Origin: Arthrobacter sp. CAU 1506
GTDB taxonomy: Bacteria > Actinomycetota > Actinomycetes > Actinomycetales > Micrococcaceae
Direction of reading: 5' to 3'
Length of the DNA: 60,842 bases
Assembly: GCF_005047635.1 (NCBI RefSeq)
Contig: NZ_SUKC01000021.1
Span: forward strand, 1 to 60,842
The translations under genes and the position numbers were made by a program. Under the pieces are notes generated by a model. It had not been told where the DNA came from and did no database searches. It saw nothing but the letters and a program-made list of their open reading frames with translations. Positions within the stretch are counted from its first letter, which is position 1. The number at the start of each line of letters is the position of its first letter. Positions 1-60,842 of this stretch are shown here, piece after piece.

Positions 1-360
1 CATGGTCGGCGTCGGACCGAAGATCAGCACAACGAGCGGCAGGACCACGATCGGCGGAATCGGCTTGAGAAACTCCACCACGGCCAACGTGGCATAGCGT
101 GCCGAGGGGAAGCTGCCGATGAGGACGCCGAGGAGGACCCCACCGGCGGCAGACGCCGCCAATCCCAGCAGCGCCACCCCGACTGTCTGCAGCGTACTAG
201 TCCAGAATTCCTGACCTGAGGCGTCGGACACCAACGTCTGCAGGGTGCTGCTGAGGGTGGGGAGGGCGGTGCCGGCCATTGGGCCGACCGCCACCGCCTC
301 CCACAGCACCCCGGCCGCGAGGAGACCCATGGTCCCCGCCAGCAATGGGTGTAGCTTCAT
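1..360 (-). CDS. ABC transporter permease, N-terminal part (runs off window)
   Basis: The minus strand reads openly from an ATG at 360 to the left edge, giving about 120 residues of a membrane protein. It has a first hydrophobic segment near the start (LLAGTMGLLAAGVLWEA) and, near the edge, the stretch EFLKPIPPIVVLPLVVLIFG. Such a PIPP segment is typical of the SsuC/TauC/NrtB permeases of nitrate, sulfonate and bicarbonate importers. It starts 30 bp downstream of the lipoprotein gene at 391-1380 on the same strand, so the two are probably one operon: binding protein, then permease. The rest of the permease and any ATPase lie outside the window. The substrate cannot be read from the sequence. 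Confidence 0.8.
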   Translation of the reverse strand, partial: MKLHPLLAGTMGLLAAGVLWEAVAVGPMAGTALPTLSSTLQTLVSDASGQEFWTSTLQTVGVALLGLAASAAGGVLLGVLIGSFPSARYATLAVVEFLKPIPPIVVLPLVVLIFGPTPTM

Positions 361-390
361 CCGTGACTCCTTGGTTGCGCGGTTTCTCTG

Positions 391-1380
391 TTACTTGGTG
401 AAGAGGACCTGGTCCAGGTTCACTTCTTCGGTCAGGAACCCGAGTTCGACCAGAGCCTTGTTGACGCGTTCGACGTCGGCGGCCCGCACCTCGGTGGGCC
501 AGTAGGTGTCGGTACCGCTCTGGATGTCCTCCAGCGGCTGCTTGGTCACTTCGGCCGCCTTGGCCTGCACCTCGTCCGTGTTCTCGTTCGCGTAGGCATT
601 GGCCTTATTGATCGCGGTCTGGAATTTGGCCAGCGCTTCGTGCTTGCCGTCAACCGTCGACTGCCCCGCGACCCATACGCCGACAGCGCCTTCGCGGAAG
701 AATTCGATCCCCGGCGACGCCAGGAGGACCCCGCCGGCTTCCTGGGCGCTGCCAATGAACGGGGCGACCAGTGCAGCCGCATCAACGCGGCCCTGTTTCA
801 ACGACTGCACGGCTGAAGCGAAGTCCAGCACCATCCAGTTGACCTTGGCGGGGTCCCCGCCGTCGTCCTTGATGAGTTTGCTGACGGTCACTTCCAGCTG
901 TGCTTTCCGGGCCGGGATGGCCACCGATTTGCCTTCCAGATCCTTCGGGCTGGCGATGCCGGCGTCCTTGGCCACCACCAGACCGGTGTCGTCCACGGTG
1001 GTGAGGTCATCACCGTTGATTGCCCCGTCTTCATAGCCGTCGGCTGCTGCGACGATGCTCAACGGCACACCTTGGCTCATGGCGTTGAGCAGCGGGATGG
1101 TCGGTGTGTAGGCCAGATCGATCTGGCCGCTTTGAGCCGCCGCGATGCCAGCCGGCGGGTTCGCAACCGTGGACACCTCGATCTCCAGCCCCTCGTCCTT
1201 GAAGAAGCCCTTGTCGATGCCGAGCATCAGCCCGGCATCCGAAGTGAGTCCGATCGTGGAGACCTTCAGGGTTGTTGTTGTGCCGGTGGTATCGGAACCG
1301 GGATCAGACGCTGCTGTGCTGCATGCGGACAGGCCAAGCGCCAAAACGCCTGCCAGGGCAATGGGGAGTTTGCTTCGCAT
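391..1380 (-). CDS. ABC transporter substrate-binding lipoprotein (SsuA/TauA/NMT1 type)
   Basis: This 329-residue protein begins with a lipoprotein signal peptide: a basic start, a hydrophobic stretch and the lipobox LSAC, so it should be anchored outside the membrane by Cys20. The mature part resembles periplasmic binding proteins of the nitrate/sulfonate/taurine class (ISTIGL-like first strand, DKGFFKDEGLEIE, and a later VAIPARKAQLE segment). The start has a good ribosome site (AAGGAG) just upstream. It precedes the permease gene at 1-360 and is divergent from the TetR gene at 1584, which may control it. It is a different sequence from the second binding protein at 29391-30416. The ligand is unknown. 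Confidence 0.85.
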   Translation of the reverse strand: MRSKLPIALAGVLALGLSACSTAASDPGSDTTGTTTTLKVSTIGLTSDAGLMLGIDKGFFKDEGLEIEVSTVANPPAGIAAAQSGQIDLAYTPTIPLLNAMSQGVPLSIVAAADGYEDGAINGDDLTTVDDTGLVVAKDAGIASPKDLEGKSVAIPARKAQLEVTVSKLIKDDGGDPAKVNWMVLDFASAVQSLKQGRVDAAALVAPFIGSAQEAGGVLLASPGIEFFREGAVGVWVAGQSTVDGKHEALAKFQTAINKANAYANENTDEVQAKAAEVTKQPLEDIQSGTDTYWPTEVRAADVERVNKALVELGFLTEEVNLDQVLFTK

Positions 1381-1583
1381 GGTTTCTCCTTGTGGGTGGC
1401 GGTACTTATGTGAGGTGGATTACGTGCGTCGGAGCTAGTATGTCGCATGACTTGGTCACTTGACCACCTTTTATCAAAAAAGCAGTCTTAGACTTGTGTG
1501 AGACCGCATGGCAACACCCGGCTAACTGGCTGAATTGTCTTGTCTCCGCGGCTACCAGAATTGAGCCATTTAGCCGGAGGTGA

Positions 1584-2222
1584 ATGCTGTTGGCCCGGGT
1601 ACCCACCGCCGAACGCAGGCTTCAGTTTGTCCGTTCTGCAGCGCGAGTGATCGCCCAGGACGGCCTCAGCGCGGCCACGACCCGCCGCATTGCCGCGGAA
1701 GCGGACGCCCCGCTCGCCTCGCTGCACTACTGTTTCCGCAGCAAAGACGAGTTGCTGGAAGAGGTCTACTACTACCTCAGCCGCGACTATGCCCAGGCGC
1801 TTCCACCTGTCCCGGCTTCCGACGCAGGCCTGAAGTCCGTAGTGTTTGCCCATGCCCGCCGGGTATGGGAACGCATGCTCGCCGAACCCCATGAGCAGGT
1901 CACGACTTTTGAGCTTCTGCTGCGCCGGTTTCGGGTCAATCCCGACGAAGAGCCGGCGGCGCTGGCACGCAACAGGTCCATGTACGAAGGCTGGATCAAG
2001 TCCACCTGCCTCCTGTTCGAAACCGCGGCCCGCAATGCGGGTGAACCTGTCCCCTCCAACCTAGAGCTTGCGGCGCGGCTGTTCATCTCCGGCATCGACG
2101 GCATCAGCATGCAGCACCTGGCCGACCCTGACATGGATCGGTCTGCGGCGTTAGTGGAAATGCTCGCCGCTAGTGTGGCCGGATCCTTTGTTTACGCCGG
2201 GGACCCAGGCGAACGTAGCTAG
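1584..2222 (+). CDS. TetR-family transcriptional regulator
   Basis: A 212-residue regulator with an N-terminal TetR helix-turn-helix at about residues 25-70 (ATTRRIAAEADAPLASLHYC, then FRSKDELLEEV). The remaining part is a variable ligand-binding domain that I cannot assign to an effector. ATG 1584 is preceded by GGAGG at a suitable distance. The gene is divergent from the ABC transporter genes on the minus strand, with about 200 bp between them, so it probably controls that transporter or itself. It converges with the FGE gene at 2265-3236, whose stop lies 42 bp away. Confidence 0.88.
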   Translation: MLLARVPTAERRLQFVRSAARVIAQDGLSAATTRRIAAEADAPLASLHYCFRSKDELLEEVYYYLSRDYAQALPPVPASDAGLKSVVFAHARRVWERMLAEPHEQVTTFELLLRRFRVNPDEEPAALARNRSMYEGWIKSTCLLFETAARNAGEPVPSNLELAARLFISGIDGISMQHLADPDMDRSAALVEMLAASVAGSFVYAGDPGERS

Positions 2223-2264
2223 GCCGGGGTTTTTTGCCCGCTGCGCTTGCCGAACCGCGCTGAT

Positions 2265-3236
2265 TCAGGCAGCGGTGCGGAAGCCGCAGTTGCTGCTGGC
2301 GGACTCAGGACTGTTGGAACTGCGCGCCGCGACTCGGTAACGGTTGCAGTATGAGTCGTGGCAGAGGAACGAGCCACCGCGCATGACCCGGTTACGGCCG
2401 ATTGTTGGCCCCTGCGGATTCTCTTCCGGAGCCTTTTGATAATATTTCGGCAGGAACCAGTCGCTGCACCACTCCCACACATTCCCGCTGACCTCGTACA
2501 GGCCAAATCCGTTTGGCCTGAAGCTACGAACCGGTGCGGTACCCAGATACCCGTCGTCGAGCGTGTTCGCCACCGGGAACTCGCCCTGCCAGATGTTGCA
2601 CAGGTGCTCTCCCGAAGGACCGTAAAGCTCGTCGCCCCACGGGTAACGCTTACCGTGGAGTCCCCCGCGGGCCGCATACTCCCATTCAGCCTCGGTGGGC
2701 AATCGCCGTCCTGCCCACCGACAGTACGCTTCGGCGTCGTTCCACGACACCTGTACAACGGGATGGTCCGCGATCGCCTGCCAACTCGAAAGGGGCCCGC
2801 AGGGGTGGGCCCAGTCGGCCCCGCGAACATTCAGCCACCAGGGTGTCCCCGATACCTGTCCTAGGATGTCCTGTGCCACTGCGCGGACCTGCAAGTGGAA
2901 CACGGCGGAGGATCCGTAGTACTCGGATTCGGTCCGATAGCCGGTAGCTTCAACAAATGCCGCGAACTGCACGTTAGTGACGGCCGTGGCATCCAGCCTG
3001 AAACCGTTGACAACTACGTCGTGGACCGGACTCTCACCATCCGACGCATAGCCCTCCCCCAGTTGATCACCCATGCTGAACCGTCCTCCGGGGATGCTCA
3101 CCTCCTCAGTAACCGTCGGCTGCTTACGTCCGAGTCCCTGCTGTACAGGCTCAGGGTCTGAAACGGAGGAAGGTCGAGACGCCGCGTCCGGTTGATGTTG
3201 CCCCGGTGCACGAGTGGGGATACCGCAACAATCCAT
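2265..3236 (-). CDS. Formylglycine-generating enzyme (sulfatase-maturing oxidase)
   Basis: A 323-residue SUMF1/FGE-family enzyme. FGE oxidises the active-site cysteine of a sulfatase to formylglycine, using O2 and copper. The family core starts near residue 45 (SIPGGRFSMGD) and includes PVVQVSWNDAEAYCRWAG, LPTEAEWEYAARGG and NVWEWCSDW. Most telling, GGSFLCHDSYCNRYR near the C terminus keeps both catalytic cysteines (about C292 and C297), which related non-FGE members such as EgtB lack. The start has AGGAGG upstream. The obvious partner is the Cys-type sulfatase at 18663-20990. An N-terminal extension of about 40 residues, with a CC pair near the start, is low in conservation signal. Confidence 0.92.
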   Translation of the reverse strand: MDCCGIPTRAPGQHQPDAASRPSSVSDPEPVQQGLGRKQPTVTEEVSIPGGRFSMGDQLGEGYASDGESPVHDVVVNGFRLDATAVTNVQFAAFVEATGYRTESEYYGSSAVFHLQVRAVAQDILGQVSGTPWWLNVRGADWAHPCGPLSSWQAIADHPVVQVSWNDAEAYCRWAGRRLPTEAEWEYAARGGLHGKRYPWGDELYGPSGEHLCNIWQGEFPVANTLDDGYLGTAPVRSFRPNGFGLYEVSGNVWEWCSDWFLPKYYQKAPEENPQGPTIGRNRVMRGGSFLCHDSYCNRYRVAARSSNSPESASSNCGFRTAA

Positions 3237-3433
3237 TGCAACCTCCTTGTCCGGTCAACCGGCCGGACGTATCACGCAGCCACTGGCGCGGGCTGAGGGT
3301 GCCCGCGCTTCGAAGGTGATTCATAGGGCACCTGCTCTGTCGACTCGATGGCGAAGCTTCCAGGGCCGGTTTTGCTGACGAGAATAGCTAAACTTGTAGG
3401 GTCTCAACCCAGTTGGCACTCCTAGACCGTCAG

Positions 3434-3466
3434 AACCGCAATTCTCAGATATTTGTCATTGCGGTT
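3434..3466. repeat. Inverted repeat, 9-bp arms
   Basis: AACCGCAAT (3434-3442) is repeated exactly in inverted form as ATTGCGGTT (3458-3466) with a 15-bp spacer. It lies about 200 bp upstream of the FGE start and could be an operator. Its role is not known. Confidence 0.5.
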
Positions 3467-3632
3467 TCTCAATGATCCTGTCATCTGACACCACTTTGCA
3501 TACATAGCATCAACCATTCCGGTGCTTCGATGCGATCCCATCGAGGTGCTGCACATTAGCTAAGACGGTTCCTAACAGAGGTTCCAGCACGTTCAAGATA
3601 AGAGCACGAAGCGCAATTTGAAAGACACTTAA

Positions 3633-3672
3633 CCCCTATGTGGGAGTTCCGGGACGAACTCCCACACAGGGG
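3633..3672 (-). terminator. Strong hairpin downstream of the demethylase gene
   Basis: Arms of 17 bp pair with one mismatch (CCCCTATGTGGGAGTTC at 3633-3649 with 3656-3672) around a 6-bp loop. It lies about 140 bp past the stop of the minus-strand demethylase gene. There is no clear T-run, so it may be a stable 3' hairpin rather than a standard intrinsic terminator. Confidence 0.5.
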
Positions 3673-3813
3673 CAGTTGCAAATCAGTACCGATCTGCAGA
3701 CAACTATTCTTGCCCTCGAAGATGTCTCGGCCTTCTATGATCAAAGGCACAAGCGGGAACCCAACATTCGGCCCCGAGCATCTCCTTTACTGGCCACTTT
3801 CCCTGATAGCTGT

Positions 3814-5184
3814 TCACGAAACAGGTTCGTGAAGGACCTCAAGGTTCGGATGAGGGATCGTCTCAACGTCGACTTCGTTGTTGTTGACGAGATCGAAGAA
3901 CGGGACGCGTGCCACAGTAGCTCGCACCTTCTTTTGAGGTGTTCCGGGACGGCCCCACACTACTGTCAACTCCTGGCCGATTTCGACATGCTTTTTGCTG
4001 ACAAAACCAATAGAGATCATTCGCCGGTAGAAGACGCTGTTGATTCGGCCGGTCGAAGTGCCAATCCGGTCACCCTTCTCGTCGAGCACCCAGTCTGCGT
4101 GGTAAACGAATCCCGAACGACCGTTCGTATTGAAGTACATGTCCACTAGTCGTTCGTCGATCGAGTCGTAGGGCTCAACGTCCCGCCCTCTGAATTGGGA
4201 CGCGAATATATCCGCAACGTCCTCTTCGTTCCAGACCAATGTAACGGCCGTGCGGTCGTCAGTCTCGGCGGCCTTGAGCAACGCCTCTCGACCTACGAAC
4301 TCATGATTGAAGTCGACCAGCTTTCTCCAGCCGACCTGTAGTGGCGTGACGAACCGGTCTTCGATTTCGTTACCGACACTGCCAACCAACTCGCGGTACT
4401 TATTGAACATTGCCGAATGGGGTCGCGTGTCGAAGAAGGCTGCGAGATCGGGGTCTTCGTACCACGGTAAGGGATAGTGCAGATTTATGTTTGGAAAGCC
4501 CGCCTCTGTGTGCTGCATCATGTAGGCCGCCTGTCCAAGCTTCTTCATTCCGAACCGCTGACCGGCTTCCCAGATGGCGCGGTAAACAGCTTCGGTGTCC
4601 TCCATGTCGCCATGGAGTTCGTAGGCGAGGCCTCCGGCCATTCCGAGTCGAATAATACGGACCGGGACGCCTGCAATCATGGCTACTCGGTGCCTGGCAA
4701 ACCTGATGTCGTGAAGGTCTTCCCCAGCCGCTTGTTCCAGTATCTCGAGTGACCGGGGTCCAGCTACCTGAATGAAAAATTCCTCAGATGTCCTGTCAGT
4801 GCCTTGCACATCGAATGTGCTGTTGAGCAGCCGGTACTCCAAGACCGGGGCGAGCCAGTATGAGCGGTAGGTGTCCTCGGAAATGCGTGCCAAGACTCCG
4901 TCGGTAAGTATCTGCCCCTTTTCATTGCACAACACTGCGTGGCGGATTTGACCGACTTCGAAGTTTGCGAGGGAATTCACGCATACCGAACGGAGGAACT
5001 CAAGAGCCTCGGGGCCACTGACGTCGTACACCGGTGAAATGCCATGGAGTGCGGTACAGATATGTGCCGTCGTTTTGGATGCGAGTATTTCGGAACGCGC
5101 ACCTTCATACTCGAAGGGGACCTGCCTAGGTCCCGCCTGGAAAAGTGTAAAGACTCCCTCAGCAATAGCAGTAGATGCTGACAT
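3814..5184 (-). CDS. GcvT-fold tetrahydrofolate-dependent demethylase (LigM/DesA-like)
   Basis: A 456-residue member of the aminomethyltransferase/GcvT fold. Known relatives of this length include LigM and DesA (vanillate and syringate O-demethylases) and the dicamba demethylase Dmt; these move a methyl group from an aromatic ether to tetrahydrofolate. Family landmarks are VYDVSGPEALEFLRSV near residue 55, FFIQVAGPRSLEIL near 140, GMAGGLAYELHG near 185 and DFNHEFVGREAL near 300. It is far too long and in the wrong setting for the glycine-cleavage T-protein. It lies downstream of hydroxyquinol dioxygenase on the same strand, and PurU and FolD, which would process the C1 unit, are in the window. 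The substrate is inferred, not shown. A paralogue lies at 36668-37948. Confidence 0.85.
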   Translation of the reverse strand: MSASTAIAEGVFTLFQAGPRQVPFEYEGARSEILASKTTAHICTALHGISPVYDVSGPEALEFLRSVCVNSLANFEVGQIRHAVLCNEKGQILTDGVLARISEDTYRSYWLAPVLEYRLLNSTFDVQGTDRTSEEFFIQVAGPRSLEILEQAAGEDLHDIRFARHRVAMIAGVPVRIIRLGMAGGLAYELHGDMEDTEAVYRAIWEAGQRFGMKKLGQAAYMMQHTEAGFPNINLHYPLPWYEDPDLAAFFDTRPHSAMFNKYRELVGSVGNEIEDRFVTPLQVGWRKLVDFNHEFVGREALLKAAETDDRTAVTLVWNEEDVADIFASQFRGRDVEPYDSIDERLVDMYFNTNGRSGFVYHADWVLDEKGDRIGTSTGRINSVFYRRMISIGFVSKKHVEIGQELTVVWGRPGTPQKKVRATVARVPFFDLVNNNEVDVETIPHPNLEVLHEPVS

Positions 5185-5596
5185 CTGTTAGTTCTCCTTT
5201 AGGTTCTGCGTGCTTCGTTGCACTGCGATTGGGCCGGCATCCGTTTACTCCGAGTTCGTTGTCATATGCACCTGCGTTGACGCAGCGTCCGCCGGCCTTT
5301 CGTCAGCCCTTCATCGTTGACGTCCTTGTCCAGGTCTTTCGGCCTGGAAGTGATGGTTTGTTCAGCCATCATTCTGCCCGCGCAGGGTTGATTCGCCCTT
5401 ACGCGTTCTATGGATCGCGTATGAGGTTGGGTATTCTCACGCTAAGGGCCGAGTGTAAGGGGCAGAACGAAGGCCCCAAGCCGTGCTGCAAACTAGGCGA
5501 AACATACCGTACCACCGTCGCGGACAGGTCAAAATGGCGACCATTCTTCCGCCGCCCCTGGAATCGTCCGCGCAGTTAGGGCGGCGATATGATGGA
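5185..5596. other. 411-bp gap; probable promoter of the demethylase
   Basis: No gene is supported here. The gap separates the dioxygenase (ends 5597) from the demethylase (starts 5184), both on the minus strand, so the latter probably has its own promoter. A short palindrome, CTGCGTTGACGCAG at 5272-5285 (6-bp arms), is a possible operator. Confidence 0.45.
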
Positions 5597-6517
5597 TTAT
5601 GCGTTCTCGGGCGCGAGGACGATGTCGAAGCGGGTGCGTACCCAGCCTTGTCCGTCGAGGTCGCGTCCGTCCGGGGCCGGCACTCCGGGGGGATGTTCCA
5701 CGAAGTCTTTGATCAGCGACTCCTTGACGCCGAAGACCGTGTCGGATTTGAGCAGGTCGTCGCCGCTGACGAAGATGTGCGTGACTAGGGTGCGTTTGCC
5801 CGATGCGGTGACCATGAAGTGCAAGTGCGAGGCGCGCATCGGGGACCGGCCGGTTGCTTCAAGCATCTGTCCCACCGGGCCGTCGTGCGGGATCGGGTAC
5901 GGGGTCGGGGTGAGGCCCCAGAAGTTGTAGTTGCCGTCCTGGTCAGCGAACAGGTGTGCGCGTCCGGCGACCCGGCCGTCGGTGTACTGGACGTCGTAGA
6001 AGCCCTCTTCGTCGGCTTCCCAGACTTCGATCCGTGCTCCGGGGACCGGGTTGCCGTCGGTGTCCCAGACGGTGCCTTCGACCCAGCAGGGCTGGCCGGG
6101 GGCGCCGCCGGCGATATCGCCGCCGATCGCGATTTCGGGGGCGTCGTCGACGAAGAACGGGCCGAACACGGTGGCCTCCGTGGCGTTCTTGTAGGCCTCA
6201 TTGTTGACGTTGATGGTCTGCATTGAGGCGCCGAGGACGTCGGAGAGCAGGATGAATTCCTGACGCTTGTCGTCGGTGATGTGTCCGGTGGCGGTGAGGA
6301 ACTCGATGGCCCTATTCCATTCGGCCTCGGTCAGGCGGACATCGCGGATGAAGGCGTGCAGGTGGGTTACAAGGCCTTGCATGAGCTCCTTAAGCCGCGG
6401 GTCGGTGCAGTTCTCGAACGAGCGCAGGACATTCCGGGTCAGGGTTTCCTCGACGGCGGACTGCTCGGCTAAGACGGCCGACCTCGATCCGCTGGTGTGG
6501 CTGGTGTCAGTCATCAT
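5597..6517 (-). CDS. Hydroxyquinol 1,2-dioxygenase (intradiol), copy 1
   Basis: A 306-residue intradiol dioxygenase. The enzyme cleaves hydroxyquinol (1,2,4-trihydroxybenzene) between the two adjacent hydroxyls to give maleylacetate, using non-heme Fe(III). The N-terminal helical linker domain of catechol/hydroxyquinol dioxygenases is present ([21 protein letters not shown]). The expected Fe ligands are seen as a Tyr in GFYDVQY, a Tyr in PYPIPHDG and the two His of SHLHF. ATG 6517 overlaps the stop of the upstream maleylacetate reductase as ATGA and follows AAGGAG, so the two are translationally coupled. That partner makes hydroxyquinol a better guess than catechol. It is very similar to copy 2 at 49711-50637. 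Confidence 0.93.
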
Positions 6518-7647
6518 GGTGCTCCTTGTTCGCGGTTCGGATTCTGGGCCCATTGGAAGGGGCTAGTTGGCACTGCTCCAGTGAGGGCGTCGGACAGCAA
6601 CATTGTGATGTTCTCTTCTGTGACAGCGACAGGGTTGGACGAGGGCGCAGCAGCTACGATTCGGCTTGTCGCTTCGGCTATATCTCGGGTGGTGAATTTG
6701 TCACCGCGCAATTGTCCTGGTGCCCCGAGCATGGTGTGCAGACCACTGAGGGCGGCAACGGCGGCCGCTGCCGGATCTTCTCCTGGATCGTGGGGGCCCA
6801 GGGAACCTGCCAGTCGGGCTGCCAGCTCGGGGACCGCAGGTGCATTCAGGGCAAGCACATATGGCAACACAGCAGCGTGGGTGGGTGCGTGTGGAAGATC
6901 GAACGTGCCACCGAGCACATGGCAGATTTTGTGGTGAAGGCCTGATCCGGCGGACGCGAAAGCTACAGCCGAGAGGTAGCAGCCGTAAAGGGCTTGCTCG
7001 CGGGACGAGAGGTCGTCGGGGTGCGCAACGAGACCCCGCAGGGCGCCCGCAAGCGACCGCGCGCCCTCCAGCGCCAGCGCTTGGTTGATCGGATCGGCCC
7101 GGGGCGCCCACAGTGAATCCACCGCATGTGCCAGACCGTTCAGGCCGGAGGAAACTGCCAGCTCTATGGGCAGGGAGAGCGTCAGCTCCGCGTCATAGAC
7201 GACGGCGGCTGGCAGCACCTTCAAATCGATTCCGGTGCGCTTTGTGCCGTTCTCCGTCAAGCCCCACATATTCGTCGCTTCCGACCCGGAGAAAGTGGTG
7301 GGTACGGAAACAATCGGTACGCTGCTGGTTAACGCTATGGCCTTCGCCAGGCCGGTCGCTGACCCCCCGCCTACCGCCACCAGAAGGTCGACTTCGGCCT
7401 CGGCCGCGGCTGCACGGGCTCGCTCGGCGTTCTCGACCGGGACATGCTGACGGACCTCGTTCCAACGCAGAGCCACGGGAATCGCGGCCGATAGTGTGGA
7501 GACCAGTTCATGGTCGCGGTTGGAGGCGATGAGCATGGCACGCTGCGCGCCAAGCCGCTGGCCCTCGGCGGCAACGTTTTGGGCGAAACGGCCGGATTCG
7601 AAGACCACGCGCTGGCCCAAAGTGATGTGCTCGAAGTTCAAAGGCAA
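6514..7647 (-). CDS. Maleylacetate reductase, copy 1
   Basis: A 377-residue iron-containing alcohol dehydrogenase-family protein of the maleylacetate reductase type, which reduces maleylacetate to 3-oxoadipate with NAD(P)H. Visible landmarks are [16 protein letters not shown] (nucleotide site, about residue 90), [14 protein letters not shown], and the metal-site region [10 protein letters not shown] with [13 protein letters not shown]. The start used is TTG 7647, preceded by GAAGGA; the next in-frame ATG would cut into the fold. It starts 46 bp after the flavin reductase gene and its stop overlaps the dioxygenase start. The C-terminal tail ([14 protein letters not shown]) is longer than in copy 2 at 48596-49684. 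Confidence 0.93.
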
Positions 7648-7693
7648 AGCGGTTCCTTCCGATGGCCGAATTCGTGCATGGAAAATCGCAGGT

Positions 7694-8233
7694 TCAGAGT
7701 ACGGAGTGGCGTCCTAGATGATGCCATGTCCGGTCGTGGTAGATAAGCGGAGACACAGCCGCCTCTGGAGCCTCGGTGACGCTGCTTTCGAGGGCTTCTA
7801 CAGCAACAATTGTTGACCCGCCCGCGTCCACGGTATTGGTGATTCGCCCTCTTATCCGGTTGACGACGGAGTGAAAGATGGGCTCGCCGGTACTGAGCCT
7901 GCGCCAGAGAGTGAGGTCAGCAAACCTGTCCAAACCGCTCGTCGAGCAGAGTTGGGCGATAGGGAGGTCATGAGCTGTTAGTAGGTGTATTACCACCGTT
8001 TCGGCCTTGAGTATGGCAGCGCTGGCCGACGAGGTTGAGGAAAGTGAGAAGGCCAGTATGGGAGGGGCCGCACTGATGGAAATAACTGAAGTAGCGGTCA
8101 GAGCGACGGGACCGTCCCCTGGGTCGGCAGTGATCACTGCCACGCCTGCAGGATGGTTTCTGAAGGCCCTCTTGAAATGATCTGCTGACAAAACGTCATT
8201 GGTGCTGTTGCGCTCTTGGACTGCAGTGTCCAT
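7694..8233 (-). CDS. Flavin reductase (HpaC-like), two-component monooxygenase partner
   Basis: A 179-residue protein of the flavin reductase-like family, which reduces FMN or FAD with NAD(P)H and hands it to a separate oxygenase. Typical segments are FRNHPAGVAVITAD near residue 25, ALTATSVISISAAPPILAFSLS and a later LAQLC-like segment followed by RFADL. ATG 8233 follows GGAAGGGAG, and upstream residues in the same frame look non-conserved. It leads an apparent minus-strand operon with maleylacetate reductase and hydroxyquinol dioxygenase, so a flavin-dependent hydroxylase making hydroxyquinol is the likely client; the monooxygenases at 12919-14160 and 41215-42465 are candidates. It is divergent from the SDR gene at 8493. 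Confidence 0.88.
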   Translation of the reverse strand: MDTAVQERNSTNDVLSADHFKRAFRNHPAGVAVITADPGDGPVALTATSVISISAAPPILAFSLSSTSSASAAILKAETVVIHLLTAHDLPIAQLCSTSGLDRFADLTLWRRLSTGEPIFHSVVNRIRGRITNTVDAGGSTIVAVEALESSVTEAPEAAVSPLIYHDRTWHHLGRHSVL

Positions 8234-8492
8234 TGCGGAGCTCCCTTCCGAATTCGGTGACCCACCAAGCAGGAAGGCCAATTGGTCCTACGAACCTATG
8301 GCTACGGGAGAGTTACGGAACAGCAGGAGATTACCCGAACGGCTACCTGATCAACATCGCCGGTTCGGATGCCCGGAAGACGCGTATAGGTAGTTCCACG
8401 CGAATCAGCGCTACCTTGCAGCGGCGAGAAACTTTCACTTCTAGGCTGGCACTCATCCGGCTATATCTTCTTTGATTTTTTAGGAGGTCATC

Positions 8493-9245
8493 TTGTCTAA
8501 TTCACCATTGACTGGGCGTACCGCACTTGTGTCGGGTGCAGGAAGGGGCATTGGTGCAGCTCATGCAGCAGCGCTCGTACAAAACGGTGCCAAGGTCGTG
8601 CTCGGTGATGTTGATGCGAAGGCGGGTGAAGCTACCGCACTGGAACTTGGGGCCGCCGCTCGCTTCACCCGACTCGATGTCACGAACCCAGATGATTGGT
8701 CTGCTGCGGTCACCATGGCCGAAGACCCGAAGTGGGGCAGCGGACACGTCGATATCTTGGTAAATAACGCAGGAGTTAGCATTCCGCGCTTACTGGAGGA
8801 TATGACTGCGGAGGAATGGCAAAAGACCCTGGACGTGAACCTCACAGGCCACTTCAATGGGATCTCGGCCGTGATTTCCTCCATGAAGCAGGCCGGCGGC
8901 GGAGCCATCGTCAACACGTCTTCGATGACGGCAACGGTACCGGTCACCAAACTGGCACACTACGTTGCGACCAAGATGGCGATCGACGGTCTGACGAAGG
9001 TAGCTGCGCTTGAGTTGGGGCGGTACGGCATCAGGGTCAACTCTCTGCATCCCGGCTATATCGACACAGCGATGATGGGCGGCGCCCGGGAGGACGCCGT
9101 GGCTGGGAACCTTCCCATACCGCGGTTCGGGCGGCCGGAAGAGGTAGCCGACATGATGATTTACATCGTTTCCCGTGCAGTTTATTCAACTGGCAGCCAG
9201 TTCGCGGTTGACGGGGGAGTAGTCTCGGGTATTGAGCACGGCTAA
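8493..9245 (+). CDS. Short-chain dehydrogenase/reductase, copy 1
   Basis: A 250-residue classical SDR. It shows the Rossmann glycine motif GAGRGIG near residue 15, NNAG near 90, the catalytic Ser in NTSSMT near 140 and Tyr/Lys in YVATK near 153, and ends in the common DGG segment. The start is TTG 8493 with a strong AGGAGG site 5 bases before it; there is no competing ATG. It is divergent from the flavin reductase operon and is followed by a strong hairpin at 9648. SDRs of this type oxidise or reduce alcohols and ketones; the substrate is not predictable. The second SDR at 26859-27698 is only distantly similar. Confidence 0.9.
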   Translation: MSNSPLTGRTALVSGAGRGIGAAHAAALVQNGAKVVLGDVDAKAGEATALELGAAARFTRLDVTNPDDWSAAVTMAEDPKWGSGHVDILVNNAGVSIPRLLEDMTAEEWQKTLDVNLTGHFNGISAVISSMKQAGGGAIVNTSSMTATVPVTKLAHYVATKMAIDGLTKVAALELGRYGIRVNSLHPGYIDTAMMGGAREDAVAGNLPIPRFGRPEEVADMMIYIVSRAVYSTGSQFAVDGGVVSGIEHG

Positions 9246-9774
9246 GCCATCAACCAGCAGGTCTCTGGTACCGTGCCGCGGAAAATCCCCTTGAAGGTGA
9301 TAAGCCGTGCTGTAGTTCAATCCAAGCTCGACGATTTCATCATCAAGAGATCGAAACGTGGCGACAGCAGTGGTGCGTGTGAATGTTTCGAGCTGAACCA
9401 TCAGATGGAGCTGCTGCCTGGAACGGTGGCACGTCGGGCGATTTGCCCCTACTCCCCCAGGCCTGCTGTGGAGCTGGCGAAATCCCAGTCCTTGCGAGCG
9501 CTTGTACCGGCGGCATAATACCGCCGGCACAATAGGCTGAAAACTTTCAGGACGGTACCGCTGCGCCCGTGAGGGATCCGGGCGGAACACGGCCACGGCC
9601 TACGTTGGAAGTTCAGCAAACGCTTACGGATGACTGGAGTAATCCACGGGCCGGAGCAGCAAAGTCCTGCTGCTCCGGCCCCAGTCTTCTTGTGCCGGAG
9701 CAGCAGGATTTGACTTCCGTTTGATGCCGAACAGTTCAACGTGAAGAAAACGGCTTCTGCTGCGCCAGGATAGA
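9246..9774. other. 529-bp gap between convergent genes
   Basis: No gene is supported. The gap lies between the ends of the convergent SDR and MFS genes and contains the strong hairpin at 9648-9681, plus a partial third copy of its arm (CCGGAGCAGCAGGA) near 9694. Confidence 0.55.
9648..9681. terminator. Perfect 14-bp hairpin, likely bidirectional terminator
   Basis: GGGCCGGAGCAGCA at 9648-9661 pairs perfectly with 9668-9681 around the loop AAGTCC. On the plus strand it is followed by the pyrimidine-rich AGTCTTCTTGT. It sits between two convergent genes, as expected for a terminator serving both. Confidence 0.75.
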
Positions 9775-11121
9775 TCAGCTGGTCATGGAAACATTTCCGC
9801 TTTCAGTTGCCTTGCTGCCGGTCGGGAAGGGATAGGTCTTCGGTAGGAACAGCAGGAGGGCTGCTGCGATCAGGAGTGCCCCGGCGAAGAGGAACAGTAC
9901 CGACGTGTAGGTGCCGTTGACGTCAAATGCCGTCCCCAAGACAACCGGTCCCAGACCGGTGCCGATTCCGGCCGCTCCAAAGAGGTAGCCTGTCAGTTGG
10001 CTGTAGGAGTGAAGGCCGAAGTAACGCGAGGCGAGAAAGGCGATGAGGTCTGTCTCGGCGCCTGCGGCGAAACCAATCGTGATCAATGCGAAAATAGGTG
10101 CCGTCCCGGAGGCCAGGAAAACGATGCCGAGACATGCCACAGCGAATACAATCGCGCCAACCTTCGGCGCGTGAAAGCGGTCGTAAAGCAGGCCTGCAAA
10201 AATTCGTCCTGCGATTGATGCCATACCTAAAGCGGCGAGAGAACCCGCCGCTTCCGCGGGACTCCAACCGTTGTCTGTCAGCAATGGCACTGCGTGGATG
10301 GTAGTGCCTACGATAACCATCGTGGCCAGCAGGACCGAGGAAGCCAGCAACCAAAAGGTGCGATTCCGAAGCGCGGAGCGAACCGAAATACCGGTGAGCT
10401 TTTGTGTTGCTTGATCCGCAGCCAAGGGGTGCACAGTTGTTCCTGGGACTTCACCTGGTTTCGGGTCGCGGACCAGGCCGAGGACAGAGGGAAGAGCCAC
10501 GATTAGCAACAGTGCTGCAAGCCCGAAGTAGCCTGCGCGCCAGCCGAAGAGGCCAACAAGATACTGCGCGTATTGGGGAATAACTGCCTGACCAATGGCA
10601 ACCCCGGTTACAGCCAACCCAATGGCCAAGCCGCGGCGGCGGTCGACCCATCGGGCTACCGTCTTGACGTAGGAGACCGGGTTCTGAGGACCCCCGGTCA
10701 CTGCCAACAAGGCGACAAGGAGGACATAGACCCCCAGGACGGCTGGCGTAACCGCCAACGCGGCAAGGTTGAGGGCCATCAAGATTACGCCGACTGGCAC
10801 AACGCGCCGCACCCCCCATTTGTCGATGGCGGAGCCGACCATAGGTTGTACCAGCACGCTCAAGAGGCCGCCGATTGCAACGCCGGCGCTGATCGCACCA
10901 CGGCTCCATCCGAATTCGTCGCTAATCGGTTTCAGAAACACGCCGCTGGTACTCATAAACAAGGGAACTACTGACACCGAGAGAGCTGCCGCTGAACCGG
11001 CTACCACCATCCAGGCCCGGCGGCCGCGTTTCGAAACCGTGGCGTCGGCGTCGAGTCCGGAGGTGTTGGAGGAATTGTTAATATCAGGCATGCCTGCATT
11101 GAGCATTTTTGTTTTTCCCAT
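9775..11121 (-). CDS. MFS transporter (oxalate/formate or aromatic-acid type)
   Basis: A 448-residue major facilitator protein with 12 predicted membrane segments and a soluble N terminus of about 35 residues. The segment between helices 2 and 3 (GSAIDKWGVRRVVPVGV) and the symmetric one later (AGRIFAGLLYDRFHAPKVG) are the MFS loop signatures. FGWSRGAISAG in the first loop is common in the monocarboxylate/oxalate-formate group, so an organic acid is plausible. Start is ATG 11121, though ATG 11106 five codons later is possible. It ends at the shared hairpin 9648-9681. Given its neighbours it may import the aromatic substrate or an acid product; direction and substrate are unproven. Confidence 0.88.
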   Translation of the reverse strand: MGKTKMLNAGMPDINNSSNTSGLDADATVSKRGRRAWMVVAGSAAALSVSVVPLFMSTSGVFLKPISDEFGWSRGAISAGVAIGGLLSVLVQPMVGSAIDKWGVRRVVPVGVILMALNLAALAVTPAVLGVYVLLVALLAVTGGPQNPVSYVKTVARWVDRRRGLAIGLAVTGVAIGQAVIPQYAQYLVGLFGWRAGYFGLAALLLIVALPSVLGLVRDPKPGEVPGTTVHPLAADQATQKLTGISVRSALRNRTFWLLASSVLLATMVIVGTTIHAVPLLTDNGWSPAEAAGSLAALGMASIAGRIFAGLLYDRFHAPKVGAIVFAVACLGIVFLASGTAPIFALITIGFAAGAETDLIAFLASRYFGLHSYSQLTGYLFGAAGIGTGLGPVVLGTAFDVNGTYTSVLFLFAGALLIAAALLLFLPKTYPFPTGSKATESGNVSMTS

Positions 11122-11642
11122 CGATTTTGATGTGGTATTGAACGCAAAGAGCAGATTAGATGCGGTGCACCGGCTTCTTTTGGAGTCCGTGCAGTAAATG
11201 TTTCGATGCGGCTCCCCTTCTTAGTGGTAGCCGCGTGCATCGTAGGGACCTAAATCTGTGGAGATGGACTGGAGCGGTTGTTCCCGCTCTCAGGATGTAA
11301 GCCGCCGACCGTACTACCCTGCTGTTGGGCGGTGGGCATACCAGTTCTAGCTATACAGAGCGGCTGAGGCACTAAGCAGGTACAGCGCCTGGTTTTTGAG
11401 GACTCAAGCCCTTCGGGGCCGCCGGCTTCTATACCCCAGGGACAAGACCAGTCTCTGGGATAGCAGGTGGTCTTCCACGAGAGTTGTTTGTCTTGGCAGT
11501 CGGTTTATTCAGGCCCCGGCGATAGTTTTTCAGGGCTCCGCCCTCTAGCCGATCAGGTACTTGGACATTGCTTCTCCTATCATTAGTCGTCGAACGCTGT
11601 GGCAGTACGTAAGTAAGAGTTGTGCGAGAGGCTGCTCCATGA
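11122..11642. other. 521-bp gap with a ribosome site and a 7-codon reading frame
   Basis: No full gene is seen. Downstream of the alcohol dehydrogenase, on the minus strand, AGGAGA is followed at the right distance by ATG 11571 and a frame that reads MSKYLIG and stops. That looks like the first codons of a lost gene, or a short leader peptide. The rest of the gap should hold the MFS promoter. Confidence 0.4.
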
Positions 11643-12740
11643 TCAGGCATGTGTGAGTACGACGCCGGTGATCAGCGACCGATCGGCGGCCGCCTGCATC
11701 GCTTCGTCGGCTTGATCGAGAGTGAAAGTAGTGCTGAGCATGGCGGCAACGTCCAACTTGCCCCGTTCGATCAACCGAGCAATGCGCGGCAGATCGCGGT
11801 TGAGGAAGCCTCCACCGCTTTGGGATCCGCGTACCTGTTTGCCAAAAAGTGAAAGCGGGACACTTGGGAGACTGACGGTGGATGATTGCAAGGGAGCGAC
11901 CATGCTGGTAGCGACTATGATGCCGCCGTTGCGAGTCAGGCTGAATGCATCCTCGACGCTTCCTTGCGCTCCCGTGGCTTCTAGTGCGACGTCGACGCCG
12001 CGCCCCATGGTCTTGGCCAAAACGAGAGCTGCCGTGTCATCGTTCCGAGGATCGATGACAGTGGTGGCACCGAGCGTGCCGGCGAGTTCGCGTCGGGCCG
12101 GCAACGGCTCGACGGCAATGATGTTTGCCGCGCCGGCCATACGTGCCGCCTGAATCATCCACAAGCCGAGGTGGCCGCAACCAAGAACCAGCACGTCGTC
12201 TCCGGGCTTGACCTGTCCCACTTCGATGACTGCTCCCACACCCGAGATCGCCCCGCATCCCAGAAGGGCTAAATGTTCGGGTTCCAAGTCGCTGGAAACG
12301 ACGGCAAAGTTTCGTTCGTAGTACGTCATGTATTCACTGAACGTCCCAACCCCGCCAACCCCGACGAGAGGAAGCCCGTGGGAGGTCGTTCCCACGTGTG
12401 GGGGATTGAATGTGTCCTGCCAAAGTTTCTCGCACTGGGACGGAGTCCCCTGCCGGCAGCTGTAACAACTGCCGCATTCCATGCTGCCAGCGATAACCAC
12501 ACGATCCCCAACCTGGGCTTTGACGGTGTTGTGGCCCACTGCCTCCACGACCCCGGTTGCGCTGTGACCGGGAACGACCGCAATCGGCGCAGCCCGATCC
12601 CCCGCGAGCGTCAATTTGTCTGTGCTGCACACAGCCGAGGCATCGAGACGGACAATTACCTGTCCCTCGCCAGGATCGCTGAGGGTTATGTCCTCGACCA
12701 CTAGCGGTTGCTGGGGTTCGAGGGAAAGAGCTGCGCGCAT
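11643..12740 (-). CDS. Zinc-dependent alcohol dehydrogenase, copy 1
   Basis: A 365-residue medium-chain dehydrogenase. The structural zinc cysteines are in CGSCYSCRQGTPSQC (about residues 90-104). Catalytic zinc ligands remain as Cys in CSTD, His in GHS and Cys in LLGCG, but the usual Glu of the GHE motif is Ser. The NAD site is VLGCGHLGLW. ATG 12740 was chosen because GGAAG lies just upstream and the Met-Arg-Ala-Ala-Leu start matches the family; an earlier in-frame start adds 35 unrelated residues. The GCGxxxG core resembles class III/NDMA-dependent enzymes. It is divergent from the monooxygenase at 12919. Paralogues lie at 28140 and 33036. The likely substrate is an alcohol or aldehyde intermediate. 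Confidence 0.9.
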   Translation of the reverse strand: MRAALSLEPQQPLVVEDITLSDPGEGQVIVRLDASAVCSTDKLTLAGDRAAPIAVVPGHSATGVVEAVGHNTVKAQVGDRVVIAGSMECGSCYSCRQGTPSQCEKLWQDTFNPPHVGTTSHGLPLVGVGGVGTFSEYMTYYERNFAVVSSDLEPEHLALLGCGAISGVGAVIEVGQVKPGDDVLVLGCGHLGLWMIQAARMAGAANIIAVEPLPARRELAGTLGATTVIDPRNDDTAALVLAKTMGRGVDVALEATGAQGSVEDAFSLTRNGGIIVATSMVAPLQSSTVSLPSVPLSLFGKQVRGSQSGGGFLNRDLPRIARLIERGKLDVAAMLSTTFTLDQADEAMQAAADRSLITGVVLTHA

Positions 12741-12918
12741 TCGAACTTCCTTATCTATCTGCTGGTAGGGAGTGGGCTGAGACCAATGATTGCCTGTCAC
12801 GGGAGAAGGCAGAACACCTATTCGATCAATCACGTATGCAAACACGTAGGTCTACGCTAGGGATCCCTCCGAGTGCCGCGGAACAGTAGTGGTCGATGAC
12901 GACCCTGAAGGAGTTTCG

Positions 12919-14160
12919 ATGACCACCCCTGTCGACACGAAGGACGACACCGTCCCGGCCAGCCTCACCCTAGAGGAGGCTTTGAACAGCGCACGGACCC
13001 TGGGACAACTTGTCCGGGATGAGGCCGCTGCCACTGAAGCGCGGAGCTATCACTCCGAGGAACTGCACCGCGGGTTCCTGGCTGCTGGGTTTTACCACCT
13101 ACTGAGACCTAAGACTTTTGGTGGATACGAATTTACGCTCGCGGAGTTCCTACTGGTCATGCGTGAGATTGCGCGAGCCGATATGGCGACGGGCTGGTGT
13201 CTTACCCTGGCCTCAGGACATAACCTCCAGGTCGCCTCGCTGTGGCCGGAGCATGCGCAGCGGGAGATTTTCTCCGGCCCCTACTTTGCCGCTCCAATGA
13301 CGAGCGCGCCCGCAGGAACTCTCACCCGGGTGGAAGGCGGGTTCATCGTCAACGGCAAGCACAGCTACGCTTCCGGGGTCCCGTACTCCACCCACTTCTC
13401 GGGACACGCCTTCCATGATGACCGCCCGGGCGTCGTGTCCACGTTTATTGCCCCGCGGGAAAGCTACACCGTCCTTGACGACTGGGGGCACACCCTTGGG
13501 TTAAAGGGGAGCGGCTCCCACTCCGTGCTCTTCAGCGACGCCTTTATACCGGGACACTACGTTCTGGAAGGAGTGAACCAGACCGCATTGGACATATCCA
13601 CCGGAACACCGGGTCTGGCGCTGCACGGCAATCCGATGTTCGGGGCTAGTGAGATCGGTTTCTTTGGGGCCGAGTTGGCCAACCTCGCGGTCGGAGGAGC
13701 GCTGGGAGCCTTGGACGAATACGCAGCACTGATGCCCCATAAGAAGACCACTCGGCCTCCTTTCCCTAACCGGACCGAAGATCTTTTCTTCCAGCACCGC
13801 TTCGGTGTAGCCACGGCAAAGCTTGAATCAGCGCAGGCTACGTTGGACCACGCGGCAGCACTGTTCCAGCAGTTCGTCGAGCGGACTGCCGAAGGCGGAG
13901 ACGCCATCACTCCGAAGGAAGATTTCCTCGTCCACCTTGTAGCCTCACAGGCCGGGGAGATCGCCTGGGGCGCAGTACAGGAGATCCTCTTCAAGAGTGC
14001 AGGCTCCAGCGCCGTTGTTAACGGTTCGCGGCTCGAACGGATATTTCGTGACCTCAGCCAATGGTGGTCCCACCTCAACACAGTGATGGCAGACCCCGCT
14101 GCCACCGCGTACACGCGCGCACATTTCAACGTCGGCGAGTTCGCGAAGGACCCGCTATGA
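12919..14160 (+). CDS. Acyl-CoA-dehydrogenase-fold flavin monooxygenase (group D), copy 1
   Basis: A 413-residue protein with the acyl-CoA dehydrogenase fold used by two-component FMNH2 monooxygenases such as HsaA, DszC and SadA/SadB. Landmarks are YHSEELHRGFLAAGFYHLLRP near residue 40, GGYEFTLAEFLLVMREIARAD near 70, GWCLTLASGHN near 95 and the C-terminal GSSAVVNGSRLERIFRDLSQ. It lacks any CoA-metabolism neighbour, which favours hydroxylation over acyl-CoA oxidation. ATG 12919 follows AAGGAG; an earlier start has none. Its stop overlaps the purU start as ATGA, so C1 processing and ring hydroxylation are coupled here. It would need reduced flavin from a partner such as 7694-8233. A second copy lies at 41215-42465 and a ruined one at 26378-26858. 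Confidence 0.85.
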   Translation: MTTPVDTKDDTVPASLTLEEALNSARTLGQLVRDEAAATEARSYHSEELHRGFLAAGFYHLLRPKTFGGYEFTLAEFLLVMREIARADMATGWCLTLASGHNLQVASLWPEHAQREIFSGPYFAAPMTSAPAGTLTRVEGGFIVNGKHSYASGVPYSTHFSGHAFHDDRPGVVSTFIAPRESYTVLDDWGHTLGLKGSGSHSVLFSDAFIPGHYVLEGVNQTALDISTGTPGLALHGNPMFGASEIGFFGAELANLAVGGALGALDEYAALMPHKKTTRPPFPNRTEDLFFQHRFGVATAKLESAQATLDHAAALFQQFVERTAEGGDAITPKEDFLVHLVASQAGEIAWGAVQEILFKSAGSSAVVNGSRLERIFRDLSQWWSHLNTVMADPAATAYTRAHFNVGEFAKDPL

Positions 14161-15065
14161 CCAACACCGCTGCCACCTTGTCCCTTCCCATGCCCACTAA
14201 CCAAGATCGCGCACACAACTCCAACATCGCACGCCTCCTAGTCCAGGGCGTGGACCAGCCCGGGATCGTCTCGACCGTCTCGTCGGCGCTGACCGAAAGC
14301 GGGGCCAACGTCATCGCTCTGGACCAGTTCTCGACCGACGCGCAAGGCGGCGCATTCTTCCAGCGAACTGAATTCCACATTGAAGATCTTCCCGCCGCCC
14401 TGCCCGCGTTGGAGCGTAGCCTGGGTGCGGCCTTGAAAAACTTTGACCTCACTTGGCACCTGGCACCTGCTGCGAGTCGGAAGCGTGTGGCGATCTTCGT
14501 GTCGAAAACGGATCACTGCCTGCTGGACTTGTTGTGGCGGCACAAGCGCGGTGAGATTGCGATGGACATCGTCATGGTGGTCTCCAACCATGCCGACCTT
14601 GCCGAATCCGTCCGGCCATTCGGTATCCCGTACTTCCATGTACCTGTATCCGGGGACAAGAAAGAGGCCGAACACCGCCACCTCGAACTGCTCAACGGCA
14701 ATGTCGACCTGATCGTCCTTGCCCGCTACATGCAAGTCATCTCCGAGAACTTTCTCGACGAGGTCGGGACCCCCGTCATCAACATTCACCATTCCTTCCT
14801 CCCTGCATTCATTGGCGCTGGTCCCTACCAGAAAGCCAAAGACAGGGGGGTGAAGCTGATTGGGGCAACTGCCCACTACGTGACAAAAGATCTCGACGAG
14901 GGGCCCATCATCGAACAGGACGTCATCCGTGTCTCCCATGATGGGACAACGCGACAGCTAATGAGATCCGGGGCAGACGTCGAACGTGCAGTCCTCTCCC
15001 GAGCTGTGTCTTGGCATTGCGAAGATCGGGTCATGTTGCACGGCAACACCACGGTCGTGTTCTAA
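14157..15065 (+). CDS. purU: Formyltetrahydrofolate deformylase, copy 1
   Basis: A 302-residue PurU. The enzyme hydrolyses 10-formyltetrahydrofolate to formate and free tetrahydrofolate. An N-terminal ACT domain is seen (LLVQGVDQPGIVSTVSSAL, residues 20-95), followed by a formyltransferase-like domain with the catalytic Asn/His region [11 protein letters not shown] and the later Asp in [14 protein letters not shown] 14157 overlaps the monooxygenase stop as ATGA, and folD starts 2 bp after its stop. In this setting it probably regenerates tetrahydrofolate for the demethylases rather than serving purine balance. It is very similar to the copy at 35683-36606. Confidence 0.95.
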   Translation: MTNTAATLSLPMPTNQDRAHNSNIARLLVQGVDQPGIVSTVSSALTESGANVIALDQFSTDAQGGAFFQRTEFHIEDLPAALPALERSLGAALKNFDLTWHLAPAASRKRVAIFVSKTDHCLLDLLWRHKRGEIAMDIVMVVSNHADLAESVRPFGIPYFHVPVSGDKKEAEHRHLELLNGNVDLIVLARYMQVISENFLDEVGTPVINIHHSFLPAFIGAGPYQKAKDRGVKLIGATAHYVTKDLDEGPIIEQDVIRVSHDGTTRQLMRSGADVERAVLSRAVSWHCEDRVMLHGNTTVVF

Positions 15066-15066
15066 G

Positions 15067-15963
15067 GTGGGAGCCCGCATCCTCGACGGCCGGCAGGTCG
15101 CACAGTCACGACGAGACCGGCTGGAAAAGGACATCGCTAATTACAAATCAATGACCGGAACTGTGCCCGGCTTGGCTACGGTTCTAGTTGGCGACGATCC
15201 GGCAAGCGAAGTTTACGTCGGCAACAAACGAAAGGCTTCCACCCAAGCCGGTATTCGTGACTTCCATCGCCGCCTTCCCGCTGGAGCGTCACAGGCTGAG
15301 GTCAAGGCAGTCCTCGCTGACCTAGCAGCAGAGAGCGATGTCTCCGGCATTCTTTTGCAACTTCCGCTGCCGGCCGGCCTGGACCCGACGCCGCTGCTTG
15401 AAGTTATTCCCGCAGAGAAGGACGTCGATGGACTGACCGCAGCGTCAGTTGCACTGCTCACTCAGGGGCTGCCCGGTTTGCGTCCCTGCACGCCCAGCGG
15501 GGTCATCGCCTTGCTGGACGCAACGGGTGTAGAGATGGAAGGGAAACAGGCAGTTGTAGTGGGACGAAGCGAACTCGTAGGCCGGCCCTTGGCCCAGCTA
15601 CTGCTGCAACGCCACGCCACCGTGACCATCGCCCACTCCCGCACCACAGACCTGCCGGGCATAACCTGCGGAGCCGACATCCTTGTGGTCGCTGCCGGCG
15701 TGCCCGGACTCATAGGCGCTGAACATGTTAAGAAGGACGCAATCGTCATCGACGTAGGGATTCACCGCACCCGCGGTGGTTTGGTTGGAGACGTGAAATT
15801 CGACGAGGTGGAAGAGATCGCGTCTTGGATCACACCTGTGCCCGGCGGTGTCGGGCCTATGACCATAACCATGTTGCTGGAGAACACCTTCACAGCCCAT
15901 AAGATGCAAAAGGAAGCAACAGTGGGGATCGCCGCGTCCCCAATGGTGTCACACCACGAGTAG
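15067..15963 (+). CDS. folD: Bifunctional methylenetetrahydrofolate dehydrogenase/cyclohydrolase
   Basis: A 298-residue FolD, which converts 5,10-methylene- to 10-formyltetrahydrofolate by way of methenyl-tetrahydrofolate. Landmarks are the catalytic Tyr/Lys in EVYVGNKRKAS near residue 50, LLQLPLP near 98, KDVDG near 120, the NADP site VVVGRSELVGRPLA near 165 and the end motif PVPGGVGPMTITMLLENT. The start is GTG 15067, 1 bp after the purU stop; earlier in-frame starts lie deep within purU. With purU it completes the path from methylene-tetrahydrofolate to formate. MetF, needed for the methyl-tetrahydrofolate made by LigM-type enzymes, is not in the window and may be elsewhere. Confidence 0.95.
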   Translation: MGARILDGRQVAQSRRDRLEKDIANYKSMTGTVPGLATVLVGDDPASEVYVGNKRKASTQAGIRDFHRRLPAGASQAEVKAVLADLAAESDVSGILLQLPLPAGLDPTPLLEVIPAEKDVDGLTAASVALLTQGLPGLRPCTPSGVIALLDATGVEMEGKQAVVVGRSELVGRPLAQLLLQRHATVTIAHSRTTDLPGITCGADILVVAAGVPGLIGAEHVKKDAIVIDVGIHRTRGGLVGDVKFDEVEEIASWITPVPGGVGPMTITMLLENTFTAHKMQKEATVGIAASPMVSHHE

Positions 15964-15972
15964 GAACAGTCT

Positions 15973-18330
15973 ATGGAGTCAACGCCGTTTAACGGCCTCC
16001 CGGCCGAACTCACGCCGTTCGTAGGTAGGCGAGCCGAGACGGAAAACCTGCGGTCCCTCCTGTCAGAACAACGTTACATCCTCATCGTGGGCATGAGTGG
16101 TGTTGGGAAAACCAGGCTCTCACTCCACCTCGCCGGTATGGTGCAGCGGGCTTTCCACAACAACGTCTATTACGTCCAGGCAGGTACGTTGACCACTCAG
16201 GCGGACCTGATTGCGGAAATCGCCTCGGTCATCGGAGCACCTCCGACCAACTCAGTGGAAGGGATCGCGCTCAAGCTCAAGCAGCGCCCCGCGCTCGTCA
16301 TCATCGACGGCGCGGACGCGCCGGACCTCGGTCTGGCCCAGCTGGCCTCTGAACTCCTTCGACTATGCCATGAACTGAAAATCGTCGTAACTGCACGGGG
16401 AAGGACACACCTGGCGGGCGAACGAGTCTTCACCCTCGGAGCGTTGCCGGTCCCCACTCCCGATTTTGTGGAGGGCCAAGGCGTCGACCGCGCACTGGCC
16501 CTCGACTCTGTCGAGCTTCTCGTGGAAAGCATTCGACAGTCCGTACCCGCCTTTGAAGCCACTCGCCGGAACGCAGAGGATCTGTTCACCATATGCCGCC
16601 TCACTGCTGGGATACCGAGCTACCTCGAAGCTGCAGCACGAGCCCACGGTGTGCTGGGTGCGCGGGGTCTCGCTCGAACCCTGAGCGAACAGTCACTGAC
16701 CCTGGATGAGTTCACTTCCCCCCTACTACGCAAGGATGTGATGCGGCAAGCCTTTGAACAGGGACTCAAGCGGGTTGAGGCAGTGGACAGGTCCCTCTAC
16801 CTCAAGCTCGCCCTCTTCCATTCGCCATTTGACATCCAGTTTGCAGCTGAAGTCTTCGCAGAGGGGGACGTGGGGGCCACCGCCCCGTCTATGGCCCGAC
16901 TCGTGGACCAATCGCTCCTCACCGCGCAAATGGTCGATGGGGAACCGCTATTCAGCATGGCAGCCCCATATCGTCACCTCGCGTTGCAACAACTGCGATC
17001 CACCGACGGCGCAGATGCGGCAGGTCGCCTGCTCCGGGAAAAGCTGATCAGTCATCTGCACAGTGCCGGTGAGGAGTGGTTCTCGGAAAGCCAACTTCCA
17101 TCGGTCCAGTTCTTAAACCGTTACACGGCAGAAGTCACTGAGCTGCTAGATGAACTTTCGCGCACGCCTCGCGACGCTCATCTGGCCTTAAATCTAATTT
17201 GCGGCCTGCGGTACTACTGGCAAATTCGTCCTGTCGTCCCGTGGCCGCGTGCACGGGACTGGATTAACGCAGCACTCAAGTCCACCCACATCCCCGATAC
17301 CGCCCGGCTAAGAGCACTCCAGATGGACGCATATATAGCCTTCTACGAGAACGATCTTGAGGAGGCCGGAGCGCAATTACGTCTGGCAGCAGCATTGGCG
17401 GCTGATCTACATCCAGAGGCGAAAGACCTTGTCTTCGGAATCTTTATCGACGGACTCCTTCAGTTCGGCCGGGGAGAGCTGGCGGCTGCCGAGCGTTCGT
17501 TTCGTCAAGTGGCCAACGTTGCCATGGCCGGCCAGCGAATGTCGGACCAAGTAGGCGAGCGGTATTGGTTCTTGGCTATGACCCTGCTGGCCAAGGGAGA
17601 TCTATCGGGGGCGGAACAGCAGGTACAGGAGGGCCTGCGGTTCTGCGAAACTCATGGCGACGTCTGGGGACGCGCCTACACAATGTGGCTCCTTGCACTG
17701 TTGCTGCTGCGTCGCGGAGAAGAAGAAAAAGCATCCAGAGTCCTCAACCAGGCAACCGAAGTCCTGTTGGCCTATCAGGACAGAACGGGACTAACTCTTG
17801 CAGCCCAACTCATGGCAACGATCGCTTTGGGCCGCGGCGACCACGACTTTGCCGCTCGCATCACCAGCACCCTCCCCGATGGGGGCAAGCGTCCGCCGAT
17901 GCTTATAGGCGAGATCGACATGCGACGTCTGGAAGAAATCAAAGCAGCCGTGGGCTCGGCTCCCTTCAAGCACCAGCACCTAGCCACTCACGCGTTCTCA
18001 GTCCCCGAAGCGATCAGCCATGTGCTTTTGCAAAAGGATTTGCAAGAGGACTCCAGCCAGCGTCCCAAACTTGCTCTTGACCCAGCGGGCCAGCTGAGCG
18101 CCAGGGAATGGGAGATCGGGAAACTAGTCGCGGAGGGACTCGGAAATCCCGCCATCGCGACCCGGCTCGTCATCTCTCGTCGAACGGTCGAAGGACATGT
18201 CCAGCGGATCCTAGGAAAGCTTGGCTTTAAGTCCCGCAGCCAGATCGCAGTGTGGGTCTCGGAACGACGGAGGACAGAGCCGGCAGCGGTGCAAGGTCCA
18301 CACTTACCCAAGAAGATCGGTGGCGGATAA
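15973..18330 (+). CDS. Large ATP-binding LuxR-family regulator
   Basis: A 785-residue regulator. Near residues 38-50 it has a P-loop (GMSGVGKTRLS) within an NB-ARC/AAA-like domain with a downstream LVIIDGAD Walker B. The middle (about 380-640) is rich in helical repeats of TPR type. The C terminus (about 705-765) is a LuxR/NarL helix-turn-helix (LSAREWEIGKLVAEGLGNP, then RRTVEGHVQRILGKLG). It resembles the STAND/LAL group, where ligand and ATP binding drive oligomerisation. It starts 9 bp after folD, so it is probably in the monooxygenase-purU-folD operon and may regulate it. An inducer cannot be inferred. Confidence 0.85.
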   Translation: MESTPFNGLPAELTPFVGRRAETENLRSLLSEQRYILIVGMSGVGKTRLSLHLAGMVQRAFHNNVYYVQAGTLTTQADLIAEIASVIGAPPTNSVEGIALKLKQRPALVIIDGADAPDLGLAQLASELLRLCHELKIVVTARGRTHLAGERVFTLGALPVPTPDFVEGQGVDRALALDSVELLVESIRQSVPAFEATRRNAEDLFTICRLTAGIPSYLEAAARAHGVLGARGLARTLSEQSLTLDEFTSPLLRKDVMRQAFEQGLKRVEAVDRSLYLKLALFHSPFDIQFAAEVFAEGDVGATAPSMARLVDQSLLTAQMVDGEPLFSMAAPYRHLALQQLRSTDGADAAGRLLREKLISHLHSAGEEWFSESQLPSVQFLNRYTAEVTELLDELSRTPRDAHLALNLICGLRYYWQIRPVVPWPRARDWINAALKSTHIPDTARLRALQMDAYIAFYENDLEEAGAQLRLAAALAADLHPEAKDLVFGIFIDGLLQFGRGELAAAERSFRQVANVAMAGQRMSDQVGERYWFLAMTLLAKGDLSGAEQQVQEGLRFCETHGDVWGRAYTMWLLALLLLRRGEEEKASRVLNQATEVLLAYQDRTGLTLAAQLMATIALGRGDHDFAARITSTLPDGGKRPPMLIGEIDMRRLEEIKAAVGSAPFKHQHLATHAFSVPEAISHVLLQKDLQEDSSQRPKLALDPAGQLSAREWEIGKLVAEGLGNPAIATRLVISRRTVEGHVQRILGKLGFKSRSQIAVWVSERRRTEPAAVQGPHLPKKIGGG

Positions 18331-18662
18331 GCGGGCGGTGCTGCGGAAAGCAATCCTAGCCACGCCGAGGCTCAATCCCAAGTAGGGTCACCGCACAGAC
18401 TGAAGGTTTGTTCGGTGTCTTTATGAAAGGCATGGCTGAACATGTGAAGGGTGTGCCGGTTGACCTCAGAAGAGTGGTGGGCAATAAGCGCATGGTGCAT
18501 CGCGGTGCTGGGGCAGCGCGGTGCACTCGTTTGTTTCCGTGCGGACAAGCAACCGCCGTACGGATATGGCTGGCGTCTGTGGCCCCTCTGTTGACGATGT
18601 GGACAGGCCTTTCACGCCTAATGAGGAGCGCATCTGCAACACCTACGCGAGCGTCAGTGCTG
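18331..18662. other. 332-bp gap between convergent genes
   Basis: No gene or strong hairpin is seen. It lies between the ends of the LuxR-type regulator and the minus-strand sulfatase. Confidence 0.5.
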
Positions 18663-20990
18663 CTATTCGAACGCAAGCTCGACACGGCGCATCACGTCGA
18701 CGATCTGTTCCCGGTTGTACTCGGCCTTAGGTCCGGGAACGTAGCGGACGTGGCGCAAGTTTCCCCGGTAGCGGAAGCAGCCGTGGCGCCGGTAGAGGTC
18801 CCAGTCCACAGGGCCGCCCCGTTCTAGGCCTACGCTGATGCCGGTGAGTGGGCACATGCCAATGAGCTGATGGACCTGTTCGAGAACGGCGACCTCGGCA
18901 CCGTTGACCATGAGCCCAATACGCCAACGCACGTGGGAAAGTGTTGTGAACTTGGCGCCTACTGCCGTCGTACCGACAGCAAGCGGGGTCCGGATGTAGA
19001 ACATCCGGCCGTAGCAGTTGTAGCTCAGCTGCAGGAAACCGTCCTCGATGTAGAGGACGTAGCCCCCGCCCTGGTCGCCATGCGCCACCAGGACACCGCA
19101 GTCGCCGTCCTGGAACTTAAGGTCGACTTCGATGGAGAAGGACCTGAGGTTGATCAGCTTTGAGGACCGGTAGCGCTCAAGTGTCGGCGATTCGGGGCGG
19201 AGCGTGACCGGTTCCTCCATCGGCAGTTCGGTGGAGGGTCGGACCAGCTGCATGGCGCCGTCGTCGTCCAACGGGAAGACGCTGTTCATCCAGGCGGCCG
19301 CCTGCCACCTTTGCTTCAATTCGCTGAGCAGGTCCCGATACTGATTGGCGAGATTTACTGTCTCGGCAGGGTCGACATCCAGGTTGTAGAGCTCCCACTC
19401 GTCGTCCTCCCAGCCTGGACCGGTCCTAAGGGGGGACAGAGCCTTCCAGCAGCCCTCGATGTAGGCACGGCGCCCCACCAGCTCGAAGTACTGGCTGCGG
19501 GACTGGCCGGCGGTTGCCGATCCGGATTCCAGCACCGCGCGCAAACTCCTGCCGTCCTGATCTGGGGCGGGGAACCCACCCCAGGTCTCCGGGCGTGTGA
19601 CGCCGGCAAGGTCTAGCATAGTGGGTGCGATATCGGTAACATGCGCGAACTGGCGGCGGACACCATCGTCATCTGCAGAGCGCGGAAGGCCTCCGGGCCA
19701 GGAGATAATGGCAGGGACATGGACGCCGCCCGCATAGGTATGCATCTTGTACTGCCGGAACGGCGTATTGGAGGCATAGGCCCAACCGCGGGGATAGTGT
19801 ACGAAGGTCTGTGGCCCGCCAATCAACGAAGGGTCGCGGTCCACATCCGATTCCCAATCGTCGGGCAGGAGCGAGCTGGACGTGAACTGGCTGAAGTAGC
19901 TGCGGGTGCCGCCCGGGCCGCCTTCGGCCGAGGCACCGTTGTCGGAGGTGAAGACGAAGATCGTGTTCTCAAACTCGCCAGCCTCTTCCAGATGTCGGAT
20001 GAGGCGGCCAAGGTTCTGGTCGGTGTTGTCGACCATGGCCGCGTAGACCTCCATATAGCGCTCTAGCAGCGCGCGCTCGTCCACCCCGAGGCTCTCCCAC
20101 GGTGCGACGTCGAAACCGGTCTCGGCGTTGCGCGAAGCGCATGCGGTGCCCTCGGTGAAGAGCCCCGAGGCGAGCTGCCGGGCGAAGCGTGCCTTGCGGA
20201 CCTCGTCCCAGCCGGCACCGTAGTGGCCGCGATATTTGGCAATGTCGGCCTCCTTGGCCTGCAGCGGCGCGTGCACCGCCTGATGGGCGAAATAGAGGAA
20301 GAACGGCTTGTCCGGGTCAGACTGGCGCAGTTCAGTAACCATGGCCATTGCCCTGTCCGTCAATTCGTCGGTCAGGTAATAGTCCTCGGGGAAGCTGTCG
20401 ATGCTGACTTGGGAGTTGTCGCTGACTAGCCGGTGCGGATGGAACAGGGACGTGAAGCCGTCCATGCAGCCGAAGTACCGGTCGAAGCCGCGCTGGCAGG
20501 GCCAGGAGGATTTGTCTGCGCCGTCGTGGAGGCGGCTCTCGCCGGTTAGGTGCCACTTGCCGACCATGAACGTCGCGTAGCCTGCGGCCCGGAACGATTC
20601 CGCAACGGTGGGCACATTCGCGGGAATCTCCATGGTCGAGTGCGGGAAACCCGGGTCGATGTGCGGCACGAAGGAGAAGCCGACGCGGTGGTTGTTCAGT
20701 CCGGTTATCAGGGAAGCCCGGGCCGGGGCGCACATCGGCGGGGTGTGGTAGTTGGTGAATCGGTAGCCGCCCCCGGCCAGGCGGTCCAGGTTCGGCGTGT
20801 CGATTTCGCTGCCGAACGGGCCGATGTCGCTGAAGCCCACATCGTCCATCAGCATAACGACGACGTTCGGCGAGCCCTGGATCGGACGCGGCTTGGTTGG
20901 CCACGCCCGGACGGATTCGGAGGCCCGCTCCCGCACGATCCCGAGAAATCCTTCATTGTCTCGGGCGGGTAACTGTTCGTCACGGCGCAT
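18663..20990 (-). CDS. Cys-type sulfatase (arylsulfatase family S1)
   Basis: A 775-residue sulfatase. The nucleophile motif CAPARASLITG is present with Cys87, the residue that must become formylglycine, so the enzyme depends on an FGE such as the one at 2265-3236. Other metal-site segments are VVVMLMDDVGFSDIG near residue 45, GKWHLTG near 145 and FVFTSDNGAS near 355. After about residue 560 there is a C-terminal beta-rich domain common in long arylsulfatases. ATG 20990 follows GGAAGG; the upstream frame looks non-coding. No signal peptide is visible, so a cytoplasmic enzyme is likely. It is divergent from the operon starting at 21301. Substrate class (aryl, alkyl or sugar sulfate) is not settled by sequence. 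Confidence 0.92.
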   Translation of the reverse strand: MRRDEQLPARDNEGFLGIVRERASESVRAWPTKPRPIQGSPNVVVMLMDDVGFSDIGPFGSEIDTPNLDRLAGGGYRFTNYHTPPMCAPARASLITGLNNHRVGFSFVPHIDPGFPHSTMEIPANVPTVAESFRAAGYATFMVGKWHLTGESRLHDGADKSSWPCQRGFDRYFGCMDGFTSLFHPHRLVSDNSQVSIDSFPEDYYLTDELTDRAMAMVTELRQSDPDKPFFLYFAHQAVHAPLQAKEADIAKYRGHYGAGWDEVRKARFARQLASGLFTEGTACASRNAETGFDVAPWESLGVDERALLERYMEVYAAMVDNTDQNLGRLIRHLEEAGEFENTIFVFTSDNGASAEGGPGGTRSYFSQFTSSSLLPDDWESDVDRDPSLIGGPQTFVHYPRGWAYASNTPFRQYKMHTYAGGVHVPAIISWPGGLPRSADDDGVRRQFAHVTDIAPTMLDLAGVTRPETWGGFPAPDQDGRSLRAVLESGSATAGQSRSQYFELVGRRAYIEGCWKALSPLRTGPGWEDDEWELYNLDVDPAETVNLANQYRDLLSELKQRWQAAAWMNSVFPLDDDGAMQLVRPSTELPMEEPVTLRPESPTLERYRSSKLINLRSFSIEVDLKFQDGDCGVLVAHGDQGGGYVLYIEDGFLQLSYNCYGRMFYIRTPLAVGTTAVGAKFTTLSHVRWRIGLMVNGAEVAVLEQVHQLIGMCPLTGISVGLERGGPVDWDLYRRHGCFRYRGNLRHVRYVPGPKAEYNREQIVDVMRRVELAFE

Positions 20991-21300
20991 GCTGATGTCC
21001 TTCCTGTCGATTCTGAATTCGGCGGTTCGTGTTTGGACACAGCCGGCGTGCCGAGCTTGGTCTTCGCGCTGGTAGCGGATCCGTCCTAGATGGCGATCCA
21101 ACGGACCGCAACCGCATCTGCCCGCGGAGCGTGCTCGACGGCCCAAGAGGGGATAGAACGCCCCTCTCCGTCCGAGATGTCGGCATTCCTGTTGTTTAGG
21201 CGGAGTCGCTTTTTTTGAGTTATTGTATTACGAACTTACAAAGTAATGGATGAGGTTGATCATTTCCAGCTGTCATGGCAAGACGCGTCAAGGAGTAATC
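20991..21300. promoter_or_regulatory. Divergent promoter region, sulfatase and hydrolase operon
   Basis: A 310-bp region between divergent genes with no supported gene. It includes a T-run at about 21210 and a GntR-type site at 21223-21233, about 70 bp before GTG 21301. Confidence 0.6.
21223..21233. promoter_or_regulatory. GntR/FCD-type operator match
   Basis: TTGTATTACGA fits TNGTNNNACNA exactly, the operator form known for several FadR/FCD-type GntR regulators. It belongs to a set of similar sites in this window (28091, 29345, 38070, 42494; half sites at 39548 and 46963). Confidence 0.55.
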
Positions 21301-22143
21301 GTGAACACGGACAGGGACGCGGAGTATGAAGTCGTCATAGTCCGCTACGCCTCACGGCAGACAATGCGCAGCCAGGTCTACCTGAACTACCACCTGTATG
21401 GGGAGCCGGACGGCCCGATCGGAATGGACTACTACTTCTGGGTCATCCGCAATAGCCACCGCACCTATGTCGTGGATACCGGCTACAGCACGCTCGGCGG
21501 GAATAACCGGAACCGCGGCCACCTGATCCATCCCGGCGAAGCGCTGCGGAAGCTCGGCGTCGACCCGGACGAGGCGACGCTGATCCTGACCCACGCGCAC
21601 TACGACCACGCCGGCAATGTGGACCTGTTCCCAAACTCGACGGTGATCGTGCCCAAGACGGAGTTCGATTTCTGGACAGGGCCCTATGCGCGGCGGCTGC
21701 AGTACCGCCACTCGGTCGAGGGCAGCGAGATCAACCACCTGCGCACCGTCTACGAACAGGGACGGATGCAGTTCCACGCCGGGCAGGAATTGCTTGCTCC
21801 GGGCATCGAGATGATTCAGCTGGGCGGTCACTCCCCCGGCCAGGCCATCCTGACGGTCAAGACCAGCGCCGGCACAGTGCTGCTGGCCTCCGACGCCACC
21901 CACTACTACGAGGAGCTGGACCGAGACATGCCCTTCCTGGTGGTCGCTGACTTGGAGGCCATGTACGCCGGCTTCGACGAAATGAAGCGCCTGATGGCCG
22001 AGCGCGGCGCCATCCTTGTCCCCGGGCATGACCCGGAGGTCCTGGGCCGGCACGAACAGTACGATGGCGAGCTCGCGAGCTTCGCCGCCTCGATCGGCCG
22101 TCTGCCGCAGCCCACAGCAACAACGGAAAAGGAACTCGTATGA
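21301..22143 (+). CDS. Metallo-beta-lactamase-fold hydrolase (AHL-lactonase-like)
   Basis: A 280-residue protein with the dizinc motif THAHYDHAGN (HxHxDH) near residue 100, and later metal ligands in GGHSPGQ, LLASDATH and VPGHDP. This arrangement is shared with the N-acyl homoserine lactonase (AttM/AiiA) group, but many such proteins hydrolyse other lactones or esters. The start used is GTG 21301, with AAGGAG 6 bases upstream; a longer frame from 21250 lacks a ribosome site. Its last codons overlap the next gene as ATGA. As first gene of a catabolic operon it may open a lactone or ester intermediate rather than quench signalling. Confidence 0.85.
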   Translation: MNTDRDAEYEVVIVRYASRQTMRSQVYLNYHLYGEPDGPIGMDYYFWVIRNSHRTYVVDTGYSTLGGNNRNRGHLIHPGEALRKLGVDPDEATLILTHAHYDHAGNVDLFPNSTVIVPKTEFDFWTGPYARRLQYRHSVEGSEINHLRTVYEQGRMQFHAGQELLAPGIEMIQLGGHSPGQAILTVKTSAGTVLLASDATHYYEELDRDMPFLVVADLEAMYAGFDEMKRLMAERGAILVPGHDPEVLGRHEQYDGELASFAASIGRLPQPTATTEKELV

Positions 22144-23114
22144 CCCCCGCGCTGAGTGACGACAGTCCAGCCCTGCCGCTGGACGGATTCAGGACCGGCT
22201 TTATCGGCCTAGGGAATATGGGCGGACGCATGGCTCGCTGTCTGGTCAATGCCGGCCAGCCGGTGCTCGGCTATGACACCCGTCCCGAAAGCATCGAGAC
22301 GGCCGGCGCCACCTCGGCCTCGTCCGTGGCCGAGGTGGTAACCTCCTCCGACATCGTCCTGCTGTCCCTGCCAGAGAGCAGGATCGTGGAGGCCGTGGTG
22401 CTCGGCGAGGACGGCGTGCTGGCCCATGCCCGGCCCGGCCAGGTCCTGGTGGATCTGAGCACCTCCGCCCCCTCCTCAACCATCCGGCTGCATGCGCAGC
22501 TGCTGGAAAAGGGCATGACCCTGATCGACGCCGGCATCTCCGGGGGCGCGGCCGCGGCCGAGAAGGGCGCGCTAACCCTGATGACCGGCGGTGATATCCA
22601 GGTATTAGAGCGCATCCGCCCGGTGCTGGAGGCGTTCGCCGCGCATATCTTCCACTGCGGCGCCGTCGGCGCCGGCCACACCGCCAAGCTGCTGAACAAC
22701 TTCCTGAACGCAATTGCGCTCTCGGCGACTGCCGAAGTGATGGTCGCCGGCCGTAAGGCAGGCCTGAACTTGGAAGTCCTGCTGGAGGTGCTCAACAACA
22801 GCTCGGGGGTTAACTTCGCGACCTTAAACCGGTTCCCAAAGATCATCCACGGCGACTACCTCAAGGGTGGACTGACCAACTCGCTGATGATGAAGGACGT
22901 GTTGGCCTACGTGGACCTGCTGTCCGGCCTGGGCGTGGCAAGCCCCAACTCCTCCGCTCCGCTGGCATCCTTCGGACTGGCGCAGCAGATGGGCTATTCC
23001 GACCAGATCAGTAACACCGTCGTCGACGCCATCGGCGACGTCTCCGGCGGTGTCCGCCTCCATAACAGCACCTCGGGCACCGACACCTCCACTGCAGGAA
23101 AGGACAGGGCATGA
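22140..23114 (+). CDS. HIBADH-like NAD(P)-dependent dehydrogenase, copy 1
   Basis: A 324-residue beta-hydroxyacid dehydrogenase (3-hydroxyisobutyrate/6-phosphogluconate group). It shows the N-terminal dinucleotide motif GFIGLGNMGGRMA near residue 20, the substrate-site DAGISGGAAAAEKGAL near 130 and the catalytic Lys in GHTAKLLNNFL near 180. The start overlaps the previous gene and the stop overlaps the cupin gene, both as ATGA. The C-terminal 20 residues are Ser/Thr-rich and unlike the family. A second member lies in the same operon at 23909-24820. Such pairs suggest consecutive or isomeric hydroxyacid intermediates. Confidence 0.88.
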   Translation: MTPALSDDSPALPLDGFRTGFIGLGNMGGRMARCLVNAGQPVLGYDTRPESIETAGATSASSVAEVVTSSDIVLLSLPESRIVEAVVLGEDGVLAHARPGQVLVDLSTSAPSSTIRLHAQLLEKGMTLIDAGISGGAAAAEKGALTLMTGGDIQVLERIRPVLEAFAAHIFHCGAVGAGHTAKLLNNFLNAIALSATAEVMVAGRKAGLNLEVLLEVLNNSSGVNFATLNRFPKIIHGDYLKGGLTNSLMMKDVLAYVDLLSGLGVASPNSSAPLASFGLAQQMGYSDQISNTVVDAIGDVSGGVRLHNSTSGTDTSTAGKDRA

Positions 23115-23512
23115 AACTCATCCACGGCACCGAACAGGCCGGCACCGCTGGCAAGACCGGCTCACAGTTCACCGGAATGGTCTACAACTACCTGACCCTG
23201 CCCTCCACCGACGGTGTCACCATCAACACCGTCAATTTTTCGCCCGGCGCCCGGACCTACTGGCACCGGCACGAACACGGCCAGATCCTCCAGGTCCTCG
23301 CCGGCGAAGGCCTCGTCTGCACCGAGGCCGACGGTGTGCGGGTGCTGCACACCGGTGACACCGTCTGGTGCCCGCCGGGAGAACGGCACTGGCACGGAGC
23401 CGCCGCCGGCGCCTTCATGACACACACAGCCGTCTCTCTGGGCCGGACCGATTGGGCCGAAGAAGTCAGCGATGAACAATACGGCGACGCATCCGCGGCG
23501 CAGGAAGGCTAG
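23111..23512 (+). CDS. Cupin-domain protein
   Basis: A 133-residue single cupin. The two metal-binding motifs are seen as HRHEHGQILQVLAGEG and, later, VWCPPGERHWHG, keeping the His/Glu ligands. It resembles small cupins near carboxymuconolactone-decarboxylase-like genes. It overlaps the upstream dehydrogenase as ATGA and lies 5 bp before the next gene. It could be an isomerase, a decarboxylase or a dioxygenase; sequence alone does not decide. Confidence 0.85.
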   Translation: MKLIHGTEQAGTAGKTGSQFTGMVYNYLTLPSTDGVTINTVNFSPGARTYWHRHEHGQILQVLAGEGLVCTEADGVRVLHTGDTVWCPPGERHWHGAAAGAFMTHTAVSLGRTDWAEEVSDEQYGDASAAQEG

Positions 23513-23517
23513 TAACA

Positions 23518-23916
23518 ATGACCAGCGACAAGACTCACCGCCAGAGTTACGAGGACGGGCTTGCCGCCCGGCGGGAGGTGCTCGGCAACGCCCACGTGGA
23601 CAAGTCCCTGAGCCAGGTCAGCGAATTCGCCCGCCCCGTGCAGGAACTGGTCACCGAGTACTGCTGGGGCGAAATTTGGACCCGACCGGGCCTGACCCGG
23701 GCCACCCGCAGCATGCTCAACCTGGCCATGCTCACCGCCCTGAACCGCAGCCACGAACTGGCCGTCCACGTCCGCGGCGCCCTCACCAACGGGGTCACCG
23801 AGGAAGAGATCCAGGAGGTGCTGCTCCAGACGGCCATCTACGTCGGCGTGCCTGCAGCGCTGGAATCCTTCCGCGTGGCCGAGCAGGTCATCAAGGAGTT
23901 CAAGGGCCATGAATAA
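23518..23916 (+). CDS. Carboxymuconolactone decarboxylase-like protein (single domain)
   Basis: A 132-residue protein of the CMD/AhpD-like family (all-helical). RSMLNLAMLTALNRSHELAVHVRGALTNGVTEEEI is recognisable in pieces: RSMLNLAML near residue 62, then ELAVHVRGAL and GVTEEEIQEVL. Length and lack of a CxxC pair favour the PcaC-type decarboxylase group over peroxidase-like AhpD. It lies between a cupin and a second HIBADH-like dehydrogenase, overlapping the latter by 8 bp. PcaC itself serves the protocatechuate branch, whose other enzymes are not here, so the reaction is probably a related decarboxylation. Confidence 0.87.
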   Translation: MTSDKTHRQSYEDGLAARREVLGNAHVDKSLSQVSEFARPVQELVTEYCWGEIWTRPGLTRATRSMLNLAMLTALNRSHELAVHVRGALTNGVTEEEIQEVLLQTAIYVGVPAALESFRVAEQVIKEFKGHE

Positions 23917-24820
23917 CCCCGGCTGCGGCCTGCCTTCCGTCGGCTTCATCGGTCTGGGCAATATGGGCTCTCCCATGTCCGCACGGCTGGCTGCCGCGGG
24001 CTATCGAGTCACCGGCTTTGACCTGGACCCCGGCGCGCGGGCCAGGCTGGCTGATGCCGGCGGAACCGCCGTCGAAAGCGCCGCCGACGCCACCCTCGGC
24101 GCCGACGTCGTCATCCTGATGCTGCCCAACTCCGCCGTCGTCGAGGCCGTCCTGGCTGAGCCGGAAATGAAGCAGGCGTTGGCGCCTGGCACCACCATCG
24201 TGGACATGAGCTCCTCGGATCCGTTGTCCACCCGCAGGCTGGCCGGCGAACTCGCCGCGGTGTCCGTGATTCTGGTCGATGCGCCGGTGTCAGGCGGAGT
24301 CAAGGGGGCCCAAACTGGCAAGCTGACCATCATGGCCGGGGGTCCGGAGTCGGCGGTGGCGCAGATCGGTCCGTTGCTGGCACACCTTGGTAGGGCCCGC
24401 CGCGCCGGCGAAGTGGGCGCCGGGCACGCGCTCAAGGCCATCAACAACCTGCTCTCGGCCACACACCTCCTGGCCACGGCGGAAGGTGTCCTAGCCGGCG
24501 AGCGCTTCGGCCTGGAGCCGGGGTTGATGGTCGAGCTAATCAATAGCTCCAGTGGCCGCAGCGGCTCTACGGACAACAAGTACCCCAACTTCATTCTCCC
24601 GGAGACCTTCGATTCCGGGTTCGGCCTGCGTCTGATGCTCAAGGACATGAAGATTGCCACGGACTTGGCTCGGCAGTTGGGCTTCTCCAGCAGGCTGGGC
24701 GAGCAGGCGGTGGCCCTCTGGGAGCAGGCGGCCCAGGATCTACCGCCCGCTGCAGACCACACCGAAATCGCCCGCTGGACCGCCGCAGCCGCCCGGGCCG
24801 GCCAGGAACAAGGAGAATAA
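23909..24820 (+). CDS. HIBADH-like NAD(P)-dependent dehydrogenase, copy 2
   Basis: A 303-residue beta-hydroxyacid dehydrogenase with GFIGLGNMGSPMS near residue 13, the substrate site DAPVSGGVKGAQTG near 125 and catalytic Lys in GHALKAINNLLS near 175. It overlaps the CMD gene at its start and is followed after 2 bp by a two-domain CMD-like gene. It is related to the protein at 22140-23114 but clearly diverged, so each probably has its own substrate. Confidence 0.88.
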   Translation: MNNPGCGLPSVGFIGLGNMGSPMSARLAAAGYRVTGFDLDPGARARLADAGGTAVESAADATLGADVVILMLPNSAVVEAVLAEPEMKQALAPGTTIVDMSSSDPLSTRRLAGELAAVSVILVDAPVSGGVKGAQTGKLTIMAGGPESAVAQIGPLLAHLGRARRAGEVGAGHALKAINNLLSATHLLATAEGVLAGERFGLEPGLMVELINSSSGRSGSTDNKYPNFILPETFDSGFGLRLMLKDMKIATDLARQLGFSSRLGEQAVALWEQAAQDLPPAADHTEIARWTAAAARAGQEQGE

Positions 24821-24822
24821 CC

Positions 24823-25617
24823 ATGAGCCTCAATGCAGAGAAGCAACGCATCAAGGACGAGATCATCGCCATCCATGGCAGCTGGGACGAGTCCTGGCAG
24901 TCCATCTTGGAGCTGCGGTCGGGATTCCTGGCGGCCTACGCGAAGTTCGCTGCCGTTCCGTGGAAGAAGAACCACCTTGATGCCAAGACCAGGGAGTTAA
25001 TCTACCTGGCCGTCGATGCCGCGGCGACGCACATGCACACCCCGGGCGTTCGCCAGCACATCCGCGCCGCGCTGGCCCACGGCGCCACCCCCGCCGAAAT
25101 CATGGAGGTCATTGAGCTGACGAGCACGCTAGGAATCCATGCGATGAATATCGGTGTCCCGCTGCTGGTCGAGGTGCTCGAGGAAGCCGGTCTGCGCGAT
25201 GGGCCCGAACCGCTGACGGAATACCAGGAGGAGCTCAAGGCCCGGTTCACCATGAACCGCGGCTACTGGCATTCGTTCTGGGACGAGATGCTGGAACTGG
25301 ACCCGGAGATCTTCGAGGCCTATACGGATTTCTCCTCCGTGCCGTGGGAAACCGGCACCTTGGAGCCGAAGGTCAAGGAATTCATCTACGTCGCCTTCGA
25401 CGCGGCCGCCACCCACCTGTATGTCAAGGGCTGGAAGCTGCACATGAAGAACGCGATCGGCTACGGCGCGACCAAGGAAGAGCTGCTTGAGGTCATGGAG
25501 ATCGCCAGCGTCATGGGCATGCAGGCTGCCACGGCCGCCTTCCCGATCCTAGCCGAAGAGCTGGCCCGGGCCGGCAGTACCGCGGGTGCCGGCAGTGCAC
25601 CCGAGCCAGTGCGCTAA
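24823..25617 (+). CDS. Two-domain carboxymuconolactone decarboxylase-like protein
   Basis: A 264-residue protein with two CMD domains in tandem. The first has LDAKTRELIYLAVDAAATH and GATPAEIMEVIEL; the second repeats this as LEPKVKEFIYVAFDAAATH and GATKEELLEVMEI. The repeat shows an internal duplication. The ribosome site AAGGAG overlaps the end of the preceding gene. The last 15 residues are low complexity (Gly, Ala, Ser). Its function is unknown beyond the family. Confidence 0.85.
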   Translation: MSLNAEKQRIKDEIIAIHGSWDESWQSILELRSGFLAAYAKFAAVPWKKNHLDAKTRELIYLAVDAAATHMHTPGVRQHIRAALAHGATPAEIMEVIELTSTLGIHAMNIGVPLLVEVLEEAGLRDGPEPLTEYQEELKARFTMNRGYWHSFWDEMLELDPEIFEAYTDFSSVPWETGTLEPKVKEFIYVAFDAAATHLYVKGWKLHMKNAIGYGATKEELLEVMEIASVMGMQAATAAFPILAEELARAGSTAGAGSAPEPVR

Positions 25618-25643
25618 GGGCTCGGGCTGAGCACCGGGTAACC

Positions 25644-26381
25644 ATGCCGACACCTACCAATTCTCTGGCCGAGGCTTGGGACGCCAGTCCCGTCGGCCGG
25701 GTCGCCGCCCCCCTGCGCGAGCAGGTGACCGCCGCCCTGCGGGAGGCGATCCTTGACTTCCGGCTGAAACCGGGCCGGCGGCTGGTGGAACGGGAACTGA
25801 TCGAGCAGCTCGACGTCTCCCGCACCACGGTGCGGGAGGCACTGCGGGAGCTGACTGCCGAAGGACTGGTCACCATCGTGCCCCAGAGGGGCGCCATCGT
25901 CACCGCTCCGTCGTGGGATGACGCCAGGGATCTGTACGAGGTCCGGGCCGCTTTGGAATCCCGCCTCGTGGAACGGTTCGTGGAGCGGGCATCGAGATCG
26001 CAGGAGCTGGCCCTGGCGGCAGCCGTGGAAAGCTTCGCGGAGGCATCCACACGGGAGGCCGGGGTACATGTCGCGCTAACCGCCAAGGACGTCTTCTACG
26101 AAGTGCTCCTCGCTGGCGCCGCCAGCCCTGCCCTCCAACAGCTCACCGAGAGCATCCAGGCCCGAGTGCGCGTCCTGCGGGCCACCTCGATGTCCATGCC
26201 TGGCCGCAGCAGCAAGGCTGTAGACGAACTGCGCGGCGTCCTCGCAGCCATCCAGTCTCGGGACGGGCAACAGGCGGCGGCCCTGTATGTGGAGCACGTG
26301 CGCCAAGCTGCTGAGACCGCATTGCAAAACATGCACGAATTCGACGACGGGCTTCAGCCCGGGAACGGCCAGGAATCATGA
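25644..26381 (+). CDS. GntR-family regulator (FadR/FCD subfamily), copy 1
   Basis: A 245-residue regulator. An N-terminal winged helix (about residues 20-88) shows [41 protein letters not shown] and GLVTIVPQRGA in order. The C-terminal all-helical FCD domain follows (about 95-230), with DLYEVRAALE and metal/ligand-site histidines only partly kept. It is 26 bp after the CMD gene and probably the last gene of that operon. The protein is closely similar to that at 39590-40297 through both domains, so the two should recognise much the same operator. The inducer is probably a pathway acid. Confidence 0.92.
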   Translation: MPTPTNSLAEAWDASPVGRVAAPLREQVTAALREAILDFRLKPGRRLVERELIEQLDVSRTTVREALRELTAEGLVTIVPQRGAIVTAPSWDDARDLYEVRAALESRLVERFVERASRSQELALAAAVESFAEASTREAGVHVALTAKDVFYEVLLAGAASPALQQLTESIQARVRVLRATSMSMPGRSSKAVDELRGVLAAIQSRDGQQAAALYVEHVRQAAETALQNMHEFDDGLQPGNGQES

Positions 26382-26858
26382 CCGAGAGCCTCTACTCAAG
26401 GTCCGCCCTGTCCACGGGAATCGGAGCCGCGCCCACATCAAACGAACTGGTGGCGCGGGGATCGCGACGCAGGGCCTCTACGGCGAGAAAAGCCATCAAG
26501 CGTTCGTTCGCGGAAGCCGGCCGATACAACATCCTGCTTCCGCTCGATACGGCGAGTTCGAATACGGGTTCGCCACGCTTTTGCGGGCCGGTGGAAATTT
26601 GGCAGGCGGTCCAACTAGCCGCCAAAGCCGTGGACCTAGCCTTCACCACCGCGGTTCGAGCGACCAGACGCGGCCCACGACTGGAAATGCACCACCGGAA
26701 CGTGTCCATGTACACGCACATCGCTGCGCGGTCGACGCCATCTACGCTTCCACGGCCCGCTTGATGCTGGACGAAGCGCCGGACAACCTAGGCGGTCGCG
26801 CACGCCCGCCACAGCAAACCCTGGACCCCAAGACCAGCTCAAGAAAGAGGAAACACCC
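26378..26858 (+). pseudogene. Ruined acyl-CoA-dehydrogenase-fold monooxygenase
   Basis: Pieces in different frames match the monooxygenases at 12919 and 41215. Frame one starts TSNELVARG (compare TPDELVARA in the second copy). Another frame reads HQAFV, then EFEYGFATLLRAG (compare HQEFL and the FGG region). It then jumps to AAKAVDLAFTTA and RNVSMYTHIAA, which match AANDAVELAF-type residues and DVAMYKTHIAA close to the end of the 416-residue protein. About 250 central residues are missing and several frameshifts occur. It starts with an ATGA overlap on the gntR stop, so it was once translated in that operon. Confidence 0.8.
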
Positions 26859-27698
26859 ATGACACACGCCGGACTGAAGAACAAAGTCGCAATCGTCACC
26901 GGCGCCGCCGGCGGCATCGGGCGGGCCACCGTACAGCGGTTGGCCGAAGAAGGCCTCAAGGTGGTCGCCGTCGACCTGGACGTCGAAGCGGCCGAAAAGA
27001 CCGCGGCGGAACTCCCCGGAGAGATCATCGGCGTCGGCGCCGACGTTGCCACAGAGACCGGCGTCGGACACTACATGGAAGAAGCCCTGAAGGCCTACGG
27101 CCGGATTGACTTCCACCACTTGAACGCTGGGATCGCCGGATCGTTAGCCGACCTCGTCGACGTGTCCGTCGAGGAGTGGGACAAGGTCATGGCCGTCAAC
27201 CTGCGCGGCCCCTTCCTTGGCGTCCGGGCTGCCTTCCGGCAGTACCTGAAGACTGGCACGACCGGTTCCATCGTCGTCACCGCTTCCATCGCCGGCCTTC
27301 GCGGCAGCAACGACCTGCTGGCCTACACCACTTCCAAACACGGCGTGATCGGTCTGGTTCATGGTGCTGCCGTCTACGGAGGACCGATCGGAGTCCGCGT
27401 GAACGGCATCGCCCCTGGCATCGTGCCCACCAGCATCTTCGGCGAGGCGGGCCGGGCAGATATGGTGCGCCGCGCCGGCACCTCGCCGCTGCGCCGGGCC
27501 GGAAGGCCCGAGGAGATCGCGGGCTCTGTGGCTTTCCTGTTCAGCGATGACGCCAGCTACATCACCGGCGAGATCCTCTCCATCGATGGCGGCGCCAATA
27601 TCCAGAACACGAACCGCAACGCCGGCGGCGCCGGTCTATGGGATGTGGACATCACTGACGCGAAGATCCTAAAGCTGCACGGTGTTCCGTCCAGCTAG
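26859..27698 (+). CDS. Short-chain dehydrogenase/reductase, copy 2
   Basis: A 279-residue SDR with the Rossmann motif GAAGGIG near residue 18, LNAG near 88, catalytic Ser in TASIAG near 140 and Tyr/Lys in YTTSK near 155. It is about 30 residues longer than the minimal SDR, with a C-terminal extension after DGGAN. AAGAGGAAA lies upstream of ATG 26859. It follows the monooxygenase remnant and ends the operon that starts at 21301. The substrate is unknown. Confidence 0.9.
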   Translation: MTHAGLKNKVAIVTGAAGGIGRATVQRLAEEGLKVVAVDLDVEAAEKTAAELPGEIIGVGADVATETGVGHYMEEALKAYGRIDFHHLNAGIAGSLADLVDVSVEEWDKVMAVNLRGPFLGVRAAFRQYLKTGTTGSIVVTASIAGLRGSNDLLAYTTSKHGVIGLVHGAAVYGGPIGVRVNGIAPGIVPTSIFGEAGRADMVRRAGTSPLRRAGRPEEIAGSVAFLFSDDASYITGEILSIDGGANIQNTNRNAGGAGLWDVDITDAKILKLHGVPSS

Positions 27699-28139
27699 CC
27701 TTTACAAGGCCCCCGCTCTCGCGCCGATACAAGGAACCTGCCCGGATCGCTACCTCGACCGGGCTGCTGGCGAACGAAGCGCTCTCCCTCTCCGCCGAGG
27801 CCCTCTAGATCCTGCAGCAGATGGCCGATGGGACTGGCCCGGCCGATGGTGTATGCGCTCCGGACTGTGACGGCCGCTCCTGCAATCGAATCCCTCACCT
27901 TGGATCTGTCCTGCATCCAAAACCTGGGCAAGGGATCACGTTTTCCAGCTGGGAGTCCTTACGGATCAGAATTGCCCTGACCTGGCCCGATGCCCCTAGT
28001 TTCCGGCCAGGCGCAGCGGTGGCCCGCTTCATTAGAAGACGCCCGCCGAGATGCGGATGTCTCAAGTGACCTTCGATGACAGAAGTATGATCGTATGACA
28101 GAATGACGAAAAGTGTCGTTCTAACAGTAAGGTGAACCC
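27699..28139. promoter_or_regulatory. 441-bp gap; promoter and operator of the 28140 gene
   Basis: No gene is supported on either strand. The last 70 bp hold a direct repeat, ATGACAGAA at 28076 and again at 28096, and the operator-like site at 28091-28101. Confidence 0.5.
28091..28101. promoter_or_regulatory. GntR/FCD-type operator, near match
   Basis: TCGTATGACAG matches TNGTNNNACNA at all fixed positions except the last (G for A). It lies about 40 bp before the ATG at 28140, where it could block or sit just past a promoter. Confidence 0.45.
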
Positions 28140-29225
28140 ATGCGTGCCGCAGTGCTCCGCGAATTCAACATCCCGATTACGGTGGAAGACGTCGATCTCT
28201 TGGACCTGGACCCGCACCGTGTCCTGGTGCAGACCAAGGCGAGCCCCTTCTGCTCCACGGACGTGACCAGCTTTCATGGCAACCTCGGTAAGGTCCCGCC
28301 GACCATCCTTGGCCACGCGTCCACCGGTGAAGTCATCGAAGTGGGCACCCAAGTCGAGGGGATCAGGCCGGGGCAGCGGGTAATCATTCCCGGAACCCCC
28401 GAATGCGGCAACTGCTACTACTGCGGCATCGGCCGCCCCGACCAGTGCTCGGAGCTGTTCGATATCGGCGGCATCTACCCCGACATCGCGAGAACGGCCG
28501 AGGGGCTACCAGTCTCCGCCGCCGGCTGTGTCGGCGGATACGCGGAAATCATGAACGTCTCGAAGAATCAGGTGTTCCCCGTGGAGACGGACTTGCCCTA
28601 TGATGTCCTGTCCCTGCTAGGTTGCGGCATTACGACGGGGGTTGGCGCGGTATTCAATGTCGCCAAGGTCCAGCCGGGTGATTCAGTGGCCGTGGTCGGT
28701 TGCGGACACCTCGGCCTGTGGGTTGTACAGGCAGCCAGACTGGCCGGAGCGGGCCGGATTATCGCCCTCGAACCCCACGCCGGGCGCCGCAGCCTCGCCG
28801 GGGAGCTCGGAGCGACTGATCTCGTCGATCCGTCAGTTCAGGACGCCGCGGACGCGGTGAAGTCCTTGACCGCGGGTCGGGGTGCGGACATCGTAATTGA
28901 AGCCGCGGGCTCTCCGGATGCCCAGCGCCTGGCTCTGGAGGTCTCCCGGCGCGCTGGGACCGTGGTCTTTAGCGGCTTGGACCAGGCCGGCGCCGAAGTA
29001 AAACTGCCGCAGATCCCGCTAGCAGTGCAGAGCAGACAGCTTTTGAGCACGCAGAACGGCAACGTCCGGATGCGGCGCGACCTGCCGCGCTACATCTGCC
29101 TGCTTGAACGCGGGATGTTGGACGCCAAGCCGATAATTACGTCCCGTTACTCGCTGGATGACATCAACCTCGCACTGAAGAAATCGGAAAACCTGGACGA
29201 CTTGTCCGGCATCTTCGTCTTCTAG
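28140..29225 (+). CDS. Zinc-dependent alcohol dehydrogenase, copy 2
   Basis: A 361-residue medium-chain dehydrogenase. Structural zinc cysteines are in CGNCYYCGIGRPDQC; catalytic ligands are Cys in CSTD, His in GHAS and Cys in LLGCGITTG. The Glu that usually follows the His is Ala. The NAD site is VVGCGHLGLW. ATG 28140 follows AAGGTG and is the first start of the frame. It resembles the enzyme at 33036 more than that at 11643. Between the two lies an ABC importer operon, suggesting alcohol or aldehyde intermediates of the imported compound. Confidence 0.9.
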   Translation: MRAAVLREFNIPITVEDVDLLDLDPHRVLVQTKASPFCSTDVTSFHGNLGKVPPTILGHASTGEVIEVGTQVEGIRPGQRVIIPGTPECGNCYYCGIGRPDQCSELFDIGGIYPDIARTAEGLPVSAAGCVGGYAEIMNVSKNQVFPVETDLPYDVLSLLGCGITTGVGAVFNVAKVQPGDSVAVVGCGHLGLWVVQAARLAGAGRIIALEPHAGRRSLAGELGATDLVDPSVQDAADAVKSLTAGRGADIVIEAAGSPDAQRLALEVSRRAGTVVFSGLDQAGAEVKLPQIPLAVQSRQLLSTQNGNVRMRRDLPRYICLLERGMLDAKPIITSRYSLDDINLALKKSENLDDLSGIFVF

Positions 29226-29344
29226 CCCCACTGCGCCGCCGCGGCCCCGGCAAGCCCGTCCTCGCCGAGCCTCCGACAGGGACTATGCGGCGACCAAAAC
29301 GATAACTGTGATCTCTTCCACATTCGTTACCCATATGCGTATGA

Positions 29345-29355
29345 TCGTCGTACAA
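29345..29355. promoter_or_regulatory. GntR/FCD-type operator match
   Basis: TCGTCGTACAA fits TNGTNNNACNA exactly. It sits about 35 bp before ATG 29391 of the ABC transporter operon, next to a further half site (GCGTATGATCG). Confidence 0.55.
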
Positions 29356-29390
29356 AATGATCGGCTGTTGATTCTCATTGGAGGAACCCC

Positions 29391-30416
29391 ATGACCATGC
29401 TTCCCTACCGGACACCCCGCCCGCGATTCACCCGCTTCATCGCCGCCCTCGCCGCTTCCTCCGCCCTCGCTCTTTCGGCATGCGGCAGCGGTGCCGGCCC
29501 TTCCACCGCACAGCTTGCAAGCGACGTAGACCCCCATGCCCCGGAGGTCAAGGAGATCACCGGCCTCACGTTCCGAGCCCCGATTGCGGCCGGTTTCATC
29601 CAGGCAGAAAAGGGCGGGGTCGCGGCGGACTATGGACTGTCCCTGAAGACCGAATGGATCGAGAGCAGCGCCACTGCGGTCTCCCAAGTGGTCTCCGGGG
29701 ATGTCCAAATCGCCCAGTCCAGCTACTTCGGGGTCATTGACGCCGCCCGGCAGGGCATCGACGTAGTCATCGTCAGTGAAAGCTACGCCAGCACCCCGGG
29801 CGTGCAGTCCCTGGAAACTATGCCAGATTCGGGCATCAAGGAACTGAAGGACCTGATTGGCAAGAAAGTTGCCGTCGTCTCGCTGAACAGCAGCCATGCC
29901 GTGAAGATTAAGGACTCAATGATTGAGCAGGGCCTGGACCCGAATGAAGTGGAGTTAGTGGAACTGCCGTACGGAGAGGTACCAGCCGCGCTACAGCAGG
30001 GCACTGTCGACGCTTCGAGCGCCACGGGAGCCATTCTTGCCCAGGTCAAGGACAAGCTCAACACCGTTACTGTCTTCGACTACGGGGAGGGCAAGTACGA
30101 GGGTATGGCCGAGTCCGGATGGATCATGAAGAAGTCCTTTGTCGAAGAGAACCCGAACACCGTGGCGGCACTGCAGTGTGCGCTGCTCAAGGGCACGAAT
30201 GCGGTCAAGGATGAGGCCACTTACAAGGCGGTCCTGAAGGAAGACCTCGAATTCAACGACGAGGCCATCGATGCGGATGTCTCCCCCACTTGGGGTGCCG
30301 AGATCCGCAAGGAGCCGCTGCAGATAAATGCAGACATGCTGCACGCCATCGGCGCCATCGACGAGGAATTCGACGTCTCCAGCATCACTCTCCCCACCCC
30401 CACCAACTGCGACTAG
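29391..30416 (+). CDS. ABC transporter substrate-binding lipoprotein (SsuA/TauA-like)
   Basis: A 341-residue lipoprotein with a long signal peptide of about 40 residues ending in the lipobox LSAC. The mature part is of the nitrate/sulfonate/bicarbonate-binding class (FRAPIAAGFIQAEKGGVAADY near residue 65, later SLETMPDSGIKELKDLIGKKVAV). It follows GGAGGA and is the first gene of a complete importer: binding protein, two permeases, ATPase. Members of this class bind sulfonates, nitrate, thiamine precursors or aromatic acids such as phthalate, so its ligand may be the aromatic substrate of this locus. This is inference. Confidence 0.88.
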   Translation: MTMLPYRTPRPRFTRFIAALAASSALALSACGSGAGPSTAQLASDVDPHAPEVKEITGLTFRAPIAAGFIQAEKGGVAADYGLSLKTEWIESSATAVSQVVSGDVQIAQSSYFGVIDAARQGIDVVIVSESYASTPGVQSLETMPDSGIKELKDLIGKKVAVVSLNSSHAVKIKDSMIEQGLDPNEVELVELPYGEVPAALQQGTVDASSATGAILAQVKDKLNTVTVFDYGEGKYEGMAESGWIMKKSFVEENPNTVAALQCALLKGTNAVKDEATYKAVLKEDLEFNDEAIDADVSPTWGAEIRKEPLQINADMLHAIGAIDEEFDVSSITLPTPTNCD

Positions 30417-30455
30417 GCCGGGCCGGCCAGCGAATCCTGGAGTAGCGAGCCAGTA

Positions 30456-31325
30456 ATGATAATGTCCACTGAACGACCGCAAGCTGGTACCCGGGGAAAC
30501 GGTTCCCGGGGTACCCGGAAGGCGGCCGGACGTAGCAACCCTTCCGGTGGCACCCGGAAGCGGAACAGAATATTGGCAGGGACGGCCGGAGTCATCGGCC
30601 TCGGCCTGGTCATCGAAGTCGTTTCCCGGGCCGGACTAGTGCACCCGGACTTCCTGCCCCCGTTCTCCACGGTGCTACGGGAATCGGTGCTGATTTGGGG
30701 CCGGGAAGATTTCCGCAGTGATGTCCTGTCCACCTTGAGTTCGTACCTGCTCGGCCTAGGCCTTTCGGCCCTCATCGCCGTCCCCCTGGGCGTGCTCTTC
30801 GGCCTCTCGGATAAGGCCTACAGGGCGTGCCGCGCGGTCGTTGAACTGATCCGGCCCATCCCTCCGGTGGCGCTGATCCCGCTGGTCGTACTGGTTTTCG
30901 GCAACGGCCTGCAGATGAAGCTGGTAATCGTCATCTTCGCCGCCGTTTGGCCCATCCTGTTCAACACGATGTACGGGGTGCACGACGTCGACAAGCAGGG
31001 CAAGGAAATGGCCCGCAGCTTCGGTGTCGGCCCTGCCGGGGTGACACGTAGGGTGGTGCTTCCCGGGGCGGCACCATTCATCGCCACCGGTATTCGCGTG
31101 TCCTCCTCTATCGCCCTGATTGTGGTCATCACTGTGGAACTGATTGCCGGCGGCGCCGAGGGGGTCGGCGCTTTCATCGCCCGTTCCCGCGCCTCGGGCA
31201 CGGAAGTCGAACTCGTGTATGCCGGAACGCTGATGGCAGGACTGTTAGGCCTGGTGATGAACATGATCATGAACGCCGCGGAACGTCGCTGGTTTGCCTG
31301 GCAGACGACGACGAAGGGAGCCTGA
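30456..31325 (+). CDS. ABC transporter permease (SsuC/TauC-like), first
   Basis: A 289-residue membrane protein with six predicted helices. The cytoplasmic coupling segment is present near residues 190-215 (EMARSFGVGPAGVTRRVVLP followed by GAAP), and PIPPVALIPLVVLVFGNG is the typical mid-protein motif. An N-terminal basic, Gly/Arg-rich stretch of about 40 residues precedes the first helix. Start may be ATG 30456 or ATG 30462 two codons on. The second permease follows after 3 bp, so the importer uses a heterodimeric channel. Confidence 0.9.
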   Translation: MIMSTERPQAGTRGNGSRGTRKAAGRSNPSGGTRKRNRILAGTAGVIGLGLVIEVVSRAGLVHPDFLPPFSTVLRESVLIWGREDFRSDVLSTLSSYLLGLGLSALIAVPLGVLFGLSDKAYRACRAVVELIRPIPPVALIPLVVLVFGNGLQMKLVIVIFAAVWPILFNTMYGVHDVDKQGKEMARSFGVGPAGVTRRVVLPGAAPFIATGIRVSSSIALIVVITVELIAGGAEGVGAFIARSRASGTEVELVYAGTLMAGLLGLVMNMIMNAAERRWFAWQTTTKGA

Positions 31326-31328
31326 GCA

Positions 31329-32174
31329 GTGTCCACCACCGTCAAAGAAGTTCACGTCAAGGCGAAGACTGGACAGATCTCAGGCACCGCCGGACGCGTC
31401 GGCTCCCGGCTCGCCTACAGTTCCGGATTGCTCGTGGTGCTGCTGCTCCTCTGGCAGCTTGCCACGGCACTCAATCCGTCCCCCTTTTTCCCCACCCCGC
31501 TGAAAATCGGCACCCACGCCTGGACAATGTTCTTCAGCACAGCCGGCGGCGGTCTGGCCACCGAAGCCATGACGGTTCACACGTTTCAAACGCTCGGACG
31601 GGTCCTGCTCGGGTTCGTGCTGGGCTCGGTCACGGGCGTTTTGGTGGGGACGGCGATCGGGCTGTACCGGATACTCCGGGACGTCGCCGATCCCGTGGTG
31701 GAATTCCTGCGTTCCATCCCGGCTACCGCAACCCTGCCGTTGTTTATAGTGCTGCTCGGCGGCGAGGACAGCATGCGGGTCGCCTTCATCGCGTATGGCA
31801 TTTCGTGGTTCGTGCTGATCAACACTGCAAACGGGGTGGGCTCGATCCACCCCACCCAGTTGGCCATGGGCAAGGCATTCCGGCTCTCGAAACGCCGACA
31901 GCTGACAGGCATCATCCTCCCGGCTGCCCTGCCGAAGATCTTTGCCGGGCTGCGGCTGGCGCTCACCGGCGCCCTGATGTTCGCCATCGTGTCCGAATTC
32001 ATGCTGTCCACCAATGGGATCGGGTTCCAGCTCATCCAGTCCCAAGCCCGTTTCCAAATCCTGGACATGTGGTCCTGGATGCTGCTGCTGGCAGTCCTCG
32101 GCCTGCTGCTGAACACCATGCTGGAAATCACCGAAAACCGTCTGCTGGCCTGGCACCGTCTGGCCCGAAGCTAA
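31329..32174 (+). CDS. ABC transporter permease (SsuC/TauC-like), second
   Basis: A 281-residue membrane protein of the same family as the preceding one. The coupling loop is AMGKAFRLSKRRQLTGIILPA near residue 180, and SIPATATLPLFIVLLGGEDS is the equivalent of the PIPP motif. The start is GTG 31329, 3 bp after the previous stop. The two permeases are only distantly alike, which fits a heterodimer. Confidence 0.9.
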   Translation: MSTTVKEVHVKAKTGQISGTAGRVGSRLAYSSGLLVVLLLLWQLATALNPSPFFPTPLKIGTHAWTMFFSTAGGGLATEAMTVHTFQTLGRVLLGFVLGSVTGVLVGTAIGLYRILRDVADPVVEFLRSIPATATLPLFIVLLGGEDSMRVAFIAYGISWFVLINTANGVGSIHPTQLAMGKAFRLSKRRQLTGIILPAALPKIFAGLRLALTGALMFAIVSEFMLSTNGIGFQLIQSQARFQILDMWSWMLLLAVLGLLLNTMLEITENRLLAWHRLARS

Positions 32175-32185
32175 GGACCGGAACA

Positions 32186-33031
32186 ATGAATACCAATGCC
32201 GTCCCCGGCACGCGCGAAACCTTAACCGCCGGCAGCACCGCAGTTACGCCACTGCTCAAGGTCGACAAGGTCACCCACACCTACGGATCGGGCCCTGCGG
32301 CCCACACGGCCCTCAAGGAATTGTCCTTCGAGGTCTACCCTCAAGAGTTCGTCTCCATCGTCGGACCTTCCGGCGCCGGCAAAACGACGCTGCTACGCAC
32401 ACTCTCGGGCCTGCTGACACCGACCAGTGGCAGCGTGAGCATCGCAGGCAAAGCTGTCATCGGCGTCCCCGACGGCATGGCCATGGTCTTCCAGGACTAC
32501 AGCCGTTCCCTGCTGCCTTGGCTGACCATCGAAAAGAACGTCGCCTTCCCGCTTACTAAGGACAGCGGCACGGCCGCCGAGCGCAAGGCCCTCATTGAGG
32601 AAAGTCTGGAAGCGGTGGGACTGCAGGGCTTCAACAACCGCTATCCCTGGCAGCTCTCCGGCGGCATGCAGCAGCGCGTGGCCATCGCGCGTGCACTGGC
32701 CTACCGGCCGCGGTTGCTGCTGATGGACGAGCCCTTTGCGTCGCTGGATGCCCAGACCCGGGCAGAGCTGGAAGACCTGGTCCTGACCCTACGCCACCGC
32801 TACGCCGTCACCGTCCTGTTCGTCACGCACGACATCGACGAAAGCGTCTACCTGGCGGACCGGGTCCTGGTGCTCTCCAAAGCCCCGGCCCGGTTGGTGG
32901 AGAACATCGAGGTCACGTTGCCAGAACCGAGGGACCAGATCTCCACCAAGGAAACCGAAACCTTCGTCCAAATTCGTGGACACGTGGCACGCCTGATCCG
33001 CAGCGGCGGCGATCTGCCCCAAGCGAGTTGA
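32186..33031 (+). CDS. ABC transporter ATP-binding protein
   Basis: A 281-residue ATPase with Walker A GPSGAGKTT near residue 60, Q-loop VFQDYSRSLLPW, signature LSGGMQQRVAIARAL near 155, Walker B LLLMDEPF and H-loop VTHDIDE. The length and the SLLPW Q-loop are typical of SsuB/TauB/NrtD ATPases. ATG 32186 was chosen because GGACCGGAA precedes it; a much longer frame to the left overlaps the permease and is not needed. It energises the importer of 29391-32174. The next gene starts 4 bp later. Confidence 0.93.
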   Translation: MNTNAVPGTRETLTAGSTAVTPLLKVDKVTHTYGSGPAAHTALKELSFEVYPQEFVSIVGPSGAGKTTLLRTLSGLLTPTSGSVSIAGKAVIGVPDGMAMVFQDYSRSLLPWLTIEKNVAFPLTKDSGTAAERKALIEESLEAVGLQGFNNRYPWQLSGGMQQRVAIARALAYRPRLLLMDEPFASLDAQTRAELEDLVLTLRHRYAVTVLFVTHDIDESVYLADRVLVLSKAPARLVENIEVTLPEPRDQISTKETETFVQIRGHVARLIRSGGDLPQAS

Positions 33032-33035
33032 TCCG

Positions 33036-34130
33036 ATGCTCGAAATCAAGTCGGCGATCCTGGAAAAGTTCGGCGTCCCCTTCGAGATTCACGACGTCAG
33101 CTTGAAGGATCCGGTAGCGGGCGAAGTAATCGTGCGCACCACCGCGGCCCCGTTCTGCTCCACGGACTGGCTGGGCTGGAAGGCAATGCGGAACAAGCAG
33201 CCGCCGGTGATCCTCGGCCATACGGCCGTCGGAATCGTGGAGCACACCGGTACCGGGGTTACGGGCGTGGAGACTGGGGACCGGGTCGTGGTGGCCGGAA
33301 CCCCGCAGTGCGGCGAGTGCTTCTACTGTGAAATCGACCGTCCCGACCAGTGCGCTGCCCTGCTGGAAATGCCGGAACCGCTGGTCGCGGTAAAGCAGGA
33401 CGGGACCGAGGTTCGCGCAGCCGGACGAGTCGGCGCCTATGCCGAGTACATACTCGCGAACCAGAACCAGATCTGGAAGCTCGAAAGCGACTTGCCGGCC
33501 AGCCAGCTGAGCCTGCTCGGCTGTGGGATCACCACCGGTCACGGAGCGGTCTTCAATGTCGCCCAGGTGCAGCCCGGACAATCCGTCGCCGTAGTCGGCC
33601 TCGGCCACCTCGGCCAGTGGATGATTCAGTCTGCCCGGGTGGCCGGAGCCGGGACCATTATCGGCTTGGACCTGGTGCCTGGGAGGCGCGCGCTTGCCTT
33701 GCAACTGGGGGCCACGCATGCGTTGGACCCGGCGGACGGAGACCCGGTTGAACAGGTCAAGGCACTGACCGGAGGTCGTGGCGTCGACGTCGCCCTTGAG
33801 GCGGCCGGTCCGGAACAGGCCGTCCAGCAGGCAGTCATGATGTCCCGCCGGGCCGGCACCGTTGTGCTGACAGGCGTCCAGCAGTTCCAAGCCGAGGTCT
33901 CGCTGCCCCAGCTGGCCCTGGCGATCCAAGGCCGCAAGATCATTGGCTGCCAGAACGGGCAGAGCGTCCTAGGCCGTGACATCCCCCGCTGCGTGGAACT
34001 GATGGAGAGCGAACGGTACCTCGCAGCCCCTATCGTGACTGCCGAGTATGCCCTCTCCGAGGTGAACGAGGCCATGTATGCCTCCGGAGAGCTGCGGGAC
34101 CTTAGCGGAGTGTTCACCTCATTCCGCTAG
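33036..34130 (+). CDS. Zinc-dependent alcohol dehydrogenase, copy 3
   Basis: A 364-residue medium-chain dehydrogenase. Structural zinc cysteines are in CGECFYCEIDRPDQC; catalytic ligands are Cys in CSTD, His in GHTAV and Cys in LLGCGITTGHG. As in the other two copies, the Glu after the catalytic His is missing, here Thr. The NAD site is VVGLGHLGQW. It is the last gene of the ABC importer operon, 4 bp after the ATPase, which ties it to the imported substrate. It is similar throughout to 28140-29225. Confidence 0.9.
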   Translation: MLEIKSAILEKFGVPFEIHDVSLKDPVAGEVIVRTTAAPFCSTDWLGWKAMRNKQPPVILGHTAVGIVEHTGTGVTGVETGDRVVVAGTPQCGECFYCEIDRPDQCAALLEMPEPLVAVKQDGTEVRAAGRVGAYAEYILANQNQIWKLESDLPASQLSLLGCGITTGHGAVFNVAQVQPGQSVAVVGLGHLGQWMIQSARVAGAGTIIGLDLVPGRRALALQLGATHALDPADGDPVEQVKALTGGRGVDVALEAAGPEQAVQQAVMMSRRAGTVVLTGVQQFQAEVSLPQLALAIQGRKIIGCQNGQSVLGRDIPRCVELMESERYLAAPIVTAEYALSEVNEAMYASGELRDLSGVFTSFR

Positions 34131-34440
34131 CGGTGTTTAGGTAAAGGGCATCTCCTGTTGCCCTGCTTGCCTTTGTCATTGTGACCGGGCCCTGGCCACT
34201 GTCCAGCGGACAGGCACGTCCAGCTGATCCAGGTCACCGGAGAACCTCTGGCCATGGGCGTCACCAATTTTCTGGTGCGCGCCTCGAAGTTCTCCCTGGC
34301 CTTGGCCCCGCCCGGCTCCACGACCTCGCCGGCTATTCCGGCTTGGGGTGGACGGCGCTGGGTGCCAGCATCACCGGGGTCGCGCTGCCAAGCGCAGCCG
34401 TCCTCAGCCATGAAATTCCTGCTTAAACGACCATCGAATG
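34131..34440 (+). pseudogene. Fragment of a YdcZ-type transporter gene
   Basis: Two frames together match the middle of the transporter at 38187-39203. One reads VTGEPLAMGVTNFLV, against ATGEPLAMGLVNFVG in the intact protein. Another reads GLGWTALGASITG, against WGWVGGALGAGIA. The order and spacing agree, but at least one frameshift and both ends are missing. It is a decayed second copy. It starts directly after the dehydrogenase stop. Confidence 0.65.
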
Positions 34441-34451
34441 GAAGGATCGAA

Positions 34452-34760
34452 ATGATCACCCATACCGTCATCTTCCGACTGAACCGTCCGGCCACCACCG
34501 GACAGCGCAAGCAGTTCCTTGAGGCACTGGAGGACTTCGGTCGCGCGGCACCGCACGCCACCGGCCCGGCGTTAGTGCATGCCGATCTGCAGATGCGGCC
34601 GGAAGGCCGGAGTGTAAGCGAATTCCTCATGGAAGTACGCTTCGCCGACCCGGACGCGTTCAAGAACTACCTGAATGACCCCAAGCATCAGAGGCTCGTC
34701 ACCGACGTGCTGGTTCCGCAATGTGAGTCATGGCTGTCAGTCCAGGCTGAAACCAACTGA
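34452..34760 (+). CDS. Dabb (stress-responsive alpha/beta barrel) domain protein
   Basis: A 102-residue protein with the dimeric alpha-beta barrel (Dabb) pattern: MITHTVIFRLN at the start and a last half with FLMEVRFADPDAFKNYL and HQRLVTDVLVP. ATG 34452 follows GAAGGA; longer in-frame starts run into the transporter remnant. Dabb proteins include cyclases, decarboxylases and proteins of unknown function. It survives whole between two pseudogenes, so it may still be under selection. Confidence 0.82.
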   Translation: MITHTVIFRLNRPATTGQRKQFLEALEDFGRAAPHATGPALVHADLQMRPEGRSVSEFLMEVRFADPDAFKNYLNDPKHQRLVTDVLVPQCESWLSVQAETN

Positions 34761-34777
34761 ACGGATCGGGCGCACCA

Positions 34778-35661
34778 ATGGACCACGTCAGACTTGGGAC
34801 CACTGGCCTGAACGTTTCAGACTGGCGCTTGGGCGCTTGACCTACGGCGATTCGGCACGGGGGGCCTCACAGCTGGACCTTGGGTTAAGCAGAAAACCGG
34901 CCTCTTATCCGGCAGGCGCTGGGAGCCGGCATCAACTTTTTGGACACCCCCAACGTGTACTCCGATGGGAGCGGCGAGGAATCCTCGTGCGGGCCTTGGC
35001 CGACCTTGCTCGGCGTGACGAAGTGGTGATTGCCACCAAGGCGCACAGACGCAAGCGGCCGGATCCGACATCATCCACCGCTGGGATCCGCACACCCCCA
35101 TCGAGGGGACGCTCGAGGCTCTACACGACGTGGTCAAGGGCGGCAAGGCCCGGCACCTCGGCGCCTTCTCGATGTGGGGTTGACAGTTCGCAAAAGCCCA
35201 ATGCATTGCAAGGCTTCACGGCTGGACGCGCTTTGTGAGCATGCAAAACCACTACAACCTGCTCAACCGCGAGGAGGAACGCGAAATGCTTCCGCGTTGC
35301 CGTCACCTGGGCGCGGGCGTCACGCCGTGAAGCCCGCTTGCGCGCGGCCTGCTAGCTCGCCCTAAGGGAAGTAGAACGGCACGGCGGGAATCCGATCACT
35401 TCGTTAAGCTGCTGTATCAGGACAATGACCGCAGCATTTTCGGGGCGCGCACCAAGGTTTGCCGATGCACGCGGGTTCAGATGACGCATGGCCTGGGTAC
35501 TCCGCCAGCCAAGCATCACCGCACCCATGATCGTGGCCGGCAGGCCCGACCAACTGGAAGAAGCTGTTTCCGCCCGAAGCCTACAGTTGTCCCGGGAGGA
35601 AGTCGCTGCCTTGCAGAGGGCGGATGCTTCGATCGTTTGGTCTGGACTCCGCGGGACATAG
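34778..35661 (+). pseudogene. Aldo/keto reductase pseudogene
   Basis: The whole length of an aldo/keto reductase can be traced, but in changing frames. It begins MDHVRLGTTGLNVS, continues with RLTYGDSARG, then INFLDTPN and [20 protein letters not shown]. The family core follows as [32 protein letters not shown], an in-frame stop, and FVSMQNHYNLLNREEEREML. It ends with MAWVLRQPSITAPMIVAGRP and DQLEEAVSARSLQLSREEV. At least five frameshifts or stops occur, so no active enzyme is made. Confidence 0.88.
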
Positions 35662-35682
35662 GCTATGGGCGAGAAACGCTGT

Positions 35683-36606
35683 CTAAAAGACAATAGTACT
35701 GTTGCCGTGGCGGGCGATACGGTCTTCGCAGTGCCAGGCGACGGCGCGGGAGAGGACCTGGCGTTCGACATCGGCGCCGCGCCGAACGAGATCCGTTGTG
35801 GTCTCCGCGTGCGAAACCCTAACGACGTCCTGTTCGATGATAGGGCCTTCGTCGAGGTCCTGTGTGACGTAGTGAGCCGTGGCCCCGATCAGCTTCACAC
35901 CGCGGTCCTTGGCCTTCTGGTAGGGGCCGGAGCCGATGAAGGCCGGCAGGAAGGAATGGTGGATGTTGATGACCGGGCAGCCCAGCTGATCCAGGAACTC
36001 GCCGGAGAGTACCTGCATGTAGCGGGCGAGCACCACCAGGTCCGCGTTGCCGTGGAGCAGTTCGAGCTGGCGGGCTTCGGCTTCGGTCTTGGAATCTTTG
36101 CTTACGGGAATGTGCACGAACGGGATCCCGAAGGGGCGGACCTGTTCGGCCAAGTCTGCGTGGTTGGAGACCACCATGGTGATGTCAGCGGCCAGCTCCC
36201 CCCGCCGCTGCCGCCAGAGCAGGTCCAGCAGACAGTGGTCGGTCTTGGAAGCCAGGATGGCCACCCGCTTGGGCCGGGAGGCTTCGGTCAGTGTCCAGCT
36301 GGCACCAAACGGACCAGCAATGCGCCGGTCCAGCTCGCGTTCTAAGACGGGCACGGCAGCAGCGAGTCCTGGCAGGTGGAAGACGGTCCGTTGGAAGAAT
36401 TCCCCGCCCTGTGGATCAGTCGAATACTGATCCAGAGAGACGATGTTGGCACCGTGGTCGGCCAGCAACTGTCCGACAGCTGCTACTATTCCCGGTTGAT
36501 CGGGGCAGCGCACCAGCAGCCGCCCCACCTCCCGCGCCGACGGTGCTGACCCGACCGTAGCCGGAACAGACGCTGATGCGGGTGCCTGTTGCATGAGTGT
36601 GTTCAC
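35683..36606 (-). CDS. purU: Formyltetrahydrofolate deformylase, copy 2
   Basis: A 307-residue PurU with an ACT domain ([19 protein letters not shown]) and the catalytic [11 protein letters not shown] and [11 protein letters not shown] segments. The start is taken as GTG 36606, preceded by AGGAA; ATG 36594 is the alternative and removes only four residues. It lies 61 bp downstream of the GcvT-like demethylase at 36668-37948 on the same strand. That pairing is strong context evidence that the demethylase feeds C1 units to tetrahydrofolate. It is closely similar to the copy at 14157-15065. Confidence 0.94.
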
Positions 36607-36667
36607 GAAGATTCCTGTTTTGGTAGTAGGGCGCCGAAGCCTGTGCGACGGAGGTTGGAGGCCGCGC

Positions 36668-37948
36668 CTAGACGGCAACCTGGCCTAGTTCGCTGCGGCG
36701 GTTGTCCTGCTTGTAGGGCGCCGGGGCGACAGTGGCGCGGATTAGCTTCTGTCTCGTGCCAGGTTCTCCCCATAGGACCTTGACTCCCGTCCCGGCCTCC
36801 GCGTAGCGAGGGTGCACATAGGCGAGCGCGAGCACCTTCCTGAAGTAGTAGCTGTAGCCGGGGGTGGTCGAAGTTCCCACGACGGCGCCGTCTTCGTCTT
36901 GGACGGCGTCAGCCCAGGTGAACCAGCGCTGTTGCTGTGGAATGTCAAGGAACGCGTACGGTGCGTCCTGCCCGAAGAGCGAAGCGTAGACATCCACGAC
37001 GTCCTCACTGTTGAACTCCAAGGTGACCCGCACCCGCTGCGGATCGGCGATTTCCTTCTCCAGCGCCTCCCGCCCGGTGAACTCATGATCGAACTTAACG
37101 GACTTGCCCCAGCCCATCGACACCGGCGACTGCAGGTAGTCGTTGAGATCGTCGCTTTCGAAACTGCCGCGGACGGCCGTCTTCAGCCCGTAGCGGTCAA
37201 AGTGCTCACCTACCCACTCCTGGAAGCCCTCCGGGCCGGGCGCTTTGAGGTAGTGCCATCCGCCCGTCGGGAATGAGGCCTCCAGGTGGTTGATCATTGC
37301 CGTGCGGCGGCCGAGCCTCCGGATTCCAAATTCTTCGCCAGTTTCGAGAATGGCACTCATGACCTGCTCTGCATCTTCGGCTCGGCCATGGAATTCAAAG
37401 CCAATTTCCCCCGCCATTCCTTGGCGTACGGCGTAGACCGGCGAACCTGCAATGGTGACGTCTCGGAAGTGCATGAACTTGATGTCCGTCAGGTCCTCGC
37501 CCGTCAGCTTCTGGCTCAGAGCCAGCGCGGAGGGGCCGGACACTTGAAACTGGAACGTCTTCTGTTCACGCCAAGTCACCTCGTAGCTGCCTTGCGCCAC
37601 CAGCCAGGCCGAATAGTGCGCCGTCGCGCCCTGGGTGGCGAACCGGTCCTCGGCCAGTCGGAGCAGGACTCCGTCGCAGATGACCTTGCCGTTGTCATCA
37701 CACTGAACCAAGTGCTTGGCTTGGCCGATGGCGAACTTTTCGAAGCTATTAATGCTTGAATCCCTGAACACCTTCAGGGCGTCCGGCCCCTCGATGACCA
37801 CATCCCAGAGGAAGGACCAGTCCCCCACATAGCAGGTCGTTTTCCAGGACAGCTGCTCGTCCTGCCAACTGCTGAATTCCGGTCCGCCCCAGCCGGGGTG
37901 GTATGTGCCGTGCTCCCGGCGGTGGGCATCAATAAAGGGGTGCGCCAT
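36668..37948 (-). CDS. GcvT-fold tetrahydrofolate-dependent demethylase, copy 2
   Basis: A 426-residue protein of the LigM/DesA/Dmt-like group. Landmarks are [19 protein letters not shown] near residue 48, [19 protein letters not shown] near 133, [12 protein letters not shown] near 178 and [14 protein letters not shown] near 288. It is clearly related to 3814-5184 but diverged along its length, so the two may act on different methoxy substrates. ATG 37948 follows AAGGAG. purU follows in the same direction. A perfect palindrome with a GntR-type site sits about 125 bp upstream. Confidence 0.86.
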
Positions 37949-38068
37949 TGCTTTCTCCTTCGTCTTGTGTTCGTCGTGTTGCGGATCCCTTCACCGGACC
38001 GCTGGTGCCTCCGGCACGAAGGCAGGGGGCCTGCTCGCGGAGCGGCAAGCATGACATCAACCATCTGA

Positions 38069-38098
38069 ATTGTATGACAATCTGATAAGATTGTCATA
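38069..38098. promoter_or_regulatory. Operator: GntR-type site overlapping a perfect 11-bp palindrome
   Basis: ATTGTATGACAAT at 38069-38081 fits TNGTNNNACNA with full symmetry (TTGT, ATG, ACAA). It overlaps TATGACAATCT (38073-38083), which is repeated exactly in inverted form at 38088-38098 around GATA. The site lies between the divergent demethylase and transporter genes. It is the strongest match of the set in this window. Confidence 0.7.
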
Positions 38099-38186
38099 GT
38101 GTTCCGCCGCCGCACCATAAGGCCCCGGACCTTGGATTTCATCTCATCCGCCCAAAACAACCGCTTTGGAAAGGGAGACACCTGCC

Positions 38187-39203
38187 TTGGCGACACATAA
38201 CTGCAGTTCGAAAAAGGGATCCGGGGGTCGGGAACCGTCCCGCTTTCATATGTGGGGCGGCCTGGCGCTTTCCTTGGTGTCCGGCGCCGCAGTCTCGATA
38301 CAGTCCTTTACAAACGGGCATCTAGGGCAGGTGATAGGTTCGCCTGCGGCTGCGGCAGCCGTCAACAACGGCACTGCCTTGCTTATTGTCTTGTGTCTTG
38401 CACTTGTGAGCGGAGCCGTTACACGCGCGTGGCGCGAACTGCGTTCCGGGCGAAACCCTGTGCGCATTTGGTGGTTCTTCGGCGGGCTAATCGGGGCAAC
38501 TGCCGTCTTTGCCAACGCCATGTCAGCTCCCGTCCTCGGCGTTGCCCTACTTGCCGTTGCCATGGTCCTCGGCAAACTGATCGGGAGCCTGGTGACGGAT
38601 GCCCTCGGCCTCGGTCCGGCCGGCCGACAACTGCCTACACCGCAGCGCATGGCCGGCGCCGCCTGTGCCTTGGCTGGTGTCGTCATTAGCGCCGTGGGTC
38701 ATGCCGGGCAGATCCCACTGGTCCTGGTCGTGTTCCTCGTAGCGGTGGGGGCCTTGGTGTCGATCCAGCAGGCAGGCAATGCCCATTTGGCGCAGGCCAC
38801 TGGCGAGCCCTTGGCCATGGGACTGGTCAACTTTGTCGGCGGCGCCGCCGCCCTGTCCATCCCCGTTGCCATAATTGCGGTCGATGGAGGAACGCTTGGA
38901 CCCGTCCCGTCCTGGGGCTGGGTGGGCGGAGCGCTGGGGGCAGGGATCGCCATTGCCAGCGCCCTTGCCGCCTACACCGTCGGGGTGCTGCGGCTTGTTC
39001 TTGGCATGATTGCGGGCCAGAGCGCCATAGGCCTGCTCCTGGACCTCGCCTTTCCCCGTTCCGGTTCTGGGGTCACGGCGCCGACGCTGGCCGGAGTTCT
39101 GCTTGCATGCGGCGCCGTGCTGATCGCCAATCTGCCGGTGGGCGATCGGGCCTCCGGCCGGGTGCCCGCAGCTTCAGGGACGAATGCGGGCGAGCGGACA
39201 TGA
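38187..39203 (+). CDS. DMT-superfamily transporter, two YdcZ (DUF606) repeats
   Basis: A 338-residue membrane protein with about ten helices. Each half starts with the DUF606/YdcZ pattern: SIQSFTNGHLGQVIGSP near residue 37 and SIQQAGNAHLAQATGEP near 190, so it is a fused tandem. TTG 38187 was chosen because AAAGGGAG lies 9 bp upstream; ATG 38250 is the alternative and would remove a basic N terminus of about 20 residues. It is divergent from the demethylase and may export or import a pathway compound. A decayed copy lies at 34131-34440. Confidence 0.82.
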   Translation: MATHNCSSKKGSGGREPSRFHMWGGLALSLVSGAAVSIQSFTNGHLGQVIGSPAAAAAVNNGTALLIVLCLALVSGAVTRAWRELRSGRNPVRIWWFFGGLIGATAVFANAMSAPVLGVALLAVAMVLGKLIGSLVTDALGLGPAGRQLPTPQRMAGAACALAGVVISAVGHAGQIPLVLVVFLVAVGALVSIQQAGNAHLAQATGEPLAMGLVNFVGGAAALSIPVAIIAVDGGTLGPVPSWGWVGGALGAGIAIASALAAYTVGVLRLVLGMIAGQSAIGLLLDLAFPRSGSGVTAPTLAGVLLACGAVLIANLPVGDRASGRVPAASGTNAGERT

Positions 39204-39424
39204 TCACCCGCAGCGTCGTCCGCCTCAGCCGGGCCTCGGTCCGGGTTTCGGTGCAGGTGCCGCAGGTCTGCGGGCGGGTAGCGTGGCGTGCACCAGTCCA
39301 CAGCGGGCACGCCTGTCCTCGCTGCGTCCCGCCGGGCGAGCCATCGGGCGAACTCTCACCACGGGCCCCTTGTCCCGCCTAGGTCGAATAGCCACGGCGC
39401 CCCGAGCGGCCTGCCCAACTCACT

Positions 39425-39463
39425 CCGGTCTTGCAGCCGCGCAGTGGGCGGCTGCAAGACCGG
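39425..39463. terminator. Perfect 15-bp hairpin
   Basis: CCGGTCTTGCAGCCG at 39425-39439 pairs perfectly with 39449-39463 around a 9-bp loop. It lies 220 bp after the transporter gene and before gntR. There is no T-run; a stem-only actinobacterial terminator is plausible. Confidence 0.6.
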
Positions 39464-39547
39464 GGCCTGCAGTCTTCGTGCCTCCGGCTGGCCTCTGTCG
39501 CTAGCTGCCACGAGACATGGACGGACTGCATGGAATAGCATGTGAGA

Positions 39548-39558
39548 TTGTATGATGT
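39548..39558. promoter_or_regulatory. GntR-type half site before gntR copy 2
   Basis: TTGTATGATGT keeps the left half of TNGTNNNACNA (TTGT, ATG, A) but not the right. It is about 35 bp before ATG 39590, so autoregulation is possible. Confidence 0.4.
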
Positions 39559-39589
39559 TCATCCAATCCTAGGGATTACTAGAGGCACC

Positions 39590-40297
39590 ATGTCCACTTC
39601 AACGAACTCACTAGCCGATGCCTGGGCGGCGAGCCCGGTGGGCCGGATCGCTGCGCCTCTACGCGAGCAGGTTATCCAGGCCTTACGCGCCGCGATCTTG
39701 GATTTCCGGCTAAAGCCGGGCCAGCGACTCGTTGAGCGGGAACTGATTGAACAGCTCGGAGTCTCGCGCACCACCGTCCGGGAAGCACTGCGGGAACTTA
39801 CCTCGGAGGGGCTCGTTACCGTGGTGCCGCAAAAGGGCGCCATCGTCAGCGCACCCTCCTTGGAAGAGGCCCGAGACCTTTACGAAGCAAGGGCAGCCCT
39901 GGAAGCGGTGGTGGTGAGGCGATTTGCCGAACGGGCATCCAAATCACAGATAATGAAGCTAGCGGCCGCGGCGGAAAGCTTTGCCGAGGTGGCCGAGGCC
40001 GGCGGTGATGCCGCCAGCGTACTGACTGCCAAGGACGTATTCTACGACGTCCTCATCGACGGCGCCGGCAGCGCGGTCCTGCAGCAGCTCACGGAGGGCA
40101 TTCAGGCGCGCGTCCGCGTGCTCCGCGCGGTGGCCATGCCTGCCGAAGGCCACTCCGCTGCGGTAGAGGAATTGCGCGGCATTGTTGAAGCCATCCAGCG
40201 CGGCGACGGTGAGCGCGCCGGAACGTTGTATTCTCGCCACATTCTTCGCGTTGTCGAGCGGGCGCTGCAGAGTCTGGAGGAAGCCGAGGGATCCTAG
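39590..40297 (+). CDS. GntR-family regulator (FadR/FCD subfamily), copy 2
   Basis: A 235-residue regulator with the same two domains as 25644-26381: winged helix with [20 protein letters not shown] and an FCD effector domain starting near [10 protein letters not shown]. The start ATG 39590 gives [19 protein letters not shown], which matches the other copy's MPTPTNSLAEAWDASPVGR, so the earlier in-frame start is rejected. The recognition helix is nearly identical in the two proteins, so they should share operators. A half site sits just upstream. Confidence 0.92.
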
Positions 40298-41214
40298 GGG
40301 GCGTACCGCCAAGGCTGGTGCTGACCTAGCGAGCACGATGACGAAGAGGCAACCCCGCCCGTCAATGCGCGCTGAAAAGTGATGTGAGCACTCAAGCCGG
40401 TTTTGCGCGGCCACCCTGTCCCCGTCCGCTGCCTCACATCGGGAAGGGCAGGAAGATGAGGCGCGGCCCGCCGCTTCCGGCGCGAGCCTCCCACCTGCAC
40501 TTCAGAGTTGCCCCTCCGGCTTGCGGACACCGGTCACCTACATTCATCGAGGACGGCCCCGGATCGAGATCGCTCCCTGCGTTCAACACGTCGGGAACCA
40601 TGATGTGCGTCCGGGCGCTGTTCGCTGGCCACCTCACACGGCGGGAATCTTGGGTACTGGGACGGCCCACATCGGGTCGGTGTCGCCTTGTGTTCCGGCG
40701 TATGAACAGGTCCACGCGTTTGGGTGGCTATGCCGGACGCAGAACCTGCACCCGACCCGCCGGTGGAAGGGGGTGCTGTAAATCCCCACTCGTCGCTGGT
40801 CCAGACTTCCCGGCAGGGAGCTCCGGCACACCATTCAACACCGGATCGAACGTTCCAGGGCGGTAGATTACGGGGTTCCGCTTACGGAAGCCTCTGCAGG
40901 ATGCTGGGTCATGACCAGCTTGCTTCGAGGGGACCCATCGGCGGCGGACCCCGGTTGTGTTCACCCGGACAGATGCCAGGGACCTTTTCTATGCTGATCA
41001 GGCCCATTACCCTGCGAGTCTTCGGTCCTGACTCCAGCTAGCCCCTTTCTGGGAGTGCTGCTTGCATCTCTGCAGGCCCTTGGCTGACTTTGGTCTGCCA
41101 GAGGCCAGCAGTTACCTCACCCCCGGGGCCAAATGGATCAGCGGGACGCATGCAGCGCGCCGCAGCTCCCAGTTCTCAAGGAGCGGATCGGGCGCTGCAT
41201 GCGTGGGAGAAGCC
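40298..41214. other. 917-bp region of decayed coding DNA
   Basis: No intact gene is supported, though several frames stay open because of high GC. One recognisable remnant is listed at 40420-40605. The rest may hold further decayed genes on the plus strand that I could not name. Confidence 0.5.
40420..40605 (+). pseudogene. C-terminal fragment of an intradiol (hydroxyquinol) dioxygenase
   Basis: One frame reads LPHIGKGRKM and then LPARASHLHFRV, against [11 protein letters not shown] and [12 protein letters not shown] in the intact dioxygenase at 5597-6517; the iron-binding HLH is kept. A second frame then continues LRTPVTYIHRGRPRIEIAP, against [19 protein letters not shown] in the copy at 49711. 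Order and spacing fit a frameshifted relic with no N-terminal half. This would be a third dioxygenase copy. Confidence 0.72.
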
Positions 41215-42465
41215 CTAGAACGTCAGAGGCTGGCCAAAGTGGAAACGTGAAACTGCGCCGTAAGTGACGTCCCACTGTGCCGCAATGTGTGTCTTGTACA
41301 TAGCAACATCGCGGTAGTACTTCTCCATGGCAGAGCCGCGTTTGGCGGAGCTAGAGCCGGCAGTTGAAAAGGCCAACTCCACGGCGTCGTTGGCCAAGCG
41401 TGCAGCTTGCTGGACTACGGCCCGCAACCGTGCATCCTGCTCTGGAGTGAACTCCTCGCCCGTTGCCTCCCACCGGCGGCCTAGTTCTGCATACTGGCGA
41501 ACTCCTGCCAGCAGCAGCGTCTCGGCGGAATCCGCCAATGCCAGTAGGCGCCCGAACCAGCGATGGTACTCGGGAGCTTCCAGCCGCGGCAGGCGCGGCG
41601 GGAAGCTGGCCTGCCGGGCCTCCATCAGCTTCTCAAACTCATCGACGGCCGCCCAGGCCGCGCCGATCTGGGTAGCGACCAGTTCCGCATTGAAGTATGT
41701 CATGGTACGGCCCAGGTACATAGGGTTCTTGTGCAGTTGGTATCCGACCGTCCCCTCCGCACCCAGTACATGCTCGCGGAAGTCGTAGACAATACTGAGG
41801 TGGTCGGGGACGAAGGCGTCCTCGATTTTCACCGAGTTGGAGCTGGACGCTCGCATGCCGATGGTCTTGTCGCCCCCCCAGTCATCCAACACTGTGTAGT
41901 CACTGCGCGGAAGCGCAAACATTCGCAGCCCCAGTGCCTCCCCGTCCGCTGTGAAGGTGGGAGCCACCACAAGCACGTGTGTGCTCCACATTGACCCCGA
42001 GCAGTAGTCCCAGGTGCCGGTGAGGCGGTAGCCGCCGTCGGCGACGGTAGCTCTGCCCGAAGGTATCGTCCGCCCTGGCGCGATGAATGTCCCGTCGCGG
42101 AACAGCTCCTGCTGACCCTGCTCGCCGTAGAACGAGCCCACATGGAATGCGTGGCCGGCACCCAAGACAAAGGACCAACCCACACCCGGGTCGCCGCGGG
42201 AGATCTCAACGCCCACCCGTACGAAATCATCGATCCCCAACTCCAGTCCCCCGAAGCGGCGGGGCTGGAGGATGCGATAGAAGCCCGCCTCCAGGAATTC
42301 CTGGTGAATTTCCTCCGAGTAGCCACCCAGCTGTTCGTGCTCGGCCTGCATCTTGCGGAGCCGAGGGCGCAGATCTGTTGCCCGAGCAACTAGTTCATCT
42401 GGAGTGGGACCGGCTTGCCCCCGGCCCGCGGCAGGCCAAGTCGGCGTGTAAAGACTCGTGGTCAT
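41215..42465 (-). CDS. Acyl-CoA-dehydrogenase-fold flavin monooxygenase (group D), copy 2
   Basis: A 416-residue protein of the same group as 12919-14160. Landmarks are YSEEIHQEFLEAGFYRILQP near residue 50, FGGLELGIDDFVRVGVEISR near 70, GVGWSFVLGAGHA near 98 and, near the end, AGSSSAKRGSAMEKYYRDVA. ATG 42465 follows AGGAG. An operator-like site lies 28 bp upstream. The partner reductase is probably the fused flavin reductase at 47056 or the one at 7694. The two copies share only moderate similarity and may hydroxylate different rings. Confidence 0.86.
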   Translation of the reverse strand: MTTSLYTPTWPAAGRGQAGPTPDELVARATDLRPRLRKMQAEHEQLGGYSEEIHQEFLEAGFYRILQPRRFGGLELGIDDFVRVGVEISRGDPGVGWSFVLGAGHAFHVGSFYGEQGQQELFRDGTFIAPGRTIPSGRATVADGGYRLTGTWDYCSGSMWSTHVLVVAPTFTADGEALGLRMFALPRSDYTVLDDWGGDKTIGMRASSSNSVKIEDAFVPDHLSIVYDFREHVLGAEGTVGYQLHKNPMYLGRTMTYFNAELVATQIGAAWAAVDEFEKLMEARQASFPPRLPRLEAPEYHRWFGRLLALADSAETLLLAGVRQYAELGRRWEATGEEFTPEQDARLRAVVQQAARLANDAVELAFSTAGSSSAKRGSAMEKYYRDVAMYKTHIAAQWDVTYGAVSRFHFGQPLTF

Positions 42466-42493
42466 CAGAAGCTCCTAGGGATCACACGATGGA

Positions 42494-42504
42494 TTGTATG
42501 ACGA
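42494..42504. promoter_or_regulatory. GntR/FCD-type operator match
   Basis: TTGTATGACGA fits TNGTNNNACNA exactly. It lies in the 47-bp gap between the hydantoinase B stop and the monooxygenase start, where it would control the latter. Confidence 0.55.
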
Positions 42505-42512
42505 TACTATAA

Positions 42513-44480
42513 TCATGTGACCTGCGACGCCAGTTGTGATTTTTTCTCTCGAATGCGCGCCGTGGCAGCTTCGTCCACCTTCAGCCCCTCCGGGTCCATT
42601 TCCGGGTCGCCGATCAGTACCACGCCATAGTCCAGTGCCGCTCCCTCTACCGAGACGTACCCATCCCGAACGTCGGTGAGGACCTTGGCTGTGTCACGGG
42701 TCATCGGATTTCCCCAGCCGCCACCGGCATTTGTCAGGTAGCGCAGCACGGAGTTGGCCACCGACCGGTTCGCCCCGGGACGGAACGGATAGATGAAAGT
42801 TCCGGTCTCGGAAGGCAGGTTTGTGGCGGCATCTATCACCCCTGCCCAAGCCTCACCCTGGCCGAACGATTCAATCGTCGCGTCCGGCTCCTGAAATGAG
42901 CCATCGGCGGCAGGAGGGAACATCCAGATTCCCCCACGGCGTCCATCCTGACCGCCGTTCACCCCAAAACCGGCCACGCTCTTGTATCGCAGCTCCGTCA
43001 GCGAGTGACTGGCATCAAGAATCCATAAGGTGTCGCGGATCATGCTGGCACCGCCCCGGAAGTGGCCGGGGCCTGCCGAATCAATTCGCGGCTCGTGCCG
43101 GAGGATCACCGCCGGACTGTCCTTTTCAATCGCTTCCACGGCCGGAGCGACACCGTTTGCCAAGTAGCTCATGCACTGGCTATCGGCGTCCCCGAACTGG
43201 TTTGCGCCATAAGGGCCAATCTCGCCGCCGCATTGCAGCGCCGAGACCCAGGGTGTCCCGTTCTCATACGTTCCGAAAGCGGTGTGGATATCGGTGCTGC
43301 CGCGGTCGCCGGCCAGCGCGGCCGGTCCAAGCGCCGCCGAGAGTGCCTTCAACAATGCGCTCAGAGCCGCCGTGGACTGTTCGAAATACATAAAAACGCA
43401 CCCGTCGGGCGGCAGCGCCGAAAGCATGGTGCCTTCGGGCAGAATGATGTCGACGTCCCTGTACAAGCCGGAATTGAACCTGCCGTGCGGGTCAAAGAGG
43501 TACTTGAGGGTGATCCCCACGCTGGTCTTGGTGTCCCAAGAGGTGGCGTTGATAGAACTGCGGGCCTGCCGTGAGGTTCCGGAAAAGTCCACTTCAATGC
43601 GGCTGCCCCGCTTACGGACGGCCACTTCGATCGTATAGTCCTCGCTGTCGTCCACGCCGTCGCAGTCGATCCGCTCCGAGCCCGTCCAATCTCCGTCAGG
43701 CAGTACCGCCAGGGAAGTCGACATATGCTCAGCGCCCAGGTCACAGACGTACTCCATCGTCCCGTGGACCGCACCAAGGCCGTAGCGTTCAATGGATTCC
43801 AGGACCAGCCTCTCCCCCAGCTCCAGGCTGGAGCACACCGTCTGCATGTCCGGATAAAGGATCTCGGCCATTCTGACGTTGTCGAAGATAACGTTCCAGG
43901 ACTCCGCCACCGGCTCGCCCCCGCGGATCAGTAGCCGCGGCGAGAGGACCAGGCCGTTTTCATAGACGTTCTGCTTTGAGGCGCTAAAGCCGCCGGGCAC
44001 AGTGCCGCCCATGTCCAACTGATGCGCGTTCAAGTTCACGAAGGCCGCGATTTCGCCGTGGTGGAACACGGGGCGTACGAACAGCAGGTCGTTGTTATGG
44101 TTGCCGGTGCGGTAGGGGTCGTTGGCGATCAGCACGTCGCCAGGCTGAAGCCGATCCGCACCGAATTCCTCAACCATATTGGCCACGGCATCAATGGTGG
44201 TGCCGGCCATCAGGACGATCCCATTGCTGGCCGCCGGCACTTGGTAACCCAGTGACGGCGGACCACTGATCGTGCAGGCAAGGTCGTAGAAGTCCCGCAA
44301 AATCGGAGAGAATGCACCGGTCAACAGGCGGACGCTCATGTGCTCCACGAGATAGTCGAAGCGGTTGCTCAGGACGGTGGCGGTGTAGCGGTCGCACCCG
44401 TAACGGGCGGCGAACTCCTCTTCATTCAGATCCCGGATAAGGGCCACTCCGACAGGGCGGCTTTCGCTAGTGAGTGTCAT
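42513..44480 (-). CDS. Hydantoinase B / oxoprolinase-type subunit
   Basis: A 655-residue HyuB-family protein. The family covers N-methylhydantoinases, 5-oxoprolinases and the acetone/acetophenone carboxylases, which use ATP to activate a carbonyl or amide. Landmarks include DRYTATVLSNRFDYLVEHMS near the start, GDVLIANDPYRTGNHNNDLL near residue 120, HQLDMGGTVPGGFSA near 152 and GGASMIRDTLW near 475. The start overlaps the HyuA stop as ATGA. The last 60 residues carry RYLTNAGGGWGNP. With the A subunit and the small zinc protein it resembles carboxylase-like complexes more than simple hydantoinases, but the substrate is unknown. Confidence 0.9.
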   Translation of the reverse strand: MTLTSESRPVGVALIRDLNEEEFAARYGCDRYTATVLSNRFDYLVEHMSVRLLTGAFSPILRDFYDLACTISGPPSLGYQVPAASNGIVLMAGTTIDAVANMVEEFGADRLQPGDVLIANDPYRTGNHNNDLLFVRPVFHHGEIAAFVNLNAHQLDMGGTVPGGFSASKQNVYENGLVLSPRLLIRGGEPVAESWNVIFDNVRMAEILYPDMQTVCSSLELGERLVLESIERYGLGAVHGTMEYVCDLGAEHMSTSLAVLPDGDWTGSERIDCDGVDDSEDYTIEVAVRKRGSRIEVDFSGTSRQARSSINATSWDTKTSVGITLKYLFDPHGRFNSGLYRDVDIILPEGTMLSALPPDGCVFMYFEQSTAALSALLKALSAALGPAALAGDRGSTDIHTAFGTYENGTPWVSALQCGGEIGPYGANQFGDADSQCMSYLANGVAPAVEAIEKDSPAVILRHEPRIDSAGPGHFRGGASMIRDTLWILDASHSLTELRYKSVAGFGVNGGQDGRRGGIWMFPPAADGSFQEPDATIESFGQGEAWAGVIDAATNLPSETGTFIYPFRPGANRSVANSVLRYLTNAGGGWGNPMTRDTAKVLTDVRDGYVSVEGAALDYGVVLIGDPEMDPEGLKVDEAATARIREKKSQLASQVT

Positions 44481-46513
44481 TCCTGACCCATCCTTTCAAT
44501 CACAATCTCTGAGCAGAGCCCGATCCGCGCCTGCTGCCCGGGCAGGATGTAGGTGGTCGACAGGTCCTCGCGGATGACCGCCGGCCCCTGTACCGTGGCG
44601 CCGACGGACAGCTTCTCCCTCAGGTACTCACGGGCCTGAACCGGACCGTCGGCGACATAGTCGAGGGTGAAAACCCGTTCCGGTTCGGCAGCGAACGGCG
44701 CTGCCGCGTCTGCGGGGATGTACTCAACCTTGTCCGCGGGGACGACGAGTTCCACCCGATAGGTCACACCCTCGACTGGAATCTGGTCGAAGCGGTTGCC
44801 GTTGCGCTCCTCGTAAACATCATGGAAGGCGCCGACCATCTCACCTATGGTTCCGGCTGTGATGTCGCCGTCGGGAATCCGAATGAAAGGGGTTTCCCAG
44901 CTCTGGCCGAGCAGCCGGCCGTCGAAGCTTCTGCGGACAGGAAGCCCCTCGGCGACGGCACCCACACGGTCCCGCAGCACCTGTTCCATCTCGCCAAAGA
45001 CTCCGGCGATTTGCTCCGCGCTGTCTGAGGAGAGCACCACGTAGGCGCTGCGGGAATCGTAGAATACCTGGTCGGTGGACAGCAGGCCCAAGGCCGAGAA
45101 GAGGCCGGGATACGGCGGGATCACCGCGTTCTTGAGCGGTAACAAATCCAGAACGGCCGGCAGCAGCATCGGTCCGGCTGCACCGTAGGACATGAGGGAG
45201 AAATCTCGAATGTCCACGCCGTGGCGGACGGCGACGTTGAGGATTTCCTCGGCCATGTGGGCCACGGCCAAACGGTAGGCAGAGCGTATCCGCTCCTCGA
45301 AAGCCACCGGCGTGTCCAGTGCTGCGAAGGCCTGCTGTGCCGCTACCTTGTCCAGTTTCATCTCGCCGCCGGCGAACGATTCCCCGTCGAGGATGCCCAT
45401 CAGAAGACAGGCATCGGTAACTGCCGGCACCGTACCGCCGCGACCGTAGCAGGCCGGTCCTGGCTCGGCTCCCGCCGACCCGGGACCTACTTGGATGCCG
45501 CCTGCCGGGGAAACGCTGACCAGGCTCCCGCCGCCAGCTCCCACGCTGGAGACCTCGGTGGAGAGGGCGTTTATCACCATGTCGTGTTCGAGTTCGAAGG
45601 TGTTCTGAATGAACGGTTTGCCGTCCACAATCAGTGACACGTCCGTGGAAGTACCGCCCACGTCGGCGCACAACAGATTGCGTTCGCCAAGGGCCTCACC
45701 GAGACGGGCGCTGGAGATGGTGCCGGCTGCAGGCCCCGCGAAAACAATCCGAAATGGCTTGTTCAGGGCTTCTTCCCAGGGCAGCAAGGTGGCCGCACAG
45801 TCAGCAAAGTTCAGCTCGCCGTCGAACCCTAGGTCCCTCAGGTCCCGGTTCAAACGGGTCGAATATTCTGTGAAAAGGAGTTTCATTATGACATCGATGA
45901 CGGTCGTGGAGGCCCTGGCGTACTCCTTGGCCAGAGGGGACGTTTCGGAGGAAATGGAAACCGGAAATCCTTCTCCGAACGCCTGCCGCACCAGTTCTCG
46001 CAGGCGGATCTCATGGCTCGGGTTGACGTAACCGTTAATCGTGCAGATGGCAATGCCTTCAACATTGCACTTCTTCAAAACCGCCAACTGGCTGCGGGCG
46101 TGTTCCTCGTCCAACGGGATCAGCACGCTGCCGTCCGCCTTGATACGCTCCTTAACCCCGCGCCGCAGATACCGGGGAATCAGCGGCCGGCTGGCATCGC
46201 CGAAGGAGCGGCGCCAGGCAGGGTCCGTTTGCGCGTCGAGTGGCCTGTGGACGGTCCCGCGGTCCAGCACGTCGCGGAACCCCTCGGTGGTCAGGTATGC
46301 CACCTTGGGCAACCGCCGCTCGATCACCGCGTTAAGGCCCATGGTGCTCGCATGGTTGAACGTGGAACTGCCCGCCACGTTCAGTCTCCGGGCACCCTCC
46401 ACGACGGGTGCGGAGGGATTCGTACGACTGCTGGGCACCTTGGTGACCGAAATCGCGCCATCCCGGACGGCGACCACATCCGTAAAAGTTCCCCCAACGT
46501 CAACTCCGAACAT
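44477..46513 (-). CDS. Hydantoinase A / oxoprolinase-type ATPase subunit
   Basis: A 678-residue HyuA-family protein with the ASKHA ATP-binding fold. The N-terminal phosphate loop is GVDVGGTFTDVV and the second is LLCADVGGTSTDVSLI near residue 290. ATG 46513 follows AAGGAGG; the stop overlaps hyuB. A 14-bp overlap with the small gene upstream indicates three coupled cistrons. Subunit A would activate the substrate with ATP and B would complete hydrolysis or carboxylation. It might handle an amide or ketone branch of the aromatic substrate. Confidence 0.9.
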   Translation of the reverse strand: MFGVDVGGTFTDVVAVRDGAISVTKVPSSRTNPSAPVVEGARRLNVAGSSTFNHASTMGLNAVIERRLPKVAYLTTEGFRDVLDRGTVHRPLDAQTDPAWRRSFGDASRPLIPRYLRRGVKERIKADGSVLIPLDEEHARSQLAVLKKCNVEGIAICTINGYVNPSHEIRLRELVRQAFGEGFPVSISSETSPLAKEYARASTTVIDVIMKLLFTEYSTRLNRDLRDLGFDGELNFADCAATLLPWEEALNKPFRIVFAGPAAGTISSARLGEALGERNLLCADVGGTSTDVSLIVDGKPFIQNTFELEHDMVINALSTEVSSVGAGGGSLVSVSPAGGIQVGPGSAGAEPGPACYGRGGTVPAVTDACLLMGILDGESFAGGEMKLDKVAAQQAFAALDTPVAFEERIRSAYRLAVAHMAEEILNVAVRHGVDIRDFSLMSYGAAGPMLLPAVLDLLPLKNAVIPPYPGLFSALGLLSTDQVFYDSRSAYVVLSSDSAEQIAGVFGEMEQVLRDRVGAVAEGLPVRRSFDGRLLGQSWETPFIRIPDGDITAGTIGEMVGAFHDVYEERNGNRFDQIPVEGVTYRVELVVPADKVEYIPADAAAPFAAEPERVFTLDYVADGPVQAREYLREKLSVGATVQGPAVIREDLSTTYILPGQQARIGLCSEIVIERMGQE

Positions 46514-46793
46514 CTGCGGCCTCCTTGTGGTCCGATTCGTGATGTTTGAACCCCTCAGGCGGTCCTTCCATCAAGGTCGCGCCGACCATTGGCCGGAACA
46601 CCCCCAGTCGCGGCGCACGCACTCGCTCCAGCGACTTCAGGCAGTCTTGACATTTCACGACATCCCACCAACCGCCCTCGCTCAGGACGCGGTACGCGGC
46701 AGCACGGACCGAGCCGCAGCCCGAACACTCGCGGTCCAGTGTTTCCCGAGGGGAATACAGCCGCGTCTCGTTGGATCGGGGAAAACTATGCAT
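46500..46793 (-). CDS. Small zinc-ribbon subunit of the hydantoinase/carboxylase complex
   Basis: A 97-residue protein with four cysteines in two pairs, CSGC at residues 23-26 and CQDC at 48-51, as in a zinc ribbon. The ATG at 46793 follows GAAGGAG. The stop overlaps the start of hyuA by 14 bp. Acetone and acetophenone carboxylases of the HyuA/HyuB family are known to have a small zinc-binding subunit, and this is in the same place. I infer that it is the third subunit of this complex. The recognised family name is uncertain. Confidence 0.72.
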   Translation of the reverse strand: MHSFPRSNETRLYSPRETLDRECSGCGSVRAAAYRVLSEGGWWDVVKCQDCLKSLERVRAPRLGVFRPMVGATLMEGPPEGFKHHESDHKEAADVRS

Positions 46794-46962
46794 CCTTGCA
46801 CTCCTTCGCCATCGCCTGCAGAAATCGAACAGTCCTGCAGGCGATTCCCTGACAACATGACATCACTGGATGGCTGCGTGAGGCATAAGCCGAGCCAGCG
46901 ATTGCATCTAACGTCGTCGATCTGGACGACTGTAAGCTGCGCCTCATCAAGTCTTACACAGA

Positions 46963-46973
46963 TTGTATGATGG
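46963..46973. promoter_or_regulatory. GntR-type half site in divergent promoter
   Basis: TTGTATGATGG keeps the left half of TNGTNNNACNA. It sits in the 262-bp gap between the hydantoinase operon (minus) and the fused flavin reductase gene (plus), so either could be controlled. Confidence 0.4.
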
Positions 46974-47055
46974 TGCTACAGTCGAACGATGGTCAATTGA
47001 TTTCGGGTTAGGACCGCCGTCCCACTGAGACACCCCACTGAGGAGATGATCAATA

Positions 47056-48207
47056 ATGACTACCACCAGCGGGAATACCAACCCCGCTTCTGTCCAGTTG
47101 TCAGCCCAAGCCTTCCGAGACGTCATTGGCAGGTTTGCCAGCGGCGTCACGGTCATCACCACTTGCAGCGGGGGCAGGAACTTTGGCACGACGGCTAGTG
47201 CGGTCACCTCCCTTACCGACGATCCGCCGATGCTGCTGATCTGCCTCAATAAGTCCTCGACGAGTGCGCACGCCATCCGAGAAAGCGGAACCTTCGCCGT
47301 AAACGTCCTGGCCGAGGACCATGTCCAGCTCGCCGGCCGGTTCGCCTCGAAGCTTCCGGATAAGTTCGAGGGAATGGCCTTCGAAAAGGACGGCAACGGC
47401 TCTCCCCTGCTTGTTGGGGCCATAGCCCACCTAGTCTGCAGCGTCAGCGAACAGGTCGAAGCGGGGACACACTACGTCTTTCTGGCCCGTGTCGAGGACG
47501 CCGTTGCGTACCCGGGACACCCGCTCGCTTACTTCCGCGGCGCATTTGGCCGGATGCAGATGGCCCCGGATGCCTCCGTGCTTCGGGAGGTCCGTGAACG
47601 CATCATCACCACCGTGAATGAAGTGGACCAGGCCATCGATCTCGACCGCTGGGCCGCGGAACTTGCCGTCGGCGTAGATCTGGTCCACCGAGCACTCATT
47701 GCCCTGGTCAGCGAAGGTCTGGTAAGACGCGAAGCCGGCCAATTCGTCATTGCACCGGTACCCGAAAGCATCATCTTCGAGTCCTATACCGCCAAGCTGG
47801 CGATCGAGCTTGGAGTCGCCGAAAGCACCGTGGGCCGCGTCAGCCAGGGCCAGCTTACCCAGCTGCGCCAGTACATGGAGGCCACGTTCGAGTTCATCAA
47901 GGATGACCGCTTCACGGATCCAGAAGCCTGGATCCAGGCCAACGAACGCTTCCACGAGTACATGGTGGAACTAGCCGGATCAAAGATTCTGCTGGATACC
48001 TACCGTCGGCTCGGCCTGCCCGGGCTGAATGCCCGAACCATCAACAGATCCACCTATGCAACCGCGGAGTTGCTAAACGACCACCGCAAACTTGTCGAAG
48101 CATACGAAAACAAGGACCTGGGCGCGGTAGTCGAGGTGCTGCGGGAGCACGCGGACAGGCCGCGTCAGCTGCGCGCCCGTGAACGTGAACTTTTCGGCCG
48201 GGCCTGA
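47056..48207 (+). CDS. Flavin reductase fused to a GntR/FCD regulator
   Basis: A 383-residue fusion. Residues 15-165 form a flavin reductase domain (FRDVIGRFASGVTVITT, then TASAVTSLTDDPPMLLICLN). Residues about 175-235 look like a GntR winged helix (VRERIITTVNEVDQAIDLDR, then HRALIALVSEGLVRREAG), and about 245-375 match an FCD-type helical domain (FHEYMVELAGSKILL, then ELLNDHRKLVEAYENKD). The frame is continuous with no stop. It may reduce flavin for the monooxygenase at 41215 and at the same time respond to a ligand or DNA. It is followed by maleylacetate reductase and dioxygenase genes. Confidence 0.82.
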   Translation: MTTTSGNTNPASVQLSAQAFRDVIGRFASGVTVITTCSGGRNFGTTASAVTSLTDDPPMLLICLNKSSTSAHAIRESGTFAVNVLAEDHVQLAGRFASKLPDKFEGMAFEKDGNGSPLLVGAIAHLVCSVSEQVEAGTHYVFLARVEDAVAYPGHPLAYFRGAFGRMQMAPDASVLREVRERIITTVNEVDQAIDLDRWAAELAVGVDLVHRALIALVSEGLVRREAGQFVIAPVPESIIFESYTAKLAIELGVAESTVGRVSQGQLTQLRQYMEATFEFIKDDRFTDPEAWIQANERFHEYMVELAGSKILLDTYRRLGLPGLNARTINRSTYATAELLNDHRKLVEAYENKDLGAVVEVLREHADRPRQLRARERELFGRA

Positions 48208-48595
48208 GCGAAACAACCGGCGCCGGTGACATTTGGCCGATCCCATCTACATGGAAGGAGGGACCGCGATGCCCCAGGAAAGGCAGGCTTCCAGAGCGGC
48301 CATTGCTACCGGCGTCGGGCGGGGGCGCGGTAGTGAAGTTCTGCAGCAACGAGGTACGCAGATGGTTGCGGAGGACATCGACCTGCACACCTGCTCGCGC
48401 CCGCAACGGCGGTGCATCATCAAATGTCGCATCGATATCCGGGACCGTCGGGTTCCAAAGCACCGGGCAAGTCCAGCAACCAAAGTGCCATCGTGCAGAT
48501 GTCTCGGCAGCGGCTATCGAGAACGCTCGCCAGCATTCCGGCCGTGGCCGACGCATCGGATGAACTCGCAAACACCGCGACCGAACTGGAGAACC
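48208..48595. other. 388-bp gap, possible decayed regulator
   Basis: No intact gene is convincing. A frame from ATG 48269 follows GGAGGG and stays open into the next gene, with AEDIDLHT and, in another frame, NVASISGTVG, which faintly recall the effector domain of IclR regulators. I treat this as a weak sign of a remnant only. Confidence 0.25.
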
Positions 48596-49684
48596 ATGAC
48601 GACGCCCCCGAAGCAACGCCTGAGCTCAACTTTTGAGCACGTAACCCTGGGACAGCGGGTGCTGTTCGGTTCCGCCAAGGCCGCCGAGAACCTGGCTACC
48701 GAAGTCGCCAGATTCGGAGCGAAGAGAGTGATGGTGATCGCGTCAAAATTCGAGTCGCAGACCGCCGCCGAGGTCGCCTCCGGCATCGAGGTGGCTTTGC
48801 ATTACAACGACGTGGTGCCGCACGTCCCCATCGAAAAGGCCAAGAAAGCCCGGACAGCCGCAGTCGAACACGGGATCGACCTACTGGTCTGCGTGGGCGG
48901 CGGTTCGACCACGGGCTTGGCCAAAGCGATCGCAATGACTTCGGGCCTGCCGATCGTGGCCGTACCGACCACCTATGCGGGGTCGGAGGCCACCAACGTT
49001 TGGGGCCTGACTCAAGCCGCCCACAAAGCCACTGGCATCGACGACAAGGTACTGCCCGCGACTGTGATCTATGACGCGACCCTAACCCTGTCACTGCCCG
49101 CCGACCTGTCCGTTGCGTCGGGTCTAAACGCGCTGGCGCACTGCGTCGATTCGATGTGGGGACCACGGGCGGATCCAATCAACCAGGCCCTGGCCGCCGA
49201 AGGGATCCGCGCCCTCAACGCCGGGCTCCCGCTGATTAAGCTGGATCCGCAGGGTCTGGCCGGCCGGGAACAAGCACTGTACGGGGCCTATCTGGCCGCG
49301 GTCGCGTTTGCTTCCGCAGGGTCCGGCATGCACCACAAGATCTGCCACGTCCTGGGCGGGACCTGGAACATGCCGCACGCCCAGACCCACGCAACCGTGC
49401 TCCCCTACGTGCTCGCGTTCAACGCGCCCGAAGCACCCGAGGCCACTTCACGGATTGCGGCAGCCTTTGGCACCGACGACGCCGTGGCCGGGCTGGACAA
49501 CCTCCGCACCTTCCTGGACGCACCCGAGGCATTGAAGGACTACGGCTTCAGCGAAGAGAGCATCCCCGAAGCCGTGGACCTGATCCTGCCCGTTATCCCT
49601 GCGTCCAACCCCCGCAAGCCCACCGCTGAGAACCTCACCGAGCTCCTCCGTGCAGCCACGGCAGGCACCGCTCGCGGCCTCTGA
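48596..49684 (+). CDS. Maleylacetate reductase, copy 2
   Basis: A 362-residue maleylacetate reductase of the iron-containing alcohol dehydrogenase family. It shows [16 protein letters not shown] near residue 93, [14 protein letters not shown] near 118, and [10 protein letters not shown] with [13 protein letters not shown] near 235. ATG 48596 has GGAG at a fitting distance; earlier in-frame starts add about 120 unrelated residues. It lies 31 bp before the dioxygenase gene. The gene order here is reductase then dioxygenase, as in the other copy at 5597-7647. Confidence 0.93.
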
Positions 49685-49715
49685 CCGAGAACGACCACCG
49701 GCTAGGAGAATTGTT

Positions 49716-50637
49716 CATGACCGAAACCACCGCCCCCCTCGGAACCGGTGGCACTATTGGCCCCGAGCAGCAGGCTGTTGAGCAGCAGCTCGTAGATACC
49801 GTTGTCGCCTCCTTCGACGACACACCCGACCCGCGGTTGAAGCAGGTGCTTCAGTCATTGACGAAGCACCTGCACAACTTTATTCGCGAAGTCCGCCTCA
49901 CGGAGGCCGAATGGAACAAGGGCATCGGGTTCCTCACCCATGCCGGACACATCACCGACGACAAGCGTCAGGAATTCATCCTGCTTTCCGACGTCCTCGG
50001 CGCCTCAATGCAAACCGTCGCGGTCAACAATGAAACGATAGGCGACGCAACTGAAGCCACCGTGTTCGGACCCTTCTTCGTCAACGACGCCCCCGAAATC
50101 CCGATCGGCGGGGACATCGCTGGGGGAGCCGCTGGCCAGCCCTGCTGGGTCGAAGGAACCGTCACCGACATCGCCGGGAACCCCGTCCCCAATGCCCGCA
50201 TCGAGGTCTGGGAGGCAGACGACGACGGGTTCTACGACGTCCAGTACACCGACGGACGCGTCGCCGGACGCGCCCATCTCTACTCCGACCAGGACGGAAA
50301 CTACAGCTTCTGGGGATTGACACCCACCCCCTACCCCATCCCGCACGACGGGCCCGTGGGCCAGATGCTCGTCGCCACTAACCGTTCCCCGGTCCGCGCG
50401 TCACACCTGCACTTCATGGTCACCGCGGAGAACTTGCGCACCCTCGTCACCCACATCTTTGTAAAGGGCGACCCCCAGATCGAGATCGGTGATTCCGTCT
50501 TCGGGGTGAAGGAATCATTGATCAAGACGTTCGAGCAGCAAGCCGCCGGCACACCCACTCCCGACGGTCGCGACATCGCCGAGCAAACCTGGGCCCGAAC
50601 CCGATTCGACATCGTCCTCGCCCCAGAAGGCACCTAG
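49716..50637 (+). CDS. Hydroxyquinol 1,2-dioxygenase (intradiol), copy 2
   Basis: An intradiol dioxygenase of about 306 residues, highly similar to that at 5597-6517 over its whole length. It has the linker domain ([21 protein letters not shown]) and the Fe ligands in [15 protein letters not shown] and SHLHF. The ATG at 49717 follows AGGAG and gives MTETTAPLG; a TTG two codons earlier (49711) is in the same frame but less likely. It is downstream of maleylacetate reductase and is the last catabolic gene before the transposition module. Confidence 0.93.
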
Positions 50638-50960
50638 CCGCATTGTGGCAGATGCCTTCAAAGTTCCAGCCAGACCCGACAGTTCTCCTTCGCGAGGCGA
50701 AGTTGCTCATCGGCGTCCAGGCTGCCATACGTTCCCTGCCAAGGGCTATCCATCCAGTTTCTCAGAACGCTCGCGGTCCGGCATGCCACGGCCGAAGGCG
50801 CATTTCATGCGGAAGAGGCTCAGCCCGCCACGCAACCGCATGATGCGATCCAGATGAATCTCGTTACTTCCTACCCAGGTTCGCGCTCTTACTCGGCGGT
50901 CAGTGGTTCGGGGCTGCGGTGAACCTGTCCTTCTCCCCATCGGTGAGTCGTTGCACCTTG
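50638..50960. other. 323-bp junction between catabolic cluster and Tn7-like module
   Basis: No intact gene is supported. Minus-strand frames are open but broken by a stop and a shift, ending LDADEQLRLAKENCRVWLEL near 50670, which may be the tail of a lost gene. I found no clear transposon end or repeat here. Confidence 0.4.
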
Positions 50961-53441
50961 CTACGACTCCAAAGACCTTTGTCGTCTCTTGGGTTGGAGG
51001 TCCTCGATATGGCTGCCATTCACCGCGCGAACTAGGTCACGACCTAATTGGGTCAACCTCATAGGGCACTTCCTCCGTGCGCGAATTATAAGGTCTCCGC
51101 CGAGATCGCTTTCGAGGCGCTTTATTTGCCCTATCAGTCCGGCCGTACTGACTTTGAGGGCTATGGCTGCAGCCTGCAACGTCGGGTACCGTACGGCTCC
51201 CATGAAATTCCGCAAACGTACTAACGAGTGTTCATTTTGAATTGTTTTTTTGATGACCGGGGGCAGTGTTCTGAGTTGTTCGGCTGAGAGTCCAAGAGAC
51301 CTGCTTCCGCTTCCACGACTTCGCATTGGTATGTCACAGTCCTTGAGACGCCGTCGGACCGTGCTGTTACTCATCCCCGTCTGGACGGCAATCTCGGGAG
51401 CAGTTCGTCGTTCATCAAGGTACTTAAGGCGCAACCATTCAACGTCCAAGGTTCGCTTGTTATCATAATGCTCGGCCAGTCCCAATCGGCGTATGTATTG
51501 TCTGACGGTTCTAGGTGCCCTCTCTACCTGCAAAGCGATGACCTCGATCGGGACCTTCGCTATGGCAGCATCATGCACACTCCGTTCAAGCGAGTTGGTT
51601 GGTGCCTTCTGCCCCGACGTTCCTAGATGCTCACCACCTATTCGATCGATCCATCGAGGCTCGACCAAGCCGTACTTGACCAACTGTTCAAGCCTAGGTG
51701 CTAAATCGTCCGCCCTGGCCTTTGATTCAAGGCCCTGTTCCTGCAGTAATTCGCTTGGAGGTTCCCACACCTGCGGGCCGCTAATGTCGTGATGCCTGAG
51801 GACCGATTTAGCGAATTCGTCCAATTCACCAAGCACTTCCAAGGGTGTAGTGGCCAGCAGTTTCTGGACTTCAAGGTGGACGGTGCTTCGGGTGCCTGGT
51901 CTTGTCGGTAAGGAACCGGTAATCCGATAGAACACGAACGACCGTGCGACCGACGGGTCTAGCTGATCAGCAAAGTTTCGACGGTGAACGGCCTGCCACA
52001 TGGGGATAGGAAGGAGCCTGTCGAGAGGTATTAGACGCCTCTGTTGGTAATTGATGGGAGCAGGATGCGCGTCGAGGAATTCACTCAAGACAGTTAGCAT
52101 TAGGAAGGTGCTCCGACGAGCATCCTCTCGCATCCTACCAAAGACGCCGGACAAGTCGATGTTCGTGGACAAAAGCTCTCTAGCCAGACTGCTGTCTCTG
52201 CTCCTGTATCCAGGCAGAAGGACACCCATGCTGAGAGCACTCTGAAGTGTGTGCACCCCTATTGAGAGATCGAGTTGTAGCGCGTGTGTCCACGATGGCC
52301 AAAAACACTGTGGCACTGACCGACTCCGCTGCATGATCTCTTTACGATCCAAATCCGCCTTGCGCGGTTCGCCATTGCGAATCCGATAACGAAGCATGTC
52401 AACGCGGCCCAAGTCGCTACATACAGCCTTAAGTAGTTTGTGTTTCAGCTGGTCAGAGGGGGTGCCCCAACTGTGGATAATATCCGTGGGGTTATGCGTC
52501 ACGCCTCGGCAGCGGTCCGCTTCAACCAACTGGCGAATGGCTGCAACCGATTCCTCAGGCTCGTCATCCTTTAGAATGGCGGTTGCCCAGGATAGAGCGT
52601 GTCCGGTTGCAACGGCGGAAGACGGAGGAAACTTTCCAAGACCCGCCTTGTCCGGAGTGTCAAAATGGATGCCCGGGCTCGCCGACGGACCGTTCCACTC
52701 CAGAAGCCTCTCCGCGGGAAGGAGAGTCAACGCGCGTCCAGCAAGCAGCTTTAAGTCGTTAAGAACGCTGCGCACCTCTCGCGCGATAGCTTCGTCATCT
52801 TTAATGATGGATTCTATCCACTTTTGCGCAACCAACAACGGGCTATCCTGGGGAATAGACAGGGGCGTAAGCGTCGATAAATCGCATTCGCAGTACTCAT
52901 GCTCAGAATTTTGGGGAAGCAGCAGGCGACAGATGTTGCTTTTAGGAATTTGGCGCAGTCTGTCCGGTTTCCTTCCGGGGTATCCCCCACAGCGTTGGCA
53001 CACGTCTCGCAGCAGACCGGCGTGTTTGATGCAGGCATAAGCCCACGTTAATCTCCAATCGAGTTTGTAAACACCTGGCCGTTCCGCAAGACATTCGGGA
53101 CAGTAACGCCAACCACTTCCGCGCGCCCAAAGGTAATGCCGGTTTATCGCGCGTCGGCTCTTTGCAAGAAAGAGTACGCGCCCGCTATATTTGGCAAGTG
53201 TCATTTCATGCAGGCGCTGTGCTGGAATCCCAGTTGCGAACTGCAGGCACTCGGCTTGCTCCTCTTCCAAGCGAATCGCAAAGTTAGGCTTCGCCCTACG
53301 ATCGGCCAAAGGATACAGTCCCGCTGCTTGAAAAAAATCCTCACGAGTAACTGCTAGGCGTTCGCTGTACCGGTCGACCCAACTTGGCAGGGCCTCGTCA
53401 TTTTCCGGATAAACCCTGATAGGCAGTCGTCTTAGCGCCAT
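50961..53441 (-). CDS. tniQ: TniQ/TnsD-family target-selection protein with LysR-like C terminus
   Basis: An 826-residue TniQ/TnsD. These proteins bind the target site and recruit TnsC. The N-terminal TniQ domain has the start LRRLPIRVYPENDEALPSWV and a zinc motif near residues 114-151 (CPEC, IKH, CQRC). The middle contains helix-turn-helix-like segments (RTAPEIAVQTGMSNSTVRRR near 685). The last 80 residues read like a LysR-type DNA-binding domain (YPTLQAAAIALKVSTAGLIG, then IKRLESDLGG). ATG 53441 was chosen, 10 bp after the tnsC stop; a longer frame overlaps tnsC. The length is on the TnsD side of the family. It is the last gene of a four-gene operon. Confidence 0.88.
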   Translation of the reverse strand: MALRRLPIRVYPENDEALPSWVDRYSERLAVTREDFFQAAGLYPLADRRAKPNFAIRLEEEQAECLQFATGIPAQRLHEMTLAKYSGRVLFLAKSRRAINRHYLWARGSGWRYCPECLAERPGVYKLDWRLTWAYACIKHAGLLRDVCQRCGGYPGRKPDRLRQIPKSNICRLLLPQNSEHEYCECDLSTLTPLSIPQDSPLLVAQKWIESIIKDDEAIAREVRSVLNDLKLLAGRALTLLPAERLLEWNGPSASPGIHFDTPDKAGLGKFPPSSAVATGHALSWATAILKDDEPEESVAAIRQLVEADRCRGVTHNPTDIIHSWGTPSDQLKHKLLKAVCSDLGRVDMLRYRIRNGEPRKADLDRKEIMQRSRSVPQCFWPSWTHALQLDLSIGVHTLQSALSMGVLLPGYRSRDSSLARELLSTNIDLSGVFGRMREDARRSTFLMLTVLSEFLDAHPAPINYQQRRLIPLDRLLPIPMWQAVHRRNFADQLDPSVARSFVFYRITGSLPTRPGTRSTVHLEVQKLLATTPLEVLGELDEFAKSVLRHHDISGPQVWEPPSELLQEQGLESKARADDLAPRLEQLVKYGLVEPRWIDRIGGEHLGTSGQKAPTNSLERSVHDAAIAKVPIEVIALQVERAPRTVRQYIRRLGLAEHYDNKRTLDVEWLRLKYLDERRTAPEIAVQTGMSNSTVRRRLKDCDIPMRSRGSGSRSLGLSAEQLRTLPPVIKKTIQNEHSLVRLRNFMGAVRYPTLQAAAIALKVSTAGLIGQIKRLESDLGGDLIIRARRKCPMRLTQLGRDLVRAVNGSHIEDLQPKRRQRSLES

Positions 53442-53451
53442 GCACCGCTTC

Positions 53452-54567
53452 CTAATTCGATCGCTGATGCGGGACCTTGACAGCGAACGTACCGTTGGTG
53501 AAGGACCCTTCGATTTCACCGCGGTGACTCTCGGCTGCTTCATCCAAAGGCACTGTGTCCAACAGCGTCGCCGTCAGACGCTCCGTGCCGTTACCAACCG
53601 CTTGATAGCATCCACGCGTAATCAAAGTCATCAAAGACCCTATGTACCCACCTGACCGTTGAAACAAATAGGCGGCCAGATCGTCGGCGATCATGCCGCG
53701 GTACGAGCCGGATAGGACCACAAGTTGTTCCAAGGCTAACAACAGGTTCCGCCATTCCGTCCGGCCTGCATTAGTGGTGACTTCGAACGGACGGACAGCA
53801 ATGCGGGTCCAACGCCTTGCTGTCTGAGCTAGAACCGCCTCCGTCGGAACCATCGCCTCGTTCATCAGGTCGCGCTGCTGCAGTCCGATGCCGGCGAAAA
53901 TAAAGGTAACCGGAAATTCGTTCGCTATCCACTTCAGGTGATTGCTGACTTCCCTGCCGCTGATCCGCTGCATATTGATGAAATGTACGTCATCTACAAT
54001 GATGACGCGGGTATCGCAGGCCAACACGCAGTCCAAAGCTCTAGCCGCAAGCTCCCCGGCCGATCCCCTTCGGCTGCCGGGCAAGGCAAAGAACTCGCAC
54101 ATCATGCTGTTCAGCAACCTCATTGTGGTGTTGGAAGTCAGGCCCAGACGGCAGACCGGAATCCTGTCATGTCCTTGCTCAGTTACGGGCCCGTAGGTTT
54201 CAACCCGCTGGCGCCAGTATTCGCGGGCGAAGTAGTTGACGATGGTGGTCTTTCCCAGGCCTGCAAAACCGTCAAGCGCAACGCTGCCTTTGAGCCGGTC
54301 GCCGTCCTGCCGGTTGCTGCCCACGATCTGCCACAGGCTCTGCTTAGCTGTCTGAAGCTGCGGGGTTTCAATGGGACCCAAATTGGCGTGCCAGTCTGCC
54401 CGTTGCTCGTCGTATCTTGCGCGTTCGGCATTCGAGAGCTTTGATCTTTCGCTGATACTGATCCGATTTGGGCGGGTCCGAGACGGCCCTTGGACCATAC
54501 GGGCAAACCCTTCCTTACGTGACAGGGAATACAGGGAGCCTGCGCGGGCAGCCTTTACCTGCTTCAT
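53452..54567 (-). CDS. tnsC: TnsC-like AAA+ ATPase of a Tn7-like transposon
   Basis: A 371-residue AAA+ regulator that links target selection to the transposase. Walker A is GFAGLGKTT at residues 100-108 and Walker B VIIVDDVHF near 188-196; a sensor segment IFAGIGL follows near 228. An N-terminal 60-residue basic tail probably binds TnsB or DNA. ATG 54567 overlaps the tnsB stop as ATGA. The last 40 residues are poorly conserved. Confidence 0.92.
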   Translation of the reverse strand: MKQVKAARAGSLYSLSRKEGFARMVQGPSRTRPNRISISERSKLSNAERARYDEQRADWHANLGPIETPQLQTAKQSLWQIVGSNRQDGDRLKGSVALDGFAGLGKTTIVNYFAREYWRQRVETYGPVTEQGHDRIPVCRLGLTSNTTMRLLNSMMCEFFALPGSRRGSAGELAARALDCVLACDTRVIIVDDVHFINMQRISGREVSNHLKWIANEFPVTFIFAGIGLQQRDLMNEAMVPTEAVLAQTARRWTRIAVRPFEVTTNAGRTEWRNLLLALEQLVVLSGSYRGMIADDLAAYLFQRSGGYIGSLMTLITRGCYQAVGNGTERLTATLLDTVPLDEAAESHRGEIEGSFTNGTFAVKVPHQRSN

Positions 54568-56633
54568 GGGAGGATCCTGAAGGCTTGGCCGTAGTATTCG
54601 ACGTCCGTTTGATCTTGAGGGATGTCCAGCTCGTCTTGGCTGTCGATCGGGGCAGACGGGTTATCCGGCCCCCTGATCGTGGCCGGAGCAAGGGCTGGAC
54701 CGTTATGCGTATACTCCGAAATCCGGCGGCTATTGTTTCGGTACTCAGCCAGCGAAACCTTGTGTTCCTCCGGCCCATCGGTCATGTGCACCCCGTAACG
54801 TGCCACAATTTCAGCCGTTAGTGCCCGCCCGTCCCGGTGTCCCCCCGCGTCTTTGAGGACCTCTTTGACGTGTTTCAGATCCTCTCCGGAGAAGGGCTGC
54901 TGTAGACGCGCTGCATGTTCCCACGGCACCTGATGCCATTGACCGTTCTGCTCATCCCGGAAGAGGACGTAAGTGCAGTCCGCCGGGTTAACCCTAAAGG
55001 GCCACTTGCCGGGATTGCTTCCGCGGTATTTGCTCTCACTGTTCCGGTAAGCGTCAAGGGCTGGCCCGTTGTAACGAAGCCCGCCAAGTTCAACACCGTA
55101 GTGGTTGATCCTCCGCCATTCGATAGGAAGGAAGTCATACACCAGGTCGCTTCTGGGCGGAACCTGCATGTACCCGGTCTGCAGCATGCTGAATTCGAAC
55201 ATGTCGTAGGGTGAGACCTCGATTTTTGGTTCCCGGGGCAGGCAGAGCCCTTTGTGTGTTCGTCGGTGGTAGGCCCCGGCAATCCATTGGCGAAGTTGAT
55301 CCTCCAGTTCGTCAATGTAGAAAAACGCGTCCTGCTCCACGTGCAGGCCACGTCCATAGATATCCGGCCCTTTGTAGCCGGGCAGCGTCTCCAGGACGCC
55401 TTCGCGCAGAGTGCGGAACCACCGTTCGATGACTGCCTTGTCCGATCCTCGATATGGGCGGCCATACTGAATGGATATCCCGAGGCTGGCGCAGACGCTC
55501 AGCACATGTTCGGAGAGATACACCTTGCCATGGTCGACCACTATCGTTTCCGGGCAGGCATTGGGGCCAGCCATGTCTATGCCATATTTCCGTCCAGCGA
55601 TTATGCCGGTGGGCATCCCCGGGTAAGGCCAGCGCGCCTCGGGATCCCAATGGTCCGGCCGCTTTCTCGGCACGATCGTTTCGAACAGCACTTCGGCCAC
55701 GTCGACACTGTTTGTGCTTTCCGGAGCCAGGCGCAGACCCAATACGCAACGGCTGAAGACATCCATGGCGATGGTCAGTTCCACCTTCGTGCGTTTGGAG
55801 GTAGCCCGGTCCAGAGCGAATACGTCCAAGACCGTCGTGTCCAGCTCGACATACTCCCCAACACGCGTTGCCCGCAGCCGCCCATACGTTCCCTCGGGTC
55901 TGCTAGCGGTGGACCGACGCGTCTTGGCGCTTCCGTGGAATGCGTAATGCCCTGTATCCATGCGTGTTAGGTGCCGATAAGCCGTCGCTCTACTGGGTAT
56001 GCGCACCTCTCCCTTGCCATGCTTGGCCTCAACCCGTGCCTGGATCTTTTGAACGGCAAGGCCCTTGGAAATGGTCGACCTGTCGACAAATTCGCGAATG
56101 AGTTGCCATGCCTCCTCGACCCACCTTGGATCCAGGTTCCCGTATACAGATGCGACACGGCTGCCGCGCCGGTCCATGATGCCGGCCGGCCCGGACCGCC
56201 GGTAACCTGAAACCCACCGTTGGACGGTTCGGAGGCTCACGCCCAGTTCGTCCGCCTTCAGACGCTCACGTGCGCCTAACGGTTCGGCCGGGCCGTAGCC
56301 GCTCCGAGGTTCGTCGGCTTCCTTCAGTTCCTCCGATCCTGAACGGTATCCAGTCAGCACCTCCTGCACGTGCCCGGCCCGTTCCCGCAATGCCTCCTGC
56401 TGTATGGATGTCAGATTGGACAGGACCTCCTGCAAGTAGTCAGGTGGGTCTGTTTTCTCCGACAGCAATCGGAAGGAATCGTCTGAGAAAACATCCGTGA
56501 TTGCCATCGCAAAGGTTCTCATGCTTTGGTCTCGAAGTTTCAGGTATTCAGCTCCAAACTCAATAACTGTCAGGACTTCTTCGTGGAGAAGTAGGCGCGT
56601 CCCCACGCCAAGCCTCGAGCTACGGAGTGTCAT
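54564..56633 (-). CDS. tnsB: TnsB-like DDE transposase
   Basis: A 689-residue Mu/Tn7-type transposase, which cuts the 3' ends and joins them to target. A helix-turn-helix (LGVSLRTVQRWVSGYRRSG) lies near residue 132. The DDE triad is visible as Asp265 in YVELDTT, Asp367 in TIVVDHGKV and Glu403 in AVIERWF, the last two 36 residues apart. The C-terminal part holds a Mu-type beta-barrel and a tail with charged residues that may contact TnsC. ATG 56633 overlaps the tnsA stop as ATGA; the longer frame adds 32 unrelated residues. Confidence 0.93.
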   Translation of the reverse strand: MTLRSSRLGVGTRLLLHEEVLTVIEFGAEYLKLRDQSMRTFAMAITDVFSDDSFRLLSEKTDPPDYLQEVLSNLTSIQQEALRERAGHVQEVLTGYRSGSEELKEADEPRSGYGPAEPLGARERLKADELGVSLRTVQRWVSGYRRSGPAGIMDRRGSRVASVYGNLDPRWVEEAWQLIREFVDRSTISKGLAVQKIQARVEAKHGKGEVRIPSRATAYRHLTRMDTGHYAFHGSAKTRRSTASRPEGTYGRLRATRVGEYVELDTTVLDVFALDRATSKRTKVELTIAMDVFSRCVLGLRLAPESTNSVDVAEVLFETIVPRKRPDHWDPEARWPYPGMPTGIIAGRKYGIDMAGPNACPETIVVDHGKVYLSEHVLSVCASLGISIQYGRPYRGSDKAVIERWFRTLREGVLETLPGYKGPDIYGRGLHVEQDAFFYIDELEDQLRQWIAGAYHRRTHKGLCLPREPKIEVSPYDMFEFSMLQTGYMQVPPRSDLVYDFLPIEWRRINHYGVELGGLRYNGPALDAYRNSESKYRGSNPGKWPFRVNPADCTYVLFRDEQNGQWHQVPWEHAARLQQPFSGEDLKHVKEVLKDAGGHRDGRALTAEIVARYGVHMTDGPEEHKVSLAEYRNNSRRISEYTHNGPALAPATIRGPDNPSAPIDSQDELDIPQDQTDVEYYGQAFRILP

Positions 56634-57421
56634 TTCACGGCCTCCACGCCGGTGTCCGACCCCAGCGGGCGATCCAGGTCGGCGGTCAGGGTTCCCTTCC
56701 AAAGGGCGTTGAACAGCAAGGGACGGCAAAGGCTGCCCGGCCTATAGGGATCAAGGGCAAGTGCTGCCTCGCCTATCGTCATCCCATGCAACCGGCGCAC
56801 TTCGTCGTTAGTGAGCGGTCCCCCCTCAAACAGATAGTCACGTCGAAAACCTGCCAAGAACCGGATGTTTTCCGTCTTGACCAAAGGAGCGCCACTCCAC
56901 ACCTCGTGCTGCCAGCCCCGGAGTAGAAACATCAGTCCGGCCCATTGGAGCCTTTCCTGTACACGCGGGTCGTCCAGTTGCTTCGCACGTGTCACGTTCA
57001 CAACGACGTATGACCGGTCAGTGCGCGCCAGAAAGAAGTCCGGCACGTGACGGACAGGCCGGCCACCCACGCGGCCTGAAATCTCAAATGGTTGAGCACA
57101 AATGTGCCACACCGACGGATCGAAATCCGCCAACTGCAATCTGACCAATTCAAAGAGCGATTCGTAAACAACATGTGCCATGACGGTTGAACACCAATAT
57201 CTGCCGGACAAATTCTTTTGACGGCGATGTGAACTGAAATTCCGTACTGGCCCAGCCTTGAGAATTGCCTCCACCGGAATGTCTGCGAAGGGGATCTGGC
57301 GACTTACCCGATCACCTAATACCAGTCTAAGCTTGGTGGAAATCGCAAGTCCTGCTACGCTATCAACGGTGGAAAGGCCCCCCGCATCTTCATTCCCACG
57401 AGGTGTCGCTGGGGACCTCAT
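56630..57421 (-). CDS. tnsA: TnsA-like endonuclease of a Tn7-like transposon
   Basis: A 263-residue protein with the TnsA restriction-endonuclease-like fold, which cuts the 5' ends for cut-and-paste transposition. Glu87 in VVYESLFEL and Asp128 in HVPDFFL match the first two catalytic acids. The third motif is VNVTRAK: the position of the usual Gln-x-Lys (or Asp-x-Lys/Arg) has Asn142 and Thr144, so the catalytic Lys may be missing unless K147 in the same segment replaces it. The C-terminal 100 residues are like the TnsA domain that binds TnsC. It is the first gene of the operon; the transposon right end is expected upstream of 57421. Confidence 0.85.
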   Translation of the reverse strand: MRSPATPRGNEDAGGLSTVDSVAGLAISTKLRLVLGDRVSRQIPFADIPVEAILKAGPVRNFSSHRRQKNLSGRYWCSTVMAHVVYESLFELVRLQLADFDPSVWHICAQPFEISGRVGGRPVRHVPDFFLARTDRSYVVVNVTRAKQLDDPRVQERLQWAGLMFLLRGWQHEVWSGAPLVKTENIRFLAGFRRDYLFEGGPLTNDEVRRLHGMTIGEAALALDPYRPGSLCRPLLFNALWKGTLTADLDRPLGSDTGVEAVK

Positions 57422-58114
57422 AACTTGACGCTAACAGAAGCAGCGGGCCGCAACAATACAACAGCCAACATTATTTTGCTTGCCGCCGCATCTTCTCAAT
57501 CAAAATGTCATACCGGTTCCCCACGCAACTTCCTGAGGGTCACGAGCACCCTCTCATTTTCGCCCCCCCAGCTGCCCCATCCACAACACCCAAACTCGCT
57601 CAACCTACTGCGGCGCCAGAATCCACGGCAGATGCTATTGACCGCGCTGTAGGCCTCGAATGCTGCTTCCCTCGACACACCGTTTATGCGTCCCTGTCAC
57701 GAAGGACTGTGGAAATCTTTTATTGGTGTCAGAGATGGGGATGCGGATTGGCCCTGAAGGCAAGTGGCCCTCAGTTCGCCGGACAGCAGCTTTCCCCGCG
57801 CCGTCTGCTGTTTCGGAGTGAGGGGACTCTTGCGTCCGCGGCCGCCCCCCCCTTTTGGCCTTCGCGTTGGCGATCCTCGATCAGGGACCGTTCAACCTCG
57901 GCGAAGGTGCCCATGACGAGAGAGCATAAGGTTGATCATGGTCGGGGGGATCCACTCCGGTGAAGTCGTGGAAACGACATCAAGAAAGAGCCATGCGCTC
58001 TCTGGCAAGAGTCGGTTGCGTACACCTGATTGGAGACGCCAATTCTTGGAGTTAGTTGCGAAACGAAGAATCCTCCGGCGCCGTATTGTCGGAGGGGTGT
58101 GGGAGTATCCGGAC
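57422..58114. other. 693-bp region upstream of tnsA; expected right end not recognised
   Basis: In Tn7-like elements the right end lies just upstream of tnsA. I looked for repeated TnsB sites and a 5'-TGT end and found none I trust. The region holds the tnsA promoter, and at 57757-57966 a resolvase fragment. Confidence 0.4.
57757..57966 (-). pseudogene. Fragment of a Tn3-family resolvase (TnpR)
   Basis: Minus-strand frames read FTGVDPP, then INLMLS, VMGTFAEVERSLIEDRQREG and GRGRKSPLTPKQQTARGKLL. This is the order seen in Tn21/Tn3-type serine resolvases (catalytic domain end, then linker), where the equivalent reads NLMLSVMGAFAEFERSLIRE and then a GRK segment. At least two frameshifts occur and neither end is present. 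It marks a former Tn3-like insertion next to the Tn7-like module. Confidence 0.8.
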
Positions 58115-58867
58115 ATGACTGAACTTGCCTATATGACACGCGAAGCCTGGGCGCAGGGAGGTACTTTGATGGTGCCCCAGAGTGCCGTGATCCGCGATTG
58201 GCTCGGCGAGCCCCCTTACGTATTCGCAGCCTCCGACATAAGAAGACTTCGAGAGCCGAACAGCGCAGACATGGAGTTCATTGACTATGTCGCCTTTGAG
58301 AAGGTCCCTCGACAGATTTTGGGCATTTCCGAGTTGAGACAGCTTGCGCAGCAAAGCAAACGCTTCAACGGAGCGGTCACAGTCCTGCATCCGTACGAGC
58401 AAGATGATTGCGAGTTGCTCAGAAAGCTAGTTACCAATGATGAGATCGAACGTCTCTTTGTGGTCATCTGGTCGCCCTCGGATATGGTCCGGAATTGGCT
58501 TGATGGGATGTGCGCGCGTAATTTGGATACAGGCTCAGTCCACGACGCACCCGATTCAGTCCAGCTAGAGGCAGCAAAGTGCATGGTTGATGAACAATAC
58601 AACGGGCTCTCGACGGGGAACGGGAAAGCCGCCGTCGTGCAACTGATCCGTGCTTTCGCTGAGGGCGGTTACCTTCTGGAGAAGGAACCTTGGTTGAAAG
58701 CCTTCTTCGCTGCGGGAGGGGAATTCCGACACGCCGAGTCGATTAGCAAGTTAATCTCGGAGATGAAAAAGGGGACCAGGCACCGTGTGCAGCAAAGGTA
58801 CCGACTCGAGATCCTCTCGATACTTCAAGGTCGTGCCTCCGCCGTATCCGCAGATTTTCCTGGCTGA
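58115..58867 (+). CDS. Protein of unknown function next to the Tn7-like module
   Basis: A 250-residue soluble protein that I do not recognise. It has a first half with alternating hydrophobic strands and an Asp/Glu-rich middle (YEQDDCELLRKLVTNDEIER near residue 105), then mostly helices with no known motif. ATG 58115 was chosen because GGGAG is 9 bp upstream and an earlier in-frame start overlaps the resolvase relic. It is divergent from tnsA and precedes the OLD-family gene by 270 bp. It could be a cargo gene, perhaps of defence type, but nothing in the sequence proves this. Confidence 0.55.
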   Translation: MTELAYMTREAWAQGGTLMVPQSAVIRDWLGEPPYVFAASDIRRLREPNSADMEFIDYVAFEKVPRQILGISELRQLAQQSKRFNGAVTVLHPYEQDDCELLRKLVTNDEIERLFVVIWSPSDMVRNWLDGMCARNLDTGSVHDAPDSVQLEAAKCMVDEQYNGLSTGNGKAAVVQLIRAFAEGGYLLEKEPWLKAFFAAGGEFRHAESISKLISEMKKGTRHRVQQRYRLEILSILQGRASAVSADFPG

Positions 58868-59137
58868 CAGGCGCTGAGGCGGAAATCAGCAAGAGCATTG
58901 GCCCAGCAGTACCACCGGCTACCGGTATCGGGAGCACGGCGACAGGTTGACTGATTCGGCGCCCAGCAGCAGGCACCTGAGCGGGTTTTTGCGCATAGGG
59001 TATATGCGAATCGTCGGGGGCGTGCTTGCAAGACTTTCCCCTGAATCTCACTTGGGAACCCAATCATGAGACATAAGCAAGTCTCACGATATACTTCTGC
59101 ACTGCAGACTCGTGGCTATGTTAGGGGAATGAACGCA

Positions 59138-60754
59138 ATGTCAGCTGTGCCCTCCGACGATGCAGGCCGGTCTGGACCATATATCGAACGGCTGATTATC
59201 AGGACCTTTCGGGGTCTTCATTCCTGCGAGGTCGAGTTGGAACCTCACGTGACGGTGTTAGCCGGACGGAATAATGCGGGAAAGTCGAGGATAATTTCTG
59301 CGCTGCAAGTTGCACTGGGTGGTCGCGCCGCTGAGGTTGACGATTTTTCCGTAGGACTAGAGGACACCCCCGAAATCGATGTAATCATCGCTCCGGGCCC
59401 CCCGGTTACGGTCGGTGCCGACGAGGAGTTCGAAACCAACTTTACTCAGTTGTTCGAGAATAAGATTCAGACACTTAGTGAGACTCCCCTTCGCGAGAGG
59501 ATTGCCTGGCGAACCAAGATATCTCGCTCTGCCGAAGGCGGGGGTGCTAGAGCTGAGTCGTTCTTCTTGGTGTTCAATTCTCTCAGCCAAAAGTGGGAGC
59601 GCCTGACCTCACCTATGCCGTTGTCTTCACGACAGCGAAGAGCCTTCGCTGTGGATCTGATTAATACAGGTCGGGACTTGCGCGATGAATTGGGAAGGCA
59701 GGGGTCGAGCATACGGAAGGTGCTCTCAGACCTAGAAGTTCCCGAAGATCAACGTAAGCCATTGGAACTCCAACTCGTGGATTTGAGCGCTCAAATACGC
59801 ACTGAGAGCCGAACGCTCAAATCAGTTGACGACGAGCTAACCAGACTTCATTCCTTAGTCGGCAGTGTCGGCTCTCCAGCACTGAATCCAATTCCTACGA
59901 GCCTGGAGGAATTGGGTCGCCTTATTTCTATCGACCTCGACACGGGAGGAGGCCCGCTTCCCATTCGATTTCATGGTGCCGGATCGCGGAGCCTGTCATC
60001 CCTGCAGGTGCAGGGGGTTCTATACGAACGGCGTCTGGGTCGGGATGGAAGTGCTGTTCCTCCAACGCCAATTACTCTCGTGGAAGAGCCCGAGGCCCAC
60101 CTTCATCCGCAGGCGGCGATGGAACTGGCTGAGCTCTTGGTTGGTATGCGCGGACAGAAGGTCGTCAGTACTCACTCGGCTCATCTCGTTACTTCGGTTG
60201 ACCCTTCTTCGATCCGTCTAGTTCAGACTGCAAGTGGCTCAACACGAATTATCGACCTCGGTCCCGCTTCGAGTGGCGGATCTGCAGTGCATCGGGCATT
60301 TCGTCCGAGCCTTCATAAGCAAGAGATGGAGAAGCTCCGTAGGCTTGTGGAGAGACCCTTCGGGGAGCTTCTATTTTCGAGTTGCGTAGTGATCGGAGAC
60401 GGTGCCACCGAGCGGGCTTTCCTGCCGGTTGCCCTGCGCCACGCACTCGGAGGGAAGTCCCATGGGATCACGGTCGTGGATCCCGGGAGCCTCTCAAACG
60501 AGCTTGCCTCCGCAGCCGTGAAGTTCTCTCAAATGACCAATACCCCGTGCTTCATCTTCGCTGATAGCGATGATGACGGACTCACTGCAGTTGGCTCGCT
60601 TCAAGCCATGAATGCCGCTCAACCCCCCGACGTTGTTTGGATCAACGGCACAGATGGCCTCGGCAACCCGGTACCCGGCGCAATCGAAACTATGCTCATG
60701 ACATTTGACGAGGAAATGTGGCTCATCGGAATCGAGAGTGTAAATGCGGTCTGA
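59138..60754 (+). CDS. OLD-family ATP-dependent nuclease (GajA-like), probably truncated
   Basis: A 538-residue protein. The N-terminal SMC-like ATPase has YIERLIIRTFRGL and a P-loop GRNNAGKSRI near residue 40; ABC-type Walker B is ITLVEEPEAHLHPQA near 312 and STHSAHLV follows. The C-terminal Toprim domain shows VVIGDGATERAF (Glu) and FIFADSDDDG (acidic pair). OLD-family nucleases include Gabija GajA and act in phage defence. ATG 59138 follows AGGGGA by 9 bp; 59129 is an alternative. The gene ends just where an IS transposase reading frame begins on the other strand, so its end, and any partner gene, may have been lost. Confidence 0.82.
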   Translation: MSAVPSDDAGRSGPYIERLIIRTFRGLHSCEVELEPHVTVLAGRNNAGKSRIISALQVALGGRAAEVDDFSVGLEDTPEIDVIIAPGPPVTVGADEEFETNFTQLFENKIQTLSETPLRERIAWRTKISRSAEGGGARAESFFLVFNSLSQKWERLTSPMPLSSRQRRAFAVDLINTGRDLRDELGRQGSSIRKVLSDLEVPEDQRKPLELQLVDLSAQIRTESRTLKSVDDELTRLHSLVGSVGSPALNPIPTSLEELGRLISIDLDTGGGPLPIRFHGAGSRSLSSLQVQGVLYERRLGRDGSAVPPTPITLVEEPEAHLHPQAAMELAELLVGMRGQKVVSTHSAHLVTSVDPSSIRLVQTASGSTRIIDLGPASSGGSAVHRAFRPSLHKQEMEKLRRLVERPFGELLFSSCVVIGDGATERAFLPVALRHALGGKSHGITVVDPGSLSNELASAAVKFSQMTNTPCFIFADSDDDGLTAVGSLQAMNAAQPPDVVWINGTDGLGNPVPGAIETMLMTFDEEMWLIGIESVNAV

Positions 60755-60842
60755 ATCCGCCGGCTTCGAGCAGTGATCTGGCGATGTAGTTGGTGAGGTT
60801 GCGGAATCCGAGGGCTGAGCCGCGAAGGTGCTCCAAGCGACC
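60723..60842 (-). mobile_element. 3' end of an ISL3-like transposase (runs off window)
   Basis: The minus strand codes GRLEHLRGSALGFRNLTNYI and ARSLLEAGGFRPHLHSRFR, then stops at 60723. The segment HLRGSALGFRNLTNY is typical of the C terminus of ISL3-family transposases in actinobacteria. It overlaps the end of the OLD-family gene by 32 bp, so the IS probably inserted in that gene. Confidence 0.65.

Follow-up and report, generated by a model that had tools for sequence, protein, structure and literature searches.

The closest described counterparts of the folate-linked proteins considered here are SesA, the sesamin demethylenase of the actinobacterium Sinomonas sp. no. 22, and BrdA of berberine degraders: they too are GcvT-like and folate-dependent and carry H82, R100, R179 and H225, and SesA shares R81 with GcvT1, one of our two proteins; the accessible part of the source mentions no hydroxyquinol pathway (PMC5547118). 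Another actinobacterial case comes from Rhodococcus ruber No. 14, whose piperine cluster of 48 genes encodes PipA, a methylenetransferase for the methylenedioxyphenyl group; according to the part of the report available, piperine is broken down there through piperonylic acid to protocatechuic acid, whereas the ring enzymes of our locus point to hydroxyquinol (PMC12753220). The O-demethylases LigM and DesA of Sphingobium SYK-6 belong to the same superfamily and likewise use folate as the acceptor; however, LigM falls in another clade, with Q82 in place of H82, a longer spacing of key residues and metF near 11 of the 14 loci of its type, while DesA enters the comparison through its NCBIfam model. 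On the ring-cleavage side, plasmid pACHL02 of Pseudarthrobacter chlorophenolicus A6 bears what we take to be the chlorophenol (cph) cluster, with two hydroxyquinol dioxygenases (HQD) and two maleylacetate reductases (MAR), 61-81% identical to HQD2 and MAR2 of our locus, and a flavin reductase with a helix-turn-helix extension; unlike our locus, its 25-kb stretch has no GcvT-like gene, purU or folD, and its monooxygenases are annotated as other families. Finally, the sad cluster of Microbacterium sp. BR1, in the part of the literature available, combines two class D monooxygenases and a reductase to yield 1,2,4-trihydroxybenzene (PMC5693940). In the locus that we equate with sad from its gene order (L079), the stretch has no C1 gene, and orthology with its two monooxygenases (presumed SadA and SadB) was not found, FMO1 and FMO2 of our locus being just 24-29% identical to both.

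Against this backdrop, we analyzed a 60.8 kb stretch (the window) of the 4.24 Mb genome of Arthrobacter sp. CAU 1506, a soil-type actinobacterium, in which the following genes lie within 3.8-50.6 kb (the start codons being partly a matter of choice):

3814-5184, minus strand: GcvT1, candidate SesA-type folate-dependent demethylenase (R81, H82, D95, R100, R179, E189, Y221 and H225 at SesA numbering)
36668-37948, minus strand: GcvT2, second putative demethylenase-type GcvT-like protein (H82, D95, R100, R179, E189 and H225; K81 and A221)
14157-15065, plus strand: PurU1, 10-formyl-THF deformylase
15067-15963, plus strand: FolD, methylene-THF dehydrogenase/cyclohydrolase, with a likely GTG start 1 base past the PurU1 stop
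35683-36606, minus strand: PurU2, 10-formyl-THF deformylase, directly downstream of GcvT2
5597-6517, minus strand: HQD1, hydroxyquinol 1,2-dioxygenase (intradiol)
49717-50637, plus strand: HQD2, hydroxyquinol 1,2-dioxygenase (intradiol)
6514-7647, minus strand: MAR1, maleylacetate reductase
48596-49684, plus strand: MAR2, maleylacetate reductase
12889-14160, plus strand: FMO1, oxygenase part of a class D two-component flavin monooxygenase, HsaA-like
41215-42465, minus strand: FMO2, second class D flavin monooxygenase
7694-8281, minus strand: FR1, flavin reductase, 52% identical over 171 aa to the reductase of the presumed sad cluster
47056-48207, plus strand: FR2, fusion of a flavin reductase with a GntR-type helix-turn-helix and an FCD ligand-sensing domain

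This inventory, including the doubling of HQD and MAR for which A6 offers a precedent, agrees with that of the initial annotation. HQD1 matches the solved hydroxyquinol dioxygenase 1tmx with E 8.6e-141 (best catechol dioxygenase, 5e-34), and MAR2 matches 3iv7 with 4.5e-146 and the maleylacetate reductase 3w5s with 2.5e-66; HQD2 and MAR1 are assigned by similarity to HQD1 and MAR2. By sequence, FMO1 and FMO2 have the acyl-CoA-dehydrogenase fold, are related to HsaA and HPAH C2, and are accompanied by reductases. More than would be expected by chance, the window holds two of the three PF04444 matches of the genome, two of its five PurU matches above the cut-off and two of its five long LigM/SesA-type GcvT-like proteins; elsewhere, the genome has a third pair of MAR and HQD (C10), as well as a third FMO that is closely related (C18, 38-39%). 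The identities within the pairs (GcvT 36%, FMO 34%, HQD 73%, MAR 58%, PurU 62%, FR 25% over 124 aa) imply that the pairs did not arise by recent tandem duplication. FR1, MAR1, HQD1 and GcvT1 all run in the same direction, with GcvT1 last, and GcvT2 and PurU2 adjoin. FMO1, PurU1 and FolD overlap or abut one another, and PurU1 is probably translationally coupled to FMO1, since its ATG overlaps the FMO1 stop (ATGA). Comparable arrangements exist elsewhere: GcvT-PurU-FolD are contiguous in G750, and the order FMO-FolD-PurU-GcvT occurs in Rhodococcus opacus G13.

Both GcvT-like proteins have the GcvT folate-binding fold (PF01571, 8.2e-36 for GcvT1 and 1.8e-36 for GcvT2). The SesA study, in the part available, names eight residues, which are themselves predictions, and notes that R81 is not conserved in BrdA (PMC5547118). 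Compared by published residue numbers and spacing, GcvT1 has all eight at identical numbers (81, 82, 95, 100, 179, 189, 221 and 225) and GcvT2 six of eight. Among the proton-donor residues (R81, H82, R100, R179 and H225), GcvT1 retains 5/5 and GcvT2 4/5 (K81); among the THF residues (D95, E189 and Y221), the counts are 3/3 and 2/3, with D95 and Y221 varying in BrdA too. Across 44 GcvT-like genes (frames with a match shorter than 600 bases being left out), 25 have both H82 and H225, 19 have Q82 without H225, as does LigM itself at position 82, and none is mixed. The 90-94-residue gap between positions 100 and 179 that typifies LigM is, like Q82, absent from both our proteins. R81 together with a 79-residue gap is confined to GcvT1, the DSL2 pTPELB2 protein and EP60837_a (3 of 32 rows, then 0 of 10 further genes), and these three form a clade with 100/100 support. 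The closest GcvT1 relative found is that of DSL2 (54%; its record is labelled as an anaerobe), with no visible linked genes around it in the 10 scanned of 36 picked frames.

The initial annotation had taken the GcvT-like proteins for LigM/DesA-type enzymes. The best solved-structure match of both is indeed LigM (E 1.6e-65 for GcvT2, 1.3e-38 for GcvT1), but they lie outside the LigM clade of the tree and far below the NCBIfam equivalog cut-offs for LigM and DesA (188/580 and 182/800 bits for GcvT1; 277/580 and 292/800 for GcvT2). In the midpoint-rooted tree, the group of six H82 proteins that includes GcvT2 is drawn, with weak support (85/73), beside the LigM clade and not beside GcvT1; hence, H82/H225 may be an old trait retained by enzymes of several functions. 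The H82/H225 group also includes proteins outside any aromatic context, namely those of Deinococcus and Psychrobacter beside SMR efflux genes.

The gene metF provides a further discriminant, as the transfer of a methyl group requires MetF. Neither a Pfam model nor tblastn detected it in the window, and the only two metF matches of the whole genome both lie beside LigM-type paralogs, at two of the three loci of such paralogs. Among the loci compared, metF is nearby in 11 of 14 with only Q82 genes versus 1 of 18 with only H82/H225 genes (Fisher p 3e-5, which assumes independent loci, though related genomes among them are not); it is thus a usual rather than strict mark of the LigM type. The two loci carrying both kinds have it, and at nine loci chosen from match lists before their context was known, metF was present in 0/4 (H82/H225) and 5/5 (Q82).

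Hence, we propose, as a reading with an even chance of being correct, that the cluster is an island for breaking down one or several methylenedioxy aromatics of plants (1,3-benzodioxoles of the sesamin, sesamol or piperonyl types), acting by folate-dependent demethylenation to hydroxyquinol. GcvT1, and probably GcvT2, would move the bridging carbon to THF, releasing a free catechol and 5,10-methylene-THF; FolD would then convert the latter to 10-formyl-THF, from which PurU would yield formate and THF. Since the carbon would already be at the methylene level on transfer, MetF would be dispensable. The freed ring could be hydroxyquinol directly, which is what demethylenated sesamol is, or might become so by hydroxylation or ipso-hydroxylation by FMO1/FMO2 with FR1/FR2; HQD and MAR would then lead to 3-oxoadipate. 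The gene families, the conserved residues, the placement outside the LigM clade, the operon coupling, the lack of metF and the recurrence in other bacteria are seen in the sequences, whereas we infer the substrate, the order of the steps and the role of each FMO.

The joining of GcvT-like, FolD and PurU genes to ring cleavage, which the initial annotation had pointed out, is supported; there is less support for its O-demethylase interpretation. The loci of two other bacterial plasmids, pEP1 of Sphingobium EP60837 (49 kb read) and pLRE138 of Rhodococcus erythropolis R138 (45 kb read), each carry, like the window, two GcvT-like genes, folD, purU, HQD and MAR and no metF in the stretch. Unlike the window, neither stretch has a class D FMO match; in R138, P450 and Rieske genes are present in its place. 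We know of no published function for either locus.

An unlikely alternative is that GcvT1 and GcvT2 O-demethylate a methoxylated hydroquinone or resorcinol, the resulting 5-methyl-THF being recycled by a MetF encoded elsewhere. The superfamily does include LigM and DesA, LigM being the best structural match, and the genome has metF outside the window. Further, methoxyhydroquinone, reported (in the part of the source available) as a pinoresinol breakdown product in Pseudomonas SG-MS2, would yield hydroxyquinol on demethylation (PMC12607616). Methoxy substrates and intradiol cleavage do meet on an Agrobacterium plasmid, where a LigM-type gene is accompanied by metF, purU and an intradiol dioxygenase match that is HQD-like (37%). 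However, metF was found neither in the window nor in the stretches read at 16 of the 17 other H82/H225-only loci; together with the clade, the cut-offs and the SesA/BrdA residues, this makes a methylenedioxy aromatic likelier than the methoxy-aromatic substrate originally suggested, and cleavage of the methylenedioxy ring with THF the likelier candidate activity of both proteins. Weighing against the methylenedioxy reading are the LigM structural match, the tree position of the GcvT2 group, the H82/H225 proteins outside aromatic contexts, the surroundings of the DSL2 relative, the scarcity of HQD and MAR at H82/H225-only loci, the absence of R81 and Y221 from GcvT2, a MetF that might be supplied by a gene outside the window, and a window that may be composite.

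The last point is the core of another account, which we also consider rather improbable: a phenol/resorcinol-type hydroxyquinol module and one or two unrelated folate modules might have accumulated beside a Tn7-like element, with the C1 and ring-cleavage parts serving different substrates. Tn7-like genes do occur at 50.9-57.4 kb, duplication and decay are seen in GntR and an FMO2 remnant, and GC3 varies from block to block, lying at about 0.61-0.70 in most genes between 3.8 and 18.3 kb (HQD1, with 0.84, is an exception) and at 0.76-0.88 in most between 21 and 34 kb. Moreover, HQD and MAR accompany GcvT at just three of the 18 H82/H225-only loci, the other 15 lacking both in the stretch read, and A6 has the doubled HQD/MAR without GcvT. 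Against this, GcvT1 follows FR1-MAR1-HQD1 co-directionally, FMO1 overlaps purU1, which abuts folD, and the core also stays together in Sphingobium and Rhodococcus. Far less probable still is a C1 group drawn from a non-aromatic or N-/S-methyl substrate, as in the wider family: DmdA and the sarcosine and TMAO enzymes are among the matches, and the Psychrobacter and Deinococcus relatives adjoin SMR transporters, but the scores to the former families fall far under their cut-offs and the neighbors in the window are aromatic-pathway genes.

Other genes of the window, some of which enter a possible elaboration of the methylenedioxy reading, are:

2265-3236, minus strand: formylglycine-generating-enzyme-type protein, with CHDSYC at residue 292, presumably the motif of that type
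8493-9245, plus strand: SDR dehydrogenase
9775-11121, minus strand: MFS transporter
11643-12845, minus strand: zinc alcohol dehydrogenase
15973-18330, plus strand: large LuxR-type ATPase regulator
18663-20990, minus strand: sulfatase with CAPAR (C-x-P-x-R) formylglycine motif
21250-22143, plus strand: metallo-beta-lactamase-fold lactonase-like hydrolase (AHL-lactonase-like)
22140-23114, plus strand: beta-hydroxyacid dehydrogenase (HIBDH-like) 1
23111-23512, plus strand: cupin protein
23518-23916, plus strand: carboxymuconolactone decarboxylase-family protein 1
23909-24820, plus strand: beta-hydroxyacid dehydrogenase (HIBDH-like) 2
24823-25617, plus strand: carboxymuconolactone decarboxylase-family protein 2, two domains
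25644-26381, plus strand: GntR1 regulator, 69% identical to GntR2
26859-27698, plus strand: SDR dehydrogenase
28140-29225, plus strand: zinc alcohol dehydrogenase
29391-33031, plus strand: candidate uptake system formed by an NMT1-type ABC transporter with binding protein, two permeases and ATPase
33036-34130, plus strand: zinc alcohol dehydrogenase
39542-40297, plus strand: GntR2 regulator
42513-46513, minus strand: HyuB and HyuA (hydantoinase/oxoprolinase family), upstream of FMO2

It is conceivable, though doubtful, that the enzymes of the island fully break down a furofuran lignan with methylenedioxy rings, of the sesamin/sesamolin type. GcvT1 and GcvT2 would open the two methylenedioxy rings and FMO1 and FMO2 would ipso-hydroxylate each 4-substituted catechol, giving hydroxyquinol and an oxocarbenium-stabilized furofuran core; SDR/ADH enzymes might turn the resulting lactols into lactones, which the lactonase-like hydrolase would open, and the two 3-hydroxyisobutyrate-dehydrogenase-like enzymes could oxidize a bis-hydroxymethyl acid. 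Such a single chemistry would account together for the two GcvT, two FMO and two HQD/MAR, the lactonase and the two beta-hydroxyacid dehydrogenases. On pEP1, whose stretch has relatives of beta-hydroxyacid dehydrogenase 2, lactonase and beta-hydroxyacid dehydrogenase relatives are found no more than about 8 kb from the GcvT1 relative. Pinoresinol, a related lignan with methoxy rings, is reported to be converted in SG-MS2 to methoxyhydroquinone via a putative ipso-hydroxylase, as given in the accessible part of that report (PMC12607616); hydroxyquinol here has its exact methoxy counterpart in this product. A short alternative would be the single folate-dependent step from sesamol to hydroxyquinol.

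If GcvT1 makes hydroxyquinol and 5,10-methylene-THF from sesamol, it would connect folate-dependent demethylenation with the cleavage of hydroxyquinol; we did not find such a route described in the open-licence literature. A vague guess at a methoxy-aromatic is narrowed to a specific and cheaply testable question about sesamol. Members of the GcvT-like family are often annotated as 'aminomethyltransferase' or 'vanillate demethylase'. The combination of H82/H225 and metF context offers a candidate rule for sorting this family into methyl- and methylene-transferring types, which could be applied to many genomes.

The window corresponds to one complete contig (C14, 60,842 bases) of a 4.24-Mb genome from an actinobacterium whose relatives suggest that it belongs to the Micrococcaceae. 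Family searches recovered every gene type named in the initial annotation of the window, and several of the genes lie in groups. On the minus strand, the genes for the flavin reductase FR1, the maleylacetate reductase MAR1, the hydroxyquinol dioxygenase HQD1 and the GcvT-like protein GcvT1 run in one direction, with a 0.4-kb gap preceding GcvT1. The start of PurU1 lies within the ATGA that ends the class D flavin monooxygenase FMO1, and the likely start of FolD is 1 base past the PurU1 stop; hence, FMO1-PurU1-FolD look like a single translational unit. PurU2 directly follows GcvT2, and FR2-MAR2-HQD2 form a third group. By sequence comparison, HQD1 is of the hydroxyquinol rather than the catechol kind; it shares 73% identity with HQD2. 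Between 3.0 and 16.2 kb there are 2 promoter-like sites as against 3.4 expected, and 16 terminator-like sites as against 10.2 expected.

The two GcvT-like genes of the window are:
3814-5184, minus strand: GcvT1
36668-37948, minus strand: GcvT2

Members of the GcvT-like family catalyze either methyl transfer (LigM, DesA) or methylene transfer (SesA, BrdA, PipA). In PMC5547118, R81, H82, R100, R179 and H225 of SesA are expected at the methylenedioxy ring, D95, E189 and Y221 are predicted to bind THF, and all BrdA proteins retain the ring set except R81. In our MAFFT alignment, GcvT1 has 8 of these 8 residues at identical residue numbers; GcvT2 has 6, with K81 and A221 at the remaining positions, and LigM has Q82, Y100 and T225. 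The alignment comprises 32 rows, after dropping four of 35 extracted GcvT rows (one half gene, three repeat extractions) and adding LigM; a single gene of G373, a large actinobacterial genome, accounts for two rows (L041_2604_1396 and L041_2589_1381), leaving 31 distinct genes. When 44 GcvT-like genes are counted, with this G373 gene entered once, 25 combine H82 with H225, 19 have Q82 without H225 and none is mixed. R81 occurs in three of the 44, namely GcvT1, its relative on plasmid pTPELB2 of strain DSL2 and EP60837_a from Sphingobium sp. EP60837, and these constitute one clade (support 100/100), with the 15 LigM-type rows (14 distinct genes) in a separate one (100/100). The span between positions 100 and 179, which is 79 residues by the numbering of SesA, is also 79 in GcvT1, in the two proteins closest to it and in a K81-bearing protein of Streptomyces, as against 77-86 in the other H82 proteins and 90-94 in the LigM-type. 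From residues and spacing we infer that SesA would fall in the GcvT1 clade. As a predicted demethylenase, GcvT2 presents a weaker case than GcvT1, since the midpoint-rooted tree draws its group beside the LigM clade (85/73).

The nature of the transferred carbon bears on the choice between a methylenedioxy substrate and its rival, a methoxy aromatic: a methyl group on THF requires a MetF step before FolD, whereas a methylene group does not. LigM-dependent growth in a new host required both MetF and LigH, according to PMC12997858. In the window, folD and two purU genes are present and metF is absent; the only two PF02219 matches of the genome adjoin LigM-type paralogues on other contigs (C42 and C2). 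Across the compared loci, metF is found at one of 18 with H82/H225 genes alone (the exception, in genome G165, being at the stretch edge), at 11 of 14 with Q82 genes alone, and at both loci with the two kinds together (Agrobacterium 15-1187-1-2a and G373). The association of metF with gene kind has a Fisher p of 3e-5, a value that treats the loci as independent, though related genomes are not. Flank sizes were unequal, with five Q82 loci of about 4 kb in all and most H82 loci of 20-60 kb, a bias that runs against the observed result. Nine of these loci, chosen from the match lists for organism spread with their context unseen beforehand, had metF at 0/4 of the H82/H225 and 5/5 of the Q82 kind.

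Hence, of the two kinds of substrate the methylenedioxy aromatic is the more likely, and we advance the following plausible pathway. After uptake, it would be demethylenated onto THF by GcvT1 (and GcvT2); the product of SesA is reportedly 5,10-methylene-THF. FolD and PurU would then take the folate-bound carbon to formate. The freed ring would be hydroxyquinol directly if the substrate were sesamol, and would otherwise reach it via FMO1/FMO2 with FR1/FR2, with HQD and MAR leading on to 3-oxoadipate. For the monooxygenase step, Microbacterium sp. BR1 has a cluster of two monooxygenases, a reductase, and relaxase-like and YjgF-like frames, which we take to be the sad cluster; its reductase is 52% identical to FR1, whereas FMO1 and FMO2 share no more than 24-29% identity with the presumed SadA/SadB monooxygenases and are not their orthologues. 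According to PMC5693940, the class D monooxygenases of the sad cluster lead to 1,2,4-trihydroxybenzene.

The GcvT1 type is rare in its class and family, being present in 4/394 genomes of the former (E 1e-50) and 7/395 of the latter (1e-52), own genome included in both. On Sphingobium plasmid pEP1, one H82/H225 GcvT-like gene lies beside purU and a GcvT1 relative is 30 kb away, with folD, folB and the genes of a dioxygenase and a maleylacetate reductase upstream of this relative on the same strand, and with lactonase-like, beta-hydroxyacid dehydrogenase and SDR genes between the two. Likewise, pLRE138 of R. erythropolis R138 combines two GcvT-like genes with folD, MAR, HQD and purU; neither plasmid stretch has metF. 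Other arrangements are FMO-FolD-PurU-GcvT in a single direction in R. opacus G13 and GcvT-PurU-FolD in genome G750. HQD and MAR occur at only 3/18 loci with H82/H225 genes alone; thus, the ring-cleavage partner is not general to these. At one locus of G373 (contig C5, L040-L041), the GcvT-like genes number five within about 20 kb and include both types, together with one metF and two each of folD and purU. In several genomes (L069, L071, L072, L019), GcvT2-type genes adjoin a gene for an ABC substrate-binding protein, NMT1-like or of another kind, which suggests a dedicated uptake system. H82/H225 genes of Deinococcus and of a Psychrobacter plasmid of 7.5 kb (L083 9914-12314, L084 1219-3482) are neighbours of genes for SMR efflux and for a TetR regulator, and this type of protein probably serves another purpose there.

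Several further features accompany the pathway genes:
2265-3236: formylglycine-generating-enzyme-type protein with CHDSYC
18663-20990: sulfatase with a CAPAR motif
26378-26764: short frame beside GntR1, matching both FMO2 ends (51% over 45 aa, 40% over 68 aa)
47056-48207: FR2, a single 383-aa chain of flavin reductase, GntR-type HTH and FCD ligand-sensing domain
50961-57421, single strand, right beside HQD2: Tn7-like set of TniA, TniB, a TnsA-like protein scoring under its Pfam cut-off, and a long TniQ whose C-terminal part is an HTH

FR2 may work as a reductase gated by its substrate, or unite enzyme and regulator; Dietzia lutea has a relative of full length (396 aa, 37%), and the chlorophenol cluster of Pseudarthrobacter chlorophenolicus A6 has one with the HTH only (259 aa, 42%). 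The short frame is probably a decayed, internally deleted monooxygenase, and, with GntR1 and GntR2 69% identical, a GntR+FMO block apparently underwent duplication, after which one copy decayed. The formylglycine-enzyme-type protein and the sulfatase hint that a sulfated compound might also be used. Elsewhere in the genome, the HyuA-HyuB-FMO2 block has a counterpart on contig C18 (L067 2473-16754), where a second HyuA-HyuB-FMO set, its FMO 38% identical to FMO2, is accompanied by SDR and NMT1/ABC transporter genes.

Against a methylenedioxy substrate, some H82/H225 members have no aromatic context, and the nearest relative found for GcvT1 sits among genes without a visible link. Differing base composition among blocks, the apparent GntR/monooxygenase duplication and the Tn7-like genes on the right flank mean that part of the window may be accretion; no convincing transposon end repeats were found near the latter genes. 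A plasmid origin of the island was not borne out: with 1-24 kb and 34-58 kb as megablast queries, the matches to plasmids were all short (<=4% of query). Sulfonamide degradation was rejected as the function: the only GcvT1 match in a named genome, that of the sulfonamide degrader BR1, is LigM-type, P450-, ferredoxin- and dihydroxyacetone-kinase-type frames lie 6-10 kb from it (by eye), and FMO1/FMO2 are too distant from the presumed SadA/SadB (24-29%), leaving BR1 as a mechanism precedent.

Neither the doubling of HQD and MAR, present on A6 plasmid pACHL02, nor folate-dependent demethylenation is new; the joining of the latter to hydroxyquinol cleavage was not found in searches of open-licence papers, covered mostly at the abstract level, where the two 'hydroxyquinol' matches in PMC12753220 are to 8-hydroxyquinoline and many others look alike. 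For pinoresinol, a furofuran lignan, PMC12997858 and PMC12607616 describe a putative ipso-hydroxylase in Pseudomonas SG-MS2 and, as a product, methoxyhydroquinone. This precedent also serves a methoxy-aromatic substrate; on a demethylenated ring, ipso-hydroxylation of the same type would yield hydroxyquinol.
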